DNA of 64,000 nucleotides from Hexactinellida sp. DTS-2022 (lineage: Eukaryota > Porifera > Hexactinellida). The DNA is taken from positions 4,527,501-4,591,500 of the forward strand of contig JAPNXP010000013.1 in assembly GCA_028753945.1 (NCBI GenBank), given 5' to 3'. Below are positions 1 to 64,000 of this stretch, piece after piece. The position numbers and the translations under genes were made by a program. Below the pieces are notes generated by a model, which was not told the origin of the DNA, did no database searches, and saw only the letters and a list, made by a program, of their open reading frames with translations. How positions within the stretch are numbered: the stretch's first letter is position 1; every line of letters starts with the position of its first letter.

Positions 1-49
1 TGATAACACTTGTCACAAAATTCGAAAAATATCCAATCACCTGTCTTAC

Positions 50-132
50 GCCTTAGTTAGAGGTAGTATTGGGCAATTGCGCTGCTTGCACTGTTCGCAA
101 ATAATATCTGAATCATCTTCAGAGGACGCCAT
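50..132 (-). CDS. Possible first coding exon of a minus-strand gene running off the left edge
   Basis: Reading the minus strand from an ATG at 132 gives an acidic start (MASSEDDSD) followed by a CxxC pair (CEQCKQRNC). It meets a good donor site (GTAAGA) at 49. If that donor is used, the exon holds 27 codons plus two bases and the rest lies outside the window. If it is not, the frame stops at once after 28 codons. The exon is too short to assign a family. The longer minus-strand reading frame across the same bases looks non-coding. Confidence 0.3.
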
Positions 133-293
133 TGGAATTTGTGTATTCGCACCAGTACCAGTATTGGATAAAGATTCACTGCCGAAAGCTTTGGATTTAT
201 AATTTTATCCGGCCTTAAGTTTCTCGAATCTATAAAGATACAAAAAGAGACAAACATGACAAAAATTATCTTATGTTATCTGACATAAGTAAT

Positions 294-416
294 AAAATCT
301 AAAAATACAGCTGTGCCGATAGCATGCTCCTTTAGAGGCACTATATTTTGGTAGTTGGTTGATTGATGGTGCCTACAGAAGAACATGTGTCGGGCACAGC
401 TGTATTTTTAGATTTT
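294..416. repeat. MITE-like inverted-repeat element, AAAATCT/CAGCTGTGCC family, copy 1
   Basis: About 123 bp bounded by inverted repeats of some 23 bp: AAAATCTAAAAATACAGCTG at the left, its reverse complement at the right. Inside, GGCACTAT and GGTGCC echo each other, so the element can fold on itself. Related copies lie near 16.6 and 16.8 kb. No coding capacity. Confidence 0.75.
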
Positions 417-1420
417 TTTGCCATGTCATCACTATAAAGGTGTTAATAAACCATTGTTTCGTATGGTAACGACCCTAAGTGCGTTGGGAGTTTCCTTTTA
501 GCCAACTTCAATTTCAGAGATTTCAAGTTTAATTGGAATATAATATGTCGATGAGTCAGCATTTTTTCTGTGCATGTTGGATGTCGCGAAATATCGAATT
601 CACAAAATTGTAAAAACACATTTTTGACGATGTCATCATCACCTCGAGGTGTTAATTATGACACATTTGTAGAGGTGTACCATGGCATAAGGATCAATTG
701 ATAAATTGGAAGTTTGTTTCTTATATCATCTTAGATTAATTTAACTAACCTAAATTACCCAATACCCAATAAATGTTTTGAATTAACTTCCTCACTAATT
801 AAACTGTATTTACTGATACGTAACAACACCTCGCTTCTTCAAATTTTATTTGCTAAGTATAATGAAATGTTCATGTAACGAAATTATTAAATTTCTGTTT
901 CTTGTAAAATGAGAGCTTTTAACCAAAATACGTATGCAACTAGAGGGGAAACGAATATTCGATCTCGCAGGTAAATGATTAGTTATAGACTAGTGAAAAA
1001 TTCGTTCGTTTCGATTCTTTTAGCCTAAATTATTAAGCTTTTAAGCTACTTTATAAATGCAAAGCTATTACTGAGTACTTGTTCTAATAAGTTTTATCGA
1101 AACAACTGGTATAATGCTATTTTAGGCGATTCCTTAGCTGATTGCTACTACAAAATATATATCTACGTCATAAATAGTTAATTCCTAATATTAATTATCT
1201 GTAATTGGTACGTAAATATAATTAGTTTTCTATATCGTTGTTGAATAGGTTTCAATTATACAATACAAGGTCTGTCTTGTGATTATTATCTTGACCTTGC
1301 ACAACCAGTGTTACTATTTATAGAATAGCACACTTTAGGATATATAAGCTCATTTCGAGTGTAGTATTTACAAATACAATTACATTGTCAGTTTGATTTG
1401 ATCCTTCGTTCCAATTTTAG
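417..1420. other. AT-rich intergenic region upstream of TMEM70
   Basis: About 1 kb with no credible reading frame on either strand. Apart from the TATA-like box near its right end I see no structured element or RNA gene. Confidence 0.6.
1341..1348 (+). promoter_or_regulatory. TATA-like box upstream of TMEM70
   Basis: TATATAAG lies about 80 bases before the donor of the predicted leader intron, leaving room for a short non-coding first exon. The position suits a core promoter, but such AT-rich words are common by chance here. Confidence 0.35.
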
Positions 1421-1523
1421 GTAAGTATTTGATTACTTTGTACTCAATTATGTAATTATAATTTATAACTACTATAATTGATAATGAGAGGTAGATACTC
1501 TTGGGTTGATTTTACACTTACAG
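1421..1523 (+). other. Predicted 5' leader intron of TMEM70
   Basis: GTAAGTATTT at the start and TTTTACACTTACAG at the end give consensus splice sites 103 bp apart, 24 bases before the chosen ATG. Inferred from splice motifs only. Confidence 0.6.
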
Positions 1524-1547
1524 CATACACTAGTGGTAGTACGTAGC

Positions 1548-2186
1548 ATGTTGTCTCGGCTTGTAAGGTTCACTTCTATGAATCATATATTCATAAGGCC
1601 CTCACTCCCGGTAACCACATATGGAATGTGTGGCTACAAGAGACACAAGAGTGAAGTTGGCATCGCGGCAGATTCGAAGCTTATCTATTCAGGACCGTTT
1701 TCCCCTGCTGTCAAAGCCATAAAACTTGTATCTCTGATGTCAAGCACGACTGTTTTGATAGTTTCTCCATTTCTCCTCGCGTTTGGGAAGGAGGAGATCC
1801 CTATGTTCGGCAAATGTATGATAGTGGGCATAACTCTCCTCGCCTCGTGGGGCACCACTGGGCTGTTGCATTTACTATCGCGCGCTTACATACACAAACT
1901 GTACTACAATAGTAAACAGGAAATATTCACCGCATACACAACAACGTTATTTTTCCGCACGCGCATAACAAGCATACACTCGGCTGATATAAAACAGCCC
2001 TCAGATGGATTAGGAGCTTTCTTTACAACGTTTGTAGCCAACAAACGACCCTTCTATCTGCACCAGGAGATAATGCGGGAGTACAGCGTCGAGCTGTACA
2101 TGCGATTACTGGGAATGAATTCTGCGAAAATACGAAATGAAAAGGAAAGAACGAAGGAAATTAGGAATGAAGAGAAATCTTCCTGA
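1548..2186 (+). CDS. TMEM70: TMEM70-like mitochondrial inner-membrane assembly factor
   Basis: A 212-residue protein resembling TMEM70, which helps assemble ATP synthase (and complex I) in the mitochondrial inner membrane. A basic N-terminus (MLSRLVRF...) could be a presequence. The family core begins at SKLIYSGP (residues 43-50). Two hydrophobic segments (about 59-79 and 88-110) form the hairpin, followed by the conserved run YIHKLYYN and a C-terminal part with FFTTFVANKRPF. The frame opens further upstream at a TTG, but a donor (GTAAGT at 1421) and an acceptor (ACTTACAG ending at 1523) define a leader intron. The first ATG after it is at 1548, so I start there. The charged tail (KERTKEIRNEEK) matches the charged tails of relatives. 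Confidence 0.85.
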   Translation: MLSRLVRFTSMNHIFIRPSLPVTTYGMCGYKRHKSEVGIAADSKLIYSGPFSPAVKAIKLVSLMSSTTVLIVSPFLLAFGKEEIPMFGKCMIVGITLLASWGTTGLLHLLSRAYIHKLYYNSKQEIFTAYTTTLFFRTRITSIHSADIKQPSDGLGAFFTTFVANKRPFYLHQEIMREYSVELYMRLLGMNSAKIRNEKERTKEIRNEEKSS

Positions 2187-2592
2187 TTTGTTTCTATCTG
2201 CTAAAATGGTCACACTTAGATCCCATAGAAAATACACCTGACTAGTCTAATATTTATGATGTAATCGTTATTATTCGGTAAATAGTAGTTTCGAGTAAAG
2301 CAAATGAAGTGTAATTGTTGACACGTTCAAATAAGGTATTGAAAATGAAACTGAAAGTTTCCAAATTCGATTTCCTCTTCACTCAGCTGTTTCTGAGCCT
2401 ATCTACTTGTTTTGCTAAAAACAGCAAATACAAAAGCTGATCTAATAGCATTGTAATTGGTAGCTTGGTGTATTTCTCAAAACTATTCCCTTCAATGCTT
2501 TTAGCAGCATTGCAATCACTCCATATATTCACAGTAGATAGGGATAATTATTAATTATTAGACTAGTATTCAGTTGTTCTATTTCTTCAATA

Positions 2593-4464
2593 ATGGACAG
2601 CACACTTGGTAGCAGCTCTTGTAACGACAGTACTCTAAGCCTCTTGGACTCCACCCCAAGATGTACGTTGTTCTCTTCAATCTCTGAGAGTTTCAATCTC
2701 CCGTCCAGTGAGTCCCCTATTGAGCCGATCGTAAAGACATCTACCTCCACCCCCTCATTTGCCAACGATTCCTACTCTGACATAGCCAAGGTGCGTCCCT
2801 CAAAGACCTGTGCATACATCGAACATTCCAATCAGCCGAACTCGTCTCCATCCCCTAAGAAATGTCCCGAGAGCAGTCCTCAGAGCATGAAGGCCCCAAA
2901 CCGCTTGTCCGCCTCACAGCCCAGGAAGGAGTCCCCTCTGGTTACCCACTCGGTGTCCACGGGACAGAGAGTGGTCGCCGCGAGTCTGTCCCTCCCCAAG
3001 AACGTGTCCGCCTCCTCCTCTGTCTCCTCCATCAACAGTGACGACGACACTTTCTTCGAGCAGCTGAGCACTCTGCAGAACACGCTTGAGAATGCCATTC
3101 CCGTCCACGACTCTCCTGACCACAAAATTGCCGATTTCGACGTCCTGCTGACTGGACAGATCCTCTCCCGTAAGCCCTCCCCTCCCCCTGGCTCCGACTC
3201 CAACAGTCCCCTCAGGGACCCCACGCACCAGTTCTCGCTCTCGCGCGCCCAGCTGCACCCCCGCAGCCCCGCCCACCCCCTCTCCGCCTGCGCGGCACTC
3301 AACAAGGAGTCCCCGCACGCGGATCCGCGGGAAGAGGCTCCCCAGAAAGAGGATCCGACTGAAGGGAGCGAGAAGGAGAACTCCCCAACCGGGAGGGCGG
3401 TGCCCTCCGCTATAAAGCCCGCCCAGATTCTGCACCACTGGGGCGGCACCGGCCGGACCAGCTCCAGGTCCGCACAGAAGAGAGTTACTTTTGACAATCG
3501 AGTCCGAGAGGGTATCGCCAGAAAGCCCGCGTCTGACATTAAATCTGATAACCCCACCCCCACGCGCCCTCAGACCCGCTGGCGGAAGATGCACTCGGCC
3601 CCCTCGCTCCCCTCCCCGGAGGCTAGCTCCCCTCCCGACTCTCTCAGCATGAACACCCGGGTCTGGTGTCCCACGGCCTGTGCCGCTAATCTCGCTCCGC
3701 TCCTCAGTCCCTCCAAAGCGCAGGCCAAGCGGATCTGTCGCGGGGGCAGCACGCCCGAGTTCCCCAGTTCCCCGGTGCCGCCGCACCTGGTGCTGCGCTC
3801 CAACTCGTCCCCCGCCTCCGGCAGCCCCGCTCTCAACTCGAGTCTCAGTCCGGGGGCGGAGCTTATAGGGGACAACAGCGGGTCCCACCTGCTGCCGGTC
3901 ATCCGTGGTTCCAACCCGGACCTGAAGTCGATAGAGCCGCTGACGCTGGTGCGCGTGCTGGCTGGGGAGTTCGCGCAACACATCGCTAACCTGGTTATAG
4001 TGGACTGTCGGTACCCGTACGAGTTCAAGGGGGGACACGTAAAGACCGCTCTCAATATCTGGACGGAGCAGCTCAGCTTTAACTTCTTTCTGAAGTCAAC
4101 CTACGTTCCCACTTCGGAGCTGAGACATGTGGTGGTGTTCTACTGCGAGTTCTCCACCATGCGTGGTCCCAGCCAGTACAGGTACCTCAGGAACGAAGAT
4201 CGGAAAATCAACGAGGCCACTTTCCCAAAACTGCATTACCCTGAATTGTACGTGTTGGAGGGTGGATACGCGCGGTTTTTCTCAGTCGCCTGTGACAGCT
4301 GCGACCCCAAATGTTACATTCCAATGCTCCACGAGGACTACAAGGAAGAACTGGCCAAGTGCCACGTGTTGAAACACCAGGGCTCTAAGCGGGCAGTTAG
4401 CGGCAGCTGTAGAGTAGCTAGACCCAGCAAATCCAAATGTAGAAGGAAACAAAAATTCAACTGA
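2593..4464 (+). CDS. CDC25: CDC25 dual-specificity phosphatase
   Basis: A 623-residue protein in one exon. The first 450 residues are rich in Ser and Pro with many SP/TP pairs, as in the regulatory half of CDC25. The C-terminal 175 residues are a CDC25-type rhodanese domain: IVDCRYPYEFKGGH, then the catalytic loop with Cys518 and Arg524 (CEFSTMR), then YPELYVLEGGYARFF. CDC25 removes inhibitory phosphates from cyclin-dependent kinases at mitotic entry. Two loop positions are odd: the usual His before the catalytic Cys is Tyr, and the Glu before the loop Arg is Met. The basic tail (RPSKSKCRRKQK) fits a nuclear protein. The coding region is much richer in GC than its surroundings. Family certain; effect of the loop changes unknown. 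Confidence 0.93.
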   Translation: MDSTLGSSSCNDSTLSLLDSTPRCTLFSSISESFNLPSSESPIEPIVKTSTSTPSFANDSYSDIAKVRPSKTCAYIEHSNQPNSSPSPKKCPESSPQSMKAPNRLSASQPRKESPLVTHSVSTGQRVVAASLSLPKNVSASSSVSSINSDDDTFFEQLSTLQNTLENAIPVHDSPDHKIADFDVLLTGQILSRKPSPPPGSDSNSPLRDPTHQFSLSRAQLHPRSPAHPLSACAALNKESPHADPREEAPQKEDPTEGSEKENSPTGRAVPSAIKPAQILHHWGGTGRTSSRSAQKRVTFDNRVREGIARKPASDIKSDNPTPTRPQTRWRKMHSAPSLPSPEASSPPDSLSMNTRVWCPTACAANLAPLLSPSKAQAKRICRGGSTPEFPSSPVPPHLVLRSNSSPASGSPALNSSLSPGAELIGDNSGSHLLPVIRGSNPDLKSIEPLTLVRVLAGEFAQHIANLVIVDCRYPYEFKGGHVKTALNIWTEQLSFNFFLKSTYVPTSELRHVVVFYCEFSTMRGPSQYRYLRNEDRKINEATFPKLHYPELYVLEGGYARFFSVACDSCDPKCYIPMLHEDYKEELAKCHVLKHQGSKRAVSGSCRVARPSKSKCRRKQKFN

Positions 4465-4971
4465 CATGGCAACCCGAACGTTTAATAGTTATTCACTCTC
4501 AATCGTACTGAAAACCTAACTAACGACAGTGACAAATGTCACTTGACAACTGTTGGCCTGACATATTTAGACACTGTTTATTTCGCGCTCACTTCTGAAC
4601 AGTTACTTTAATGTGTCGATGCGATGCAAACTTCCGAGTTCTTGATATTAACTGTACACTGTATTTTAATCAACTTCATTAAGTACTAGCGAATTTCATA
4701 ATTCCTTAGCAACAAGTTATCACATTGTATGTAAGAACGGTATTTTAATTATTAATAATTTTATTGGTAGATACGATTAGATTCAGTTTCAAAATCTCAA
4801 AATTTGTCTCAGTTACACTTCATTTCGCTGAATTTAATAGTCTAAGTTTTATTATTCATATTAATTGAATTGTTGAATTGTTCCGTATAACTGTTTAATA
4901 CAATTGACTCATGGTTGGTTTAACACTGTTCACTATGCATAGTTACTCACTACATACTACCGAGCAGTAAG
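4465..4971. other. Intergenic spacer between CDC25 and CHMP1
   Basis: About 500 bp of AT-rich sequence holding the CDC25 3' end and the CHMP1 upstream region. No further gene or repeat seen. Confidence 0.6.
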
Positions 4972-5583
4972 ATGTTCAAGAGCACAGCACAGAAGATGCA
5001 GGACAATCTGTTCAACTTGAAGCTAGCTACCAAGCAGCTGGAGAGGAACGCAGTCAAGTGCGAGAAGGACGAGAAAGTCGAGAAGAACAAGCTCAAGAAG
5101 GCGATACAGAAGAGCAACATGGAGGGGGCCCGCATCCACGCAGAGAACGCGATCCGACAGAAGAACCAAGCGCTCAACTACCGCCGCATGTCCTCCCGCG
5201 TGGACGCAGTTTCGCAGCGCGTGCAGACAGCCTGCACCATGCAGCAAGTGACCAAGTCAATGGGGGGCGTCGTCTCCGCCATGGAGTCAGCCATGAAGTC
5301 GATGAACCTGGAGAAGGTCACCAAACTGATGGACGATTTCGAGCGCCAGTTCGAGCACCTGGACGTGCAGACGCAGGTTATGGACGAAGCCATGCAGGGC
5401 ACCACGGTGCTCAGCATGCCCGAGGGTCAGGTGGACAACCTGATGCAGGAAGTAGCGGACGAGGCGGGGCTAGAACTGAACATGGAGCTGAGCTCTCAGC
5501 AGGTGGGACTCCCCTCAACAGCTGTTCAGGAGCAGGACGATCTGTCCGCCAGACTGGCACAGCTGCGCGAGCAGAACAACTGA
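4972..5583 (+). CDS. CHMP1: CHMP1, ESCRT-III subunit
   Basis: A 203-residue protein close to the usual 196-199 residues of CHMP1. A basic helical N-terminal half (residues 1-110, with KLATKQLERNAVKCEKDEK and the long helix after it) binds membranes and polymerises. The C-terminal half is acidic (EGQVDNLMQEVADEAG). The last residues, DLSARLAQLREQ, form an MIT-interacting motif of the MIM1 type, recognised by VPS4 and spastin. It acts in multivesicular body sorting, abscission and nuclear envelope resealing. Spastin, a known CHMP1B partner, is encoded 17 kb away; I read no regulatory meaning into that. Confidence 0.95.
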   Translation: MFKSTAQKMQDNLFNLKLATKQLERNAVKCEKDEKVEKNKLKKAIQKSNMEGARIHAENAIRQKNQALNYRRMSSRVDAVSQRVQTACTMQQVTKSMGGVVSAMESAMKSMNLEKVTKLMDDFERQFEHLDVQTQVMDEAMQGTTVLSMPEGQVDNLMQEVADEAGLELNMELSSQQVGLPSTAVQEQDDLSARLAQLREQNN

Positions 5584-6274
5584 GTGCATGCACTCACACC
5601 TGAATGTAACTAGCAACAGTATTATGACTCTAATGTTGTTATTCCAAACCTGTGTTGTATTTGTATTCTGCTATGCATGTGTGCTGTTACACCAACTCTG
5701 GATTGTATACTAGTTTGTATCGCGGAGTTGTTATTAACTGTGTGAACCCTGTTCAGTTCGCCTATGCAGTCGCCTTATAATAAGCAATAAATTTTAGCCT
5801 TAAACGAGCCTGAAGATAATGAATAGTCACATACAATGTCATGCATAGAAAGATTAGAGTAAACTCGAGTCTACGTCACTCTTGAGTTGAGTATAATTGT
5901 ATTTTGCACAAATAGCTTGCTAATACGCGAACTTACTTTCATTAAATGAGATGAAATTGACAATTTTAATAAAGGGGAAATTACATAATCGATAAAAAGT
6001 ATAAAAAATCGATCCGTTGGAGGGTTCTAATGGGATTGGTTGGAAAGGGCACATTCTTGCGGTCATTTTAATGTACTAATACCTCCTGGTTCAATATGGG
6101 GATGTCGAGTTTAAGCAATTAAATTAACTCATTGTCATAATAATAATACGGATAGCAAGCACCGCGCCAAGCAGTTAATAAGAATACTTATACTATTTAT
6201 TATACAGCTAAAAAGGAATACCGTACTATCAATCAAATGGTATCAATAATAATAAGACGTTTGTAGACTCAGGA
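5584..6274. other. Intergenic region between convergent CHMP1 and LAMTOR5
   Basis: About 690 bp shared by the 3' ends of two convergent genes. AT-rich with no coding frame; nothing beyond the CHMP1 polyadenylation signal. Confidence 0.55.
5786..5791 (+). terminator. Polyadenylation signal, CHMP1
   Basis: AATAAA about 200 bases after the CHMP1 stop codon, the expected place for 3' end formation. Confidence 0.4.
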
Positions 6275-6523
6275 TTATTTGTGCATCGCAATCGTATTTC
6301 CGTCGCGCTCCAGAATGAATACATTCCCTTGGTTCGTTTCGAGAGTTATGGTTGGGGATTCCTTGGTCTCGTCCAGTCGGTGTAGGAGTGTGAATGCTTG
6401 TGACGCGTGGCACATGACTGCAGTTTTCAGCGTGCCATCAGATTGTATTGTGAATCCTTTGGGATCACAAATAGACACACCTTTCATTTGAGAATCCCGC
6501 ATTTTTTCGAGATTATCGCTCAT
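6275..6523 (-). CDS. LAMTOR5: LAMTOR5 (HBXIP) Ragulator subunit
   Basis: An 82-residue roadblock-fold protein on the minus strand. The pattern GVSICDPKGFTIQSDGTL, then ITLETNQGNVFI and the terminal DGNTIAMHK, matches LAMTOR5, about 91 residues in animals. LAMTOR5 is one of five Ragulator subunits that hold Rag GTPases on the lysosome surface for mTORC1 activation. The ATG is at 6523. It diverges from TBCA, 410 bp away, so the two may share a promoter region. Confidence 0.85.
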   Translation of the reverse strand: MSDNLEKMRDSQMKGVSICDPKGFTIQSDGTLKTAVMCHASQAFTLLHRLDETKESPTITLETNQGNVFILERDGNTIAMHK

Positions 6524-6933
6524 AACTTTCCACAGTTTATTGTTGCTAAATAGCAGTTTCGAAATCGCTTTGAACCTAATACTTTAGTATTCATAGAGTA
6601 TAAGGTTTTATACATCAGTTTGAATTCACAGGATATTTTGTGGTAGCAAGTGAACTGTGCTATTGGAATGCTGGTTTCACAGTGAATGCATGCTTTGTGT
6701 GCTTAGCTGGAGTCAGCTCATGCAGCTTATTTAGTCTGATCAATACGTTGTAGAAAGTAGAAATACAGAATTAATTATTCTGACTATAATTGCAACGTCT
6801 TATTCAATTTGTAATTTTACGGATATGCTATTCTTATTGCTATGAATGACCAACACTTTTGTATACCAAAAATAAACATTGCTAAACTATAAATAGCTCG
6901 CAAGGAATTGTAGATAATAATTACAACCCAATT
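6524..6933. promoter_or_regulatory. Shared upstream region of LAMTOR5 (minus) and TBCA (plus)
   Basis: The only head-to-head gene pair with a short spacer in the left block. The 410 bp must hold both promoters, so bidirectional transcription is possible. I see no specific binding sites. Confidence 0.4.
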
Positions 6934-7272
6934 ATGGCTACAGGAATAGACAACACGAAGCAGATACGAATCCAAACGGGAGTAGTGAAGAGACTGGTCA
7001 AGGAGAGAAATTCCTATCGGAAAGAAATGGAAATTAATATAACTAAAGTTGAGCAGGCCCGAGAGGCCGGCAAAGATGAGAGTGACATAAAACTGTTAGA
7101 AGCGGTGCTCGATGAAACTAAGATGATGATCCCTGGTACGGACGAGAGGCTCCTTGAGGCGTACCAGACCCTGGACGAACTTGTCAACTCTTCGGGCGAC
7201 AACAAAGATAGCAGCGAGTATAAGGAAGCCGCAGAAGTGCTGGAGGCTAACAAAGAGGACGTTTCCAGTTAG
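6934..7272 (+). CDS. TBCA: Tubulin-binding cofactor A
   Basis: A 112-residue all-helical protein matching TBCA (human 108 residues). QIRIQTGVVKRLVKER at the N-terminus is the family signature, followed by a charged helical bundle with MMIPGTDERLLEAY. TBCA captures beta-tubulin released by the CCT chaperonin and passes it on during alpha/beta dimer assembly in the cytosol. Single exon. The acidic tail (EANKEDVSS) is typical. Confidence 0.93.
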   Translation: MATGIDNTKQIRIQTGVVKRLVKERNSYRKEMEINITKVEQAREAGKDESDIKLLEAVLDETKMMIPGTDERLLEAYQTLDELVNSSGDNKDSSEYKEAAEVLEANKEDVSS

Positions 7273-7689
7273 TATATTGTAGGAAATATGTATAGTATAC
7301 ATATGGTTATAGTAAGGTAAAGTGTAGTTGCTTATTGACTAATTACATATTGCAGCAATGAGGTTGTTATATTGATTGCAATTATTTGAGAGCCTTAATT
7401 TTATTACAACTTCGTTTATAGCTTTACAAGTTTACATAAATAGAATAAGGCATGTGACTTAGTAACCAATAGTAGAATTGGAATGCTACAGGGTGGTTAC
7501 GTGAGCAAACTTGGAATATTCTTATTATAAGAAATGTCTTATCATACAAAATAGCCTATTGCAAATAGTAAATTTATCCACTCTGTAAATTACCGTATCT
7601 CTACCAATATACTCATTAAATACCAGTTTACCAGTCTAGTTGCTAAGTTAACATCCCCTATTAAGTTGCCACTGGCAGAGCGTGGCTAC
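7273..7689. other. Intergenic spacer between TBCA and the receptor gene
   Basis: About 420 bp, AT-rich, nothing recognisable. Confidence 0.55.
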
Positions 7690-8868
7690 ATGTCTGATAG
7701 CCTTCTCTGGAGAGATTACAGGCGACACAGCAATGACGCGATCGAGAGTCGGGAGCTGCTCTCCTGTGGAGCCATATTCGAGCCTTATGACGAGGACAAG
7801 GGACAGATCTACTGCTACCTCATGTTTGCGGTGAGAGAGATATCAGCTGTGCTATCCCTGGTCAGCTGTTGTTTCGTTGTATTCGTAATCTGGCTGTTCA
7901 AAAGATACATATTTGATACACAGCGGTTGATACTGTATTTAACACTGTCCGCTCTCTTTTCAAGTCTAATGTACATCGTGACTGAGCTCTACAGGTATTT
8001 CAGTAGATCGAATGTGGGGTGTGCCGTATTTATTTTCTTTCTAACTTTCTCGATTTGGTTGGTAATTATCTGGAACTTGAATATAACAGTTAAACTTTTT
8101 CATAACATTGTTATATGGAAGACTTCTCCAAAATGGTTTGAGAAGATATTTATTTTGAATTCACTTGTTTTCCCTCTCATTCTAGCCATCATTACTATTC
8201 TACCACAATTCATTCAGGAAATAACTTTTCAGTGCCAGTGGAATAGCTGGAATGCCAGCATGGATTTTCACATCCAGGGAGCGCGCGCTTTCTACGGATC
8301 CATTTGGGTGTTCCCGTCTTCTCTCGCATTTCTATTCGTAATATTCGCTTACATAACGATATTTATAATAATGATAAGACGGAAAATAAAGAAACAAGAC
8401 AGAGAGATTAGCAAGGCTCTAATTCAGGATATTAAATCTCTAATTCTCTATCCAGTTGTAATTCTAGCTTCCTATTTCATTCCACTTATCCTAGCCCTGA
8501 TCAACCTGTTTGGACTCACAATTGAAATTCGCTATTTATACTTTCTCATTCTTATTGCTGCTTTCACTCGGCCGCTGTTGGGACTTCTGATCAGTTTGGT
8601 GTACATATTGAGAAAAGACAACTATAGACAGTTGAACTTTAAAGAAATTGAACTGGAATTGCTATCCCATATGAAGAGAACTAAGGTGCAAGAGTACCCC
8701 GTGACTCAGATGGATCATAACTTCAAACAAACTGCCCTGGATTTGGAGCATAGCTTCCAGCTGCCCAATGAAATCCAGCTGACCAGTAGGAATAACAAAA
8801 TCGGAGACTTTCATTTGGATCCAATTCCCTCTCGGGAAGACAGCTTAGAAAATTTAACACATTTTTAA
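7690..8868 (+). CDS. Seven-helix receptor, cAMP-receptor-like/GPR157-like
   Basis: A 392-residue membrane protein. Seven hydrophobic helices are visible in order, beginning with SAVLSLVSCCFVVFVIWLF and LILYLTLSALFSSLMYIV and ending with LILIAAFTRPLLGLLISLVY. They are followed by a soluble tail of about 85 residues. A Cys near helix 3 (VGCAVF) and one in the second outer loop (FQCQW) could form the usual disulphide. The helix 3 pattern (WLVIIWNLNITVKLF) and the long loop after helix 4 recall the cAMP-receptor/GPR157 group rather than rhodopsin-like receptors, lacking DRY and NPxxY. The frame opens at a TTG; the first ATG is at 7690. No signal peptide. Ligand unknown. Confidence 0.7.
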   Translation: MSDSLLWRDYRRHSNDAIESRELLSCGAIFEPYDEDKGQIYCYLMFAVREISAVLSLVSCCFVVFVIWLFKRYIFDTQRLILYLTLSALFSSLMYIVTELYRYFSRSNVGCAVFIFFLTFSIWLVIIWNLNITVKLFHNIVIWKTSPKWFEKIFILNSLVFPLILAIITILPQFIQEITFQCQWNSWNASMDFHIQGARAFYGSIWVFPSSLAFLFVIFAYITIFIIMIRRKIKKQDREISKALIQDIKSLILYPVVILASYFIPLILALINLFGLTIEIRYLYFLILIAAFTRPLLGLLISLVYILRKDNYRQLNFKEIELELLSHMKRTKVQEYPVTQMDHNFKQTALDLEHSFQLPNEIQLTSRNNKIGDFHLDPIPSREDSLENLTHF

Positions 8869-9318
8869 GAAATACTTTGCTTGCTAAAATCCAATTTAAC
8901 AAAACCTGCTTGATGATATTTTATCATTTTTGTTAAAGAAGTTTGTTCGGTTTACTATTCATTATTGCTTCAGAGTGTATTAACATTGGTACTTATCATG
9001 TTGTATAGTATTCAATAATGTAATTACATTAGCTATTAAATTTTTAGCCCAAATACTGCCCACATTGTAATTCTTCAGATATACTTGTTGTTTTTTGACC
9101 AAAAAGTTGGTCTAGTTAAAGTGGTTTTGTAAACCTAAAGAATTATCTCTTTACTTTAACCTGGCGAATTACGTTAAATGAATTGGGAATCCTGAAGTGT
9201 GTTTTTTATTAAATCATAAAGTATACATAGAAATACTGTACGAATATGTAATACTTTGCTCAAACAAATAATATAGATTGTATACCATGTAATTACAGTG
9301 TTTATAAGCTGCTTATTT
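8869..9318. other. Intergenic spacer upstream of WDR55
   Basis: About 450 bp of AT-rich sequence. TAATTACAG ends at 9298, 20 bases before the WDR55 ATG, and could be a leader-intron or trans-splice acceptor. Confidence 0.45.
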
Positions 9319-10452
9319 ATGGAGGCGCTTAGCCTTACGGCAGATGACCATGTGTTCAGTGTGGCCGCTAGCCCTGCCGCCCCGGTGCTGGCAGCTGGCA
9401 GCATAACGGGGCGTGTCTCGTGCTACTCCTGCGACAGAGAAGATACGAACACGGTAGTGATATTCTCTACACAGCATAGTGACAAGTCCTGCAGAGCTCT
9501 CTGCTTCTCTCCGAAGGGAGAGCGGCTGTTTGCAGCCTGCAGGGACAAACACCTGTGCTGCCTCAGCTCTGAGTCAGGACAGGTGTTGACACGTGTGCCT
9601 ACAGCTGTTAATAGCCCGGTTAACGTAATGCTATTGCTATCTGGCCGCGTGGTGTGTGGGCACGATAGCGGAGCCGTCAGTGTGTACGACGCAGGGACCC
9701 TGAGGGCCCTGGGCTCGCTGGCGCTGACGGAGGGGGAGGAGTATATCTCCGGGGTCTGTCACACCCCCAGTGAGAGACAGGTTGTGGTCACCACCGGGGA
9801 GGGACAGATAGTACTTATAGACACTCGCGAAATCGCGGTTAAGAAGAAGTTCTACTCCAAATCTGAGATCCTGTGTGTGTGCGGGGTGCGTGGCGAGAAG
9901 AGGTGCGTGACCGGAGACACCGAGGGGCGGCTGCATTTCTTCTCCTGGCTGGACGCGCCCCTACAGCCGTACGCACACCTAAGCTGCGCGAGCGACACCT
10001 CGGTGGACAGCTGTGTGGCGCTGCCAGAGGGCGAGCTGCTGTGTGTCGGGTGCGGAGACGGAGTGGTCAGGATTGTGAACTTGTTGTCGCGACAGGTGAC
10101 AGGTGTGATAGGCCGCAAACAGAATATGCAGATTGATAATCTGATTGTGTCAGAGCCGATGGCAATGCTCTGCTGCTCCTCTGGCAACAAAGTGATGTGC
10201 TGGAGAATACCTGATATACTGGCTGGGGTAGAGAGTATTGAGAGCAGACGGAAATGCGAGAAAAGAGATATTGTTGAATCCAATAAAAAATTAAAATTAG
10301 ATTTACTACAAGCTGATAGCGAGGGAGTTGTGACTAACGAATCTCTTCAGGAACAGTCAATTGTTAAAGGACTGCGGAAAAAGAAGAAGCAGAAAAAGCA
10401 ACAAACAGAGAGTCGATCGAAGCGAGCACAGTTCTTCGATGGGCTCCTCTAG
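9319..10452 (+). CDS. WDR55: WDR55-like WD40-repeat protein (rRNA processing)
   Basis: A 377-residue beta-propeller close in length to WDR55 (383 in human). Family features appear in order: a first blade beginning HVFSVAASPAAPVLAAGS, then SCRALCFSPKGERLFAACRD, EEYISGVCHTPSERQVVVT, a late blade with ELLCVGCGDGVVRIVNLL, and a lysine-rich tail ending AQFFDGLL. WDR55 (yeast Jip5) acts in the nucleolus in ribosomal RNA processing. The tail (KKKKQKKQQ) looks like a nuclear or nucleolar targeting signal. The frame opens at a GTG; the ATG at 9319 (MEALSL) is used. Single exon. Confidence 0.85.
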   Translation: MEALSLTADDHVFSVAASPAAPVLAAGSITGRVSCYSCDREDTNTVVIFSTQHSDKSCRALCFSPKGERLFAACRDKHLCCLSSESGQVLTRVPTAVNSPVNVMLLLSGRVVCGHDSGAVSVYDAGTLRALGSLALTEGEEYISGVCHTPSERQVVVTTGEGQIVLIDTREIAVKKKFYSKSEILCVCGVRGEKRCVTGDTEGRLHFFSWLDAPLQPYAHLSCASDTSVDSCVALPEGELLCVGCGDGVVRIVNLLSRQVTGVIGRKQNMQIDNLIVSEPMAMLCCSSGNKVMCWRIPDILAGVESIESRRKCEKRDIVESNKKLKLDLLQADSEGVVTNESLQEQSIVKGLRKKKKQKKQQTESRSKRAQFFDGLL

Positions 10453-10781
10453 CTACGAAGTATTACAGATTCATATTTACATATAAATCCATTCATTTCC
10501 TTGGAGTAATCTGTATTAATTAATAGAAATACTAATTACGAATTATTTCGAGTATAAATTAAGAACAAGTCAACCGATAATTTGTACACGTTGATAAATT
10601 AATGACAAATGTTGGTTTAATTAACTGCGCATCAATTAGTTAAGCTATTAAGATTAATTGTTATTAATATTTAATGCAATTATAAGCGATGTTATCGTCA
10701 TAGCATTTACGTTGACAAAATGCACGCTCGTATAAATTGGAGTATAATTGTATTGCATTAATAACTTCTATTGTCAGCGTT
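10453..10781. other. Intergenic spacer between WDR55 and ELMOD2
   Basis: About 330 bp, AT-rich, with a TATAAATT word at 10731 roughly 50 bases before the next ATG. Nothing else seen. Confidence 0.5.
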
Positions 10782-11657
10782 ATGTTATTCGGTATAATCC
10801 ATCTCTTCTTCTGGCGGTTTTTCAAGAGCCTACTACGATTATGGACAGGAAAATGCGAAATTCAGCGCATTTGTGAAAGCGAGAATTCCAATTTATTCCA
10901 AGAATGCGTAGCCTTGGAGGCCTCAATGTGTTTCTCTAAGAATGCCCCCATCAGGAGTCTGGTCTCCATGAGTAGCTTCGACAACAGAATTGTAGATGAG
11001 CACATCCTATCCATGGTATCAGCCAAAGCCATCAAGGACCCAAGCTTGTCTTTCCAGAAGAGATTCCGAACCCGCATATCTCTTATCATCCGCTACAACT
11101 CTCTAATCAGAGACGTCACTGAGCTGAAGAAGCCCTACTCCTGCGACAACACTTCACACGAGACTGCGCTGCTGGCTCTATGGAGCAGTCTGCTGCCCGG
11201 CGAGAAGCTGCAGGAGAGGAGAAGCAAGCAGTGGGGCAAACTCGGCTTCCAGGGGACAGACCCGGCTACGGACTTCAGGGGAATGGGGTACCTAGCTCTG
11301 CTACAGCTAAACTATCTGGCCGAAAGCAGAACTGAGCTGGCCAGGAGTCTCCTGCTGAAGTCCCTCCACCCTCTCTACGGCTACCCATTCGCACTGGTCG
11401 GCATACACACCAGCAGCTTCCTATCGAAACTGCTGACAACTCGCTACCTCCGGTACCAGCTGTTCAGCCTGAGCGAGAGAGAAGACAACGCGTTCTCAAT
11501 GGAGAGATATAATCAGCTGTTCGTGTATGTGTTTGTAGAGTTCGATAAGTTCTGGAGGGAATCTGAGCCAGCTGACATTATGCAGTTCAATCAGAGATGG
11601 AGCGTATTCGATTCTATCGTTACTCAAACCTTAAATACAACTCTTGTACTAACCTAA
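10782..11657 (+). CDS. ELMOD2: ELMO-domain protein, ELMOD1/2-like Arf GAP
   Basis: A 291-residue protein, nearly the 293 of human ELMOD2. A hydrophobic start (MLFGIIHLFFWRFFK) precedes LWTGKCEIQRI, the signature of the ELMOD N-terminus. The ELMO domain carries the GAP motif around KQWGKLGFQGTDPATDFRG, including the arginine expected to serve catalysis, then EFDKFWRESEPADIMQFN near the end. ELMOD proteins without the rest of ELMO are GTPase-activating proteins for Arl2 and Arf GTPases at lipid droplets, ER or mitochondria. The frame opens at a TTG; starting at the ATG 10782 gives the family's usual length and start. Confidence 0.9.
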   Translation: MLFGIIHLFFWRFFKSLLRLWTGKCEIQRICESENSNLFQECVALEASMCFSKNAPIRSLVSMSSFDNRIVDEHILSMVSAKAIKDPSLSFQKRFRTRISLIIRYNSLIRDVTELKKPYSCDNTSHETALLALWSSLLPGEKLQERRSKQWGKLGFQGTDPATDFRGMGYLALLQLNYLAESRTELARSLLLKSLHPLYGYPFALVGIHTSSFLSKLLTTRYLRYQLFSLSEREDNAFSMERYNQLFVYVFVEFDKFWRESEPADIMQFNQRWSVFDSIVTQTLNTTLVLT

Positions 11658-12100
11658 CTTATTAAATTAATATTGATATCATTTGGCGATCAACCTGTAA
11701 ATACCCTGATGCATGCTATACTGTTTTGTTGTTATTAGTTGAATTACAGTTCTATTTTAATAAACCAAGTCGTTAATATGATAGGTCCCTTCAAGCCTTT
11801 TAATTCTTAATGAAAGCTGTGAATTAATTTCGATAAGCAAACTAAATTTATACGGTCCCCTGCTTTCGTACAAATGAGAATTCAAAGTTGATTTATTTTG
11901 CCTAACTGCAAGCCACTTTTGTACAAAATACGATTGTTAATTAATCACAAAGTGCTATAATTAGAACGGAGTTAACACATTAGGTTTCTAAACTAATCAT
12001 CAGTTAATTAATTAATGGAACTCTCTTGCTATTAGCAAACTCGACTTGTGTATATATTCTTTACAATTGGCTGAAAAATAAAAGTTTCTACTCACTCGCT
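11658..12100. other. Spacer upstream of the tyrosine phosphatase gene, with a short upstream ORF
   Basis: About 440 bp. A six-codon ATG...TAG frame (12014-12034) precedes the phosphatase ATG and could dampen its translation if transcribed. AT-rich otherwise. Confidence 0.35.
11759..11764 (+). terminator. Polyadenylation signal, ELMOD2
   Basis: AATAAA 100 bases after the ELMOD2 stop codon in AT-rich sequence. Confidence 0.4.
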
Positions 12101-13333
12101 ATGAACAAGGAATCGTCAAAAAGGGAAGATTTGTTAGATTCTCAAAGTGAAAATATATTCGATTTGGATGTTTCTACACAAGAAAGTACTGATACTATAG
12201 AAGATGCTAATACAAATGAGGCAGTACTAACCTCTAATTCTAATGACAGTGATGATATTGAGCCTACGATTCCATTAGAAATCTCTGATGAGCTGGTTGC
12301 TAACACCTGTGAATCAGCTGATAATTCTGTTAAAGAACAACCTCTCTCAAGCGGTGGAAATTATAATGAAATAAGCTCAATTAAAACCTTAGAATTAGAG
12401 TATTCAGAGCAAGAGAAGCGGGCTGGCTGGTCTCTCCTATACGCCCGGTTAAACGAGACTTCTGCAAAAGTATTCCTTTCCTACTCTGCAGCAGAGCTCC
12501 CTGAGAACGCAGATCTCAACAGATACACTAACATTCTACCCAACGACTCCACGCGTGTTAAGCTGGCAGGCCTGAGCACTGACTATATTAACGCTAACTT
12601 CGTAGCAGTGGCTAGCGCCGGGACTAAGTACGTTATGACGCAGGGACCTCTCCTGGAGACCTGCGAGCACTTCTGGCATCTGGTGTGGCAGCTGCGGTGC
12701 CCGGGTGTGGTTATGCTGAATAGACTGGTGGAGAGGGGAATGGAGAAATGCCACGCATACTTCCCAACTTCTCTACGCCGTAGTCTACAGTTCGGCGCTG
12801 TTACTGTGACTTGTGAGAGCAGGGAAGAGAAGAAAAACTATTTTCAAACTAAACTGAGGCTGGAGAGTGTATCGGATTCAAATCCGCGGTTTTTAACACA
12901 TTTCCAGTACACGAGCTGGCCGGACTTCGGAGCTCCTGTGTCTCCGCATTCGTTCCTCACATTCCTTTCTGCCGTTAGGGCTACCGGGATTCTACACGAC
13001 CCACGCAGGCCGGCTGTTATACACTGCAGCGCCGGGGTCGGGAGGTCTGGCACCTTTATCCTGATTGACTCGTGTCTGTGTATAGCAGAGAGCTCTGGTG
13101 ACGTAGGCATAGTCGATACAGTGTTGGAGATGCGTAGACAGAGATCTGGCTGCATTCAGAGCAAAGAGCAGCTGAGGTTCTCATACGCATGTGTCATCCA
13201 TGGTATGAAGAGAGATGCCAACAGGAGAAATGGGAATAATGATATTTCTCCTGAGAAGTCTTCAAAACGGGCACGCGTGGGTTCATTTGGTGAGTGCAAG
13301 GAAGGAAATACTGTTAAGAAGAAAAAGTGCTGA
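12101..13333 (+). CDS. Non-receptor protein tyrosine phosphatase, PTPN1/PTPN2-like
   Basis: A 410-residue protein. Residues 1-100 are an acidic Ser/Asn-rich leader. The rest is a classical PTP domain: RYTNILPND, DYINANFV, MTQGPLLETCEHFW, the WPD acid loop (SWPDFGAP), and the signature loop with catalytic Cys309 and Arg315 (HCSAGVGRSGTF), then a Q-loop region with GCIQSKEQLRF. All catalytic elements are present, so it should be active. No membrane segment or SH2 domain. The basic tail (KRARVGSF, KKKKC) may be nuclear, or the terminal Cys may matter. The frame opens at a TTG 25 codons upstream; the ATG at 12101 is preferred. The exact subfamily is uncertain. Confidence 0.88.
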   Translation: MNKESSKREDLLDSQSENIFDLDVSTQESTDTIEDANTNEAVLTSNSNDSDDIEPTIPLEISDELVANTCESADNSVKEQPLSSGGNYNEISSIKTLELEYSEQEKRAGWSLLYARLNETSAKVFLSYSAAELPENADLNRYTNILPNDSTRVKLAGLSTDYINANFVAVASAGTKYVMTQGPLLETCEHFWHLVWQLRCPGVVMLNRLVERGMEKCHAYFPTSLRRSLQFGAVTVTCESREEKKNYFQTKLRLESVSDSNPRFLTHFQYTSWPDFGAPVSPHSFLTFLSAVRATGILHDPRRPAVIHCSAGVGRSGTFILIDSCLCIAESSGDVGIVDTVLEMRRQRSGCIQSKEQLRFSYACVIHGMKRDANRRNGNNDISPEKSSKRARVGSFGECKEGNTVKKKKC

Positions 13334-13499
13334 GGACTAGAATAATTTATACTTTTAACTGCCACTAACAAATGACAATATAATACAACATTGGTATACA
13401 AACTATTTTTGTATATTTTTTTTTTATTGTTTTGTGCTTATTGTTATAAATGTATTTACAGTTCTACTATTGTGTTAGGATAGTCAGTAACTGCGTACA

Positions 13500-14048
13500 A
13501 TGTCAAAGGTTAAATCTTCCTACAGCGAGGCCTTCACTAAGAAGGTGGGCACTGAGTTGTTCCTGCTCACGTATGGCGCTCTGGTGGCACAGCTGATTCT
13601 CGACTACGAGGACAACGACGAGATAAATAACCAGCTGGATAAAATGGGATATAACATCGGGCTGAGAATCGCTGACGATTTCCTAGCTAGGCACGCTCAG
13701 GTCAAGTGCACGGAGTTTCGAGAAACCGCGGATATAATCGCGAAATACGGTTTCAAGACCTATCTCGGCTTGGTGCCACTTGTGGAGAAGTGGAACCCAA
13801 GCGACAGGTCCTGCTCCCTCTGCTTCGACCACAACCCGCTGGCCGAGTTCGTAGAGCTGCCCCCCGAGCACGCCTCTCTCTGGTACGCCAACCTGCTCTG
13901 CGGCCTCCTGCGGGGGGCCCTGGAGGTGGTGCATCTGGAGGTAGAGGTCAAGTTCCTGCAGGATGTGTTGAGAGGGGACGACAAGACCGAGCTGTATCTG
14001 AGATTCATTCGCAAGATAGAGGATACGGTACCCCCGGGAGAAGACTAA
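13500..14048 (+). CDS. TRAPPC3: TRAPPC3 (Bet3) TRAPP subunit
   Basis: A 182-residue protein matching Bet3/TRAPPC3 (180 residues in human) throughout. Signatures are ELFLLTYGALVAQL, QLDKMGYNIGLRIADDFLAR, FRETADIIAKYGFKTYLG and LLCGLLRGALEVVHLE, ending RFIRKIEDTVPPGED. The Cys in QVKCTEF is in the position of the palmitoylated cysteine buried in the Bet3 channel. TRAPP is a Rab1 exchange factor and tether in ER-to-Golgi traffic. A TATTTACAG acceptor-like word ends about 40 bases before the ATG. Confidence 0.95.
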   Translation: MSKVKSSYSEAFTKKVGTELFLLTYGALVAQLILDYEDNDEINNQLDKMGYNIGLRIADDFLARHAQVKCTEFRETADIIAKYGFKTYLGLVPLVEKWNPSDRSCSLCFDHNPLAEFVELPPEHASLWYANLLCGLLRGALEVVHLEVEVKFLQDVLRGDDKTELYLRFIRKIEDTVPPGED

Positions 14049-15113
14049 TGTTATTTGCTATTTGCTGTTTGCTGGTAACTTATTAGGAAGTATTATTTGC
14101 TTGTATAAAATAATTGTTAAAACGACAAGAATGTAAATTGTTGAACTTACTTATGTATGGGCCTCCGATATATTTGGTGAATTTTTTATTTTAAAAAAAT
14201 GACTTTGCAAGTGCCTGAAAATTACATTAGAAAAGGTGTTGCCTGAAGTATTCCTTAATTAACCTAAAAGTTGCAATATTACCAACCCATGTTACTGAGG
14301 GTATAATGCTCATAATTACAATTTATGATTAGTATGGATTTACAAAGGAGATGATGACTCTCTATAACATTGATTTGTCGTTGGTATCGTCTTGATATCT
14401 TCAACTTATTATGATTGTATGTCATAGATGCTGATCCTTTGAATTGTCTACAGCCAGCCTGTTATCCAACCGGCCACGTGTGTTTGGAAACTCATTCCCT
14501 ATTTCTTTCTAAACGCATTTACCGTGGCATTATTGGGACTTAGTGATGCGTTATACACTTCCATACCTGGATAATTATATAAGTAAGTATATACGGTATC
14601 GCTGGTTGCCTCTTAGAAGCAATTGGTATTATATATCAATACAGTGGAACTCGCTTAGTTAGTACGTAGTACGTACTCTATAAAACTATCAGCAGAACTT
14701 TAAGTAAGAATCCATTATTTAATTAAATTTAAGATGTGGATAAAGTATTGGGTAAGTTTGTTTTCCGATTATCGGGGTCTCATTTTAGATGCCTATAGAA
14801 AATGCACTACTTCACTAATCCGAACGAATTTACCAATCGGAACAGATTTTTTTGAAACGGAACCCGGATATCGGAAGTTTGAGTGTATTACTTTTGAATT
14901 TTGACGTACTAAAGGCTAAATTCTTTAATAGTCCACCTGGGTCCATTTGCCCAATGGTTGACTATAGAGAGAACATACTGTATTTATTTACCTATAAAAA
15001 CTTTAGGGATATAATCTCTATCTCAATTATAAACGTTTGTTTTTTATATCTCTTATTATTTACTAATAATAGATGTTTTTAATGGCTAATTATTTTGTAG
15101 AATTATTTGGGAT
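14049..15113. other. AT-rich gap with a possible decayed CAGT-type element
   Basis: About 1.06 kb without a convincing gene. CAGTGGAACTCGCTTAGTTA at 14642 resembles the end of the CAGT-type elements in this window. A stretch at 14770-14880 with ATCCGAACGA and CCGGATATCGG resembles their inner part. I find no second intact end. A short frame at 14852-15082 lacks an ATG start. Confidence 0.35.
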
Positions 15114-16283
15114 ATGTCTAATATCCAGAGAAACGTTTTGCCCTTGGTATTCTCTATCATTTGTACAGTCAATGCCATCAATATTAATATTATTCCAGAG
15201 TACATTAATGGTTATCATTACGCACATGTCCCAGAATGTGATTTTCCATGTGAGTATTTTGAAAACCATGGAAATCCAGATGGGGAATTTTATATCGCGA
15301 TGAATAATAAGTTTGTTCAATCAGCTGTGGACAGGAATTCCAAAGTCCCAATACGTATCTTAGCATCCCAAGAACCTCAGCATTATTACAACTTGTTGAA
15401 ACTGGAATATCTGGATCTTCATTTCCAGGGCTCGGCTCTGTTGGACAGAAGGTCAGACATTCCTTGGTTGTTGATTCCGGATGTGGACGAAGTGAAAAAT
15501 TCGAAAATTTCAAAAGATGCGCAGCCAAAAGCAACTTTTGTGGCTCGTAATTGCCATGCAATGAATAACAGGATTGATTACGTAAATGCAATTCATGATA
15601 AAATCGGTGTCGTGGCTCTTAGCAGTTGTCTGAATAACGCAAAATGGCCAGATTGTAATGGCAAACCCTGTTCTAAAGTGGAAGCCATACGACCATACAA
15701 AATCCATCTCGCGTTTGAAAACGGAGATTCTCCTGGATTTGTGACAGACAAAATATACCATGCATTCGAGGCTGGAGTATTACCAGTGTGGATGGGGACG
15801 CGTGACGTAGCAGAAACAGTTCCGAAAGGCTCTTATATTGATGTGGCCCAGTTCACTACTCCAGAAGATGTGGCTAGTTATCTACAGCTGGTACTGGAGA
15901 ATGAAACTCTGTACAACAGCTACTTCGAATGGCATAATAAACCATTCGACCCAGAATACGTTAGAAACAACAGAATACTATGGAGTGAATCTGTATTCTG
16001 TCGAGCCTGCTATTATGTGGATACTCTACAGAAAGGTTTGGAATGGGACCATCTGAAACAGAGAGCTAACTCTCCTGGTGATAATGATAACGCAACAATA
16101 GTAAACAATATAAATCGTGTGAAGTTAGTTTTGCATGAAAATATTCATATTCCAAAGCACACTTCAAAGCAGAATGTGACTTTTTACTTGCTTTTACTAT
16201 TTCCAGTTACTTGCATTGTGTTACTTGTTGTTTTTCGCCGGAGATCCTGTTTTAGAGCTATCCAATATCGCACTTTCATGTAA
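15114..16283 (+). CDS. GT10 family alpha-1,3-fucosyltransferase-like protein
   Basis: A 389-residue glycosyltransferase. The GT10 donor-binding motif is at about residues 195-225 (YKIHLAFENGDSPGFVTDK, then YHAFEAGVLPVWMG), matching the FENS...TEK motif of alpha-1,3-fucosyltransferases. An upstream segment with RRSDIPWL and conserved cysteines supports this. It would transfer fucose from GDP-fucose to glycans in the secretory pathway. Topology is unusual. The N-terminus looks like a signal peptide or weak anchor (LPLVFSIICTVNA), and a strong hydrophobic helix lies at the C-terminus (FYLLLLFPVTCIVLLVVF) followed by basic residues, suggesting a type I protein. Most relatives are type II. Single exon, low GC. 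Confidence 0.82.
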   Translation: MSNIQRNVLPLVFSIICTVNAININIIPEYINGYHYAHVPECDFPCEYFENHGNPDGEFYIAMNNKFVQSAVDRNSKVPIRILASQEPQHYYNLLKLEYLDLHFQGSALLDRRSDIPWLLIPDVDEVKNSKISKDAQPKATFVARNCHAMNNRIDYVNAIHDKIGVVALSSCLNNAKWPDCNGKPCSKVEAIRPYKIHLAFENGDSPGFVTDKIYHAFEAGVLPVWMGTRDVAETVPKGSYIDVAQFTTPEDVASYLQLVLENETLYNSYFEWHNKPFDPEYVRNNRILWSESVFCRACYYVDTLQKGLEWDHLKQRANSPGDNDNATIVNNINRVKLVLHENIHIPKHTSKQNVTFYLLLLFPVTCIVLLVVFRRRSCFRAIQYRTFM

Positions 16284-16546
16284 ACCATTTTGAAACTTGA
16301 TTCAAATCTTAATACTATATCATATCCAGTAATTCTTTATTAGTATATTGTATTATTGTTAGTATTGTTGGTGTTGGAGGCATAATTTAAATATTTATGA
16401 GAAGATTATTACATTAGTTTGTGATGATTTTTTTAATTTCTAAGTTATCACTTAATCGCCCTCTAATAGATAGATCTGAATATTTAATAGAACATGCACA
16501 ATAATGATGCGGACATGGTGGTCACACCAGATTATCAATATGCTAA

Positions 16547-16664
16547 CAAAATCAACCTAGAAGTTAGCTTTCAACGGATTTTGAGGCACTATAAAACATC
16601 TAACTACCAAAAGATAGTGCCACCAAGGAACATGCTGTCGGCACAGCTGTAATTTTAAATTTTA
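16547..16664. repeat. MITE-like element, CAGCTGTGCC family, degraded copy 2
   Basis: The right end (GGCACAGCTGTAATTTTAAA, up to about 16664) matches the right end of the element at 294-416. Inner words GAGGCACTAT and ATAGTGCC pair with each other. The left end is eroded, so its boundary is approximate. Confidence 0.5.
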
Positions 16665-16811
16665 TGGATTTTTTTTTGGGTATTTTATAAATAACTTCCT
16701 GCATTGTGGAAAATATTCCAACTTTCCGATCTTATATTGCAAACAATTGCGAGCTGAATTGTTTGCGTTTTTATATTGTCTATCTATCTAGGTTTAGATT
16801 TAAATTATTAA

Positions 16812-16912
16812 AAAATCTAAAATTACAGCTGTGCAGACAGCATATTCTGGTGGAGGCACTATTAGTCATTGAAGTGCCTCCAAATGAATATGGAGCTTTA
16901 ATTTTAGATTTT
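16812..16912. repeat. MITE-like element, CAGCTGTGCC family, copy 3
   Basis: About 101 bp starting AAAATCTAAAATTACAGCTG and ending with AATTTTAGATTTT. An inner hairpin is formed by GGAGGCACT and AGTGCCTCC. It lies about 150 bp from copy 2. Confidence 0.65.
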
Positions 16913-16971
16913 TATTGTTTTCCAGGGTGCGTTCTACTGTTCTACTGTATTAGCTAATCTGTACGTAATTA

Positions 16972-17316
16972 ATTACCTTATTATAGGAAATTAACGCGCC
17001 ATGATATTAACGCTCCATGAAATTAACGCGAATTGGAGCTGAACATTTTCAAATACATGAAATTAACGCGAGTAATTTTATAAAAAAATTTCAGGATTAT
17101 TAATCTCCTGATTGAATACTATTAATGTGCCCAAATAGGCTTCCAATCTACTTGATAGACATGGTATATCCTCTCAAACTAGTTGCACATCTGAAAATAT
17201 GTAGCTCGGAAGTTTGTCCATCCATTGAATAATTTTGCTAAATAGCAGGAAATTAACGCGATTTGGAGAAATTCGCGTTAATTTCATGGCGCGTTAATTT
17301 CCTATAATAAGGTAAT
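16972..17316. repeat. 345-bp inverted-repeat element with AATTAACGCG ends
   Basis: Terminal inverted repeats of about 30 bp: ATTACCTTATTATAGGAAAT at the left, exact reverse complement at the right. The word AAATTAACGCG recurs at least four times, in both directions, so subterminal repeats are present. No coding capacity. Shape is that of a non-autonomous DNA transposon. It ends about 100 bp before the PSMD8 start. Confidence 0.8.
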
Positions 17317-17413
17317 ACATAATTTGGTATCCCAGATTATATCGCTATAATCAAGGTATTTTGAGATGTCACTTGCCTGTCTATAACTTGTATAACAACT
17401 GTGCTTAGTTACA

Positions 17414-18202
17414 ATGGATAAATCTCGGTCTCTCTGTGACAAGCTGCGCAATGCCTGGAGCCGGTCCCCGCGGGATCTGCCGCAGATAGATCAGCTGCTG
17501 GAGGATCTTAAGCTGTCTCTCCTGTCTGTCTCCTTCCTCCCGACGGAGGCCCCCGCGGGGGCGGAGCCGCAGGCGCTGCTGCTGGCCAGAGAGATGCTCG
17601 AGATCGGCGCGATGGCCTCGGTCGAGAAGAGCGATATTTCCGGGTTCGAGCGCTACATGGCGCAGCTGAAGTACTACTACCTGGACTACAGAGCTCTCCT
17701 GGAGCCCTCGCCCTACGCGAACCAGCTGATGGGTCTCAACCTGCTCTGTCTGCTCGCGAGGAACAAACTGGCAGAATTCCACACTGAGATAGAGCTGCTG
17801 CCGCCCGAGCAGCTGCTCACTGACGTGTACCTGTCGCACCCAATCCTCCTGGAGCAGTTCCTCATGGAGGGCAGCTACAACAAGGTGTTCCTCTCCCGAG
17901 ACAATGTGCCGGCCCCCTACTACCGACTGTTCGTAGACATCCTCCTGGGGACCGTCAGGGACGAGATAGTCTCCTGCATAATAAGGAGCTACTCCTCTCT
18001 GAGTCTCTGCGATGCCGGGAAGATGCTGTACCTGAGTGACGTGGGAGAGGTGAGGGAGTTTGCGGAGAAACAGGGCTGGAAGTTAGAGGGAGACCAGCTG
18101 AGGTTTAATTCGCAGGAGGAGAAGTTGGGACAGTCAGTGCCATCAATGGATATTCTCTCAAAGTGTTTTGAGTACGCACGCGACTTAGAGGCTATCGTGT
18201 GA
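17414..18202 (+). CDS. PSMD8: PSMD8 (Rpn12), 19S proteasome lid subunit
   Basis: A 262-residue protein in line with Rpn12. The N-terminal half is helical repeats (FERYMAQLKYYYLDY, GLNLLCLLARNKLAEFH). It continues with a PCI-type winged-helix half: FVDILLGTVRDEIVSCIIRSYSSLSL, and a C-terminal YARDLEAIV. Rpn12 is the last subunit to join the lid of the 26S proteasome regulatory particle. Single GC-rich exon. GCTTAG lies just upstream of the ATG and could be a splice acceptor. The next gene, TMEM214, starts 260 bp downstream in the same direction. Confidence 0.92.
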   Translation: MDKSRSLCDKLRNAWSRSPRDLPQIDQLLEDLKLSLLSVSFLPTEAPAGAEPQALLLAREMLEIGAMASVEKSDISGFERYMAQLKYYYLDYRALLEPSPYANQLMGLNLLCLLARNKLAEFHTEIELLPPEQLLTDVYLSHPILLEQFLMEGSYNKVFLSRDNVPAPYYRLFVDILLGTVRDEIVSCIIRSYSSLSLCDAGKMLYLSDVGEVREFAEKQGWKLEGDQLRFNSQEEKLGQSVPSMDILSKCFEYARDLEAIV

Positions 18203-18294
18203 TACAGTTGTTGTAGTTGTTGTTGTGCAGATAGTATAAGTGTGTTCTTATTAGTTGAAGTGGTTTAAAAAAGGTGTTGGCCGATATATAAGTA

Positions 18295-18394
18295 CAGTAG
18301 AGTCTCCCAAAACGGACACTCCAGGAAGCGGACATCTCTCTACAACGGACAAAATCCATGCCCCCAATGTCTCCGTTATTCGGAGACTCCACTG
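18295..18394. repeat. MITE-like element, CAGT ends, GGACACTCC type
   Basis: A 100-bp element from CAGTAGAGTCTCC to GGAGACTCCACTG, flanked by TA on both sides. Ends and target site fit the pogo/Tigger style. It sits in the short spacer between PSMD8 and TMEM214. Confidence 0.75.
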
Positions 18395-18462
18395 TAACTC
18401 CTTTATTTCATAAAATGTATCTAAATGCCCTGTCATATCTTTAGTTATATTTACAGAGTATC

Positions 18463-20709
18463 ATGTCCCTCGAGCCGAGAGAGTTCCCGGACAATCCGCA
18501 GAGGTGGAAGCAGGTGGACAAGGGAGGGAAGGTGCGAGACGCACACACAGGTAAGAAGAAACCCAGCTTCAACCCCAACGCGCACCGCCCCCAGAAACGC
18601 GACCCCATCGAGGGGACGCTCTCCAAATTCGAAGCTCTGACTCTCCACGGAGACACGGACCCAGAGCTGAGCCAGAGACGGAAGTCGGACGGACAGGAGG
18701 GAAAGAAGAAGAAGAAAGCAGACCCGCCCCCGCCCCCGAGACCCAAGTTCGAGGAGGTACTGCCCTCTCTCAAGGCGCACAAACTCTCCGCGTACATCGA
18801 GCAGCAGAGCAAGAAGTTCAATGACTCAGTTTGGTTGAAAGACGTTGTTTCTTACTTGCAGACCAATCTGGATGCGGACCCCAGGCCCTACGGCCCCCTC
18901 ATGGACCCGCTGGACAACTTGTTCCCCTTCTCCGCCCTCTCCGCCGAGATTAAACAGGTACTGTTAGAAAGTATACAATCCCCATACGATAATGTTATTG
19001 CTTCAGTCCGCTTATATTGAAGTATGGCCCGTTCAAAAGGGCAAGGGGATTAGCCAATGTGCGACAACTAGGAGGAGGGGGATCTAAAATTTCCTGGAAT
19101 TTTCGGAAATTAAGTAACATTTGAACGGACCTTAAACGAAGGATCCATTGGGCTTCTTTTTGATAGAAATTACTGTATACGAAATGCTACTTATATCCGT
19201 TATTACTAATGTTATTATCCATGGTCCGCATATAACATTACTTTACAGATCCTGCTGCAGGCCCTGGAGGCCCAGTCGGACCGGACGCTGGAGATCCTGT
19301 TCCTCTTCTGCATCAGAGAAGTTCTCATTCGCGGCATCAACGCGGGCGCGCCCACCTACGGGGTTAGGATAATGCTGAAGGCGATCTGTGTCTGTCGCTA
19401 CCACCCAGTGGTCAGCTACTGCAAGGAGATCCCAGAGCTCGTCAGGTCTTACGCGGCCACCCCGAAACTGGGTCTCTCCATCCTATGGGCCGTCTACAAC
19501 ATGGACTCCCTCCTACCCACTTTCTCTCTCTGGAAAGACGCGATGTTCCCTGTTCTTTTGGGACACGCGGCTAAAGACGTACACAGGTGCGTTTGGAATT
19601 CTCTCTCAAACTTGTTGGCCTACCACAAATCAATCGGCACTGAGATTCCCAGGCAGATATTAAAGCCGTACGAATATATCGACATTCTTATTTCCTTCGC
19701 TAAGCACCACAACAACAACGCTAGCGACGAGATAAAACAGGAATTCAACAGAGTGTGTGTTCTCCTACAGCACTTCGCGTTCCAATACGAGCCTCAGAAC
19801 ACATTGAGGGGTCACTTTATGAACCAATTGATACAGCTCAACAGCAAGGGATCCTATTTCCTACACAGTCAGTATCTGAGCTGCCTCTACAGCTGTGTTA
19901 CGAGCGACACGCACTGTTCCAAGCTGTGGTGCAGAAACATTCTCACACATCTCAATGCTACCAACCTGTTGCTAAGATACATGATGGAGCGGAAGGAATG
20001 CGCAGTAGATGCGCTTAATAAGATTAATATTAAGAAGGAAGGAGTTAAACAGGCTAACTCGAGTCTCAATTTATTCTCAATGCTGAGAGAAGAGCTAACG
20101 AACCAGCAGAACCCAGAGTTCGCGAAATTTCACGCCTCAGAGGCATACAGACTTGCCCTGGACATGTTACTTATGATGGAGAAGGAAAGCGCGAGGAGAC
20201 GAGTAGTCAGTCCTGTCAAGAAAGTCAGCTGGCTAAAGCGGGTATTCTGGTTCTCTTTCATTTTCTTTCTATCCGCACTCTGTGTCGACATAGCCACACA
20301 CGAGAGTATTAGAATCACATTTTTCGGGAGGTTTTTAAACGACATAGGAATTCTCCCTTGGCTTCTCATTGCACAGGATACTTTTGTGAAGAAATTCCCA
20401 CAGGTCATTGCATTCCTTCTCGTTGCTAGGGAGTGGAGTGCTGAACAGCTGATTTGGAGCGGAAACGCGGTTACATTATTTCTCGAACACAAACTTCCCA
20501 TTTTCATGGATTCTCAGCTAAACACTCTAGTTCACTTCTCAGTGGTATTTTTATCGTATTTGCAACCAGTGTGTTTGCAGCTGCTCGCGGCTTTTGACAC
20601 GTTTACAGCGTGGTTTTATTCAAACGTATTCCTCAGCCATTTTGTACAGCACACATTGAATAATGTTGTGAAGAGTATAGATGCATATTTTAACACCTCT
20701 GCAAACTGA
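18463..20709 (+). CDS. TMEM214: TMEM214-like ER membrane protein (two exons)
   Basis: Joining 18463-18957 and 19249-20709 gives 651 residues in an open frame (human 689). The donor is CAG/GTACTG and the acceptor TTACTTTACAG, both in phase 0. Residues 1-100 are basic and disordered with a proline run. The middle is helical with GLSILWAVYNM, the best family match. Near residue 490 comes a hydrophobic stretch (VFWFSFIFFLSALCVDIA), then HESIRITFFGRF and further hydrophobic helices. TMEM214 is an ER membrane protein linked to stress-induced caspase-4 recruitment and ER-microtubule contact. The ATG is preceded six bases upstream by ATTTACAG, an acceptor-like word. Confidence 0.85.
18958..19248 (+). 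other. Intron of TMEM214
   Basis: 291 bp, GTACTG to TTTACAG. The frame continues briefly into the intron, but downstream family homology resumes only after the acceptor. The intron is AT-rich next to GC-rich exons. Confidence 0.8.
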
Positions 20710-21041
20710 TGACCATTGCTCTACAAATGTTTATTTCGCTTGTTTCATGCTTGATACGTTTGTATCTTGTGTGACTTGAACAGTGTTCTAGCTAATTATT
20801 TAGTCTATCAATTATTTCAATAGTTAGTTAACTATACCTGGGCAGTGATTCTATTCCTATTAGTGGCGTAACCTTGAATGGGGATGGTAGCTTGCAGATT
20901 GGTAGGGCCTATGGGCTAGAGTCATGAATGGTGGAAACTTTTGGGAAAAAGAAAATAATACCAGTATACGTCTATGTAGTTTTAATTTAACGTTGTTATA
21001 TATTAAATCTGTTCCTAAGTTCGGTGAGCAGAGCATGCTTA
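20710..21041. other. Intergenic spacer after TMEM214
   Basis: About 330 bp, AT-rich; nothing recognised. Confidence 0.5.
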
Positions 21042-21329
21042 ATGCAGTCTCTTCGCTGGTGGAATAGCCAGGCTAGCGAGCATAGCACTCATATAGGCCT
21101 GTGGCACCTGGTAGCTGAGTGCTGTGACACTCCCCAGCAGCTAGATATCTCCGTAGCTCTAGCCGCTACGTCGCTGCTGGTTCTTATTGTTATAGGCTGT
21201 GCAGCTGCCAACAGCAGGTATTCTCTTAAGAACAGAATCTGGAAATTCATTGTGAGTTTTGATTGTAGTTTTTACAGTCCATGTTCCAGTTCGTTTCTAA
21301 TACTAAAAATAAATTTATTTTTACACTAA
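21042..21329 (+). CDS. Possible small single-pass membrane protein
   Basis: From ATG 21042 the frame encodes 95 residues with one strong hydrophobic helix (ISVALAATSLLVLIVIGCAAA) at about residues 40-60, followed by a basic stretch (SRYSLKNRIWK). The first 200 bases have the higher GC and codon pattern of real exons here. After KFI the base composition turns AT-rich at a GTGAGT donor (near 21251), so the true gene may splice there to an exon I cannot place. I do not recognise the family. A random frame is possible but the composition argues for coding. Confidence 0.4.
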   Translation: MQSLRWWNSQASEHSTHIGLWHLVAECCDTPQQLDISVALAATSLLVLIVIGCAAANSRYSLKNRIWKFIVSFDCSFYSPCSSSFLILKINLFLH

Positions 21330-21766
21330 AGATTGGTATGCACTGAATTCAGTTTACAGCCATTTTTATACATATCTCATACTATCAGGTCGCATGACCC
21401 TTATAGTGAATATTCTCTAAATGAAGAAATTGTGAAATCTCATTTTACACCTGATTTAGTTGCTTTTAATGGGATTTCTGCTCTATTCTATTCTGCCAAT
21501 ATAAACAGACTGTAATTCAATACTGATATTCTCCTCAGTATCTAACTGTACTATGCTCATGCATAGAGATTCTTATAGTCTTAGAAAGATACTTATTATT
21601 TCTGATAAAATATTCTGAATGGGAGGACAGCAGGTGAGAAGTTATTACAAACCTCTAAATAGCATTTAATTAATAATAGACCTGAGTTTGCTATGAGTTG
21701 CCACCTACTGTATGCATGTCTGATTGTTGGATTGTTGGATTGTCTCTATACATACACGTTGTGTAG
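21330..21766. other. Spacer upstream of spastin
   Basis: About 440 bp, AT-rich. May hold an unrecognised second exon of the preceding small gene; otherwise nothing seen. Confidence 0.4.
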
Positions 21767-23540
21767 ATGAGTTCCCCAGTTGGTAAGAAGTCCTACCACA
21801 AAATGGATCAGCTGACAGAGCAACACAAACTTGCTACCGCTTCGCTCGCAAAGGCTATCTCTGCAGACGAGAAATCAAATGGTGAGATTATGTTGCGTAG
21901 CTTGTGACTCTAGTTAGTGAGTAATTACCATTCGAAAGAATACAAATTTATATCAATTAACCCCATGTACAGTCAGGTTCTTTTATTCAAGGGACCAAAA
22001 ATTGTGTTCATAATAGAGGTACTTGATAATAAGCGAACTCAACTTAATACAAACTCTATGTAAGCTGTTAGATTGGGAGTCTTGGGACCATAGGGGATGT
22101 TCATAATTAGTAAAATGTCATACACAAACATCTAACATTGTCCATTTAAATACCTGACTGTACTATCTTGCTTATTGGCTATTACACTCCTGCTTTCCCG
22201 CAGAGCCTAACAGCACGCTTATACGCCTGTACGAGGAGAGCCTGAGAGAGATAGAGAGACTTCTCTCCATGAGCCTCAGCCCCGGGGACCCCAGCTTCCA
22301 GGAGCACATCAAGGCCAGGAAGCGAATAGAGCAGCACAGAGATTCCGCAACTGACAGGATTATATTCCTGAGAACCAAGTGCTCAGAGTCCGATCACGTG
22401 AGGGATAGCGACACAGCTAGTAGAGCTGATGGGAAGAGTCCAATCCACTCAAAAGGCGCTGAAGCCAAATGTGCTACAAAGCGCGATTCCCCGGAACCCG
22501 CCACTAGTCCCTACTCAAGAATAACAACCAGCAAACTCCCTAAAACGCCCGCAGCTGACTCTCTGAAGAGACATTCCAAGCAGCCACAAAGCAAGCTAGG
22601 CAAGTCCGTAGCCAAGTCCCCCTCCCCGCAGGATAAGACCATTAAGGGCGTGGACCCCAAGATAGCAGAGATGATCCTAAGCGAGATTATGGACACGGGA
22701 GCAGCTGTTAAGTTCGACGACATTTCCGGTCTGACTGAGGTTAAAGTTGCTCTGCACGAGATAGTCATCCTGCCGAGTCTCCGGCCGGACCTGTTCCAGG
22801 GCCTGAGACAGCCCGCCAAGGGGCTCCTCCTATTCGGGCCGCCCGGCAATGGGAAGACCATGATAGCTCGAGCAGTGGCCAGCGAGTGCAGAGCCACTTT
22901 CTTCAACATAAGCGCCTCCAGCCTCACCTCCAAGTGGGTGGGGGAGGGCGAGAAGCTGGTGCGGGCGCTGTTCACGGCCGCCAGGGAGAGGCAGCCCGCC
23001 ATCATATTCATCGACGAGGTGGACTCCCTGCTCACCGAGAGGACCGCGGGCGAGCAGGAGTCCTCGCGGCGACTCAAGACGGAGTTCCTGGTGCAGTTCG
23101 ACGGGGTAGCCTCCGACCCGAGCGAGCGGTTCCTGGTTATGGCGGCCACCAACAGACCGCAGGACTTGGACGAGGCGGCCCTGAGACGGTTCGTAAAGCG
23201 GATATACGTGCCCCTGCCCACTGCCGAGTCTAGAGAGTCCCTCCTCAGGAGTCTGCTCAGGAACCAGAACCACGATCTGGAGAAGAGGGACATCTGTCTG
23301 CTCGCGGCCCGCCTGGAAGGGTACTCGGGGAGTGACATCACGGCTCTGGCGAGAGAAGCCGCGTACGGGCCCATTCGCGAACTCACGCCCTCTCAGGTCC
23401 TGAAGGTTAACCCCAGGTCTGTGCGGCCCATCGCACAGAGCGACTTTGCGGACGCGCAGAAGAAAGTTAGGGCGAGCGTCTCCATGGAAACCACAGGGTC
23501 GTACACAGAGTGGAATGCTAAGTTCGGTACTATTGTGTGA
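21767..23540 (+). CDS. SPAST: Spastin-like AAA microtubule-severing ATPase (two exons)
   Basis: Exons 21767-21881 and 22204-23540 join in phase 1 (AAATG/GTGAGA ... TTCCCGCAG) to 483 residues. Exon 1 and the start of exon 2 form a compact MIT-like helical region ([12 protein letters not shown] ... [12 protein letters not shown]). A Ser/Lys-rich linker follows. The AAA domain covers the last 270 residues: Walker A GPPGNGKT (250-257), Walker B IIFIDE (305-310), the spastin/katanin segment [17 protein letters not shown], and [16 protein letters not shown]. Spastin severs microtubules and is recruited to ESCRT sites through MIT binding to CHMP1B, also encoded in this window. It is shorter than human spastin (616), with no clear N-terminal hairpin anchor. 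Confidence 0.9.
21970..22160. repeat. MITE-like element in the spastin intron, CAGTCAGGTTC type, copy A
   Basis: 191 bp from CAGTCAGGTTC to ACCTGACTG, TA on each side. It makes up more than half of the 322-bp intron (21882-22203). Its inner sequence matches copy B at about 23619-23770 in reverse orientation, including GGGACCAAAAATTGTGTTCA. Confidence 0.75.
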
Positions 23541-23618
23541 ATTACATCCATTCTAATGTGCCTGTATAATGTATTAACTGCCATTTAACAGTTTTGATTA
23601 AATTAAGAAATTTAAATG

Positions 23619-23770
23619 CATTCAGGTCTGCTTATTGTGAACAACTTTTCGTCTGCTTAATATGAAAGATTTGAAATTTAACGACTTACATAGGGTTTGT
23701 ATTAAGTTCGCTTATTATGAAGTCTCTACTATGAACACAATTTTTGGTCCCTTGAACATTCATAATCGAA
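23619..23770. repeat. MITE-like element downstream of spastin, copy B (inverted relative to copy A)
   Basis: Shares TGAACACAATTTTTGGTCCC and TTGTATTAAGTTCGCTTATT with the reverse complement of copy A. Its CAGT ends are eroded, so boundaries are approximate. It lies between spastin and C1D. Confidence 0.65.
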
Positions 23771-23839
23771 TCATCCATAAATATGATGGGTTAGTGCTGA
23801 AAGGTTGTCAGTGAAATAGGAACAGTCATATTAGCAACA

Positions 23840-24283
23840 ATGTCAGAGAAGCAATCTGAAAAGAGAAAGAGATCGGATTCGGAATCAGCTGAGGAGATTC
23901 TCCCCCCGGAGATAGAGGACAGCTGCGAGAAGTTCTTCCGGCAGCTAGTGGCCCTGGAGAAGGCGCTGCTGCCCCTATTCAGCAGGGACATAACGGAGCT
24001 GGAACAGACCCTGACCCCCGAGCAGCAAACCGCTTTGAAACTCCTGCAGCTGTACGGGATAAACTCTCTCTTCTTCAGCTACGTCACTCTCAGCGGAGAA
24101 GACCCCGAGCACCACGACATACAGCACGAGCTGCAGCGAATAGAGAAGTACATCAACCAGATGAAGGAGATCGGAGACAGGGGCAAGAGACCCAGGATTG
24201 ATAAATCAGCTGTTAAGAGGTTTGTAAAGTCTGGGATCAACCCTGGTAGGAAAGGTAAAGCAAGAAAGGTAAAGAAGAAATGA
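23840..24283 (+). CDS. C1D: C1D, exosome and DNA-damage associated nuclear protein
   Basis: A 147-residue protein (human 141) of the Sas10/C1D family. A Lys/Ser-rich start is followed by a four-helix domain. The signature is the segment YGINSLFFSYVTLSGEDPE, then HELQRIEKYINQMKEI, and further on AVKRFVKSGI; the tail is strongly basic (GRKGKARKVKKK). C1D (yeast Lrp1/Rrp47) binds Rrp6 and nucleic acid in the nuclear exosome for rRNA and snoRNA processing, and has reported links to DNA-PK. Single exon, GC-rich core. Confidence 0.88.
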   Translation: MSEKQSEKRKRSDSESAEEILPPEIEDSCEKFFRQLVALEKALLPLFSRDITELEQTLTPEQQTALKLLQLYGINSLFFSYVTLSGEDPEHHDIQHELQRIEKYINQMKEIGDRGKRPRIDKSAVKRFVKSGINPGRKGKARKVKKK

Positions 24284-24487
24284 ATTGTTTTATTTTAACT
24301 CTTCTAAGTTAAATTCTCTCTGCATCAGCCAGCACTAATATTTTCTATAATAACTGTGTTTAAATATAGCAATCTCCAAATTCGTGTACTTATGGTAAGT
24401 ACAAGCCATTCGGTCTCGATTTATTCAATCAATTCTTTATTTTAATTATTATTTCAACTTAAGAGCAATAGACATTATCCTATTTAC

Positions 24488-24595
24488 CAGTATCCGAATT
24501 CTATTAAGAAAATGTTTTAATTCACTAATCAGAAAATAAAATTTTTGAATCAAAACAGCGGTGTTTTGATTATCAAGGGTCTACTGTAGTCAGTA
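24488..24595. repeat. Probable decayed CAGT-type element
   Basis: CAGTATCCGAATTCTATTAA at the left and GATTATCAAGGGTCTACTG followed by TA at the right could be the ends of a small element of about 108 bp. The inverted match is weak. Confidence 0.35.
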
Positions 24596-24808
24596 ATTAG
24601 TGGTATGTAAAGTTTATTCATATCAAATTTCAAAATCTTGATTTATCAGATTTTTTCTCTCTAAATCTATAAAAATAAATATATTAGCCAACACTTCAAT
24701 TTAATTTAACCAAACTTCGCAGGGATGAACTTTTGATGTAAAATTCACCTTGCGTCAGAGTTAAATTTAAAAAGGTGTTACTTTGTACATAATAATTTTT
24801 TGAGATAT

Positions 24809-24977
24809 CTTATATGTAGACCGTCTAGAAATAGACCAGGTTTTATTCCCTATGCATTAGTATTACCCATAAAAAGCAGAGCAAGTGGTCTACAGAATTT
24901 ATAGACGGTCTACAAATTTTTGGCTTATTTGTATGGGCTTTTATAGACCGTCTATTTCTAGACGGTCTACATATAAG
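24809..24977. repeat. 169-bp inverted-repeat element, GTAGACCGTCTA family
   Basis: Terminal repeats of 28 bp: CTTATATGTAGACCGTCTAG at the left, reverse complement at the right. The word TAGACGGTCTAC is itself nearly palindromic and occurs again in the middle (about 24902), giving three foldback units. No coding capacity. About 130 bp before the CtIP-like start. Confidence 0.8.
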
Positions 24978-25105
24978 GATGCTCTTCCTTTTTATATTGA
25001 CAAAAATAGTTATACAAGTAAATCCTTTTATTTATTATTGTCAATATCTTTAATTGGCGAATATTTACCATATATGGCATGTTTTGAATAGCATTTGGAA
25101 CATAA

Positions 25106-25780
25106 ATGAATTCCAGAATTTTTGAACTGATTGGAGAGCTACATAGAGAAGTGAATTTAGTCGAGACACAATGTTGTAATAATGACTCGTTGATGGTTGA
25201 AAATGATAATCTGAAGAAACAACTGGTGTATTCAAAGGCAACTATACTTGAATTAGAGAATAATTTGAAACTTTTAGAACAAGAAAATGTATTATTAAAA
25301 ACACATAAGCGAAAGCTGAAATTAGTTGTTATCAAGCTAAAAAAGAAATTTCAATCTAAAGATAATAATTTGAATAGAGTTAAATCGAAAAAAGTGGAAT
25401 CTGCAGAAATAATTTCTAACAAAATTGACGTTATTTGTATAATTGATGAAAATTTAATTGAATATCCTAATTTTGAGGTGAATGAGTCTGCAATAAATGA
25501 AAAAAATTCACCGAAAATTTCATTAGAACGAACAGATATTCCATGTTCAGATGCATCAGATAGAATAAAATTAATTTTAGAAAAAAAATCAACATTAAAT
25601 CCACGTAATAAACAAGATAGAGCAAAAATGGAGACAAAAGCTTGTGAACAATGTTGGAAATGGTTTGGAGATTCTATGGATCATATGAAGGATACATGTA
25701 AACACAGATACCATGCGATACCCCCATCAACACCAGAGAACTTTTGGAATGTTCGCTTCCCACCTTCCCAAAGCGATTAA
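25106..25780 (+). CDS. RBBP8: Very short CtIP/RBBP8/Sae2-like DNA end-resection factor
   Basis: A 224-residue protein. Residues 20-90 are a coiled coil (ENDNLKKQLVYSKATILELE ...), suited to the tetramer/dimer region of CtIP. The last 60 residues match the CtIP/Sae2 C-terminal domain: a CxxC pair (ACEQCWKWFG), then a Cys-His pair (TCKHRYHAIPP) and the hallmark STPENFW. The TP within that motif corresponds to the CDK site (Thr847 in human CtIP) needed for resection. CtIP stimulates the MRE11 nuclease at DNA breaks. Human CtIP has 897 residues, so nearly all of the disordered middle is missing. Low GC and a single exon. Confidence 0.8.
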   Translation: MNSRIFELIGELHREVNLVETQCCNNDSLMVENDNLKKQLVYSKATILELENNLKLLEQENVLLKTHKRKLKLVVIKLKKKFQSKDNNLNRVKSKKVESAEIISNKIDVICIIDENLIEYPNFEVNESAINEKNSPKISLERTDIPCSDASDRIKLILEKKSTLNPRNKQDRAKMETKACEQCWKWFGDSMDHMKDTCKHRYHAIPPSTPENFWNVRFPPSQSD

Positions 25781-26341
25781 TAATCTATGTTAAGGGAGTC
25801 GTATTTAATTTGATTTAATTACAGAAACTGTTCTCTTGTGAGTTCCTTGTACTTATTAAACGATCAACTGGGATTGAGAGTTTGAGAGTCAGATTGATTG
25901 AATACAGTTGTGTTGTATACCGTCCGGGTAATAGTACACTTGTAAAGAGGTGTCGAACTACGACCCTCAAGCAGTTGACACGGCCCTAGATTTCAATAAT
26001 AATCAAAAATTGTCCACTTAAGTTCATATTACACCCGTTGGCCTCCAAATTAATTTTGAATTTTCATTAATTTTTGAGCCAATTTTGTAAACAACAACAA
26101 GAAATATTCCTATTAGAAATTTCTAAATGTTAATTCGAAATCAGCTTTCGTACTTGTTTACCTAACATACCATTTGGAAGTTAGTTTATATCTCAATTAT
26201 AAATGCGGTTTCTATTCCCCTATAATCCGGACGAACAAACATACACAAATTCACAACAATCCAGTTTAATAATATAGTAGATGTACGTATGTGTATTTAT
26301 TATATTAGAATAGATGTACATATTTTATTTGTCTGGAGTTT
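25781..26341. other. Spacer before the NADAR array
   Basis: About 560 bp, AT-rich, no coding frame, no clear element. It presumably holds the promoter of the first array gene. Confidence 0.5.
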
Positions 26342-29300
26342 ATGGCTAATATATCTGAGTGGGACCCCTTTCTCTCTTACTGGGGAAGTTATTGTAAATA
26401 TTCTACGTTACCCGGAGAAGATCAAGAAGAGTTAGCGTATTCAGAAGGTTTGCTGAGCACTCTCTGCTACGAAACAGATGTGGGTTGTATTCCTAGAGGT
26501 ATTAAGCTGGACTCGCGAGGGATCAGACCTAAGTTTGGTGATAGAGAGAATTGGAATAAACAGATAGAAGGTTGTTATTGGTGTGTAGATGACGGCACGA
26601 GTTGGAGAGGAATATGTTGCTCTAAAGTGTGTCTCTTCTATTTACACGATTGGTGTGTTGAGAGAATTGAATATTTCACGAAAAAAAGGTTCTGCAGACT
26701 TCCTGGTTGCGGCGAGAGTATAAATAGAGAACATTTGTACTGTGATGCAAATCACAAAGCTGAATTTTTACTGGCATTCCCTCAGTGGGTTGATCATAGG
26801 AGTATCGTAAAGAATGTTATTAGTACAGGCCCTACTTGGTATTGTAAAACACTTCCAATTGCTACATTAGATCGTAAGGCTGGTAATCCTAATTTTTCAA
26901 AAAAAAGTCAAATTCAACAGAAAACAAATTCTCCTCTCCCTAGACATAAGCCAGACAGAAAACATACTTCTGAATCTGATCCTTTTTCAATGGATTTCCC
27001 AAATGCACTTCTTAGCAAGATGATTTTCAAAACCGACATAGGACCCATTCCGAGACAGGACATAACCGAACAGCACTTAAGTTCCCCTTTCTCTAGCTCT
27101 CCTAACTGGTTAAGGGAAATAGCTGGTTGCGTTCGTTGTGGTAACAAATCTATAACAGAAAGTGGAGATGGTAACTTCTGTACATTCCGTTGCTACCTGT
27201 TATTCTACGAGTGGGCCAGGAGCCTGGTGGAGTCTCTCACTGGCGCTAGGCTCTGTCGGGACACAGGCTGTGATAAGCCGGCGGGTGAGGGGTTTGGGTG
27301 TTGTAGCAGGGAGCATGCTAAAGCTCTGGAGGTTAAGTATAGTCAAGTTAAATATGGTGATTTTGAAAAATTGACTGTATTATGTCCTTATTGGTATAAA
27401 AAGTGTGATTTCCCAAATGATATTGCAAAAACAAAATTATTCGCCAAATCATCCAAACAGATACGTTTACCACCTGCCCCCCTTAATATTTCTGGGACAG
27501 CCCCAGTGAATTTGTTATCTCATTCTCTCCCAATTCCATCTGGAGTGCCCTCACGGGATATTTATAAAACTGACGCTCCCATGGAGAGTACGGAACAAAT
27601 TCAGCTTAAAGCTCCTTTCAAAGCAAATACAAATGATAATTTTATTATTGAGGAAAGTACGACTCTACCAGAACCTGAAATATCACAGGATGTAAATAAC
27701 TCTGGCATTATTGAAAATCTATTTCTCGCTAACACTCCAAAACCAAAACACGAAATGGATACAAATAATCCAGTTTATTCTAATTATAATAATCCATTTA
27801 GTCCATCTAATTTGGGTATTACACCAGCTGTAGCCAAATACCAACTGCCAGCTGATTATAAATGCCCTTTCGACATAGCACAAACAGATAACATTGAAAC
27901 TGAATATGGAAATGAATCATTTTCAAACAAATTTGCTCGTGTTGAATTTGAGAATACTAATCAAACTAATATCAACTCTCCTAATCAAAGTCCACTTATA
28001 CATCCTCTTGGTGCTACAACCACTAGAATTAGCAAACCTTTTGTTCAAAGTGACGATGTTCCAGATTTGCATATATCGGGACAGAAGACTAGTGAAAAGG
28101 AATCGATGGACACACAAGCGAGTAGTGATAACACAGGAACAGCCAATCATGCCATGCAAGTTGAAGCACCATCATCTAAATTATCGGAAACACACGATCC
28201 AATTACGATTCCCAAAAAAGGATCGCGATCCGGATCGAAAGATTCTTATGCCAATTACCAACTGCCAGCTGATTATAAATCTCCCTTCGAAATACCACAA
28301 ACAGATAACATGGATACGGAACTTGGAATTACTTCGCCCCAATTCCCATCACATTCAACAAAGTTAACAACTCCTATTGATGCTCGAGCTACACCAGCTA
28401 CAGCAGCTCACAGCAGTATTAACACAGCACCTAGTCTCAGACTACAGAAGAGCCAATCTCTAATGGAACCAGCCCACTCAGCCCTGCCGGACATATATCC
28501 CTTCTCTCTCTCCGCTCAGCTGACCGGCGCGCTGTCCCGACACACCGACGTGGGAGCTATTCCCCGCCCCCGCGCCCCCCGCGAGCCCTCCCTCCCGGGC
28601 AACTGGGCGACGGCCATAGCGGGCTGCCACTGGTGCCGCCTGAGCAACGCCAGCTTCCACGAGCTGACCTGTGGCCGCAGGTGCTGGCTGCTCTTCCACG
28701 AGTGGTGCGTCCGGAAGATAGAGAGCAGCTGTGGAGCCAGACTGTGCGCGCTGCCCGGGTGCGAGAATTCGCGAGCTGGCGGCTGTGCGTGCTGTAGTCT
28801 AGAGCACATCAGAGATTTGGCCGAACTGAGAGGGTGCGCTCATCTTGGTACGGAGGATGAGGTGGAACTTGTTTTGGGGCCGAGTTGGTACTCAGATCTG
28901 TCAGCTATCCACTTCTCTCGGACGGGCGCATTCTATGAGTTCTCCAATTACTTTCCTTCTCTGTTGCTTCTAGAAGGTTCCATCTGGCCCACGGTGTACC
29001 ACTATCTGTGCGCGCGGGCGCTGGTGGGGACTCCCTATAGCAACCACATATCGCGCATGGAATGTGTTAAGGAGCTGGAGATGTGGATGAAGCGACGCAC
29101 GTGTGCGAAGTGGGCGCGAGCCGACTGCAGCGGAGCGCGGGCGGGAGACACGCGCCGCGCGCTGCTCGCTAAGTTCCAGCAGAACAGCGTTCTGCGGGGC
29201 CTGCTGCTGCGCACCGGAAGACGGCCGCTGGTCTGCCGGGACAGCTCGCTGGGGGATCTGTTGGTGCGGGTGAGAGAGAGACTCGAGACGCAGAGGTTCC

Positions 29301-29521
29301 CACAGACGGCTCAGCCCGAGGCCCACATTAACTCTGTTTGTAGATCTGTCTATAACCCGGGAATTGTCTCGAATATTTCTCTCACACCTTCACGAGATAG
29401 AGTTACAGAGTCTCTACCAACTCTAGAATCGGAGAAATCGATTCAAATCCCTAAAGATAAGTGTATTCAACCTGTTGTTGCCACAAGTTCTGATTCTGAT
29501 TCTGATTCTGACTCTGATTAA
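26342..29521 (+). CDS. Array gene 1: three Cys-rich modules plus a degraded NADAR-like domain
   Basis: 1059 residues, one exon. Cys-rich modules lie at about 43-165, 230-352 and 733-848, each with TDxGxIPR, GCxWC, a CC/C pair, EW(C/A), CxxxGC, CC...H and a closing WY. A 370-residue polar linker separates modules 2 and 3 and contains a block (YQLPADYKCPFDIAQTDN) repeated inside the same linker and again in the tail of gene 2. The last module runs into a NADAR-like region (about 856-985: FYEFSNYFPS ...). It lacks the Glu of the EHYFQ motif (here VYHYLCA) and the whole WGDGG...GxNxLG loop, so catalysis is unlikely. The third module and NADAR stretch (28480-29310) are far richer in GC than the rest. 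The tail ends in (SD)n. Likely zinc-binding; function unknown. Confidence 0.85.
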   Translation: MANISEWDPFLSYWGSYCKYSTLPGEDQEELAYSEGLLSTLCYETDVGCIPRGIKLDSRGIRPKFGDRENWNKQIEGCYWCVDDGTSWRGICCSKVCLFYLHDWCVERIEYFTKKRFCRLPGCGESINREHLYCDANHKAEFLLAFPQWVDHRSIVKNVISTGPTWYCKTLPIATLDRKAGNPNFSKKSQIQQKTNSPLPRHKPDRKHTSESDPFSMDFPNALLSKMIFKTDIGPIPRQDITEQHLSSPFSSSPNWLREIAGCVRCGNKSITESGDGNFCTFRCYLLFYEWARSLVESLTGARLCRDTGCDKPAGEGFGCCSREHAKALEVKYSQVKYGDFEKLTVLCPYWYKKCDFPNDIAKTKLFAKSSKQIRLPPAPLNISGTAPVNLLSHSLPIPSGVPSRDIYKTDAPMESTEQIQLKAPFKANTNDNFIIEESTTLPEPEISQDVNNSGIIENLFLANTPKPKHEMDTNNPVYSNYNNPFSPSNLGITPAVAKYQLPADYKCPFDIAQTDNIETEYGNESFSNKFARVEFENTNQTNINSPNQSPLIHPLGATTTRISKPFVQSDDVPDLHISGQKTSEKESMDTQASSDNTGTANHAMQVEAPSSKLSETHDPITIPKKGSRSGSKDSYANYQLPADYKSPFEIPQTDNMDTELGITSPQFPSHSTKLTTPIDARATPATAAHSSINTAPSLRLQKSQSLMEPAHSALPDIYPFSLSAQLTGALSRHTDVGAIPRPRAPREPSLPGNWATAIAGCHWCRLSNASFHELTCGRRCWLLFHEWCVRKIESSCGARLCALPGCENSRAGGCACCSLEHIRDLAELRGCAHLGTEDEVELVLGPSWYSDLSAIHFSRTGAFYEFSNYFPSLLLLEGSIWPTVYHYLCARALVGTPYSNHISRMECVKELEMWMKRRTCAKWARADCSGARAGDTRRALLAKFQQNSVLRGLLLRTGRRPLVCRDSSLGDLLVRVRERLETQRFPQTAQPEAHINSVCRSVYNPGIVSNISLTPSRDRVTESLPTLESEKSIQIPKDKCIQPVVATSSDSDSDSDSD

Positions 29522-29875
29522 TTATGGTAAGGCCTCTTTTTAGTAATTTTATATGAAATATTCATTCTTACTGGTCTTTAGATTTTGTTATTTATATATT
29601 AAGTATTTGTTTTATACTTTCGATATCTTAGCATGGAATCTCTTTGGATTTTCTATTTCTCGTAAGCTCATATATTTTATTGGCCAAGTTCCCTTAGTAT
29701 TTCGATAATATTCGTTATGAGTTATACAGTGAGATCAGTAGCTTTCCAACGAAACTGGTTTCTTCTGGTACATTTGTTCTATTCATTAAGTGTGAATTAT
29801 TTCTGAAGCCAATTGCCATCCATGAGTTTCATAAATTATTTATATTTCTAGATTATTTATTTATTTATTTATTTT
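29522..29875. other. Spacer between array genes 1 and 2
   Basis: About 350 bp, AT-rich, ending in an ATTT microsatellite (ATTTATTTATTTATTT) directly before the gene 2 ATG. Confidence 0.5.
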
Positions 29876-32656
29876 ATGGCTGATTGGGGCCCATTTCTGT
29901 CCTACTGGGGTACCTACTGTAAGGATGCATTAATGGGTAGCGATACAAGAATCGCGTTCTCAGAGGCTCTGCTGCGCACTCTCTACTACGAAACAGATGT
30001 GGGCTCAATTCCTCGCGGCATTAAGGTGGACCCTCGAGGGATGGGACCCAAGTTTGGTGATTTTGAGAATTGGAGTAAGCAAATACAAGGTTGTTATTGG
30101 TGCATGGATGATAACACTGATTGGAATGGTGTTTGTTGTGGAAGAGAATGTCTCTATTTCTTGCACGAGTGGTGTATCGAGAGAGCTCTGCACTTCACTA
30201 CAGATAGGATTTGCAGACTCCCTGGGTGTGACAAGATTGCTTATAAAGCTAACAGTATATACTGCGGTGAAGAACATCGGGCTAAATTTGATTGTGCATT
30301 TCCTAAATGGACAGATAGTAAGAGCACTGGTTTAAAAACTATAATTCGTGCAGGCCCTACTTGGTATCGACAGGATTCTAGCAAAAACTGTACAACTTCA
30401 AGTGAAAGTAGCTCACCGATTCCGTCTAAGCATAGTTATAATCTTAGAAGTGGATCAGCAAACAATTCTTTTCAGTCACAATCAACCGAGGTTAAATCCG
30501 GGGGTAACTTCCCATTGGAATTCCGTAATATTTTGATTCATAATACGGATATTGGCATTATTCCCCGTAAATTCCCTACTGGAGAAGATCTCGCTTCTAA
30601 ATATTCCCAAAGTCCAAATTGGTCAGCTGAGATTAAAGGGTGCCACTATTGTGGAAGACCAGAAATGAAAAATCCAATTAATGACATTTTTTGCCGTCTA
30701 CGTTGTTATTTGCTATTCTATGAGTGGTGCCGCACAAAAGTAGAATCTATGGCCAACGTAAGATTCTGTCAATACCCAGAATGTCCTCGGAAAGCATCAG
30801 TTAGATTCCAGTGTTGCAACAAAGAACATGCTATCAAGATTAAGGAGCTTTACTCAGAAAATAAAATTAACAACATTGAGCAAATTATAAGTGTAGCACC
30901 TAAATGGTATACAAAGTCTGACACCCCACATGAACTGGTTCCTCTAATTTCTCATTCACAAACTAATAATAATTATAACCCACATCTAACTCCTATTCAG
31001 CAGAGCCCTACGATTAATTATGTACTCTGTCCGGAAATGACCTTGCTTCTCTATTACAATACAGATATTGGTCCAATACCTAGAGAAATCCGCATGTATT
31101 TAGATAAACTCCCGAGAGAACCACCTTCCCAAAATTGGTGCGTACAAATCAGCATGTGCTATTGGTGTGGCCTGAAACCTCCTTCAATCCATCGTATGGC
31201 TTGTTCTAACAAGTGTTTGTTTCTCTTCATTGAATGGTTGCATATGAAATATGAAATGATCACGACGAAGAAATTTTGCAAGTACGTAGGCTGTACCGCT
31301 CATCGTTCTTTCGGTTTCCAGTGCTGTAACCGAGAGCACTCGATTGTTTATGAATCTTCTTTCAAAGAATATTTTCCATTGCTAAGACATACGGAATTCG
31401 CCTTGGGGCCCATGTGGTACAATGACTTTGCACGTAAGAGGATTGAGTTTTATAATAGAGAAGACCCATTTTATGAATTAACTAATTTCTTTCCCTGTGA
31501 TAGTCTCTCTCTTAACAAAGTACAGTGGAAAACGACTGAACATTATTTCCAAGCAATGAAGTTTTATGGCACTCCATATTTTTATTACGTCAGCACTCTG
31601 TCGTCCCCAAGAGATGCTTTTTCATTTTCGCGGAAACCTGAAGCTATGAAATGGATCCACCCCTGCTGGCATAACGTAAAACAAAAGGTGATGTTAAACG
31701 CGCTAAGAGCAAAGTTTTCGAACAACTTCTTTGCTCGTATACTTTTGAGAACTGGTGATGCTACTTTAATCGAGCACACTAAGAACGATAAATTCTGGGG
31801 AGATGGTGGTGACGGAAGCGGTGAGAACAAGTTAGGTATCTTGTTAATGCGTGTGAGATCCGAACTCCGATTCACAGATATTCAGAATCCTCAGCCCAAA
31901 CCTATTCCCATACAGCCTAGCATCCAGCAACAATGTAATTTCAATGCACTTCGCCAGGAAGTTAATAAACAAATTCAATCAACAGCTCCTCACGAAGGAA
32001 ATACTAACAGTACATTTAAGTTAGAGAAAATTACATTTTTCCCAGAAAAACCTAAACTACCACAGAAAGATAAGGCCACAGCTGATAATATTGCCAAACA
32101 ATCTGAAAATAATCCAGGCTTTATCGCAAATCTAGTTAATATTAATAATACTTCAAAACCAAACAACGATTCGAATACAAATAATCCAGTTTATTCTAGT
32201 TCGTATAATCCATTTAGTCCATCTAATTTGGGTATTACATCTGGTGTAGCCAAATACCAACTGCCAGCTGATTATAAATGTCCTTTCGACATAGCACAAA
32301 CAGATAACATGGATACTGAATATGGAAATGAAACATTTTCAAACAAATTTGCTCGTATTGATTTTGAGAATGATCAAACTAAGTATATCAACTCTCCTAA
32401 TCAAAGTTCAATTATACATCCTCTTGGTGCAACCACTATATCTAGCAAACCTTTTGTGCAAAGTGACGATGTTAAAGATTTGCATATATCGGAAAAGAAG
32501 ACTAGTGAAAAGGAATCGATGGACACACAAGCGAGCAGTGATAACACAGGAACAGACAATCATGCCATGCAAGTTGAAGGACCATCATCTAAATTATCTG
32601 ATAAACATTTCTCTGGACCGAGCTCTGCTATTCCTATTAGTAATTCATTTAAATAA
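29876..32656 (+). CDS. Array gene 2: three Cys-rich modules plus NADAR domain
   Basis: 926 residues, one exon. Modules lie at about 39-160, 224-343 and 396-513; the NADAR domain at 520-665. NADAR hallmarks are intact: FYNREDPFYELTNFFPC, TTEHYFQAMKF, a long helix before LLRTGDATLIEHT, then FWGDGGDGSGENKLGILLMR. Known NADAR enzymes cleave N-glycosidic bonds: YbiA/COG3236 acts on riboflavin intermediates, others remove ADP-ribose from guanine in DNA. This one could act on either kind of substrate; the modules, with 9-11 Cys/His each, probably bind zinc. The 260-residue tail is Asn/Ser-rich, and its last part is nearly the linker of gene 1. The start resembles gene 1 (MADWGPFLSYWG against MANISEWDPFLSYWG). 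Confidence 0.9.
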   Translation: MADWGPFLSYWGTYCKDALMGSDTRIAFSEALLRTLYYETDVGSIPRGIKVDPRGMGPKFGDFENWSKQIQGCYWCMDDNTDWNGVCCGRECLYFLHEWCIERALHFTTDRICRLPGCDKIAYKANSIYCGEEHRAKFDCAFPKWTDSKSTGLKTIIRAGPTWYRQDSSKNCTTSSESSSPIPSKHSYNLRSGSANNSFQSQSTEVKSGGNFPLEFRNILIHNTDIGIIPRKFPTGEDLASKYSQSPNWSAEIKGCHYCGRPEMKNPINDIFCRLRCYLLFYEWCRTKVESMANVRFCQYPECPRKASVRFQCCNKEHAIKIKELYSENKINNIEQIISVAPKWYTKSDTPHELVPLISHSQTNNNYNPHLTPIQQSPTINYVLCPEMTLLLYYNTDIGPIPREIRMYLDKLPREPPSQNWCVQISMCYWCGLKPPSIHRMACSNKCLFLFIEWLHMKYEMITTKKFCKYVGCTAHRSFGFQCCNREHSIVYESSFKEYFPLLRHTEFALGPMWYNDFARKRIEFYNREDPFYELTNFFPCDSLSLNKVQWKTTEHYFQAMKFYGTPYFYYVSTLSSPRDAFSFSRKPEAMKWIHPCWHNVKQKVMLNALRAKFSNNFFARILLRTGDATLIEHTKNDKFWGDGGDGSGENKLGILLMRVRSELRFTDIQNPQPKPIPIQPSIQQQCNFNALRQEVNKQIQSTAPHEGNTNSTFKLEKITFFPEKPKLPQKDKATADNIAKQSENNPGFIANLVNINNTSKPNNDSNTNNPVYSSSYNPFSPSNLGITSGVAKYQLPADYKCPFDIAQTDNMDTEYGNETFSNKFARIDFENDQTKYINSPNQSSIIHPLGATTISSKPFVQSDDVKDLHISEKKTSEKESMDTQASSDNTGTDNHAMQVEGPSSKLSDKHFSGPSSAIPISNSFK

Positions 32657-33087
32657 TATTATTCTCAGTAAACAAAGATCAGCAAGAAATTTTGAGGAAT
32701 CGATAATTAAATACTTTAATTTGAACATTATTTGACTTTTATAGTTAAATTTATTTAGAAAATATTTTGATGTTAATATAAACTTTGATGTTAACAAACT
32801 GAGTTAGCGGTAATGTATTGTTGTTTACTTAGTATCTTAGTTGGAGGCTTGGAGCTAAATTATATTTTATTCATTTATATTGTTCTTGTATACCTTTTGA
32901 GAAACCTATGATATACTGGATTAGTTTTGTACAATGTATCTAATTATTTAATATTTGCTAAGATTGTCAAATTATATTCGTGTGGATAATATATTATTAT
33001 GAATTCTAACTTTATTTTATTATATTCCTATTTTACACTTGAATATTGTTTATTACGTGTTCCACATTTTGTTGATTCTTTTTAGAG
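32657..33087. other. Spacer between array genes 2 and 3
   Basis: About 430 bp of AT-rich DNA. Ends TTCTTTTTAG two bases before the ATG of gene 3, an acceptor-like word. Confidence 0.5.
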
Positions 33088-35373
33088 ATGGCATCTAAAT
33101 CCCAAATTTTTACGGATAATTGGAAAAAGTTGATTAAACGTGATAAAAATAATTTCTTTGAGTTTTCTGGAACACTATTACAATCACTATGTTACAAAAC
33201 TGATGTTGGTCCAATTCCTCGCGGCATAGAAATTGCATTTCCACCTCCAGAATACGCTGACAACTCGAATTGGGTTAAAAAAATCGTTGGTTGTTACTGG
33301 TGTGGTATTAGTAATAAGAACAGTCAGCCTATATGTTGTTCAAGGTCATGTCTGTATCTTCTTTACGAATGGTGCATTGAAAGACTGGAAGTTATCACCG
33401 GTCAGAGGTTATGCAAGTTACCTGGTTGCAATAATTCTGTAAAATCACATACTGTTTATGTTTGTTGCAGCCCTAAACATAAGAGTGAATACAATAAATT
33501 GTTTCAAGAATTTCCCAAATCTAAAATCAAAGAAATACAGAATTTCCCTAAGTGGTATAATCGGGATTTGAATGCTAAGATGCCCAAACAACAACCAAAT
33601 CTACATAGTAGTACAATGAAGAATTCCATTCAGCCAAAACCATCTCCGTTACCTAACATGGATTTACCACCTAAGATTAAGGAACATTTGATATACGATA
33701 CTGACGTCGGGCCTATCCCTCGCTCATCTAAAATTGAAGAACATCTTAGGTCACGATTTTCTAGCTCACCAAACTGGCTCTATGAAATCTCCGGGTGTTA
33801 TCAGTGTCTTAATGTTGTTAAAGAAAAGAGAGAATTCCTATGCTCCAGGTTTTGTTACATAATATTTAACGAATGGTGTAGACGAAAAGTATCAGATTGT
33901 ATTAATGAAGAATATTGTAAATATCCTGGGTGTGGGAAGAAGGCAATTGGCAACATGTTTTGTGGTAAGGATCATAAACGTGAAATAAAGAAGAAATTTC
34001 CTTATTTGATTTCTCCAGATTGTTTGTCAAAAGTCGATAAAGGGCCTAATTGGTACACACGGGAGAATCCTCAATTTCCTTCTAAACAATGTAAAATAGA
34101 ATCTTCTTCCCGCAAGCCTAATGTTTTACAAATTCTTAGGAAAGAATCAGTGTTTTCATGTATGTTAACTAAGTTCCTATTTGAGAAATGTGATGTTGGT
34201 CCTATCCCAAGAAAACTATTTGAACTGATTCCAGATATGTATTCTCATGGCGGATTAAAGAATGGTAACTTTAATGCGATTATTCCCGGCTGTTATTGGT
34301 GTTGTGAGAGCGACCAATCGATTCGCGGCATAGCTTGCTCCAATGTTTGTTTCTTTCTATTTAACGAATGGTGCCATAAAAAATACCAACTGTTTAATTC
34401 TAAACAATTATGCAAATTTCCTCAATGTGAAATTACAGTTAGTTTTGGTAAGGATTGTTGTAAAAAAGAACACAGCGATAAATACAATGACACTTTCGTT
34501 ACGAAGTATTATTCACAATTAAAAAGTACAAATTATGCTTTAGGCCCTAAATGGTATTTGGATACAACCTCAAATCACATAGATTTCTATAACAGAGAAG
34601 ATCCATTCTATGAATTTACGAATTTCATTGTTTGCCCGATTCTAATTATTGACAATAACAGCTGGCCCACTACTGAACACTACTTTCAAGCTCAAAAGTT
34701 TGTAGGGACGCCGCACTGTGAATTTATTCGCAGGCTCAGTGCTCCAAGGGAAGCATTCGAGTATTCTCGGCGTCATAATGTTCAAATGTGGATTCGCTCC
34801 GATTGGGGTAGAGTAAAGGAATTTGTCATGTTAAAAGCGCTAGAAGAAAAGTTCAACCAAAACAAACATTTCAAAGACTTGTTAATCCGTACCGGAGACA
34901 AAAAGCTTTACGAACACACGAATATCGACCGATTCTGGGGAGATGGTGGCGATAGGAAGGGACAGAACAAGTTAGGCATGTTACTAATGCAGGTAAGATT
35001 TGAGCTGCATGGAAGAGAGAGCTTTCTCCCTGGGTTTTTGAGTTATCTAACTCTTGATGGCAGAAATGATCAGACTCAAAGTGATATTAACAAAGGACAA
35101 GATTTAACAGGAAATAATGATAGCAATTATCTGACTGTGTCTGATCAATATCCAACTTCTCCTCATGGTGCCACCCCATACGTTTCTACAATGCAATATT
35201 CTAATAATCTCCAGGTGCAACCGTACAATAACTTCTCACCAACATCTAACCAATTTCAAATGCAATCCCAAATGTGTACAGCTAGAAATAATAATCCTTT
35301 TGTTGAACAGTTTCAACCCCACTGTTTCAAGCCAGAAGCCTTTGAACCCTCCAATCCGTTTGCTAAAATGTAA
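33088..35373 (+). CDS. Array gene 3: three Cys-rich modules plus NADAR domain
   Basis: 761 residues, one exon, low GC throughout. Modules at about 38-155, 205-320 and 368-488; NADAR at 497-640 with FYNREDPFYEFTNF, TTEHYFQAQKF, LLIRTGDKKLYEHT and FWGDGGDRKGQNKLGMLLMQ, all expected active-site elements. The second module has GCYQC instead of GCYWC and CG instead of CC before its His, yet keeps enough ligands for zinc. Linkers are short (about 50 residues), so this is the most compact full-length member. The tail (641-761) is Gln/Asn/Ser-rich and ends with ALEPSNPFAKM-like polar sequence. No signal peptide or membrane segment, so cytosolic or nuclear. Confidence 0.9.
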   Translation: MASKSQIFTDNWKKLIKRDKNNFFEFSGTLLQSLCYKTDVGPIPRGIEIAFPPPEYADNSNWVKKIVGCYWCGISNKNSQPICCSRSCLYLLYEWCIERLEVITGQRLCKLPGCNNSVKSHTVYVCCSPKHKSEYNKLFQEFPKSKIKEIQNFPKWYNRDLNAKMPKQQPNLHSSTMKNSIQPKPSPLPNMDLPPKIKEHLIYDTDVGPIPRSSKIEEHLRSRFSSSPNWLYEISGCYQCLNVVKEKREFLCSRFCYIIFNEWCRRKVSDCINEEYCKYPGCGKKAIGNMFCGKDHKREIKKKFPYLISPDCLSKVDKGPNWYTRENPQFPSKQCKIESSSRKPNVLQILRKESVFSCMLTKFLFEKCDVGPIPRKLFELIPDMYSHGGLKNGNFNAIIPGCYWCCESDQSIRGIACSNVCFFLFNEWCHKKYQLFNSKQLCKFPQCEITVSFGKDCCKKEHSDKYNDTFVTKYYSQLKSTNYALGPKWYLDTTSNHIDFYNREDPFYEFTNFIVCPILIIDNNSWPTTEHYFQAQKFVGTPHCEFIRRLSAPREAFEYSRRHNVQMWIRSDWGRVKEFVMLKALEEKFNQNKHFKDLLIRTGDKKLYEHTNIDRFWGDGGDRKGQNKLGMLLMQVRFELHGRESFLPGFLSYLTLDGRNDQTQSDINKGQDLTGNNDSNYLTVSDQYPTSPHGATPYVSTMQYSNNLQVQPYNNFSPTSNQFQMQSQMCTARNNNPFVEQFQPHCFKPEAFEPSNPFAKM

Positions 35374-35852
35374 TCTAAAATTTCGGATTATATTCAGAAT
35401 TTATTTTATTTTATGCATACATTAGTTACTTTAATTTCTTTAACCCATACAAACAGAAATTTTTGTATAATTTTGTGACAAATACTAATTTTTAGGCGTA
35501 CTATATTAGCTTTTTCTTAAACCACGTTACTTTTCTTGCAAGTTCATCCACGTCTAACAAGTATTGGGATCTTTTATACACAAATACACGTATTTGAGAT
35601 AACGACCTAATTTTAGTATTATACGTAGTATGTGATCATGTTCACTTTCGAACCCATTTAGTGCAGGGACCAATTAGAAATATTCGATTACCTTTAACTT
35701 GGTCGATTCAATTGGGACTCTTTCGTTTATAAACCATTGTATTTATAGGACCCTTTTCAGAGTGTTTGCTCAGTTTTTATATGGAATTTGGTATGATTAA
35801 AAACATTCAAATTGGGATCTATATTAATTGAGTTATTGCACAGTTTAGTATC
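35374..35852. other. Spacer between array genes 3 and 4
   Basis: About 480 bp, AT-rich, no coding frame or element seen. Confidence 0.5.
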
Positions 35853-38498
35853 ATGGCATCGAGTAATTTTTCCTTTGTGGCTCGCTGGATAAGATGGGTC
35901 AGAGATCAGGCAGGTTATACCACAAAGAGACACGAGATAGACTTTTCAGAAGGACTGCTTGAAACTCTCTATTATGAGACGGATATAGGCTCTATACCTA
36001 GAGGAGCTGAGACAGATATTCCTCCCAAATACAAGAATAATCCTAACTGGAATAAGCGTATCTCAGGCTGTTATTGGTGTATGAGAGATAGAACACATGT
36101 TCAAGGAATTTGTTGTTCCAAGATTTGCATTTACTATCTGCATGAGTGGTGTGTTGAGAGAATGCAGTTATTCCAGAAAAGGAGATTCTGTAGGCGACCT
36201 GGCTGTGAGAAGTCTCCCGCTCAAGATCATATTTGCTGTAGTAGAACTCATCACAGTCAGTATACTGAATTGTACACATGGGTTGGTGAAGCACAACTTA
36301 ATATGTTGGTATCAAAAGGCCCTGCCTGGTATAACAATGAACTAAGCTTTAACTCTGACACCCAAATAGTACAGAGTAACCCTTTCATCTCTACATCTTC
36401 TACTAGTGACTCTGCAACAATGGATTTAGCGACAGAGCTCAAAGCCGCTCTCATATTCTACACAGACGTGGGGCCTGTTCCCAGGGCCTATAAGAAGACG
36501 GAGCATTCTGTCTCTCAGCTCTCCGACTGCATTAACTGGAGAGCTGACGTCACAGGCTGCTATCTGTGCGGAGGACACGTTACACAGAGATGCGAATATC
36601 TCTGTTCTGAGAAATGCTATTTTGTATTCAATGAGTGGTGTAGGTTAAAGGTTGTTGATGCCAATAAGACGGAATTCTGTGAATACCCTGGCTGTGGTAA
36701 AAAGCCTCAAGCAGGGGGGTACCCTACCTGTAGCAAAGAGCATTTTGAGAAGAGAAATAATTTTCTCGCCAGTAACGAGGGTTATAGGTTATTAAAACAA
36801 GGTCCTCATTGGTATAAAAGTACTACACAAAGTAATTCAATTGGTGCTGTGAATACAACTACACATCAAAATCAAACAAACTCGCATCATGATAGCCCAG
36901 TTAACCCATCCGACCCATTTAACATTAAATTTCTGTTTTCTCGCACCCTAACAGAGTGGATGTATAAAGAGAGCGATATCGGCCCGATTCCAAGGTCCCT
37001 CCTACAGATTCCTTACATCGGAGATAAGAACAAACCAACAAATTCCAACTGGAATACAATGTTACCATCATGCTACTGGTGCTGTGGGGGTAGCACACTG
37101 TCTGTACATAGTATAGCGTGCTGCGAAGAGTGCTTCTTCCTATTCAATGAGTGGTGCCATAAGCAGTACAATATAGCTACTTTCAAGCAGATCTGCAAAT
37201 ATCTACATTGTGAAAGCCCGCTTAGCTCAAAGAGAGATTGTTGTTACGAGCACACAAGTAGCTACTCGTCTTTGAAGCAAAAGTTTGTGCATCTGTTGAA
37301 TAGCAGTGACTTCGCTCTTGGACCCAAATGGTATTCTAACAAATCCGTTAAACACATCGACTTCTACAACAGAGAGGATCCGTTCTACGAATTCACAAAC
37401 TTCTTTCCCTGCACCAAACTCACAATAGACCGAAAGGTGTGGAAAACCGCAGAGCATTATTTCCAGGCTCAGAAGTTTATCGGCTCTCCTCATATGGAGT
37501 GTGTACGTATGATGAATACCCCGCGTGACACCTTCCAATACACGCGACGAGCCTCTGTCCAGAGGTGGATCAGGCCCGACTGGACTGCGGTTAAGGAGGC
37601 TGTGATGCTGAGAGCGCTAGAGGCTAAGTTTAGCCAGAACGAGAGCCTAGCCCAGCTGTTGATACGAACTGGAGATATGCGCTTGTACGAGCACACCAGG
37701 AACGATGCATTCTGGGGAGACGGGGGAGATAGAAAGGGGCAGAACAAGCTGGGACAGCTGCTCGCGCAGGTGAGGTTCGATCTACAGAGCAAGTGTCCCT
37801 TCCTGCCCTCTAAACTGGAGCACATCCAGTTAAGCACTTATCAGTCAGTATCGCCTGTTATGCATGTGTCAAATAGCGCAGGTACCAATCTCAGTTCTTG
37901 TGCCACTGGAGATGGGACAGGTTTCCAGAGGGTGAGGCGTCCTGTTGAGGTTCCCCATGGGGCCACACCACGCGGAACTAATGTGGATACTATATCCCAA
38001 ATTCCCCGCAGTCAGAAACACTCTTCAGAAGAGAGTATGTCTAGTTATAACACAGGCAATACTCTATCTTGTAATGGGACTAGTCCCAAGGTTTTGTATA
38101 GCAACTATGATACACAGAACATTCCTACCTCAATTAATACCACTCCATCACATACTAGAGATTATTCATATAATAATGCCACACCTTGCAGCAGCTCACG
38201 CAGCCACAATACCAACACAACTCAGCCCCAACATTATCAATCCAAGATAAGAGAACAACCGCTTCATTCGAACACTGCAAATCCTGGATTTAATGTAAAG
38301 AATAAGATCTCGCAATTTGAGGATAAGAGTCAACATCAACAAAATGATCACGGCAGAAACACTATTCCTTTCAATAATAATTATCCCTCTAGAGAATCGG
38401 GTCCGCATAGCACTAATACAGCCAGTACTTCTTCAGCTAGCGCACCGTCTCTTCATGCCCAACCACACATGACACTCAAACATTATACTAAAGACTAA
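35853..38498 (+). CDS. Array gene 4: three Cys-rich modules plus NADAR domain
   Basis: 881 residues, one exon. Modules at about 43-157, 204-318 and 375-491; NADAR at 503-645 with FYNREDPFYEFTNFFPC, TAEHYFQAQKF, LLIRTGDMRLYEHT and FWGDGGDRKGQNKLGQLLAQ. The NADAR domain is nearest to that of gene 3. The tail of about 235 residues is Ser/Thr/Asn/His-rich and probably disordered. Base composition changes along the gene: the third-module to NADAR part from about 37.4 to 37.8 kb is GC-rich, the rest AT-rich, as in genes 1 and 5. Catalytic set complete, so an active glycosidase or ADP-ribosyl-hydrolase is plausible. Substrate unknown. Confidence 0.9.
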   Translation: MASSNFSFVARWIRWVRDQAGYTTKRHEIDFSEGLLETLYYETDIGSIPRGAETDIPPKYKNNPNWNKRISGCYWCMRDRTHVQGICCSKICIYYLHEWCVERMQLFQKRRFCRRPGCEKSPAQDHICCSRTHHSQYTELYTWVGEAQLNMLVSKGPAWYNNELSFNSDTQIVQSNPFISTSSTSDSATMDLATELKAALIFYTDVGPVPRAYKKTEHSVSQLSDCINWRADVTGCYLCGGHVTQRCEYLCSEKCYFVFNEWCRLKVVDANKTEFCEYPGCGKKPQAGGYPTCSKEHFEKRNNFLASNEGYRLLKQGPHWYKSTTQSNSIGAVNTTTHQNQTNSHHDSPVNPSDPFNIKFLFSRTLTEWMYKESDIGPIPRSLLQIPYIGDKNKPTNSNWNTMLPSCYWCCGGSTLSVHSIACCEECFFLFNEWCHKQYNIATFKQICKYLHCESPLSSKRDCCYEHTSSYSSLKQKFVHLLNSSDFALGPKWYSNKSVKHIDFYNREDPFYEFTNFFPCTKLTIDRKVWKTAEHYFQAQKFIGSPHMECVRMMNTPRDTFQYTRRASVQRWIRPDWTAVKEAVMLRALEAKFSQNESLAQLLIRTGDMRLYEHTRNDAFWGDGGDRKGQNKLGQLLAQVRFDLQSKCPFLPSKLEHIQLSTYQSVSPVMHVSNSAGTNLSSCATGDGTGFQRVRRPVEVPHGATPRGTNVDTISQIPRSQKHSSEESMSSYNTGNTLSCNGTSPKVLYSNYDTQNIPTSINTTPSHTRDYSYNNATPCSSSRSHNTNTTQPQHYQSKIREQPLHSNTANPGFNVKNKISQFEDKSQHQQNDHGRNTIPFNNNYPSRESGPHSTNTASTSSASAPSLHAQPHMTLKHYTKD

Positions 38499-39150
38499 AT
38501 TCTTTAATTAAAACGCTCCGCTTGATACAACATTATTATTTTAATCTCGACTAATGCTAGTTAATTTCAAAAATTTTCTTTTGATTATAAATTAATAAAG
38601 ATATCTTTTATTCCTTTTAAACATTTCTATAATTGCTTATTAATTAATATTAATGTTAAAAATAAACAGGTTGAAACCGCTTCAACTAAATACGTATTTA
38701 ACTAAACCAAACAGTGATAATCAGTTGACCAAATAGTTATTAAACAAGTATTAATTTATATAGTTACTACTGAACATTTAACATGTAGCGATTGTTTTGG
38801 TTAAATAAAGCGTAATACGATTACTCTAAGCCACGTACAAGTAGAACCTCGATGGTACGAACACAAGGGGAGCGTCAAAATGCGTTAACCTTATCCAGGA
38901 TTCGTAATAAGCGGTGTCATTTGTATTGAAAATGCCAAATTCTGATATATAGTATATTCGGAAACCAACCGATTATTTGACAAATAGCATTTGATCAAAA
39001 CGAATATTGAATTAAGGCTCGACCCGCAATTTGAAAATGAAATTCCATTTGATGTTATAAAACTTAGATTTTAGTTTAATCGATTGTAACTAACTATAGT
39101 AATTCTTGGTTTTATATATTGTTCATTTAGCTAGTTATTACAAGCCAATA
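38499..39150. other. Spacer between array genes 4 and 5
   Basis: About 650 bp, AT-rich, holding one partial CAGT-type element. The last 30 bases before the gene 5 ATG are nearly the same as those before gene 7. Confidence 0.5.
38837..38935. repeat. Partial MITE-like element, CAGTAGAACCTCGTT family
   Basis: Starts AAGTAGAACCTCGATGG-TACGAACAC and continues with CCTTATCCAGGATTCGTAAT, matching the element at 47750-47894 in the same orientation. The far end is missing. Confidence 0.6.
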
Positions 39151-41538
39151 ATGGCTACTAATATTATTATTCGTCCAAAATTCCAAACTTACTGGAAAAC
39201 ACAGTTTGAAGTTGAATTCGAAACTCCATTCTCAGAGCGACTCCTCACCCTGCTCTACTTCAACACAGATGTAGGTCTGATCCCTAGGGGAAAGCTAGCA
39301 GTAAGTCCTGCATCTTCTTTCTGTACATCTTTCAATTGGAAAAAGCCTATACAAGGTTGTTATTGGTGCTCTGGTGATAATATGTCCCATCAAGCTATAT
39401 GTTGCTCCTCTAATTGTCTTATTCTATTCCATGAATGGTGTGTTCATAAGGTCAATAAAACCGGTAAATTTTCTATATGTAAGTACCCTGGGTGTGAGAA
39501 CGACAAACTTGACAAGGACCTAGAATGCTGTGAGGAACATGTTAAAATATATTCCACTCAATTTGGAATTATTCCATCCAACAACAATCAAGACTCACCC
39601 AATTGGTATTTTATTGATAACAAAGTCAAGCACCCGAATAATTCAAATTCAATGGAAGATGAAATGACTGATTTAGGCCAAGGGAGTATAAGTGACGCAT
39701 TCCCTGGCTCAGATTGCAGCTTGTTTATATTCTCTACGAGACTGTACTCGGGGCTTATCTACAGAAGTGACGTGGGTCCCATTCCCAGAGACAGCTTCCG
39801 AGAGGAACAGCTGACTTCTGAGTTCGCTAACTCTCCCAATTGGAGAGCAGCGATAGAAGGCTGTTACTGGTGTGGGAAGCCCACCAGAGCCAACCAGTAC
39901 ACGTATGTGTGCGATAAGAAGTGCTACTCCTTGCTGCACGAGTGGTGTCGCAGGAAGCTATACGAGTTCTGCGGGGACTCTCTCTGCATGTATCCGTCCT
40001 GCGAGGCGCCAGCTGTGGAGACTGCCAACTGCTGTTCCGAGGCCCATCAGCAGAAACTGGAGGCTAACTACAGATCCATTAAAAAAGGTAAAGATACTAA
40101 TCTGGGCAAAGGTCCTTATTGGTATCAAAAGAAGGAACTTCGCACTAATAAAATCACTCAATTCTTTCTACGAAATTCCCCAACCGAACAACCTCAAGAA
40201 CAACAACAACAACAACAGCTACCATTTATCCTAGACGCGACTTTAACCGAGCATTTGATGATGTTTACCGACATTGGTCCTATCCCTAGAGAGCTCCTTT
40301 CAGATCCAAATGCCATTCAGTTGTCACAACAATCTCTCCAAACCGCTTCCAACTGGAACACTAAGATAGTGGGCTGCTACTGGTGTTGTACGCCACTTAA
40401 CACAAACAGCTATGTCAGTATATTCTGCAACAAACAGTGCTTCTATCTATTCAATGAATGGTGTTTTAAGAAATTGAAAGAAAGAGATTCTACAATTAAC
40501 TCCTGCAAGTATATAAAATGCTCTAACCCCTCGATTGACTCATATCAGTGCTGCAGAGACCATGGACGCGAGTATATGGCTGAGTTCGGAGAGTTCTCTC
40601 ATCTCTTGCAGACAACACGTTACTGCCTTGGTCCGAGTTGGTATAATAACAGTACAACACTACATACAGTTGAATTCTACAATAGAGATCAACCGTTCTA
40701 CGAATTTACAAACTTCTTCGCTTGTAACTCACTTCGCATTGATGGCACCAGTTATCCCACGTCAGAGCATTATTTCCAGTCTCAGAAGTTTGTCGGCACT
40801 CCCTACATGCCGCACATAGCCGCCATGAGTCAGCCGAGAGAGTCGTTTGACTTCAGTCGCTCCAGCAGAGGCACCCGCTGGACACGGCCGGATTGGGGGG
40901 AGGTCAAGGAGCGCGTGATGTACCGGGCCCTGAGAGAGAAGTTCTCGCAGGCTCCCGAGTTGGGCTACCTCTTGGTGTCCACCTGCGGAGCTCATATATG
41001 CGAGCACACCGGAAGCGACGGCTACTGGGGAGACGCGGGAGACGGGACCGGCAAGAACAGACTCGGGGTGCTCCTAATGAAGCTCAGGGACGAGCTGAAG
41101 TCTGGGTGTACTTATTTCCCTGACACACTCTCGCACTTCACTTATGAGGAGCTACGCGCTCAGTTTGTAGCGAGTCAATCCTCTCCTTTGATGCCTCCAG
41201 TTCTGTCACGTTCCGACTCCCTACCTCATATGAACTTAAACCTGCTGTCTATTAAGAGTGGCATTAACAGCAATAATAGCTTTAAGCAGATGCGTAGCTC
41301 AGACAATGGATGGATATCCGATGAGGATAATGCGAGCGCGGCGGAGCATGTCTCTTCTAACTCCACTCACGGTGTGTTTGTAAAGCAACCAACTTTTGGT
41401 AACAGCTCCAAACAAACCTCAGAGGGAGCTCCGAGACCGCCTCCCTTCAATCCCCACTTTAGCGGCTCTGCAGTTCCCGGGGGAGAGGGACCTAAGGGCA
41501 GAAACCTGGCAGACAATCCTGAGTGCATGGAAACGTAA
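39151..41538 (+). CDS. Array gene 5: three Cys-rich modules plus NADAR domain
   Basis: 795 residues from ATG 39151 (an upstream TTG opens the frame). Modules at about 39-150, 205-321 and 374-495; NADAR at 508-650 with FYNRDQPFYEFTNFFAC, TSEHYFQSQKF and YWGDAGDGTGKNRLGVLLMK. Two motif changes are visible: STCGAHICEHT for the usual RTGxxxLxEHT, and WGDAG for WGDGG, but the key acidic residues remain. A short glutamine run (about 350-356) precedes module 3. The block 39703-40034 is almost identical to part of gene 6. The first module is close to that of gene 7. Gene 5 is thus the hub from which genes 6 and 7 share parts. Confidence 0.88.
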   Translation: MATNIIIRPKFQTYWKTQFEVEFETPFSERLLTLLYFNTDVGLIPRGKLAVSPASSFCTSFNWKKPIQGCYWCSGDNMSHQAICCSSNCLILFHEWCVHKVNKTGKFSICKYPGCENDKLDKDLECCEEHVKIYSTQFGIIPSNNNQDSPNWYFIDNKVKHPNNSNSMEDEMTDLGQGSISDAFPGSDCSLFIFSTRLYSGLIYRSDVGPIPRDSFREEQLTSEFANSPNWRAAIEGCYWCGKPTRANQYTYVCDKKCYSLLHEWCRRKLYEFCGDSLCMYPSCEAPAVETANCCSEAHQQKLEANYRSIKKGKDTNLGKGPYWYQKKELRTNKITQFFLRNSPTEQPQEQQQQQQLPFILDATLTEHLMMFTDIGPIPRELLSDPNAIQLSQQSLQTASNWNTKIVGCYWCCTPLNTNSYVSIFCNKQCFYLFNEWCFKKLKERDSTINSCKYIKCSNPSIDSYQCCRDHGREYMAEFGEFSHLLQTTRYCLGPSWYNNSTTLHTVEFYNRDQPFYEFTNFFACNSLRIDGTSYPTSEHYFQSQKFVGTPYMPHIAAMSQPRESFDFSRSSRGTRWTRPDWGEVKERVMYRALREKFSQAPELGYLLVSTCGAHICEHTGSDGYWGDAGDGTGKNRLGVLLMKLRDELKSGCTYFPDTLSHFTYEELRAQFVASQSSPLMPPVLSRSDSLPHMNLNLLSIKSGINSNNSFKQMRSSDNGWISDEDNASAAEHVSSNSTHGVFVKQPTFGNSSKQTSEGAPRPPPFNPHFSGSAVPGGEGPKGRNLADNPECMET
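39703..40034 (+). repeat. 332-bp block shared with array gene 6
   Basis: Aligning by eye with 42611-42942 I count three mismatches and no gap. It covers most of module 2. Sequence outside the block is much more different, so the edges are sharp. Confidence 0.9.
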
Positions 41539-41902
41539 ACTTGTTCCGTAAAATAAGCTAATAATAAGATTTTTATAGAAACATTGATATATAATGCTTT
41601 TGTTAATTAATTAAATTTGTGTTAATCCTTCAGTATAGTTAATACTACATAAGATGAGTTTGTATGTTTATTGATTGAGTATTTGTAATAGACTTGTATG
41701 TATAATGGGTATGTATTTTCAATTGCTATTTACTATTAATTTATGCATTTCAGTTTCTGTATTTGTTACGAAAAGGTCTAACTGTAATTTCACAGCTGTT
41801 ATATTTTAATTATGTCGAACTATTTTTAGGGAACTATTAAATAAACGATCTTATAGTTTCCTAGTATTTGATACGATCGATTCAGTTTGTGTATTACCCC
41901 AG
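41539..41902. other. Spacer between array genes 5 and 6
   Basis: About 360 bp, AT-rich. It ends in TTACCCCAG immediately before the gene 6 ATG, an acceptor-like word. Confidence 0.5.
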
Positions 41903-43291
41903 ATGGCAGGCCAACAGGTATTCAGCTCTAACTCTGTTGAGGACTTGGAGACAGTGGCAGCTAAAGTTAGAACAAAGATAGAGACTTATTTCTCCCAGCT
42001 GCTGGGGGTTATCAGGAAGAGACAAACCGAACTCATCTCAGAGCTAAACGAGATTCTGTCTCGCTACAGACTGGAGAGAGTGAGACTGATGGATAAAGTT
42101 AAAGAGTTGGAAGAAATAAAGAAGTATCATGAAGAGAGGAGCTCCAGAGATCGATTAAATGATACAATAAATAATATTAAAAGTGATTTATCAGACGCGC
42201 TTAAAGCGAGCACAAACACGATTAGTATTAAATTTGAATGGGATTCAGTGTATGCGAGTCAAGTTTGCAAAATTGGTAAACTAACTCTGATAACTAAAAA
42301 CAGATTAATTGCTAAGGATGTTGCACCTGCAACTACAAGTATAACGAATAGTGAAGTCACACTTCATGATGTAACTCCTGCTAATGACCCCAATCCACCT
42401 TTCTTTGATTCAATTGATTCTGAGCTGTGCTCCTATGCGACTCCCTACTCACCAGCAGATCCTATTTCCAGATCTAAATACTCAGATTCTAAACAGAGAG
42501 TATGCTCTCCTATCTCTAGACATTCTTCCGAAACAGCTACAGATACTTCAACCAAAAGGAATGACAAGATAATTGAAACTAACAAAGAGACAACTATTGA
42601 CGTCATAATGCCTGGCTCAGCTTGCAGCTTGTTTATTTTCTCTACGAGACTGTACTCGGGGCTTATCTACAGAAGTGACGTGGGTCCCATTCCCAGAGAC
42701 AGCTTCCGAGAGGAACAGCTGACTTCTGAGTTCGCTAACTCTCCCAATTGGAGAGCAGCGATAGAAGGCTGTTACTGGTGTGGGAAGCCTACCAGAGCCA
42801 ACCAGTACACGTATGTGTGCGATAAGAAGTGCTACTCCTTGCTGCACGAGTGGTGTCGCAGGAAGCTATACGAGTTCTGCGGGGACTCTCTCTGCATGTA
42901 TCCGTCCTGCGAGGCGCCAGCTGTGGAGACTGCCAACTGCTGCTCTGACAAACATCTCTACAGACTAGAATATAATTTCAAAACTATTTATAATTACAGC
43001 ATTAGTACAGCGGTAATTAGAAATCCACACTGGTACAGTATACACGATAAAGTTAACTGCTCCACCCATAAACTAAAACGCTCATTCCCTGCTAAGAGCA
43101 GCCCAGATAATCCAAAGCTGTTCCATAAGAAAGTATGTGAATCTAACACCAGCAATACAACTAGTTCATATCACGAGACATTAATTGCTAATCACATTCA
43201 TAAACGAGAGGTTGAGAAGTCCAAACTTCCTCCACCTTTTAATCCAGATTTCATGAAACGTAATTATAGTAAGAGTGGACATCATAAATGA
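41903..43291 (+). CDS. Array gene 6: coiled coil plus one Cys-rich module, no NADAR
   Basis: 462 residues, one exon. Residues 10-95 form a coiled coil (VRTKIETYFSQLLGVIRKRQ ... ELEEIKKYHEERSS), followed by IKFEWDSVYASQVCKIGKL. A polar middle leads to a single module (about 257-375) that is nearly identical to module 2 of gene 5. The tail (to 462) is Lys/Ser-rich. The coiled coil and the segment after it match gene 7 and resemble the coiled coil of the NHL pseudogene at 58.6 kb. Lacking NADAR, it could act as a regulator or competitor of full-length members, for instance by pairing through the coil; this is inference. Confidence 0.85.
   Translation: MAGQQVFSSNSVEDLETVAAKVRTKIETYFSQLLGVIRKRQTELISELNEILSRYRLERVRLMDKVKELEEIKKYHEERSSRDRLNDTINNIKSDLSDALKASTNTISIKFEWDSVYASQVCKIGKLTLITKNRLIAKDVAPATTSITNSEVTLHDVTPANDPNPPFFDSIDSELCSYATPYSPADPISRSKYSDSKQRVCSPISRHSSETATDTSTKRNDKIIETNKETTIDVIMPGSACSLFIFSTRLYSGLIYRSDVGPIPRDSFREEQLTSEFANSPNWRAAIEGCYWCGKPTRANQYTYVCDKKCYSLLHEWCRRKLYEFCGDSLCMYPSCEAPAVETANCCSDKHLYRLEYNFKTIYNYSISTAVIRNPHWYSIHDKVNCSTHKLKRSFPAKSSPDNPKLFHKKVCESNTSNTTSSYHETLIANHIHKREVEKSKLPPPFNPDFMKRNYSKSGHHK
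42611..42942 (+). repeat. 332-bp block shared with array gene 5
   Basis: Partner of 39703-40034 (three mismatches counted). It implies very recent duplication or gene conversion. Confidence 0.9.
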
Positions 43292-43951
43292 GCAACCCGA
43301 GTGCACTCTACAACATATTCTATAATATCAAAGTAGTATAGTATATACCGTAATTTAGTTCACTTTTTTCTAAGTTTTACTTAATTTAGCATTTTTTCTA
43401 TCTCATTAAAATATTACTTTTCAAATGCCATAGCCAAATCTTTTACATGGCGATCTTCGGTGTTACAGCGCGTGCTGACATCTGCCTCTGTTTGGTTTAA
43501 CTCTAAACCCTGTTGATGTGGTCAAATTTTTGAACTCTTGCTCATATCAGTACAATTTTATATTTAATGAATCCTTCTCAGTTTTGTATTAACTATGTTC
43601 ATTATTGCTACCATAAATATAGTGCAGTGAAAAAAGAAAAGTCCAGTTTCAGTGACATGGACATGTCTGTTATAAACATGTCTGAACATGTCTGTTATGG
43701 ACATGTCTGTTATTAGAGATTAGTAGTTCTTCCCAGTTATTTAGGTTTACAAAGCATTAGAATTAAATATGAGAATTGTTGTATGTAGACTTTAGCCAAC
43801 TTTTGCCCAATTAATTACGGTTTTGATAACCATTACCCTACTAATTTAATATTATATCTCTTACCAATTCCTCCATAATTCTGGGCCAACAAACAGACAA
43901 ACAAAAACTAAATAAAGTGTATTAATTTATAGTTATTCTTACAAGTCAATA
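43292..43951. other. Spacer between array genes 6 and 7
   Basis: About 660 bp, AT-rich, with the ACATGT repeat cluster at 43659-43713 and nothing else recognised. Confidence 0.5.
43659..43713. promoter_or_regulatory. Cluster of four p53-family half-sites / short tandem repeat
   Basis: Four 10-bp words fit RRRCATGYYY: GGACATGTCT (43659), AAACATGTCT (43674), GAACATGTCT (43684) and GGACATGTCT (43699). The middle two abut with no spacer, forming a complete p53-type element; the outer two are five bases away. The units GGACATGTCTGTTAT recur, so it is also a 15-bp tandem repeat. It ends about 240 bp before the gene 7 ATG. Function not shown. Confidence 0.5.
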
Positions 43952-45046
43952 ATGGCTACTAATAGTCTCCCGTCATTCCAAACTTACTGGAAAACTAAGT
44001 TTGAAGTTGAATTCGAAACTCCCTTCTCAGAGCGACTTCTCAGCATACTCTACTTCAACACAGATGTAGGCATGATCCCTAGGGGAAAGCTATCAGTTTG
44101 TCCTGCATCTTGTTTCTGTGATTTATCAAATTGGAAAAAGCCTATACAAGGTTGTTATTGGTGCTCTGTTGACAACACATCCCATCAAGCTATATGTTGC
44201 TCATCTGACTGTCTCTACCAGTTCCATGAATGGTGTATTCAGAAGGTCAATAAGAGCACTAAATTTGCCCTGTGTATACTCCCAGGTTGTGAAGAAGAAC
44301 TGGAGCGTGGTAGCAATTTCATAGCCTGCTGTGGGGAACATTTCAGGGTTTATTCTGCTGAGTATGGAATGATCTTATCGTCTAGTGGAACACAGCCGCA
44401 TTGGTATCGTGATGCGTTAGAACAACAGCCAATTAAACCTATTCTAGACAGTGCTACAATTACAAAATACGATGAGTTAGGATTGAGTACAGAAAGTAGC
44501 ACTGACGGCTTTTCAATTGAAGAAGATTTCGAGACAACAGCAACCAAAGTTAGAACAAAAATAGAGACTTATTTCTCCCAGCTGCTGGAGACTATCAGAA
44601 ACAGACAAACTCAACTCATCTCAGAATTAAACGATATTCTGTCTCGCTACAGACAGGAGAGAATAAGTCTGAAGAATAAAGTTAAAGAATTGGAAGATAA
44701 GGAGAAGCACTTTACAGATAGCAGTAGCACTTATTCTCCTATAAACTCTAACTCAAGTAGCGATACGGAGATATTAGCCAAATTGAAAAAACAAACAGAT
44801 CTTGAGAATATGAGAATTGAGTTTGAATGGACTCGGAAGTATGCTAGGGAAGCCAGCAAAATCGGGAGTTTAAAACTAACTTCAGTTTTGGACACATTTA
44901 AACATATTACTCCGATAGGATCCGAAACCGCGAGTTTTCACGATAAAGATGAATCAGATTTTACGTCCAACCCAAAGAGAAACAAGCTTTCTAACTGCAA
45001 TACAGCCTTTATTTCGCCTCTTAGAGGCAAAGCATTTGAACTCTAA
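43952..45046 (+). CDS. Array gene 7: one Cys-rich module plus coiled coil, no NADAR
   Basis: 364 residues, one exon. The single module (about 37-149) is close to module 1 of gene 5, including the leader FQTYWKTKFEVEFETPFSER. Residues 190-290 form a coiled coil (VRTKIETYFSQLLETIRNRQ ...) then IEFEWTRKYAREASKIGSL, both shared with gene 6. So gene 7 looks like the front of gene 5 joined to the coil, while gene 6 is the coil joined to the middle of gene 5. The upstream 30 bases (TACAAGTCAATAATGGCTAC) match those of gene 5. It ends the array; the next gene is unrelated. Confidence 0.85.
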   Translation: MATNSLPSFQTYWKTKFEVEFETPFSERLLSILYFNTDVGMIPRGKLSVCPASCFCDLSNWKKPIQGCYWCSVDNTSHQAICCSSDCLYQFHEWCIQKVNKSTKFALCILPGCEEELERGSNFIACCGEHFRVYSAEYGMILSSSGTQPHWYRDALEQQPIKPILDSATITKYDELGLSTESSTDGFSIEEDFETTATKVRTKIETYFSQLLETIRNRQTQLISELNDILSRYRQERISLKNKVKELEDKEKHFTDSSSTYSPINSNSSSDTEILAKLKKQTDLENMRIEFEWTRKYAREASKIGSLKLTSVLDTFKHITPIGSETASFHDKDESDFTSNPKRNKLSNCNTAFISPLRGKAFEL

Positions 45047-45854
45047 TTAATCTAAATCACTACATTAATTCTTATACAGTATATCGGTACTATTATTAAC
45101 GAACTTTTGATTATTTCTATTCGGATTATTCTCAGTAGAATTCCTAGATTAGGATTTCCCTTATATTATCACTTGCATAATTAACATATTTTATGTAAAT
45201 TACTATTATTTATACTTACATTATTGAATTTGCTGCTCTTGTGAATAAATAAACTCTGCTACTATTTTTATGCTCAAAACAGAACTTAAACAAAATTATA
45301 ATTACTCATTAATTTATCTCTGTTAAGAGTAGACAACAGCGTTCGCCCCCCTTCATATACACCCTCTTATAGGAAGATATTCAATATTTATGATATTATC
45401 CCACCCTTGTGAATGTGATCCAACAAGTGAGAATGTACAACAATTGTATAGTTTGTATAGTAGGATTGTATAGTTATACATAGGGGAAGATTACTCCATT
45501 TCGAGTTACATTTAATAACGGATAGTTTAATGAGTACCTAATACGATAAACAATAAGTGAAGCTCTAAAGGCTCGGTCAAAAAATTTATTTTCAAGTACG
45601 TAGTTATCCATTGTATTTGAATCCATTTCCCAACCCACTTCAGCCACACGTTGAGACTAGTTAAATAGTATTCATTTGGGGTTTTACTTCACTGAATAAA
45701 TTATTCCTAAACAATTAAAATCCCTCGCTACTCTACCCCGTGCAATTTTCATTCTATTTAACAGATCATACTTGGCAGCATTAGTCCAACTAGATCATTA
45801 TATATTTAAGTTCAATCAAGTTATAGACATTGATAAGTATTAATCTCTCTTATT
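45047..45854. other. Spacer after the NADAR array
   Basis: About 810 bp, AT-rich, no coding frame or repeat identified. Marks the right border of the array. Confidence 0.5.
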
Positions 45855-46799
45855 ATGCAGGGTGAAAATGCAAATGAAGATTCCAATCTAATTAGTGCTG
45901 ATAATATCGAGAGTCGGGATATGCCTGCTACTGAGAGACCCGTCAGTACATGTGGTATTCCCCTCTACACATACGATTGCATTCCTTCCTACCTCCAATT
46001 CAACCAGTTCATTCGTTCCGGTTATAGAGTTGGTCTTAATTTTAAACTTTGTGCTCGAAGCTTGTTTGCTCTCCACAATGAGACCATTAACATTTGGTCC
46101 CATGTGTTGGGTATTGTATTTTTCATCGCAATCGTCCCATTCGACATAACATATCTCCACTCACTCAACGCTGCTCTCCCGCATTACTTGATATTTGCAT
46201 CATTCATTGCATTGGCTGTCATCAGTCTGACCCTGTCTGCCTTATACCACCTGATAATGTGCCACTCGGAATACCAGTGTGACATGTGGCTGCGCTTGGA
46301 CAGCGCGGGCATCGGCCTCGCTCTCTGCGGCTGCTACATTCCGTCCGCTTTCTACGCGTTCTACTGTCCCGGCTGGGAACACACCTGGAGACTCGTATAC
46401 ATGGTCGCCACCCTGCTGGCTGTCTTCGTGTCGCTTTTGTTGCCTTTGCATCCAGATTTCCTCACGCGCAGGTGGAATATTAGAAGAATTCTGTTCTACT
46501 TCGGACTGATCATGGTGGGCGGCGTTCCTATTACACAGTGGGTTGCTATGCAGGGGGGGTTTGGAGTGCATATAGTGTTTGTCTTTCTAATTCCTAACGG
46601 GATTGTAATGTATGTGCTGGGGTTGGCTGGAGGGACTTTCTATATAACCAGGTTCCCGGAGCGCGTGTGGCCAGGAAAGTTCGATTATTTTGGAGCGAGC
46701 CACCAGCTGTGGCATATCTTTGTGTTGCTAGCGTTGGTATGGATGCACCACATTGTAAGAACAGAGTTCTACTACAGATTTACAAGTTCTTGTTGGTAG
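45855..46799 (+). CDS. PAQR3: PAQR3-like seven-helix receptor (adiponectin/progestin receptor family)
   Basis: A 314-residue membrane protein with the PAQR pattern: HNETINIWSHVLG before helix 1, SALYHLIMCHS with a zinc-ligand His, an Asp in LRLDSAGIGLALCG, and SHQLWHIFVLLALVWMHH giving the last His ligands. PERVWPGKFDYFGASHQLWH and CGCYIPSAFYAFYCPGW are closest to PAQR3, which sits in the Golgi membrane and holds RAF kinase there. The N-terminus (about 75 residues) faces the cytosol in this family. Single exon. Confidence 0.88.
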   Translation: MQGENANEDSNLISADNIESRDMPATERPVSTCGIPLYTYDCIPSYLQFNQFIRSGYRVGLNFKLCARSLFALHNETINIWSHVLGIVFFIAIVPFDITYLHSLNAALPHYLIFASFIALAVISLTLSALYHLIMCHSEYQCDMWLRLDSAGIGLALCGCYIPSAFYAFYCPGWEHTWRLVYMVATLLAVFVSLLLPLHPDFLTRRWNIRRILFYFGLIMVGGVPITQWVAMQGGFGVHIVFVFLIPNGIVMYVLGLAGGTFYITRFPERVWPGKFDYFGASHQLWHIFVLLALVWMHHIVRTEFYYRFTSSCW

Positions 46800-47243
46800 C
46801 AACAAATTTTAGTTTATTTGCATTTATCGTTCAATTGAGATTCTGTATTTTATAAATATCTATCAATTGTATTTGTTGAAGTTAAGAATAAACATACTAT
46901 TCTGTTCAGATTTCTCTAGCTGTCATTTTTTATTAAACGAACCTTTTAACTAAGTGTGTATTTACTTATAACAAACAGAGTGTCAAATTGGGCTTGTGTT
47001 TCTTCGACATTTTTATGCCCTCATTCGGATTCTGAGTAAATGTCAACTTGACTGTCTTCTAAGATTTTGGTATGCTATTTGAATTTGATTAGTAGATGAC
47101 TAAGTTAGATTTCCCCGTTTATAGATCCATGGTTCAACTTAGTCAGATTAGGTTGGTGACCAGATATAAAATGTTCTCTCAGATTGATTTGTAAATATTC
47201 GCTAGTATAATTATACAATACTGATTACATTTTATTTGGTTGT
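46800..47243. other. Spacer upstream of HMG-CoA synthase
   Basis: About 440 bp, AT-rich; only the PAQR3 polyadenylation signal noted. Confidence 0.5.
46887..46892 (+). terminator. Polyadenylation signal, PAQR3
   Basis: AATAAA about 90 bases after the stop codon. Confidence 0.45.
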
Positions 47244-49805
47244 ATGGCGCACCAGCCCCACTCCATCGACAGACTGAGCAACCGACACTCCACTGGCACC
47301 TGGCCCGATGACGTAGGCATCCTAGCTCTGGAGATTTACGTCCCAAAGCTGTCAGTCAGTCAGGAGGCGCTGGAAAAGCACGACGAAGTTGACAAGGGAA
47401 AGTACACGATCGGTCTGGGACAGTCCCATATGGGGTTCTGCAATGACCTGGAGGATATAAATAGTCTCGCGTTGACGGTTGTACACAATCTGTTGGAGAA
47501 TTTCGCTGTGTCTGCGAGTGAGGTCGGCTGGCTGGAGGTGGGAACCGAGACTATTATCGATAAGTCTAAGTCTACCAAAAGCGTTCTGATGCAGTTGTTC
47601 ACTGAGGTGGGGAATAGTAACATAGAAGGGTTGGACACTACGAACGCTTGTTTCGGAGCCACGCAGGCTCTCTTCAATGCACTCGCGTGGGTGGAGAGCT
47701 CTGCCTGGGATGGTAAGCTTACAAGACACAACACAACATACACAATGTACAGTAGAACCTCGTTTGTACGGACACCAGGGGAACGGCAAAATATGTTCGC
47801 CTTATCCGGAATCGTAATAATTAACCGGTGTTATTTGTATTGAAGAGGCTTTGAAGGGGATAGAAATAGTGTTCCTACTAACGAGTCTCTACTGTATACT
47901 TATGTGTATGTGTGTGTAGGTAGGTTTGCTGTGGTGGTGGCTGGAGACATCGCAGTGTATGCGGAGGGTAACGCGAGACCCACTGGAGGGGCTGGCTCTG
48001 TCGCTATGCTGATAGGACCAAATGCACCGCTTGTACTGGACAGGGGTAAGTGTATCTAAGTCGTATTATGCGTATATTATATGTATGTGAAATTATGTTC
48101 ATATCGACTGAAGAAATTTAGAATAAAATAAAAATTGAATAAAAAAGTAATATACATTTATGTGAAAATAATGTGCAATAATTGATTTATTGTTACAGTT
48201 AGCATGCAACAGTACTAAAATATTTCACCTTCTAAATAACTCAAATTAGTCCAATGTATAATACGTATTATACGTTATACGCGAGGTAGAATTCACATCA
48301 ACTTTGGTGTCTACATAGGGACTGTATTCAGCTGAATATACTAATGTGATTGTAGGTGTGAGGTTTACACACATGGAACACGTGTACGACTTCTATAAGC
48401 CCAATCTGAGTTCCGAGTACCCAATAGTAGACGGGAAGCTCTCCATTCAGTGTTTCCTGCGCTCTCTGGACAGCTGCTATGCGGGGTTCAGAGATAGGTA
48501 CAAACACAAATACGAAACAGACTTCTCACTCGACACGGGGGACTACTACCTCTTCCACTCTCCCTTCACTAAACTGGTACAGAAGTCGGTCGCTAGACTT
48601 ATGTTTAACGATCTGCTATCAGAGTCTGAGCCGGACACGAGCGAGACTGGGAAGTACGCAGGCTGCCAGGCGTTCAGGTAAACTATACTATAATTGCAGA
48701 GTGTATAATGCCTCCATTCTACATAACAAGTGTGTGTTTATGTAGCTAGGTGCTTCTTTAACTGCTGGCGAAAATATTATACAGTAGAACCACGTTAGTA
48801 CGAACACGGTTACTACGAAATTCCGGTTAATACGGACACTATTTATTAGTTAATACGAATCCCGGATAAGGCGAACGCATTTGGTCCCCTGGTGTTCGTA
48901 CTAACGAGGTTCTACTGTAGTTAATAATAGCAGTTGACTATTTTTATCAAACTCTTTGATATCTTAACAAATGATTACCATGTTTTGTCATCTATAATGT
49001 TCTGTATATTAGTTGAACACATTATTTATTATTTTCTGCTTAGGAACTTGGCTCTTCATGAGACGTACGAGAACAGAGAAGTGATGGAGGGTTTCAAGAA
49101 GCTGAGTAAGCAGACTTTCACTTCGAAGACAGACCCGACTCTGCTGGTGGCCAGAGAGGTGGGGAACATATACACCGGCTCTCTCTACGGGGGCATAGCG
49201 TCTCTGCTAGCAGTGTGAGTATACCGCGTTTGTAGAAATACCAATGTAATTATGATGAAAAAAATGAATTTGGTAAAATGAATTTTTCTATGAATTTTAG
49301 AATTTTTTTTTGAACTGGTAAAATGAATTTTTCGACACCTGAATTCACCTTATGCATCCTGTTTTAACAGAATAAAATGTCCCATATATATATACTGACG
49401 GCCGGTACATAAGTAACACAATGTTTAATTATAATTACATTCTATAACATTCCTTTGTACGTTAGTGTAACCTCTGAGGAGCTGGACACCAAGCACCTGG
49501 TTCTGTTCTCCTACGGATCTGGCCTGGCTGCCTCCATGTACGGAATTCGCTGTCAGCTGAACGCGGGCAGCAGATTCTCTCTGGAGCGACTAGTCAGCAG
49601 ACACAGGGCCCTTCCAGAGAAGCTACAGTCCCGAACTCAGCTTATACCGAAGGACTTTGAGGGAGTTCTTAAGTTGAGAGAGACAACTCACCATCTCGCC
49701 TCCTACTCGCCCGTATCGGAGCTATCCTCCCTCTACCCGGGCACGTACTACCTGGAGAGCTGCGATGAGAAACACAGAAGGTTCTACAAGAGAGTTCCTA
49801 ACTAG
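47244..49805 (+). CDS. HMGCS1: Hydroxymethylglutaryl-CoA synthase, cytosolic type (five exons)
   Basis: Exons 47244-47712, 47920-48045, 48356-48677, 49044-49214 and 49466-49805 join without a break into 475 residues. Every junction has GT/AG sites, and the phases agree. The enzyme condenses acetyl-CoA with acetoacetyl-CoA to HMG-CoA in the mevalonate pathway. The catalytic triad is visible: Glu102 ([12 protein letters not shown]), Cys136 (TTNACFGAT) and His266 ([12 protein letters not shown]). Also typical are [37 protein letters not shown] and the near-terminal [10 protein letters not shown]. No mitochondrial presequence is seen, which suggests the cytosolic form. Introns 1 and 3 contain MITE-like elements. 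Confidence 0.95.
47750..47894. repeat. MITE-like element in HMG-CoA synthase intron 1, CAGTAGAACCTCGTT family
   Basis: 145 bp from CAGTAGAACCTCG to CTCTACTG, with TA directly on each side. It fills most of the 207-bp intron. Ends and TA target match pogo/Tigger-type elements. Confidence 0.8.
48782..48917. repeat. MITE-like element in HMG-CoA synthase intron 3, same family, opposite orientation
   Basis: 136 bp from CAGTAGAACCACG to CGAGGTTCTACTG, TA on each side. Its reverse complement aligns with the intron 1 copy (GTTCGCCTTATCCGG shared). It sits in the 366-bp intron 48678-49043. Confidence 0.85.
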
Positions 49806-50064
49806 AGCCCACATTTATTCATTTGAAAGTATCTGAATATTTTGTTTGAGCATTTTAATTTAATCCTGTTCTTGCTGTTATATGAGGGCTTATTATTAGT
49901 GGTGAATATGATTGTTATGATATAGTGTAAGCTATTATTTAATAACTTATTGAATAATTACGAAACACAACCGCATTTCTAATTAATAATTAAACCAAGC
50001 ATGACTGTTCAATTCAACATTTCACAAGTCATTAGTATTGCGAAATAATAGAGTCTGTTACAAA

Positions 50065-51723
50065 TCAGAAAATAGTTCTCAGATCACAGCTGAAATCGGG
50101 GTGGGAGTGAGGTATGGCTCTTGTCTTGTAATTCATTTGTACAGGCGACAGTCTATGTGTGCTATTCTCCATATCCACTCCTACAAGAGGAATGCGTTCT
50201 TGTTTCGATTGAATTTTAAACTGAATCTTCTCTCCCTCGTTAAATACATAGTGTATGTTATTATTTGTTGTTTGGAGCGAATGTTTGGGGCTCGGAGACG
50301 ACTCTTCAGGTGTTGGGAGATTAGTTAGGAACATTAGTTTTTCCAAATCCTTCTCGTCCATCTTCCCCACGCCCGTGTACACATGTGTGTGCTTTTTCTT
50401 CCCAACTAGCTTCACATATGGTCCTATGTACTGATACGAAAGGCATTGCATTAGGAATAATTCTCCAAACTTTTCCACAGAAACTAAGTAGAACTCTGGA
50501 ATGCTACATGTTTCCACTGCGTTACTCAGACAGAGCGCCGCTGTCTCTGAAAGCGCGTGTATAATCAGGAGAGAAAGGTAGTGCGAGAACTGACTCGGTT
50601 TCCCAGCTAGACTCTGTGTTGCGTTATCAAATATAACGTCTAGCTTTGGTATAACGCAATCTTCTACTATCTCCCCTCCGATAGTCAAAGCTACTAGCAG
50701 AGCTCCGTAGAGGTTGACTGGATGGGTTTTGCTATTCTTTATAAGTCGAGTCGTTTCTCTCTCCAGCTGTCCTTCCAGCCCGTTGTAGGGCGTGGCGCGC
50801 TCTCTGAGCAGTCGCAACAAACAGCTGAGCGCATTCCTTTGCAGCAGTTCCCGTGTCGGTCTGAAGTGCGAAGGTTTTTCTATAAATAGCACCGATCTCA
50901 AGCTGGCAGTCAGCATAATTAGGTGTGCCTCAATGAATAGCTTCTTGTTAGAAGAAATACACTTTACCGCTTCTAATGCGAACAATCTGTGTTTGCCAGC
51001 GGCCTCATGCCTAATGACGTCACACAACGCATGTACGATTTCTACCAGTGCATTGCTAATCCACGCAGCGGTTGCTAGCTGAGAGAGAGCGTACTCTCTT
51101 GTCTCGCTGTCCTCCGTGAAAATGCTGGAAATAAACAAATGCAAGTCTCTGTTCTTTCCACTCTTTCCTTGCAGGACTACCGAGACCTGTGTTCCTCTAT
51201 TCTTCTTGCTGTCCAACACATTGTTCTCTAGGACCAACCAGCCACAGCCCACACTCCCTTCTTTGGTGGTGTTGAACTTGTCTTCCTTTGCTAGCACCTC
51301 TTCGAGGTCAATGTTATGGTCCTCGGTTGACTCCAGAAATGAGACACTGAAGGGAATAGTGTCTACCTCTGCGTTACTATGGGTACTGGCCCTGGCTATG
51401 TCTTCCACTAAGAGTTTAGTGCGGTTTGAGTGCAGCATAAATTGCTTAGATAGTTCGATCAGTTCTCTCAGACGGTGTTCGGCATCTTCTGCCAGTTGCA
51501 TTGCTGTGTCTGAGTCGAGGGGTTTCATCCCCGCTCGCTGACAGCAGTTCGCTACCACATCCGTAGCAGTTAGAGACTTGAGACTAGTAGAAACCTGCTT
51601 TTCAGACTTCTTTCTACTACTATAAGTTTGAAAGTGAGATGTTTTGGTTGGTTTTGGAGCATTTTTAGCTTTCGCTCTACTTTCGTTCTTTTTATTAGAT
51701 TCTTGTGCAGTATTTGCCTCCAT
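50065..51723 (-). CDS. TAF6L: TAF6/TAF6L-like histone-fold protein (TFIID or SAGA subunit)
   Basis: A 552-residue minus-strand protein. A Lys-rich leader of 50 residues precedes a histone fold (about 52-115: VANCCQRAGMKPLDSDTAMQ ... LLVEDIARA), the TAF6 type. The middle holds helical repeats as in the TAF6 HEAT domain, with HPVNLYGALLVALTIGGEIV in the place of the conserved GxxxGLxxLG segment. TAF6 pairs with TAF9 in TFIID, TAF6L in SAGA. The match is distant, and the usual linker between the two domains reads differently, so I prefer the more divergent TAF6L but cannot exclude TAF6. It converges with HMG-CoA synthase, 260 bp apart. Confidence 0.65.
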   Translation of the reverse strand: MEANTAQESNKKNESRAKAKNAPKPTKTSHFQTYSSRKKSEKQVSTSLKSLTATDVVANCCQRAGMKPLDSDTAMQLAEDAEHRLRELIELSKQFMLHSNRTKLLVEDIARASTHSNAEVDTIPFSVSFLESTEDHNIDLEEVLAKEDKFNTTKEGSVGCGWLVLENNVLDSKKNRGTQVSVVLQGKSGKNRDLHLFISSIFTEDSETREYALSQLATAAWISNALVEIVHALCDVIRHEAAGKHRLFALEAVKCISSNKKLFIEAHLIMLTASLRSVLFIEKPSHFRPTRELLQRNALSCLLRLLRERATPYNGLEGQLERETTRLIKNSKTHPVNLYGALLVALTIGGEIVEDCVIPKLDVIFDNATQSLAGKPSQFSHYLSLLIIHALSETAALCLSNAVETCSIPEFYLVSVEKFGELFLMQCLSYQYIGPYVKLVGKKKHTHVYTGVGKMDEKDLEKLMFLTNLPTPEESSPSPKHSLQTTNNNIHYVFNEGEKIQFKIQSKQERIPLVGVDMENSTHRLSPVQMNYKTRAIPHSHPDFSCDLRTIF

Positions 51724-53129
51724 TGGTCTCTGTAAGGTCTATTTCGGGTCTATGGACACTCAAATTATGGCATCTATGGCGAGGTCATTTGCATACTTAC
51801 TCTGTTGCCTCGTAGGTTTCTAATAATTTAGGTTTGATATAAATAAAAATGCCATTCTAAGTTATCTATCTTATCCTTTGTACTAATTTTGTTATAGGTT
51901 GCATTTGTTTAGTTATAATATTTTGTCAATTGTTTGTTTGTTTGTTGTTGTTTGTATTGCTTACGACTTGCGACAGTTAATTATTGTTTATTTATCATGA
52001 GTTGTATAATTTGTACGTTTATCAAATGATAATTAATTTGATTTATGTTCAACATTTATAAATAATCTGGTACATTTCCTAGAATTATATGCTAATTTAG
52101 TTTTACACTGGGTGTTCGCATAATAGCAATGGCTCTAATTGCAAGATTCGTCTTATTAGCAATTACTTTCAGTCCCCAAGCGATTAATAAGGCGAACACC
52201 ACTGTAGTTACACTCCTTATTACTAGGTTATTGTAATTTCAGCCTCTCTGTCCTTCAAACAGTTATTCAAAGTTACAACATAGAAATATCATTTTATGTG
52301 ATGTATGTATATTCTCATTTTATCCCGGAGTACAATTCAAAATTTAACTTTAAAATTTAAAATAAGGTGGAGTCTAATTACTGATTTCTCCCTATGTCTT
52401 GACGATTTCCCTATTTTCAATAGATGTTACAATCTTAAATATTTCACAAATTCTCCTAATTGATTATTATGATGATGCAAATAAGTACTCAATATAAATC
52501 ACTTAATTAGGTTAGTTCTAAGCTATCGTTCGTTACCTGGAAGATGAAGAGATGCTCTTGTAATCTCTATTTTTGGGCCTTTAATCTCCTCTGCTAGGAA
52601 ATTAGTTTAACAGTGATTTAATAAGTTAGGAAAATTGTTATACTCCATAAAAGACTTATCAGTAATACGTTAGTAAAATAATTAAATCTGTAATTGCAAT
52701 TTGGCCTCCTTATTTCAAGTTATTTGTACTTATTATAACATCTGCACAAAATTTGAATTATTGTAGTTTCTAATTAGCGTATCATGCATTTTTCTATTAG
52801 CTAAATTAGTTACTAACTAATAACCTCATTGAAAGTTCAAACTGATAGTGTTCTTCCTTCGTAGATAAACTTGCAAACTTGAACTTTCTTCTAAGAAATT
52901 GGTTCAGCATTTACGCAAATAATCAGGAATAATTAATTTGTTGTCGATTGAAAGTTTTCATCACCAGATCTATTGTTATATAAACTGTCACATTTACAGC
53001 GTTTAATTAATTAATTAGATTTATATATTATAGATTTCTGATATTCATATTCATACAAAGCTAGGTTTCTCGGGACCCCGCAGGCTTCCCATTCAAACAC
53101 ACGCATATAACTATTCTACATTCAGTGCT
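51724..53129. promoter_or_regulatory. 1.4-kb region between divergent TAF6L-like and SLC6 genes
   Basis: AT-rich, no coding frame. Contains one MITE-like element (52106-52204) and a TTTG microsatellite near 51935. Must hold both promoters; no specific sites recognised. Confidence 0.4.
52106..52204. repeat. MITE-like element, GGTGTTCGC type, copy 1
   Basis: 99 bp from CACTGGGTGTTCGC to GCGAACACCACTG, TA on both sides. Pairs with the copy at 55378-55481. Confidence 0.75.
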
Positions 53130-55031
53130 ATGAGTTTCATAGATAGTATCTCTTCTCCTACAAAGCTCAATAGCAACAGCATCACAAAACCTCTCAGAAA
53201 ACCTACAGACTCCCTACTATCTCGTTCCCGCACGCTCTCTAACATGATTAAGGAGAGACCTAAGAACCAGCGCTGGGGCAATAGAGTAGAGTTTGTCCTC
53301 TCTCTTATAGGCTACGCAGTGGGCGTTGGGAACGTTTGGCGGTTCTCCTACTACTGCCAGAAGAACGGGGGCGGGGCCTTTCTCTTCCCGTACCTCATAA
53401 TGCTGTTCGTATTGGGAATCCCGCTATACTTCATGGAGCTACAGATGGGCAAGGTGGTGCAGATCGGACCGCTGCAGGCCATGCATAGACTGGTGCCTGC
53501 TCTGGGGGGCGTGGGTCTAAGCATAATAATAACTCTCCTCTACATTATATACTATTACAACATGCTGATAGCCTACTCCTTCTTCTATGTGTTCTCTTCG
53601 TTCCAGAGCCCGCCCGCTTGGGACAAATCCTACTGCGGAGTTAATCTAACCGCACCGACCACTAACTTCTCGCTATCACAGATCACATGTAAGAACTTCT
53701 CATCTAACTTCTTCTACTACACGAGTGTTACCTTGGCTAGCGACGACCTCGGCTCTATGGGTCAGTTCAACTGGAAGCTATTCCTGTGCATCCTGGGCTC
53801 GTGGGTGCTGCTGTACCTCTGTACGTTCCGCGGCATCAAATCGTCCGGTAAGGTCGTATACTTCACAGTGCTGTTCCCGTACACGGTGCTGCTGATCCTA
53901 TTCTTCCGCGCGGTCACGCTCCCAGGCGCGGGGGCGGGTCTGGTGCATCTGTTCGTTCCCGACCTAGACAAGCTGTACAACCCGCAGGTCTGGCTGGAGG
54001 CAGGCACGCAGATATTCTACAGTCTCGGCCTGGGGCTGGGCTGTAATATTATCCTGGCTTCCCACTTAGATCCCAATACAAACGTCATCGGAGATGGCAT
54101 ATTCGTCGCGCTGGTTAATTCCGGCACTTCTATATTCTCGAGTATAATCGTGTTTAGCATTCTCGGCTATCAGGCTGAGCTCCTGGGCACTTCTGTTGCG
54201 GACATAGTGGCAGGGCCCGGCATCATATTCATAGCGTTCGCCTCGGCTCTCCTCGAGATGCCCCTCAGCCCTCTCTGGAGCGTCCTGTTCTTCCTGATGC
54301 TGATCTCTCTCGGACTCGACTCTCAGTTCTCTGCAATAGAGTCTATTGTGCAGGCTGCCTACGTCATCCCCAAAGCTAACAAGATACCCACACCCATAAT
54401 GACGCTCCTTATCTGTCTCGCGTTTCTACTGCTCAGTCTCTTCTTCGCGTTCGGAAACGGGGGGTACATATTCCAGCTGCTGGACCAGTTCTCAGGATCC
54501 TTCTCGATATTCCTCGTGGTCTTCTTCGAGGTGGTGGGAGTGGCCTGGGCGTACGGTGTGCGTAAGCTGCTCACACACAAATGCGCGGAGGGAAATAATC
54601 CCACCCGACTAACCAGGTTCCTGGAGAGACCCTCTGTTAGCAAATGGTGGATTCTGTTCTGGCAGATTATGTGGATATTCGTAGCTCCTGGTATTATGAT
54701 TGTTATATTCACAGGAAGCTTGGTTGTTGATTTTATAGTTCCACTCCGCTACACGGTCTACAGACTGTATAAAGATATTACCATCTCATATCCCCCTTGG
54801 GGGTTTGTGTTGGCTGGTCTAATCGTAACCAGTACTATTATACCGATTCCTATCGTGTTCTTATTTAAATTTAAGCTCAAATGGCTGAAAGACCTCAAGA
54901 ATATTATTCTCTGCAGAAGAAGGTCCGCACCAATTCAGAATGGGAAGTTTGAAGAGGATGAGGTTGATGTTAGTGACTCAATTAAATTAGTCGAAAGTGA
55001 GAAATGTACTTATGGCGATGAGGTATTGTGA
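53130..55031 (+). CDS. SLC6-family sodium-dependent neurotransmitter/amino-acid transporter
   Basis: A 633-residue protein with 12 hydrophobic helices (LeuT fold) and cytosolic ends. Helix 1 contains GYAVGVGNVWRFSYYCQKNG followed by GGAFLFPY, the family signature. A Gly rather than Asp in YAVGVGN is typical of transporters for amino acids, GABA or glycine rather than monoamines. The second outer loop is short with two Cys (SYCGVN, ITCKNF) and Asn glycosylation sites (NLT, NFS). Helix 8 (GLDSQFSAIES) holds sodium-site residues. It would couple sodium (and chloride) entry to uptake at the plasma membrane. Helix 1 has S for the usual P in WRFPY. Substrate not predictable. Confidence 0.92.
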   Translation: MSFIDSISSPTKLNSNSITKPLRKPTDSLLSRSRTLSNMIKERPKNQRWGNRVEFVLSLIGYAVGVGNVWRFSYYCQKNGGGAFLFPYLIMLFVLGIPLYFMELQMGKVVQIGPLQAMHRLVPALGGVGLSIIITLLYIIYYYNMLIAYSFFYVFSSFQSPPAWDKSYCGVNLTAPTTNFSLSQITCKNFSSNFFYYTSVTLASDDLGSMGQFNWKLFLCILGSWVLLYLCTFRGIKSSGKVVYFTVLFPYTVLLILFFRAVTLPGAGAGLVHLFVPDLDKLYNPQVWLEAGTQIFYSLGLGLGCNIILASHLDPNTNVIGDGIFVALVNSGTSIFSSIIVFSILGYQAELLGTSVADIVAGPGIIFIAFASALLEMPLSPLWSVLFFLMLISLGLDSQFSAIESIVQAAYVIPKANKIPTPIMTLLICLAFLLLSLFFAFGNGGYIFQLLDQFSGSFSIFLVVFFEVVGVAWAYGVRKLLTHKCAEGNNPTRLTRFLERPSVSKWWILFWQIMWIFVAPGIMIVIFTGSLVVDFIVPLRYTVYRLYKDITISYPPWGFVLAGLIVTSTIIPIPIVFLFKFKLKWLKDLKNIILCRRRSAPIQNGKFEEDEVDVSDSIKLVESEKCTYGDEVL

Positions 55032-55806
55032 TGACTGTTTAAGTTGGTATATCTATAATACCCTTAAACTATAACGCAACTTTTAACTTTGTATATAAGT
55101 GTGGTACGTAATTACTGGTTTGTTTGCTTGTTTGTTTGTTTGTTTGTTTGCTAGTTATTTATTTGATTCTAATTTCTCTATAGAGCATTATTAACCTGTG
55201 ATAATGAATGTTGTTTTAATTCCTTTTAATACATAATTTTAATTGGTATTAATTTACGAATTGCTGTTTAAATTGTTTTGAAAATCTTCATTCATACATT
55301 ATTCATTATGTCAATATTGTATTATTTTCGTTAATAATCCCTGTTTTATTTTAAGTTATTTATTTATTAATACAGTACAGTGGTGTTCGCCTAATATCAA
55401 TTACAATACATATTATATTGCTCTATTAGAAGTTATTTTTGCCCAGCGAGCATTTAACTTGCTATTACGCGAACGCCACTGTACTAAAAGTTAACTAAAT
55501 TTTGTGGTTTAAGCCAGATTTCCATGTTTCCATTCTATCACAAGGTTTTATGGATTATTTACTAAGAACTATTAGTCCTGTCCCCCCCAAAAAAGACGTT
55601 TACAATACACAATTTATTACTACTTATAACGCGACATTACGAAAATACACAAATATATAAATGCGATAAACTATGCACAAGTGAATGCGGCTGCGCAGTA
55701 ATATAAATTAAGCACTAGGTTGGTAGTCAAGGCCAGCAGCATTGCGGGATACAGCGCCTGCAACAAGCTTAGTCTTGTTTGTATGGAGAGTGAGGCTATG
55801 ACGTAG
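55032..55806. other. Spacer between convergent SLC6 and bZIP genes
   Basis: About 775 bp. Holds a TTTG microsatellite near 55120-55150 and one MITE-like element. No gene. Confidence 0.5.
55378..55481. repeat. MITE-like element, GGTGTTCGC type, copy 2
   Basis: 104 bp from CAGTGGTGTTCGC to GCGAACGCCACTG, TA on both sides. Same ends as the copy at 52106-52204, on the other side of the SLC6 gene. Confidence 0.8.
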
Positions 55807-56999
55807 CTATTCGGGGGGCAGAACCCCAACCGTCTGTTGGAGCTGAGCGATCTCGGAAACCAAGTTGTGTTTCTGTCCGAGCAGACTACGCTTCTGCTCA
55901 TTCAAAGTCGAGAATTCGTCTTCCAAACTCTGTTCTTCGTTCTTTTTTCGTTTCCTACATTCCTCGGCTGCTTTCTTGTTCATGGCTTTGCGTCTGAGCT
56001 CGCGGATGTACGCCCTCTCTTGGTCTGAGTAGGTGACGTCATCAATTATGTTATTCAGGTCGATTGCAGATATATCCAGCACCTTGTTTATGTCCACCAT
56101 CTCTAGGAATGTTTTGTTGGTGAGAGCAGAGTCTGGGATGGTGCTGTATTCTCTGTGGAGGAGAGAGACAGCTTTCGTGCATTTCAGCTTGTACTCTTCT
56201 CGAGTTATGTTGCGAGTGTCTTGCTGCGAATTCAACGTTGCGTCTTCGGTATCAACTAGAGAGGTAGTTATTATAAATTGTATAAACATTTTTATTCGTT
56301 GTATAAATATAGATTTGGCTTACGTTCTAGTTTGATTCGCTTCTCGGTTTGCGGAGTAATTAGGTTGTGTCTCTTTACACCTGTGTACAGACAGTATTAT
56401 AAACGCATTAGAGAATAAACCTATTAATATAACTGGGAACTTATAATTACCCTTTGATTCCGGTATTTTGAAACTGGTAGTAAAGTTGGGATATTTCCTC
56501 TTGGAGGGATATTGGATTTTGCGTTTGTTGATCGGTGCCTTCTGCGCTTGAGCTGCGGCCGCCACGTGCATTGGGCTGGCGAGGAATACTGTATTGAGTT
56601 GCCCACCAGCCGCCTTCTGTTGTCGGATGAGATTGTTGAGGATTAGGCACTGCCAGTATTGCTGCAGTTGTGCCTGGTACAGCATCAGCGCTGCCTGTCT
56701 GCTCGTGAGATCAGCTGACGGCTGGGCGGGAACTGCGTTCTCACTTTCATCTAATTCTGAGACATCTGTGTTCGTTGAGGGCGAAGTAGGCTCCGACTTT
56801 AATAGATTTTCGATTGAGAATGGGTTTAAGGGTTTGGGTGGTGGAGATGTGCACTCAGACTTTATGCTGCTGACGTCTGTGGTGCTCGAGAGCTCTTCTT
56901 GTTCAGGTTCGAAATAGTTGCATACCTATATTTAGAATGTAATTAACATTATTCCTATGATTCCAGTTATGAATTTGTTTCTCTTACCTGTGTAGCCAT
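55807..56999 (-). CDS. CNC-type bZIP transcription factor, NFE2/NRF/BACH-like (three exons)
   Basis: Minus strand. Exons 56999-56988 (four codons, MATQ), 56925-56451 and 56255-55807 give 311 residues with matching phases and GT/AG borders. Exon 2 is Ser/Pro- and Gln-rich, a likely activation region. The C-terminus is a bZIP domain: YSDQERAYIRELRRK, which resembles the CNC cap before the basic region, then NKKAAEECR (N255, R263), and a heptad zipper from L273 on. CNC factors control oxidative-stress and detoxification genes, often with small MAF partners. The cap match is partial, so a different bZIP subgroup is possible. No Neh2-like KEAP1-binding motif seen. Confidence 0.8.
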
Positions 57000-58579
57000 T
57001 TTGTGATAAGCGATATTTGATTTGTTGGATCAGTAGTCCATTAAATACTATTCGTTATGCTTATCACCAGAGGATAGTTAAATTATATTACTCCATCAAT
57101 GATCCATTTACACGATATCTACGGCACAGGGCTATTAGTTTCAACATGATATGCAGCTGCTGGATTCATTAACATAATGTTTTGCTCATTCTATAGTTGC
57201 AAATTTCATTTTGATGTTATTGTTATTGAATCTGCTGTCAACTACGCAGACATCGTGAGGGTAGTCTCATTAAGTGATCATTAAATGCAAATTATAATTG
57301 CAGATCGATAATTAATTTCAATTGTATTGAATTCCGCCACTGACTTGAATACTTGATTATTGCATTAATTGGAGGAACACTTCTAATACAGTCCGGGACC
57401 AGGTTGCTTTGACCCGATTAAGCGGAGAAATCTTTAACCGAAAAAACTTTAAGCAAAAATGTAATTCTGTCCTATAAAGCCTGTGAAATTTTGACCCGAT
57501 TAAGCGGATAATTCTATTAACCGGGCTCTATTAAGCGGAGTCGACTGTAGTTTATTTAGTTTTTAAATTCAGACACTATTTATCTAATTATAATAAGTGA
57601 GCTACCTTGGTGAATATTTATGTTACTGTAATTGCATTACACTTTTGGAATATGGGCTACGGAATATACGGTACACAATTAAATGATTTAAACTACGTAC
57701 TACGTACTCTGTACCAGAACTTCTTGGAAAATTTCTAAAATCGGTGTAGGAACACAATTTAATAAATTAACATATACTGTACGTATGTTCGTGAAAAGTG
57801 CAACTATTTTCAGTTATCCATGTCTGTGTTTGCACTTTTACTTTTTGCCTTGTTCAATAAATATTTAATTAATTTAAAATTCTGCTCGCTTGAAGATGAC
57901 TTTAGAAATGTTCTCATTATTACTGTTTCGTTAATTCTCCTAATTTTGATTACTATCGCACATCTGTTTGTAATACAACCTCTGATGAATAATAATAGTT
58001 ACATTATGCTGTCTCTGCAAATTTGCAACTGTATTAAGAAAAGCACTATAGTTCAACAGTTCAGATTAAGCTAATGGACCACCTGTTTCAATATTTGATC
58101 CCTTAATTAATACAGGACGTAAAGGACGTTTCAAATAACTTACCTTATGTTATTCAGGAATCAGGATTAATTAATGGGTCTTACTGACAGATCCAGTTAT
58201 TCGTTACCATATGGCAATAATCATTTGAATAAATGCGGAGTTCGAAATTTCTTTTAATACAACTCTTTCGACTTAGATCATCATATTTCTTGAAATCTGT
58301 TTTTCCTACAGTGTTCACATGCTTATGGAACATTCTACACTCCAAATTGAGTTAATTAACTGATTAACTCCTAAATTTAATGCAGTCGAAATTGTCCTAT
58401 TACACGCTCCGTAGAAATAGAATAGAATTGTATTGAAATTGTTTGTGATACAGTTCACTCAATTGGATCACTTTGGTCCGAGGGTAATTTAACTAGAATA
58501 GCAACAGATTTGATTCTATTTTTCGATTCTGTGTATTCGTATTCAATGAATTTACTATTCATTTGTAGAACACACTACA
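57000..58579. other. 1.6-kb intergenic region upstream of the bZIP gene
   Basis: AT-rich. Contains the element at 57389-57547. An 84-codon hydrophobic frame at 57820-58074 has the composition of non-coding DNA here. Nothing else. Confidence 0.5.
57389..57547. repeat. MITE-like element, TTAAGCGGA type
   Basis: 159 bp from CAGTCCGGGACC to AAGCGGAGTCGACTG, TA on both sides. GACCCGATTAAGCGGA occurs twice inside. A fragment with CCTATTAAGCGGAATT lies at about 60250. Confidence 0.65.
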
Positions 58580-59805
58580 ATGGCTAGTGCTTATCTTGTG
58601 GGAGAAGAGAGCTTCCTCTCTCACGTGGAGAGAGTCCGTAGCGAGATACGCACTAAGTTCATAAGAGCTCACGAGCTGCTACAGGCTAGAGAAGCCGATC
58701 TGTTAGCAGAGTTACAGAGATTGGTAGACGAGTACACAGGAGATGAATTAGTTCTGCAAATGAAGGAGTTAACTGTTTCTAAAGAAGCTCTTAAGAGCGC
58801 ACTCACGAAGAATACCAAAAAAAAAAAAAAATTATCAATCAGAATTTATTTTCAATTGATGCACTCATTAAAGAATTAGGAACTAAACTCCAAACAACAA
58901 AAGATAGTTACAAGTTTGTATTATTGGAATAGGATGTGGAGCTAGAGAATAAACTGATTGTAGCAGGTGAGATACGACTTGCCAAGCAGATAGGATATCC
59001 TGTTGCGGTATTTGGGAAACATAGCGATATTAAGTCTTCTTCACCTGGTGTGTTCTGTCGTCCAACTGGTATAGCTATTAATCCTGTGAATAATTATATT
59101 TATATTTGTGATGGAGGTAATAATCGTCTACAAGTATATAACCAATTGTGTTAATTTATATTCCAATTCAGTGAAAAGATGAACACACCAGCTGGCATCT
59201 GTATCAAACAGAACAAAGTATACGTCACACAGTATGACTCTCATTCTCTCAATGTATATTCTGCAGAAGGGAAATACCTTAACTCAGTTGGAGCGAAAGG
59301 AAAAAATGAATTAGAATTTGACAGACCAAGCGGGCTTGATATTTCCACTGACAGAGATAGAATATATATACCTGAATTTGAAAATGATAGAATTCAATGT
59401 TTGAATTTAAATCTCAAATTCAACGATTTTATTAATGATATTTATGGAGCTATAGATGTCAAGCTAACTTCTAATGAGATAGTAGTATTGTCTCTTTGTA
59501 ATCCCTGTGTGTCTCTATACACATATTCTCATCAATTAATTCGCGAGATGATTCCTTGCAGTGAAGATAATCCAGTTTTAACACCTTCTTCTTTCATTCT
59601 AGATAAATCCTCAAATATTTTCATTACTGACATTGGTAGGAATTGTGTTTATATGTTCTCTTTTGGAGGAGAGTGGATGAACGGATTCGGTGGACAAGGA
59701 GAGAAGAGAGGAGAATTCATAGAGCCAATGGGTATAGCTTTTGACTTTCAAAAAAAGCTACTACTAGTTATATCTCACAACTCGAACCATTGTTACAGAT
59801 ATTCT
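58580..59805 (+). pseudogene. Broken coiled-coil/NHL-repeat protein gene
   Basis: Begins with an open ATG frame: a coiled coil (FLSHVERVRSEIRTKFIRA ... LLAELQRLVDEY). The frame is lost at a run of about 15 A near 58820. The rest continues in another frame, with a TAG at 58930 just before DVELENKLIVAGEIRL, then NHL-type repeats (GVFCRPTGIAINPVNNYIYI, then a TAA near 59152, then MNTPAGICIKQNKVYVTQYD ... RPSGLDISTDRDRIYIPEFE ... EPMGIAFDF). Three lesions make a pseudogene the simplest reading; a sequencing error could explain only the A-run. Homology ends near 59805. Intact relatives are TRIM-NHL-like proteins without a visible RING or B-box. Confidence 0.75.
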
Positions 59806-60310
59806 AATTCTGAATCATTCAATTTTCTATACCTATTTCTGTTTCCTTCTTTTGTTTCTCACTTAGAATTCTACCTCTTCTTTTTTCTTATTTCTTATTT
59901 CTTATTTCTTCCCTTTATTGGCGTTATGCAATTATCTAACCAATATTTCGAAAACACATTGTTTTATGTGTTTACTACTCGCCTCTATTATATGACAAAA
60001 ATCATTTTATTAATATATTATTCATTCTACCTAAGGCCACTGTTAATAGTTGGATACTTGTTTCAGCCCACCGTCCGACTATAATGATTGTTATATCCGT
60101 TATTTCCATTATTACACTTACATTTCTAACTAATGGTGTACCTGTTACCGAACAATTTAAGTTATCACTAGTACTAATCCAACTAATTAACCAAAATATG
60201 GCAAGCCAAACTGTAATTCCGTTCCGTAAATCCTGTGAACACAATTAACCGGTGGCCCTATTAAGCGGAATTTTATTTAGACATTATTTAGATACTAGAA
60301 CTATACTAGA
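59806..60310. other. Spacer between the NHL pseudogene and the P450 gene
   Basis: About 500 bp, T-rich then AT-rich. A fragment of the TTAAGCGGA-type element lies at about 60220-60275. The long frame across it is a hydrophobic artefact of T-rich DNA. Confidence 0.5.
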
Positions 60311-61804
60311 ATGAACTTGGCTAGCAGTAACTTGCAAGCTATAATCTACACAGCACTCGCACTATTCGTGTTGTACTACCTACGAAAGTTCTTGATATTT
60401 CTGTACTATTACATAAAGATGAGATGGTACTTCCCTGGCCCCAAATCTGTCTCTATATTGGGTCATAACATAACTGATCTCGGAGAATCTGATCTTCAGA
60501 AGTTCGAATCGTATGTGCAGCAGTACCCCAGGATGCATAGAATAGTGTATGCACACATGGTTAGGGTGGTAGTCGCGTGTCCAGAGCTAATTGCTCAGAT
60601 ATACAACCAGGTTCCTGATAAAGACCCATTCTTTCTCGATTTTATAAAACCATATCTTGGCAATGGGCTCTTATTAAGCTCGGGAGAAATTTGGAAACGA
60701 AATAGGCGTTTGTTGACACCTCTTTTCCATTCGAAATGTCTTGTGTGTTTCTGTTCAGTCTTTAACAGAGCAGCTGATCATTTAATTAAAGTTATGAACC
60801 AGCATGTTGGTGGAGAAGTGTTTGAATTTAATCAGCTTGCTCGTCTAGCCACTTACGAATCTACAATGAATGCCATCTGCTCCAAAGACTGTGATCTTCA
60901 AAATAACTTAAAAGGGCATCACAAGGAAAAGAAGTTTCTCGAAGCTTTGGACCTGTTTATTGAACAATTATTGGCTCGCTTGAACAATCTCTTATATCTC
61001 TCTGACACGATTTATTACAGAACCCATTCAGGCAAAGAGTTCTTAAAAACCTGTAAGGAAATGAGGGCTATAATGTTGGAATACATTATTGAGAGAAGGG
61101 ACGAGCAAATGGCAGGCTCACATGAATACAACGATCTCCTGGATCTCATAATGAAGTCCAGAGACGAGGAGGGCAATGGACTAACTGACGCTGAAATGAT
61201 AGATGAACTGAGCACGTTCTTTATCGCTGGTTTCGAAACAACAACTAGTGGCATTTCATTTCTAATATACTGTCTCTGTCGATACCCAGAATGGCAAGCC
61301 AAGTGCAGAGAAGAGATTTCAGAAGTGTTAGGAGATAGCGAGTCAATCGAGTGGGAGGGTGTCTCTAAGTTTGTTATAATTAATAACTGTCTTAAAGAGT
61401 CACTTAGGTTGTATACCCCTGTGACTATTGTTCAAAGGATTGTTGACAAGCCTTTGAAACTGGATGGCTACACCCTCCCTAAGGGATGTTTGATAGATAT
61501 AGGAATGCAGAGTGTTCATGTTAATCCGGAAGTATGGGAGGATCCATTCAAATTTGACCCGAATAGGTTTAGTAAGGAGAACTTGGCTAACAAACATCCG
61601 TACTCCTTTATTCCATTCTCTGCTGGGCCCCGTAACTGTATTGGCCAACACTTCGCTTTAGCCCAAATGAAGATATTGACTATAAAGCTATTGAGGAAAT
61701 TTGAATTCGCTCTTTCCCCTGGCTACGAAATGATCAGAGAAACGAAAACTGTTCTGATACAAAAAGGAGGCTTGAAACTGACTGTAAAACCAGTGGGAAT
61801 TTAG
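60311..61804 (+). CDS. Cytochrome P450, CYP4-clan
   Basis: A 497-residue single-exon P450. An N-terminal membrane anchor (about 10-40) precedes WYFPGPKSVSILGH. Features in order: GEIWKRNRRLLTPLFH (helix C), the I-helix AGFETTTS near 307, the ExxR pair Glu363/Arg366 (KESLRLYTPV), the PERF-like DPNRFSKENL, and the heme loop FSAGPRNCIGQ with the heme-ligand Cys443. The heme loop and helix C point to the CYP4 clan, whose members often hydroxylate fatty acids at the omega end in the ER. The I-helix has FETT where CYP4 usually has HDTT/HETT, so it may be an early-branching member. Substrate unknown. Confidence 0.92.
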   Translation: MNLASSNLQAIIYTALALFVLYYLRKFLIFLYYYIKMRWYFPGPKSVSILGHNITDLGESDLQKFESYVQQYPRMHRIVYAHMVRVVVACPELIAQIYNQVPDKDPFFLDFIKPYLGNGLLLSSGEIWKRNRRLLTPLFHSKCLVCFCSVFNRAADHLIKVMNQHVGGEVFEFNQLARLATYESTMNAICSKDCDLQNNLKGHHKEKKFLEALDLFIEQLLARLNNLLYLSDTIYYRTHSGKEFLKTCKEMRAIMLEYIIERRDEQMAGSHEYNDLLDLIMKSRDEEGNGLTDAEMIDELSTFFIAGFETTTSGISFLIYCLCRYPEWQAKCREEISEVLGDSESIEWEGVSKFVIINNCLKESLRLYTPVTIVQRIVDKPLKLDGYTLPKGCLIDIGMQSVHVNPEVWEDPFKFDPNRFSKENLANKHPYSFIPFSAGPRNCIGQHFALAQMKILTIKLLRKFEFALSPGYEMIRETKTVLIQKGGLKLTVKPVGI

Positions 61805-63017
61805 GTTAGTTAATAAGTTATTATCGGATTTATTATTTTGTTATTGTGCTCCTTTCTTTCTATTTTGCTAACTATTTGTAACTATTCTTGAATAAGTTTA
61901 TTTTGTTATTATTTGGAGAATCTTGAAGTTGGACAATGGATCAGATTGCAATCCAATTTGAATCAACTAGTAATTCAAGTTGTATACTACATAGTAGTAG
62001 GGTTGCAAACAATTAAACGTATTGTTTAATTAATGCGGTTATTAATCTGATTTATTGTACAGCTTATATATAGTATATCAGTTATTAGTTGTTACATAAA
62101 TAACTACATTTCTATAATGCATGTATTAGTTATAACAACTAATGAACCACTAGGAATGTTGCAAAGAAAGCTTTCCTACTTATTTTAGTTGTTCTATTGA
62201 GAAGACATGAAGTGGGTTTATTCTGCTCTAGGGGTCTGTGTCGTATATAATTTCCAGACAACATGAGACACCACATAAGTACATTCGGTATCGAATTGGA
62301 GTAGTTAGAGTGGGGAAAATAAGTTTGCTACGTACTTAGAATTTATTCAAAGGACATTTCTTAAAATATCCCGAATACTTATAGGATGTCTGTAGTAGGA
62401 ATTGTCAGTTTATAACGTCCAGAGCTCAAATAAGTGTCGTGTATAATCTAGTGTATAATCTAGTCGCTAGATTGACAACTTTTCACATGCACTAGATTGC
62501 ATGTGAAAAGTTGTTAAAGCACTCTAGGGAACATAGGTCAGAAGGATGGGAAATATGAACACAACCGAATCTACTTAACAGGAATTTGCATTGCAAAATA
62601 ATTTTGGAAGGATGGGTTAATTATTGTAGATACTTGTTGATCAATACAGAGTATGTTTGAATTGACTTTTAGTGAGTGTGTAAGATGGAGAAAACTTATT
62701 TTGTACTAACTGTGAGAAGCTCCACAAATTATAATTTGAATAATTTTGTACAAAACTTGTGAACAGATTCATGAAAATCCGAATGAACGTAGACTATAGG
62801 CGGGTATATAATGTAAACGAATTTGTTGATTTGTCAACTTTAACTTGCAGAAACTGTCAACTTGAAAATGTTAGAATTATTGCTGTTGTAGTGTAAGAAA
62901 GAGCCCGCGATTTGGTTGATTAACCGAAGGGCACGTATTGTTTATCTGGTACACGTCTGATTTGTATACAAATGTAGTATTGTGTGTATAAAGCTTGGAT
63001 ATATTCCTACTTAGCAG
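61805..63017. other. 1.2-kb intergenic region after the P450 gene
   Basis: AT-rich, no coding frame. Contains the perfect hairpin at 62475-62514. CTTAGCAG directly before the next ATG is acceptor-like. Confidence 0.5.
62475..62514. repeat. Perfect 17-bp hairpin with six-base loop
   Basis: ACAACTTTTCACATGCA, loop CTAGAT, then the exact reverse complement. Shorter than a typical microRNA precursor unless imperfect pairing extends it. It could also be the end of a decayed element. Confidence 0.7.
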
Positions 63018-63262
63018 ATGTCTCAGAACTCAATCTCCTTGTATTGGTTTATGCTAGCACTAATCTGTATGGCATTTGTGCATTGCGAAGCGACTATGCC
63101 TCTGAGGATCCTGCTTCTCGGCGGGAACGGAATGATGGGAGGAGAGACCGCCAAGATGCTCGCGGGGGCGGGGCACCAGGTCCACATCCTAAACAGGGGA
63201 AACTGGTACCACGACAGCGAGACGAGAATTAAGCCAATCGTCAGACACATACAGTGTGACCG
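63018..63262 (+). CDS. First exon of a secreted or membrane NAD(P)-binding Rossmann protein (cut by window end)
   Basis: Opens with a hydrophobic leader (LYWFMLALICMAFVHC), a likely signal peptide or anchor, followed by a Rossmann start: LRILLLGGNGMMGGETAKML, with the GxxGxxG-type loop, and VHILNRGNWY, the second strand. This is the pattern of extended short-chain dehydrogenases and NAD-dependent epimerases. The exon ends at a consensus donor (ACCG/GTAAGTTT) with two bases of the next codon. No further exon is visible in the last 740 bases, so the gene continues beyond the window. An acceptor-like CAG directly precedes the ATG. Confidence 0.75.
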
Positions 63263-64000
63263 GTAAGTTTATAATTGTAACTAACAAACTACTACTAATA
63301 AACAACAACAAACAAATAAATAAACAAACGAACAACAACAAACAACAAACAAACAAACAAAGACGAGGACACAACATTTGTGTTTTAAAACACAACTCTA
63401 AGTTTTAAAACTAACTTATTGTATATTAATATAACAGAAAAGGGGGACACTTTTTGAATTTTCAACATTCGAATTTGAGAAAGTTGAAATAGCCATAAAT
63501 TTGCTTTACAACTAACTAGTAAAAATCCATAATATTAGAAGTTGCGAATTCATATATCCTCGGTTATAGCTTAATCAAGATTTTATACTATACTGATTCA
63601 TACTAGCCAACTAATTTTTGTTTCACTATCTAGAATTATTTTTTCGAATAGTAACATCAATTATAAAATGTTCCTTACTCTATTTAAATTAATATCGCCA
63701 ACTTTGTTTTTTAATTTTCGAAATAAAATTTTATAAATTCAATTTTGAATATCTTTTGTTAAAAAATAGACATATTCTTTTTCTAAAAAAATTATTTCTC
63801 AATAAAACTTCATTACATTTGAAATTTTGAGAGGGTACTATTTTTCTACTTGATCTTAGCCGCCTTTTTTACAATGTATGTCCGTTGCAAAAAATTATTT
63901 TTTTTCGTGTATAAAAATTAGTAAAAAGTGTCTTTTTTTCCAAAATCGTTTTTTAAAAGTTTTTCTGAATAATTCAAATTAATAAAAACAACATCATTTG
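63263..64000 (+). other. Start of a long intron of the truncated epimerase-like gene
   Basis: At least 738 bp, longer than any other intron here. AT-rich, with an AAAC/AAC microsatellite at 63293-63360. I see no exon before the window end. Confidence 0.55.

What the first reader, a model, noticed from the sequence alone, without database searches (positions are those of the whole stretch)
26342..45046. Tandem array of seven intronless genes combining a new-looking Cys-rich module with NADAR domains
Five genes share the order module 1 - module 2 - module 3 - NADAR; two more carry single modules. The module (TDxGxIPR, GCYWC, CC...C, EWC, CxxPGC, CC...H, GPxWY) has the residues of a zinc-binding fold, and I cannot match it to a named family. 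Position-specific features are visible: module 1 tends to have TDVGxIPRG and CCS, and module 3 runs straight into FYNREDPFYE. So the gene was built by triplication first and then copied whole. Known NADAR enzymes reverse guanine ADP-ribosylation or cleave riboflavin intermediates. An expanded, clustered, fast-recombining family suggests an arms race, for example against ADP-ribosylating toxins or invading nucleic acid. That role is inference.
Basis: partly seen in the sequence, partly recalled or inferred. Interest (0 to 1): 0.92.

Follow-up and report, generated by a model that had tools for sequence, protein, structure and literature searches.

The report
Glass-sponge triple-zinc-module NADAR gene array
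In a probable glass-sponge genome, a row of seven intronless genes joins copies of an undescribed zinc-type module to an enzyme that probably strips ADP-ribose from guanine, and several such genes appear to have a dead twin that shares the same front half.

Summary
Seven intronless + strand genes lie at 26342-45046; five read module-module-module-NADAR and two carry one module plus a coiled coil. The module matches no Pfam family and no PDB sequence. AlphaFold models it confidently (pLDDT 91); none of the 21 PDB chains Foldseek ranked matched. Eight Cys/His positions are kept in 125 of 134 copies. Named full-architecture relatives are all Oopsacas minuta, so the host is probably a glass sponge. 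Demosponge NADARs carry a related half-module.

But the array is old (gene-by-gene orthologues in another genome) and module dN/dS is 0.13-0.34, so 'fast arms race' is not shown.

New here:
(1) g2-g5 keep the NADAR catalytic residues; g1 is a pseudo-NADAR, a type seen in 12 of 44 array NADARs.
(2) In 5 of 12 pseudo genes, modules 1-2 are 76-95% identical to an active gene of the same contig or genome, while the C-halves are 25-39% alike (AU p 0.0001 on a subset).
(3) Tails of active proteins are rich in NPF motifs (26 seen, about 2 expected).

Best reading: a reader-plus-eraser of guanine ADP-ribosylation with catalytically dead partners. No biochemistry is shown.

The parts
26342..29521 (+). 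g1: module1-module2-long linker-module3-pseudo-NADAR, 1059 aa
   Evidence: NADAR under Pfam cut-off; catalytic residues lost
29876..32656 (+). g2: module1-2-3-NADAR, 926 aa
33088..35373 (+). g3: module1-2-3-NADAR, 761 aa
35853..38498 (+). g4: module1-2-3-NADAR, 881 aa
39151..41538 (+). g5: module1-2-3-NADAR, 795 aa
41903..43291 (+). g6: coiled coil + one module of g5 module-2 type, 462 aa
43952..45046 (+). g7: one module of g5 module-1 type + coiled coil, 364 aa
26474..26842 (+). g1 module 1 (from TDxG to WY, as for all modules listed)
27032..27397 (+). g1 module 2
28544..28891 (+). g1 module 3 (pseudo-type module-3 clade)
28931..29236 (+). g1 pseudo-NADAR (catalytic Glu, Lys and the D-x-x-W-G-D-G stretch lost)
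29993..30367 (+). g2 module 1
30545..30910 (+). g2 module 2
31061..31420 (+). g2 module 3
31448..31870 (+). g2 NADAR, catalytic set intact
33199..33558 (+). g3 module 1
33700..34056 (+). g3 module 2
34189..34557 (+). g3 module 3
34585..35007 (+). g3 NADAR, catalytic set intact
35979..36332 (+). g4 module 1
36462..36815 (+). g4 module 2 (part of the 128-residue piece 36432-36815 that was modelled)
36972..37334 (+). g4 module 3
37362..37784 (+). g4 NADAR, catalytic set intact
39265..39609 (+). g5 module 1
39766..40125 (+). g5 module 2
40267..40644 (+). g5 module 3
40675..41100 (+). g5 NADAR, catalytic set intact
42674..43036 (+). g6 module
44060..44407 (+). g7 module
44519..44881 (+). g7 coiled coil (aa 190-310), weakly like the coiled-coil/NHL family
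35867..36843 (+). tract 92.3% identical over 977 bp to the pseudo-NADAR gene at C5:4.31 Mb (L010); ends 28 bp after module 2
39703..40040 (+). tract 98.5% identical to 42611-42948 in g6 (also 94.6% like L017 at C5:4.51 Mb over a longer stretch)
42611..42948 (+). g6 copy of that tract
27691..28194 (+). g1 linker 88% identical to the g2 tail at 32104-32607
35293..35361 (+). two NPF motifs at the g3 C-terminus (aa 736 and 756)
32207..32215 (+). NPF motif in the g2 tail (aa 778); others at g1 aa 484 and g4 aa 176 (linkers)

Best explanation
The array encodes 'reader-eraser' proteins. A second, catalytically dead lineage (g1, and the C5:4.31 Mb gene L010 in this genome) keeps the module scaffold. 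In several genomes it shares much the same modules 1-2 as an active gene, as if the pair must see the same target (sharing shown; reason inferred): the dead partner would be a competitor, decoy, dimer partner or reader-only regulator. NPF motifs in the tails of active proteins probably tether them to EH-domain proteins or to the DNA polymerase epsilon B subunit POLE2 (inferred). Most likely job: undoing guanine ADP-ribosylation made by the sponge's own ADP-ribosyltransferases or by toxins.
For: NADAR identity and catalytic set E534/K541/E613/D618/W621 (g4 numbering) in g2-g5, and in 28 of 32 active-type NADARs (residue roles from PMC11543638 section 12). Characterised NADARs remove ADP-ribose from guanine in DNA and RNA. 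Two riboflavin-pathway families absent; PARP-domain matches abundant. Eight Cys/His in 125 of 134 modules; confident compact model. C-halves of the 7 pseudo genes put on the tree (of 12) form one clade, 100/100, while N-halves pair with active genes; AU p 0.0001 against one clade of the 5 pseudo N-halves of g4 type; pairwise identities. dN/dS 0.13-0.34 in modules. NPF: 26 against 1.99 shuffled, maximum 7 of 1000; 13 of 26 active tails, 0 of 6 pseudo tails. EH domains and a POLE2 with pocket residues Y311, Y513 and E520 kept are present.
Against: No biochemistry, metal or target is shown. POLE2 S522, needed in human, is Cys here and D284 is Asn. g5-g7 have no NPF, and 13 of 26 active tails have none. 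The 99 control tails also lie above their own shuffles (5 NPF against 1.12, maximum 5), at a far lower rate. 7 of 12 pseudo genes do not show the same-contig pairing or cannot be judged, g1 among the negatives; for L010 module 2, g4 (88%) barely beats P0034 of another genome (86%). L010, the pseudo partner of g4, has a broken start of its reading frame in this assembly. No DarT-family transferase was found; other transferases were not typed.
Confidence: 0.45

Rival explanations
1. The NADARs act on small molecules: soluble ADP-ribose or NAD-derived immune signals (or damaged metabolites), not on nucleic acid; the modules and tails only place the enzyme in the cell.
For: [quoted passage not shown] The window NADARs are close to YbiA, 2b3w E 4e-35. 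NPF tails are classic EH-domain/endocytic ligands (listing and abstracts' openings).
Against: The NADARs tested in PMC11125620 and PMC11833690 acted on guanosine-ADPr DNA or RNA (passages). Three conserved modules are a large apparatus for a metabolite enzyme (inference).
Confidence: 0.25
2. Riboflavin-intermediate N-glycosidase (damage control), as the automatic names in Oopsacas ('PYRR, chloroplastic-like') and NCBIfam TIGR02464 suggest.
For: TIGR02464 scores 108.4 bits on g4, above its 73.7 cut-off; database names.
Against: No GTP cyclohydrolase II (PF00925) and no DHBP synthase (PF00926) match in the 112 Mb genome, so the substrates seem to have no source in the host. The family is multi-domain and has dead copies.
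Confidence: 0.05
3. The active/pseudo sharing of modules 1-2 comes from repeated fresh fusion of a duplicated active N-half to a pseudo C-half, or from gene-model and haplotype artefacts, not from conversion kept by selection.
For: Only protein models, not DNA, were seen for the other genomes. P0022 has four modules, as if two models were joined. L010 is about 250 kb from g4 and broken.
Against: The pattern recurs on four other contigs with 76-95% identity between partners, which I judge too divergent for haplotypes in most pairs. In this genome the tract ends just after module 2. Repeated fusion would still need a reason for the same pairing each time.
Confidence: 0.3
4. A decaying or neutral tandem amplification without function.
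For: Glass-sponge genomes hold many single-exon genes and tandem clusters of them (PMC10282587 section 6); broken and partial copies exist (L010, L015).
Against: Long intact frames, dN/dS 0.13-0.34 in modules, catalytic residues and orthology kept across genomes, a transcriptome-derived homologue P0032.
Confidence: 0.03

Closest known systems
E. coli YbiA / YbiA-type NADARs (PDB 2b3w)
   Same: Same domain over its length (E 4e-35), Glu-type catalytic site
   Different: 2b3w is a 168-residue lone domain; here three modules precede it and a tail, often with NPF motifs, follows
Demosponge finger-NADAR proteins (Dysidea P0052, Halichondria P0072, Geodia P0083; P0058 read as Ephydatia from its 'Em' gene name)
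   Same: A C-x-x-P-G-C...C-x3-H finger before the NADAR; hhalign 94.3% to the module's second half for a profile of 10 such N-termini; array NADARs form one clade, 99, among the NADAR hits
   Different: Half a module in the ones seen (P0052 also has C-x2-C...C-S-x2-C), no TDxGxIPR front part, no triplication
DarT1-NADAR toxin-antitoxin (BC4488 NADARs, PMC11543638)
   Same: NADAR as guanine-ADPr eraser
   Different: Asp instead of the YbiA Glu in that subfamily; no DarT in this genome; here multi-domain animal proteins
Coiled-coil/NHL proteins of the same genome
   Same: The g7 coiled coil matches them, weakly; g6's matches L017 at 97.6% of DNA
   Different: g6 and g7 have a module and no NHL match; no RING or B-box was reported
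Enzyme/pseudoenzyme pairs and integrated-decoy immune pairs (recalled, no call)
   Same: Active and dead paralogues that share a recognition part
   Different: Here the shared part is alike within a genome while the enzyme halves are divergent; function unproved

Membership tests
NADAR superfamily, YbiA type | Pfam PF08719 above its curated cut-off | tested here: met
   g2-g5 99.6-113.3 bits against 35.1; g1 26.6, not met
NADAR superfamily, YbiA type | Catalytic Glu and Lys, plus Glu-x4-Asp-x2-Trp of the last strand | tested here: met
   g2-g5 yes; g1 no; 12 of 44 array NADARs are of the degenerate type (roles; mapped by spacing and the alignment)
NADAR superfamily, YbiA type | Hydrolysis of guanine-ADP-ribose | not testable with these tools
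   needs protein
DarTG1-type antitoxin NADAR (BC4488) | Asp in place of the YbiA Glu, linked DarT | tested here: not met
   Glu present; no DarT match in the genome
Riboflavin-intermediate N-glycosidase (TIGR02464) | Model score above cut-off | tested here: met
   g4 108.4 against 73.7 bits; g1 35.5, not met; g2, g3 and g5 not scanned
Riboflavin-intermediate N-glycosidase (TIGR02464) | A riboflavin pathway that makes its substrates | tested here: not met
   PF00925 and PF00926: 0 matches each in G000
Known zinc-finger families in Pfam (C1, PHD and others) | Pfam model above cut-off on the modules | tested here: not met
   whole proteins: only NADAR over a cut-off, g6 C1_2 17.2 of 26 bits; 17 modules scanned alone: best C1_2 E 0.00035, in 2 of 17
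[not shown]
Zinc-binding module | Conserved ligand set | tested here: met
   125 of 134 copies have Cys/His at all eight places
Zinc-binding module | Bound metal | not testable with these tools
   needs protein
TRIM-NHL (for g6, g7) | RING, B-box, coiled coil, NHL | tested here: not met
   only weak coiled-coil matches under cut-off are reported

The most novel reading that the evidence does not exclude
Glass sponges run an ADP-ribose immune or repair system built of matched pairs: an active eraser and a dead NADAR that share one recognition part (modules 1-2), kept alike within each species by gene conversion while both diverge between species. The module is a new metal-binding fold that reads the ADP-ribosylated target, and NPF tails carry the active member to the replisome through POLE2 or to EH-domain compartments.
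Probability: 0.25. Interest if true: 0.88.

Novelty: new variant of a known kind. Interest (0 to 1): 0.72.

Why it matters
NADAR enzymes erase guanine ADP-ribosylation, yet their role in animals is called unclear in print (PMC11125620 passages). Here is an animal lineage that has a cluster of them behind a dedicated three-module front end of undescribed fold, has kept a dead sister lineage, and gives hints (NPF tails, shared modules 1-2) of what they bind. That makes the animal role of NADAR directly testable in a small, defined gene set, and offers a possible natural case of concerted evolution between an enzyme and its pseudoenzyme.

Tried and rejected
Rejected. Riboflavin role. DarT partner. 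Viral relatives: one scan of viral contigs with one protein, none. Known zinc families and PDB sequence relatives of the module (the best PDB hits, Pygopus E 0.89, are not significant). Rfam and tRNA: none in the window.

Considered and left open: SAE2/CtIP-like gene just upstream (25106-25780) as functional neighbour; no support beyond adjacency.

Limits. Homologue species are mostly unnamed ENA records; 'same contig' rests on equal contig length in the tables. Pseudo-gene counts use only proteins the searches returned plus g1 and L010. The trees used 21 genes; the pseudo genes P0022, P0026, P0030, P0032, P0033 and the g4-type P0034 were left out, and I had seen the tree before naming the group for the AU test. 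NPF counts used 32 of 43 NADAR-bearing array proteins (tails of 60 aa or less dropped). dN/dS is a simple pairwise Nei-Gojobori estimate. The A3 full-length model was never obtained: 13 busy replies, one job accepted and interrupted. The genome search with g1 never ran, nor with g5, so the whole-genome module census rests on the g4 and g7 queries. The last paper search used whole-word 'adp-ribos', which can hardly match anything, so its zero means little; (0 papers) tested another idea. One search was a script that failed on a file name.

Full report
Observation. The seven genes are there at the stated coordinates and are far longer than chance frames. A script that looked for the TDxGxIPR signature found three copies in each of g1-g5 and one in each of g6 and g7, each running to an x-W-Y end. 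The alignment of the 17 copies has seventeen invariant columns, among them eight Cys/His positions spaced C-x2-C, C-x3-C, C-x4-C, C-x3-H, and a Trp. Over 134 copies from this genome and from the homologues, 125 keep Cys or His at all eight places. In g1-g7 Pfam puts only NADAR over its cut-off, the modules alone give only weak matches, and the PDB sequence search gives nothing significant.

Where it is. The window is C5:4527501-4591500 of a 112.4 Mb genome in 18 contigs. Of the 33 full-length hits the five named ones are Oopsacas minuta, a glass sponge; the others are unnamed records and one transcriptome protein. I infer a glass sponge. Glass-sponge genomes are dense, with many single-exon genes and tandem clusters of them (PMC10282587: section 6 read; passages), so the lack of introns is ordinary there.

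The order of events. On a tree of the 134 modules, the labels 1, 2 and 3 of the 32 three-module proteins together need two changes, the least possible. Labels 1 and 2 each form one side of a branch; label 3 needs two changes, because the module 3 of pseudo genes forms its own group (96) that sits nearer module 2 (82). So triplication came first. Counterparts of g2, g3, g5 and g7 share one contig of another genome (P0003, P0001, P0002 and P0040; contig length 216,403; identities for the first three). The array is therefore older than that split. Module dN/dS is 0.13-0.34 in the pairs measured, with 0.54 for a coiled coil and 0.72 for the g1 linker/g2 tail; none exceeds 1.

The enzyme part. g4's NADAR aligns with E. 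coli YbiA at E 4e-35 and with an NADAR-domain chain, 8bau, at E 9e-13. The residues that PMC11543638 (section 12 read) finds around the ADP-ribose map by spacing to g4 E534, K541, E613, D618 and W621. They are intact in g2-g5 and in 28 of 32 active-type NADARs; the exceptions are P0015, P0021, P0046 and P0047. Twelve of the 44 array NADARs examined are of a degenerate type: g1, L010, P0022-P0028, P0030, P0032 and P0033, three of them (P0026, P0027, P0030) from Oopsacas. In all 12 the first Glu is Tyr, Phe or Gln, the catalytic Glu is lost (Cys in 10), and no W-G-D-G stretch is intact. The Lys is Ala in g1 and Arg in P0027 but is kept in the other 10. The C-halves (module 3 plus NADAR) of the seven pseudo genes put on a tree form one clade with support 100/100, so this is an old, retained lineage rather than scattered decay.

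The active/pseudo pairs. L010, a pseudo-NADAR gene about 250 kb away on the same contig, shares a 977 bp tract of 92.3% identity with g4 that ends 28 bp after module 2. Protein identity is 95% and 88% for modules 1 and 2, but 31% and 25% for module 3 and NADAR. The same is seen on single contigs elsewhere: P0010/P0027 of Oopsacas (94, 95, then 34 and 36), P0009/P0028 (79, 91, then 37 and 39), P0018/P0025 (93, 76, then 34 and 30), and P0020/P0022 (modules 1-3 at 93, 92 and 87, last module 34, NADAR 33; P0022 may be a joined gene model). Between genomes the active orthologues g4 and P0010 show 68, 51, 51 and 72, and the pseudo genes L010 and P0027 show 69, 52, 57 and 51. Forcing the five pseudo N-halves of g4 type into one clade costs 635 log-likelihood units, AU p 0.0001 (I had seen the tree before). 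In a tally of all 12 pseudo genes, 5 (L010, P0022, P0025, P0027, P0028) have their nearest modules 1-2 in an active gene of the same contig or genome; P0024 pairs with P0004 on another contig; g1, P0023, P0026 and P0030 do not fit; P0032 and P0033 cannot be judged. For L010 module 2, g4 (88%) barely beats P0034 of another genome (86%), so that sharing may be older than their split. Gene conversion or repeated refusion can both make this pattern. In either case the two kinds of gene are repeatedly given the same front half.

Other exchange. g5 module 2, g6 and L017 share tracts of 94.6-98.6%. g6's coiled coil is 97.6% like L017's. g7 has g5's module 1 region at 83%. The g1 linker is 88% like the g2 tail. 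The g7 coiled coil also matches 60 places outside the array loci, weakly (E 8e-7 to 8e-4), mostly in intronless frames of about 400 aa; the two scanned, L019 and L021, have NHL repeats after that part, and one such gene lies at 58550-60084 of the window itself.

Tails. Of 43 NADAR-bearing array proteins, 32 have tails over 60 aa (6,074 aa). They hold 26 NPF motifs in 25 different contexts, against a shuffled mean of 1.99 and maximum of 7 in 1000; NPF is the most over-represented tripeptide. 13 of 26 active tails and 0 of 6 pseudo tails have one. For the window's own tails alone it is 3 against 0.31, reached in 10 of 2000 shuffles. 99 tails of other NADAR proteins from the search hold 5 in 17,012 aa; that too is above their shuffled mean of 1.12 and equals the maximum of 500 shuffles, but the rate is about 15 times lower. 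Relatedness inflates such counts, but the varied contexts argue against one inherited motif. NPF binds EH domains and, in human cells, POLE2 (PMC12808100: abstract, section 8 and passages). This genome has 10 EH-domain matches and a POLE2 gene in which human Y311, Y513 and E520 are kept but S522 is Cys and D284 is Asn (positions counted by hand on that alignment). So the POLE2 link is possible, not shown.

Function. The NADARs tested in PMC11125620 (outline and passages) and PMC11833690 (passages) removed ADP-ribose from guanosine. The riboflavin alternative is poor, because two pathway families have no match in the genome. DarT has none either, while PARP catalytic matches are many: 53, exon pieces and several near-identical copies on C6 included. 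I therefore favour reversal of guanine ADP-ribosylation, made by the sponge's own transferases or by foreign ones, with the modules as the targeting part. This rests on family knowledge and anatomy, not on an assay.

Print. My searches of the open library listed no paper on this module or architecture. The listings were capped (20 of 30, 20 of 326, where 'nadar' also matched unrelated words, 5 of 3,493) and the last search was malformed. In the Oopsacas and Aphrocallistes genome papers the word NADAR does not occur in the main text (passages only, plus section 6 of the latter). PMC11125620 states that NADARs occur in Porifera. Subscription papers and supplements were not searched.

Noticed in passing
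L032 and L033 (G000:C8:618500-694000): Frames read in L032 and L033 each hold the end of one NADAR and the start of the next: intron-containing gene(s) for poly-NADAR proteins; no module was found in them.
   Followed up: partly
L024 (G000:C4:5211000-5215500, minus strand 1974-3245): A 424-aa frame with two NADAR domains, which lack some catalytic residues as far as they aligned.
   Followed up: partly
window 58550-60084 and many loci on C17, C6, C13 and C5: Large family of intronless coiled-coil/NHL genes of about 400 aa, clustered on C17, C6 and C13; g7's coiled coil matches it weakly.
   Followed up: partly
L027 minus strand 4236-6266 (C5, about 2 kb upstream of the window): 677-aa frame with a caspase domain (PF00656, E 8e-30) followed by a long C-terminal part with no Pfam match at E 0.01.
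   Followed up: partly
P0123 (708 aa, unnamed ENA contig): TRAF-type zinc finger (over cut-off) and a RING-like finger (under cut-off) fused to a NADAR with intact catalytic residues.
   Followed up: partly
G000:C6:2100295-2147601 and single copies on C3, C4, C12: Nine PARP-domain frames on C6 with identical scores and 207-aa frames, and like copies on other contigs: looks like an amplified or mobile unit.
   Followed up: no
window 25106-25780: 224-aa protein with a SAE2/CtIP C-terminal match (21.0 bits, cut-off 19.8) directly upstream of the array.
   Followed up: no
L028 (G000:C1:16134000-16142000): A lone module-1 frame of g1 type (154 aa), a second module fragment and g1/g2-like pieces nearby: a scattered or decaying copy on another contig.
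   Followed up: partly
g5 tail and P0002, P0021, P0029, P0017: Conserved P-P-[PA]-[FY]-N-P motif in the tail of this lineage, resembling a PPxY ligand (resemblance recalled).
   Followed up: no
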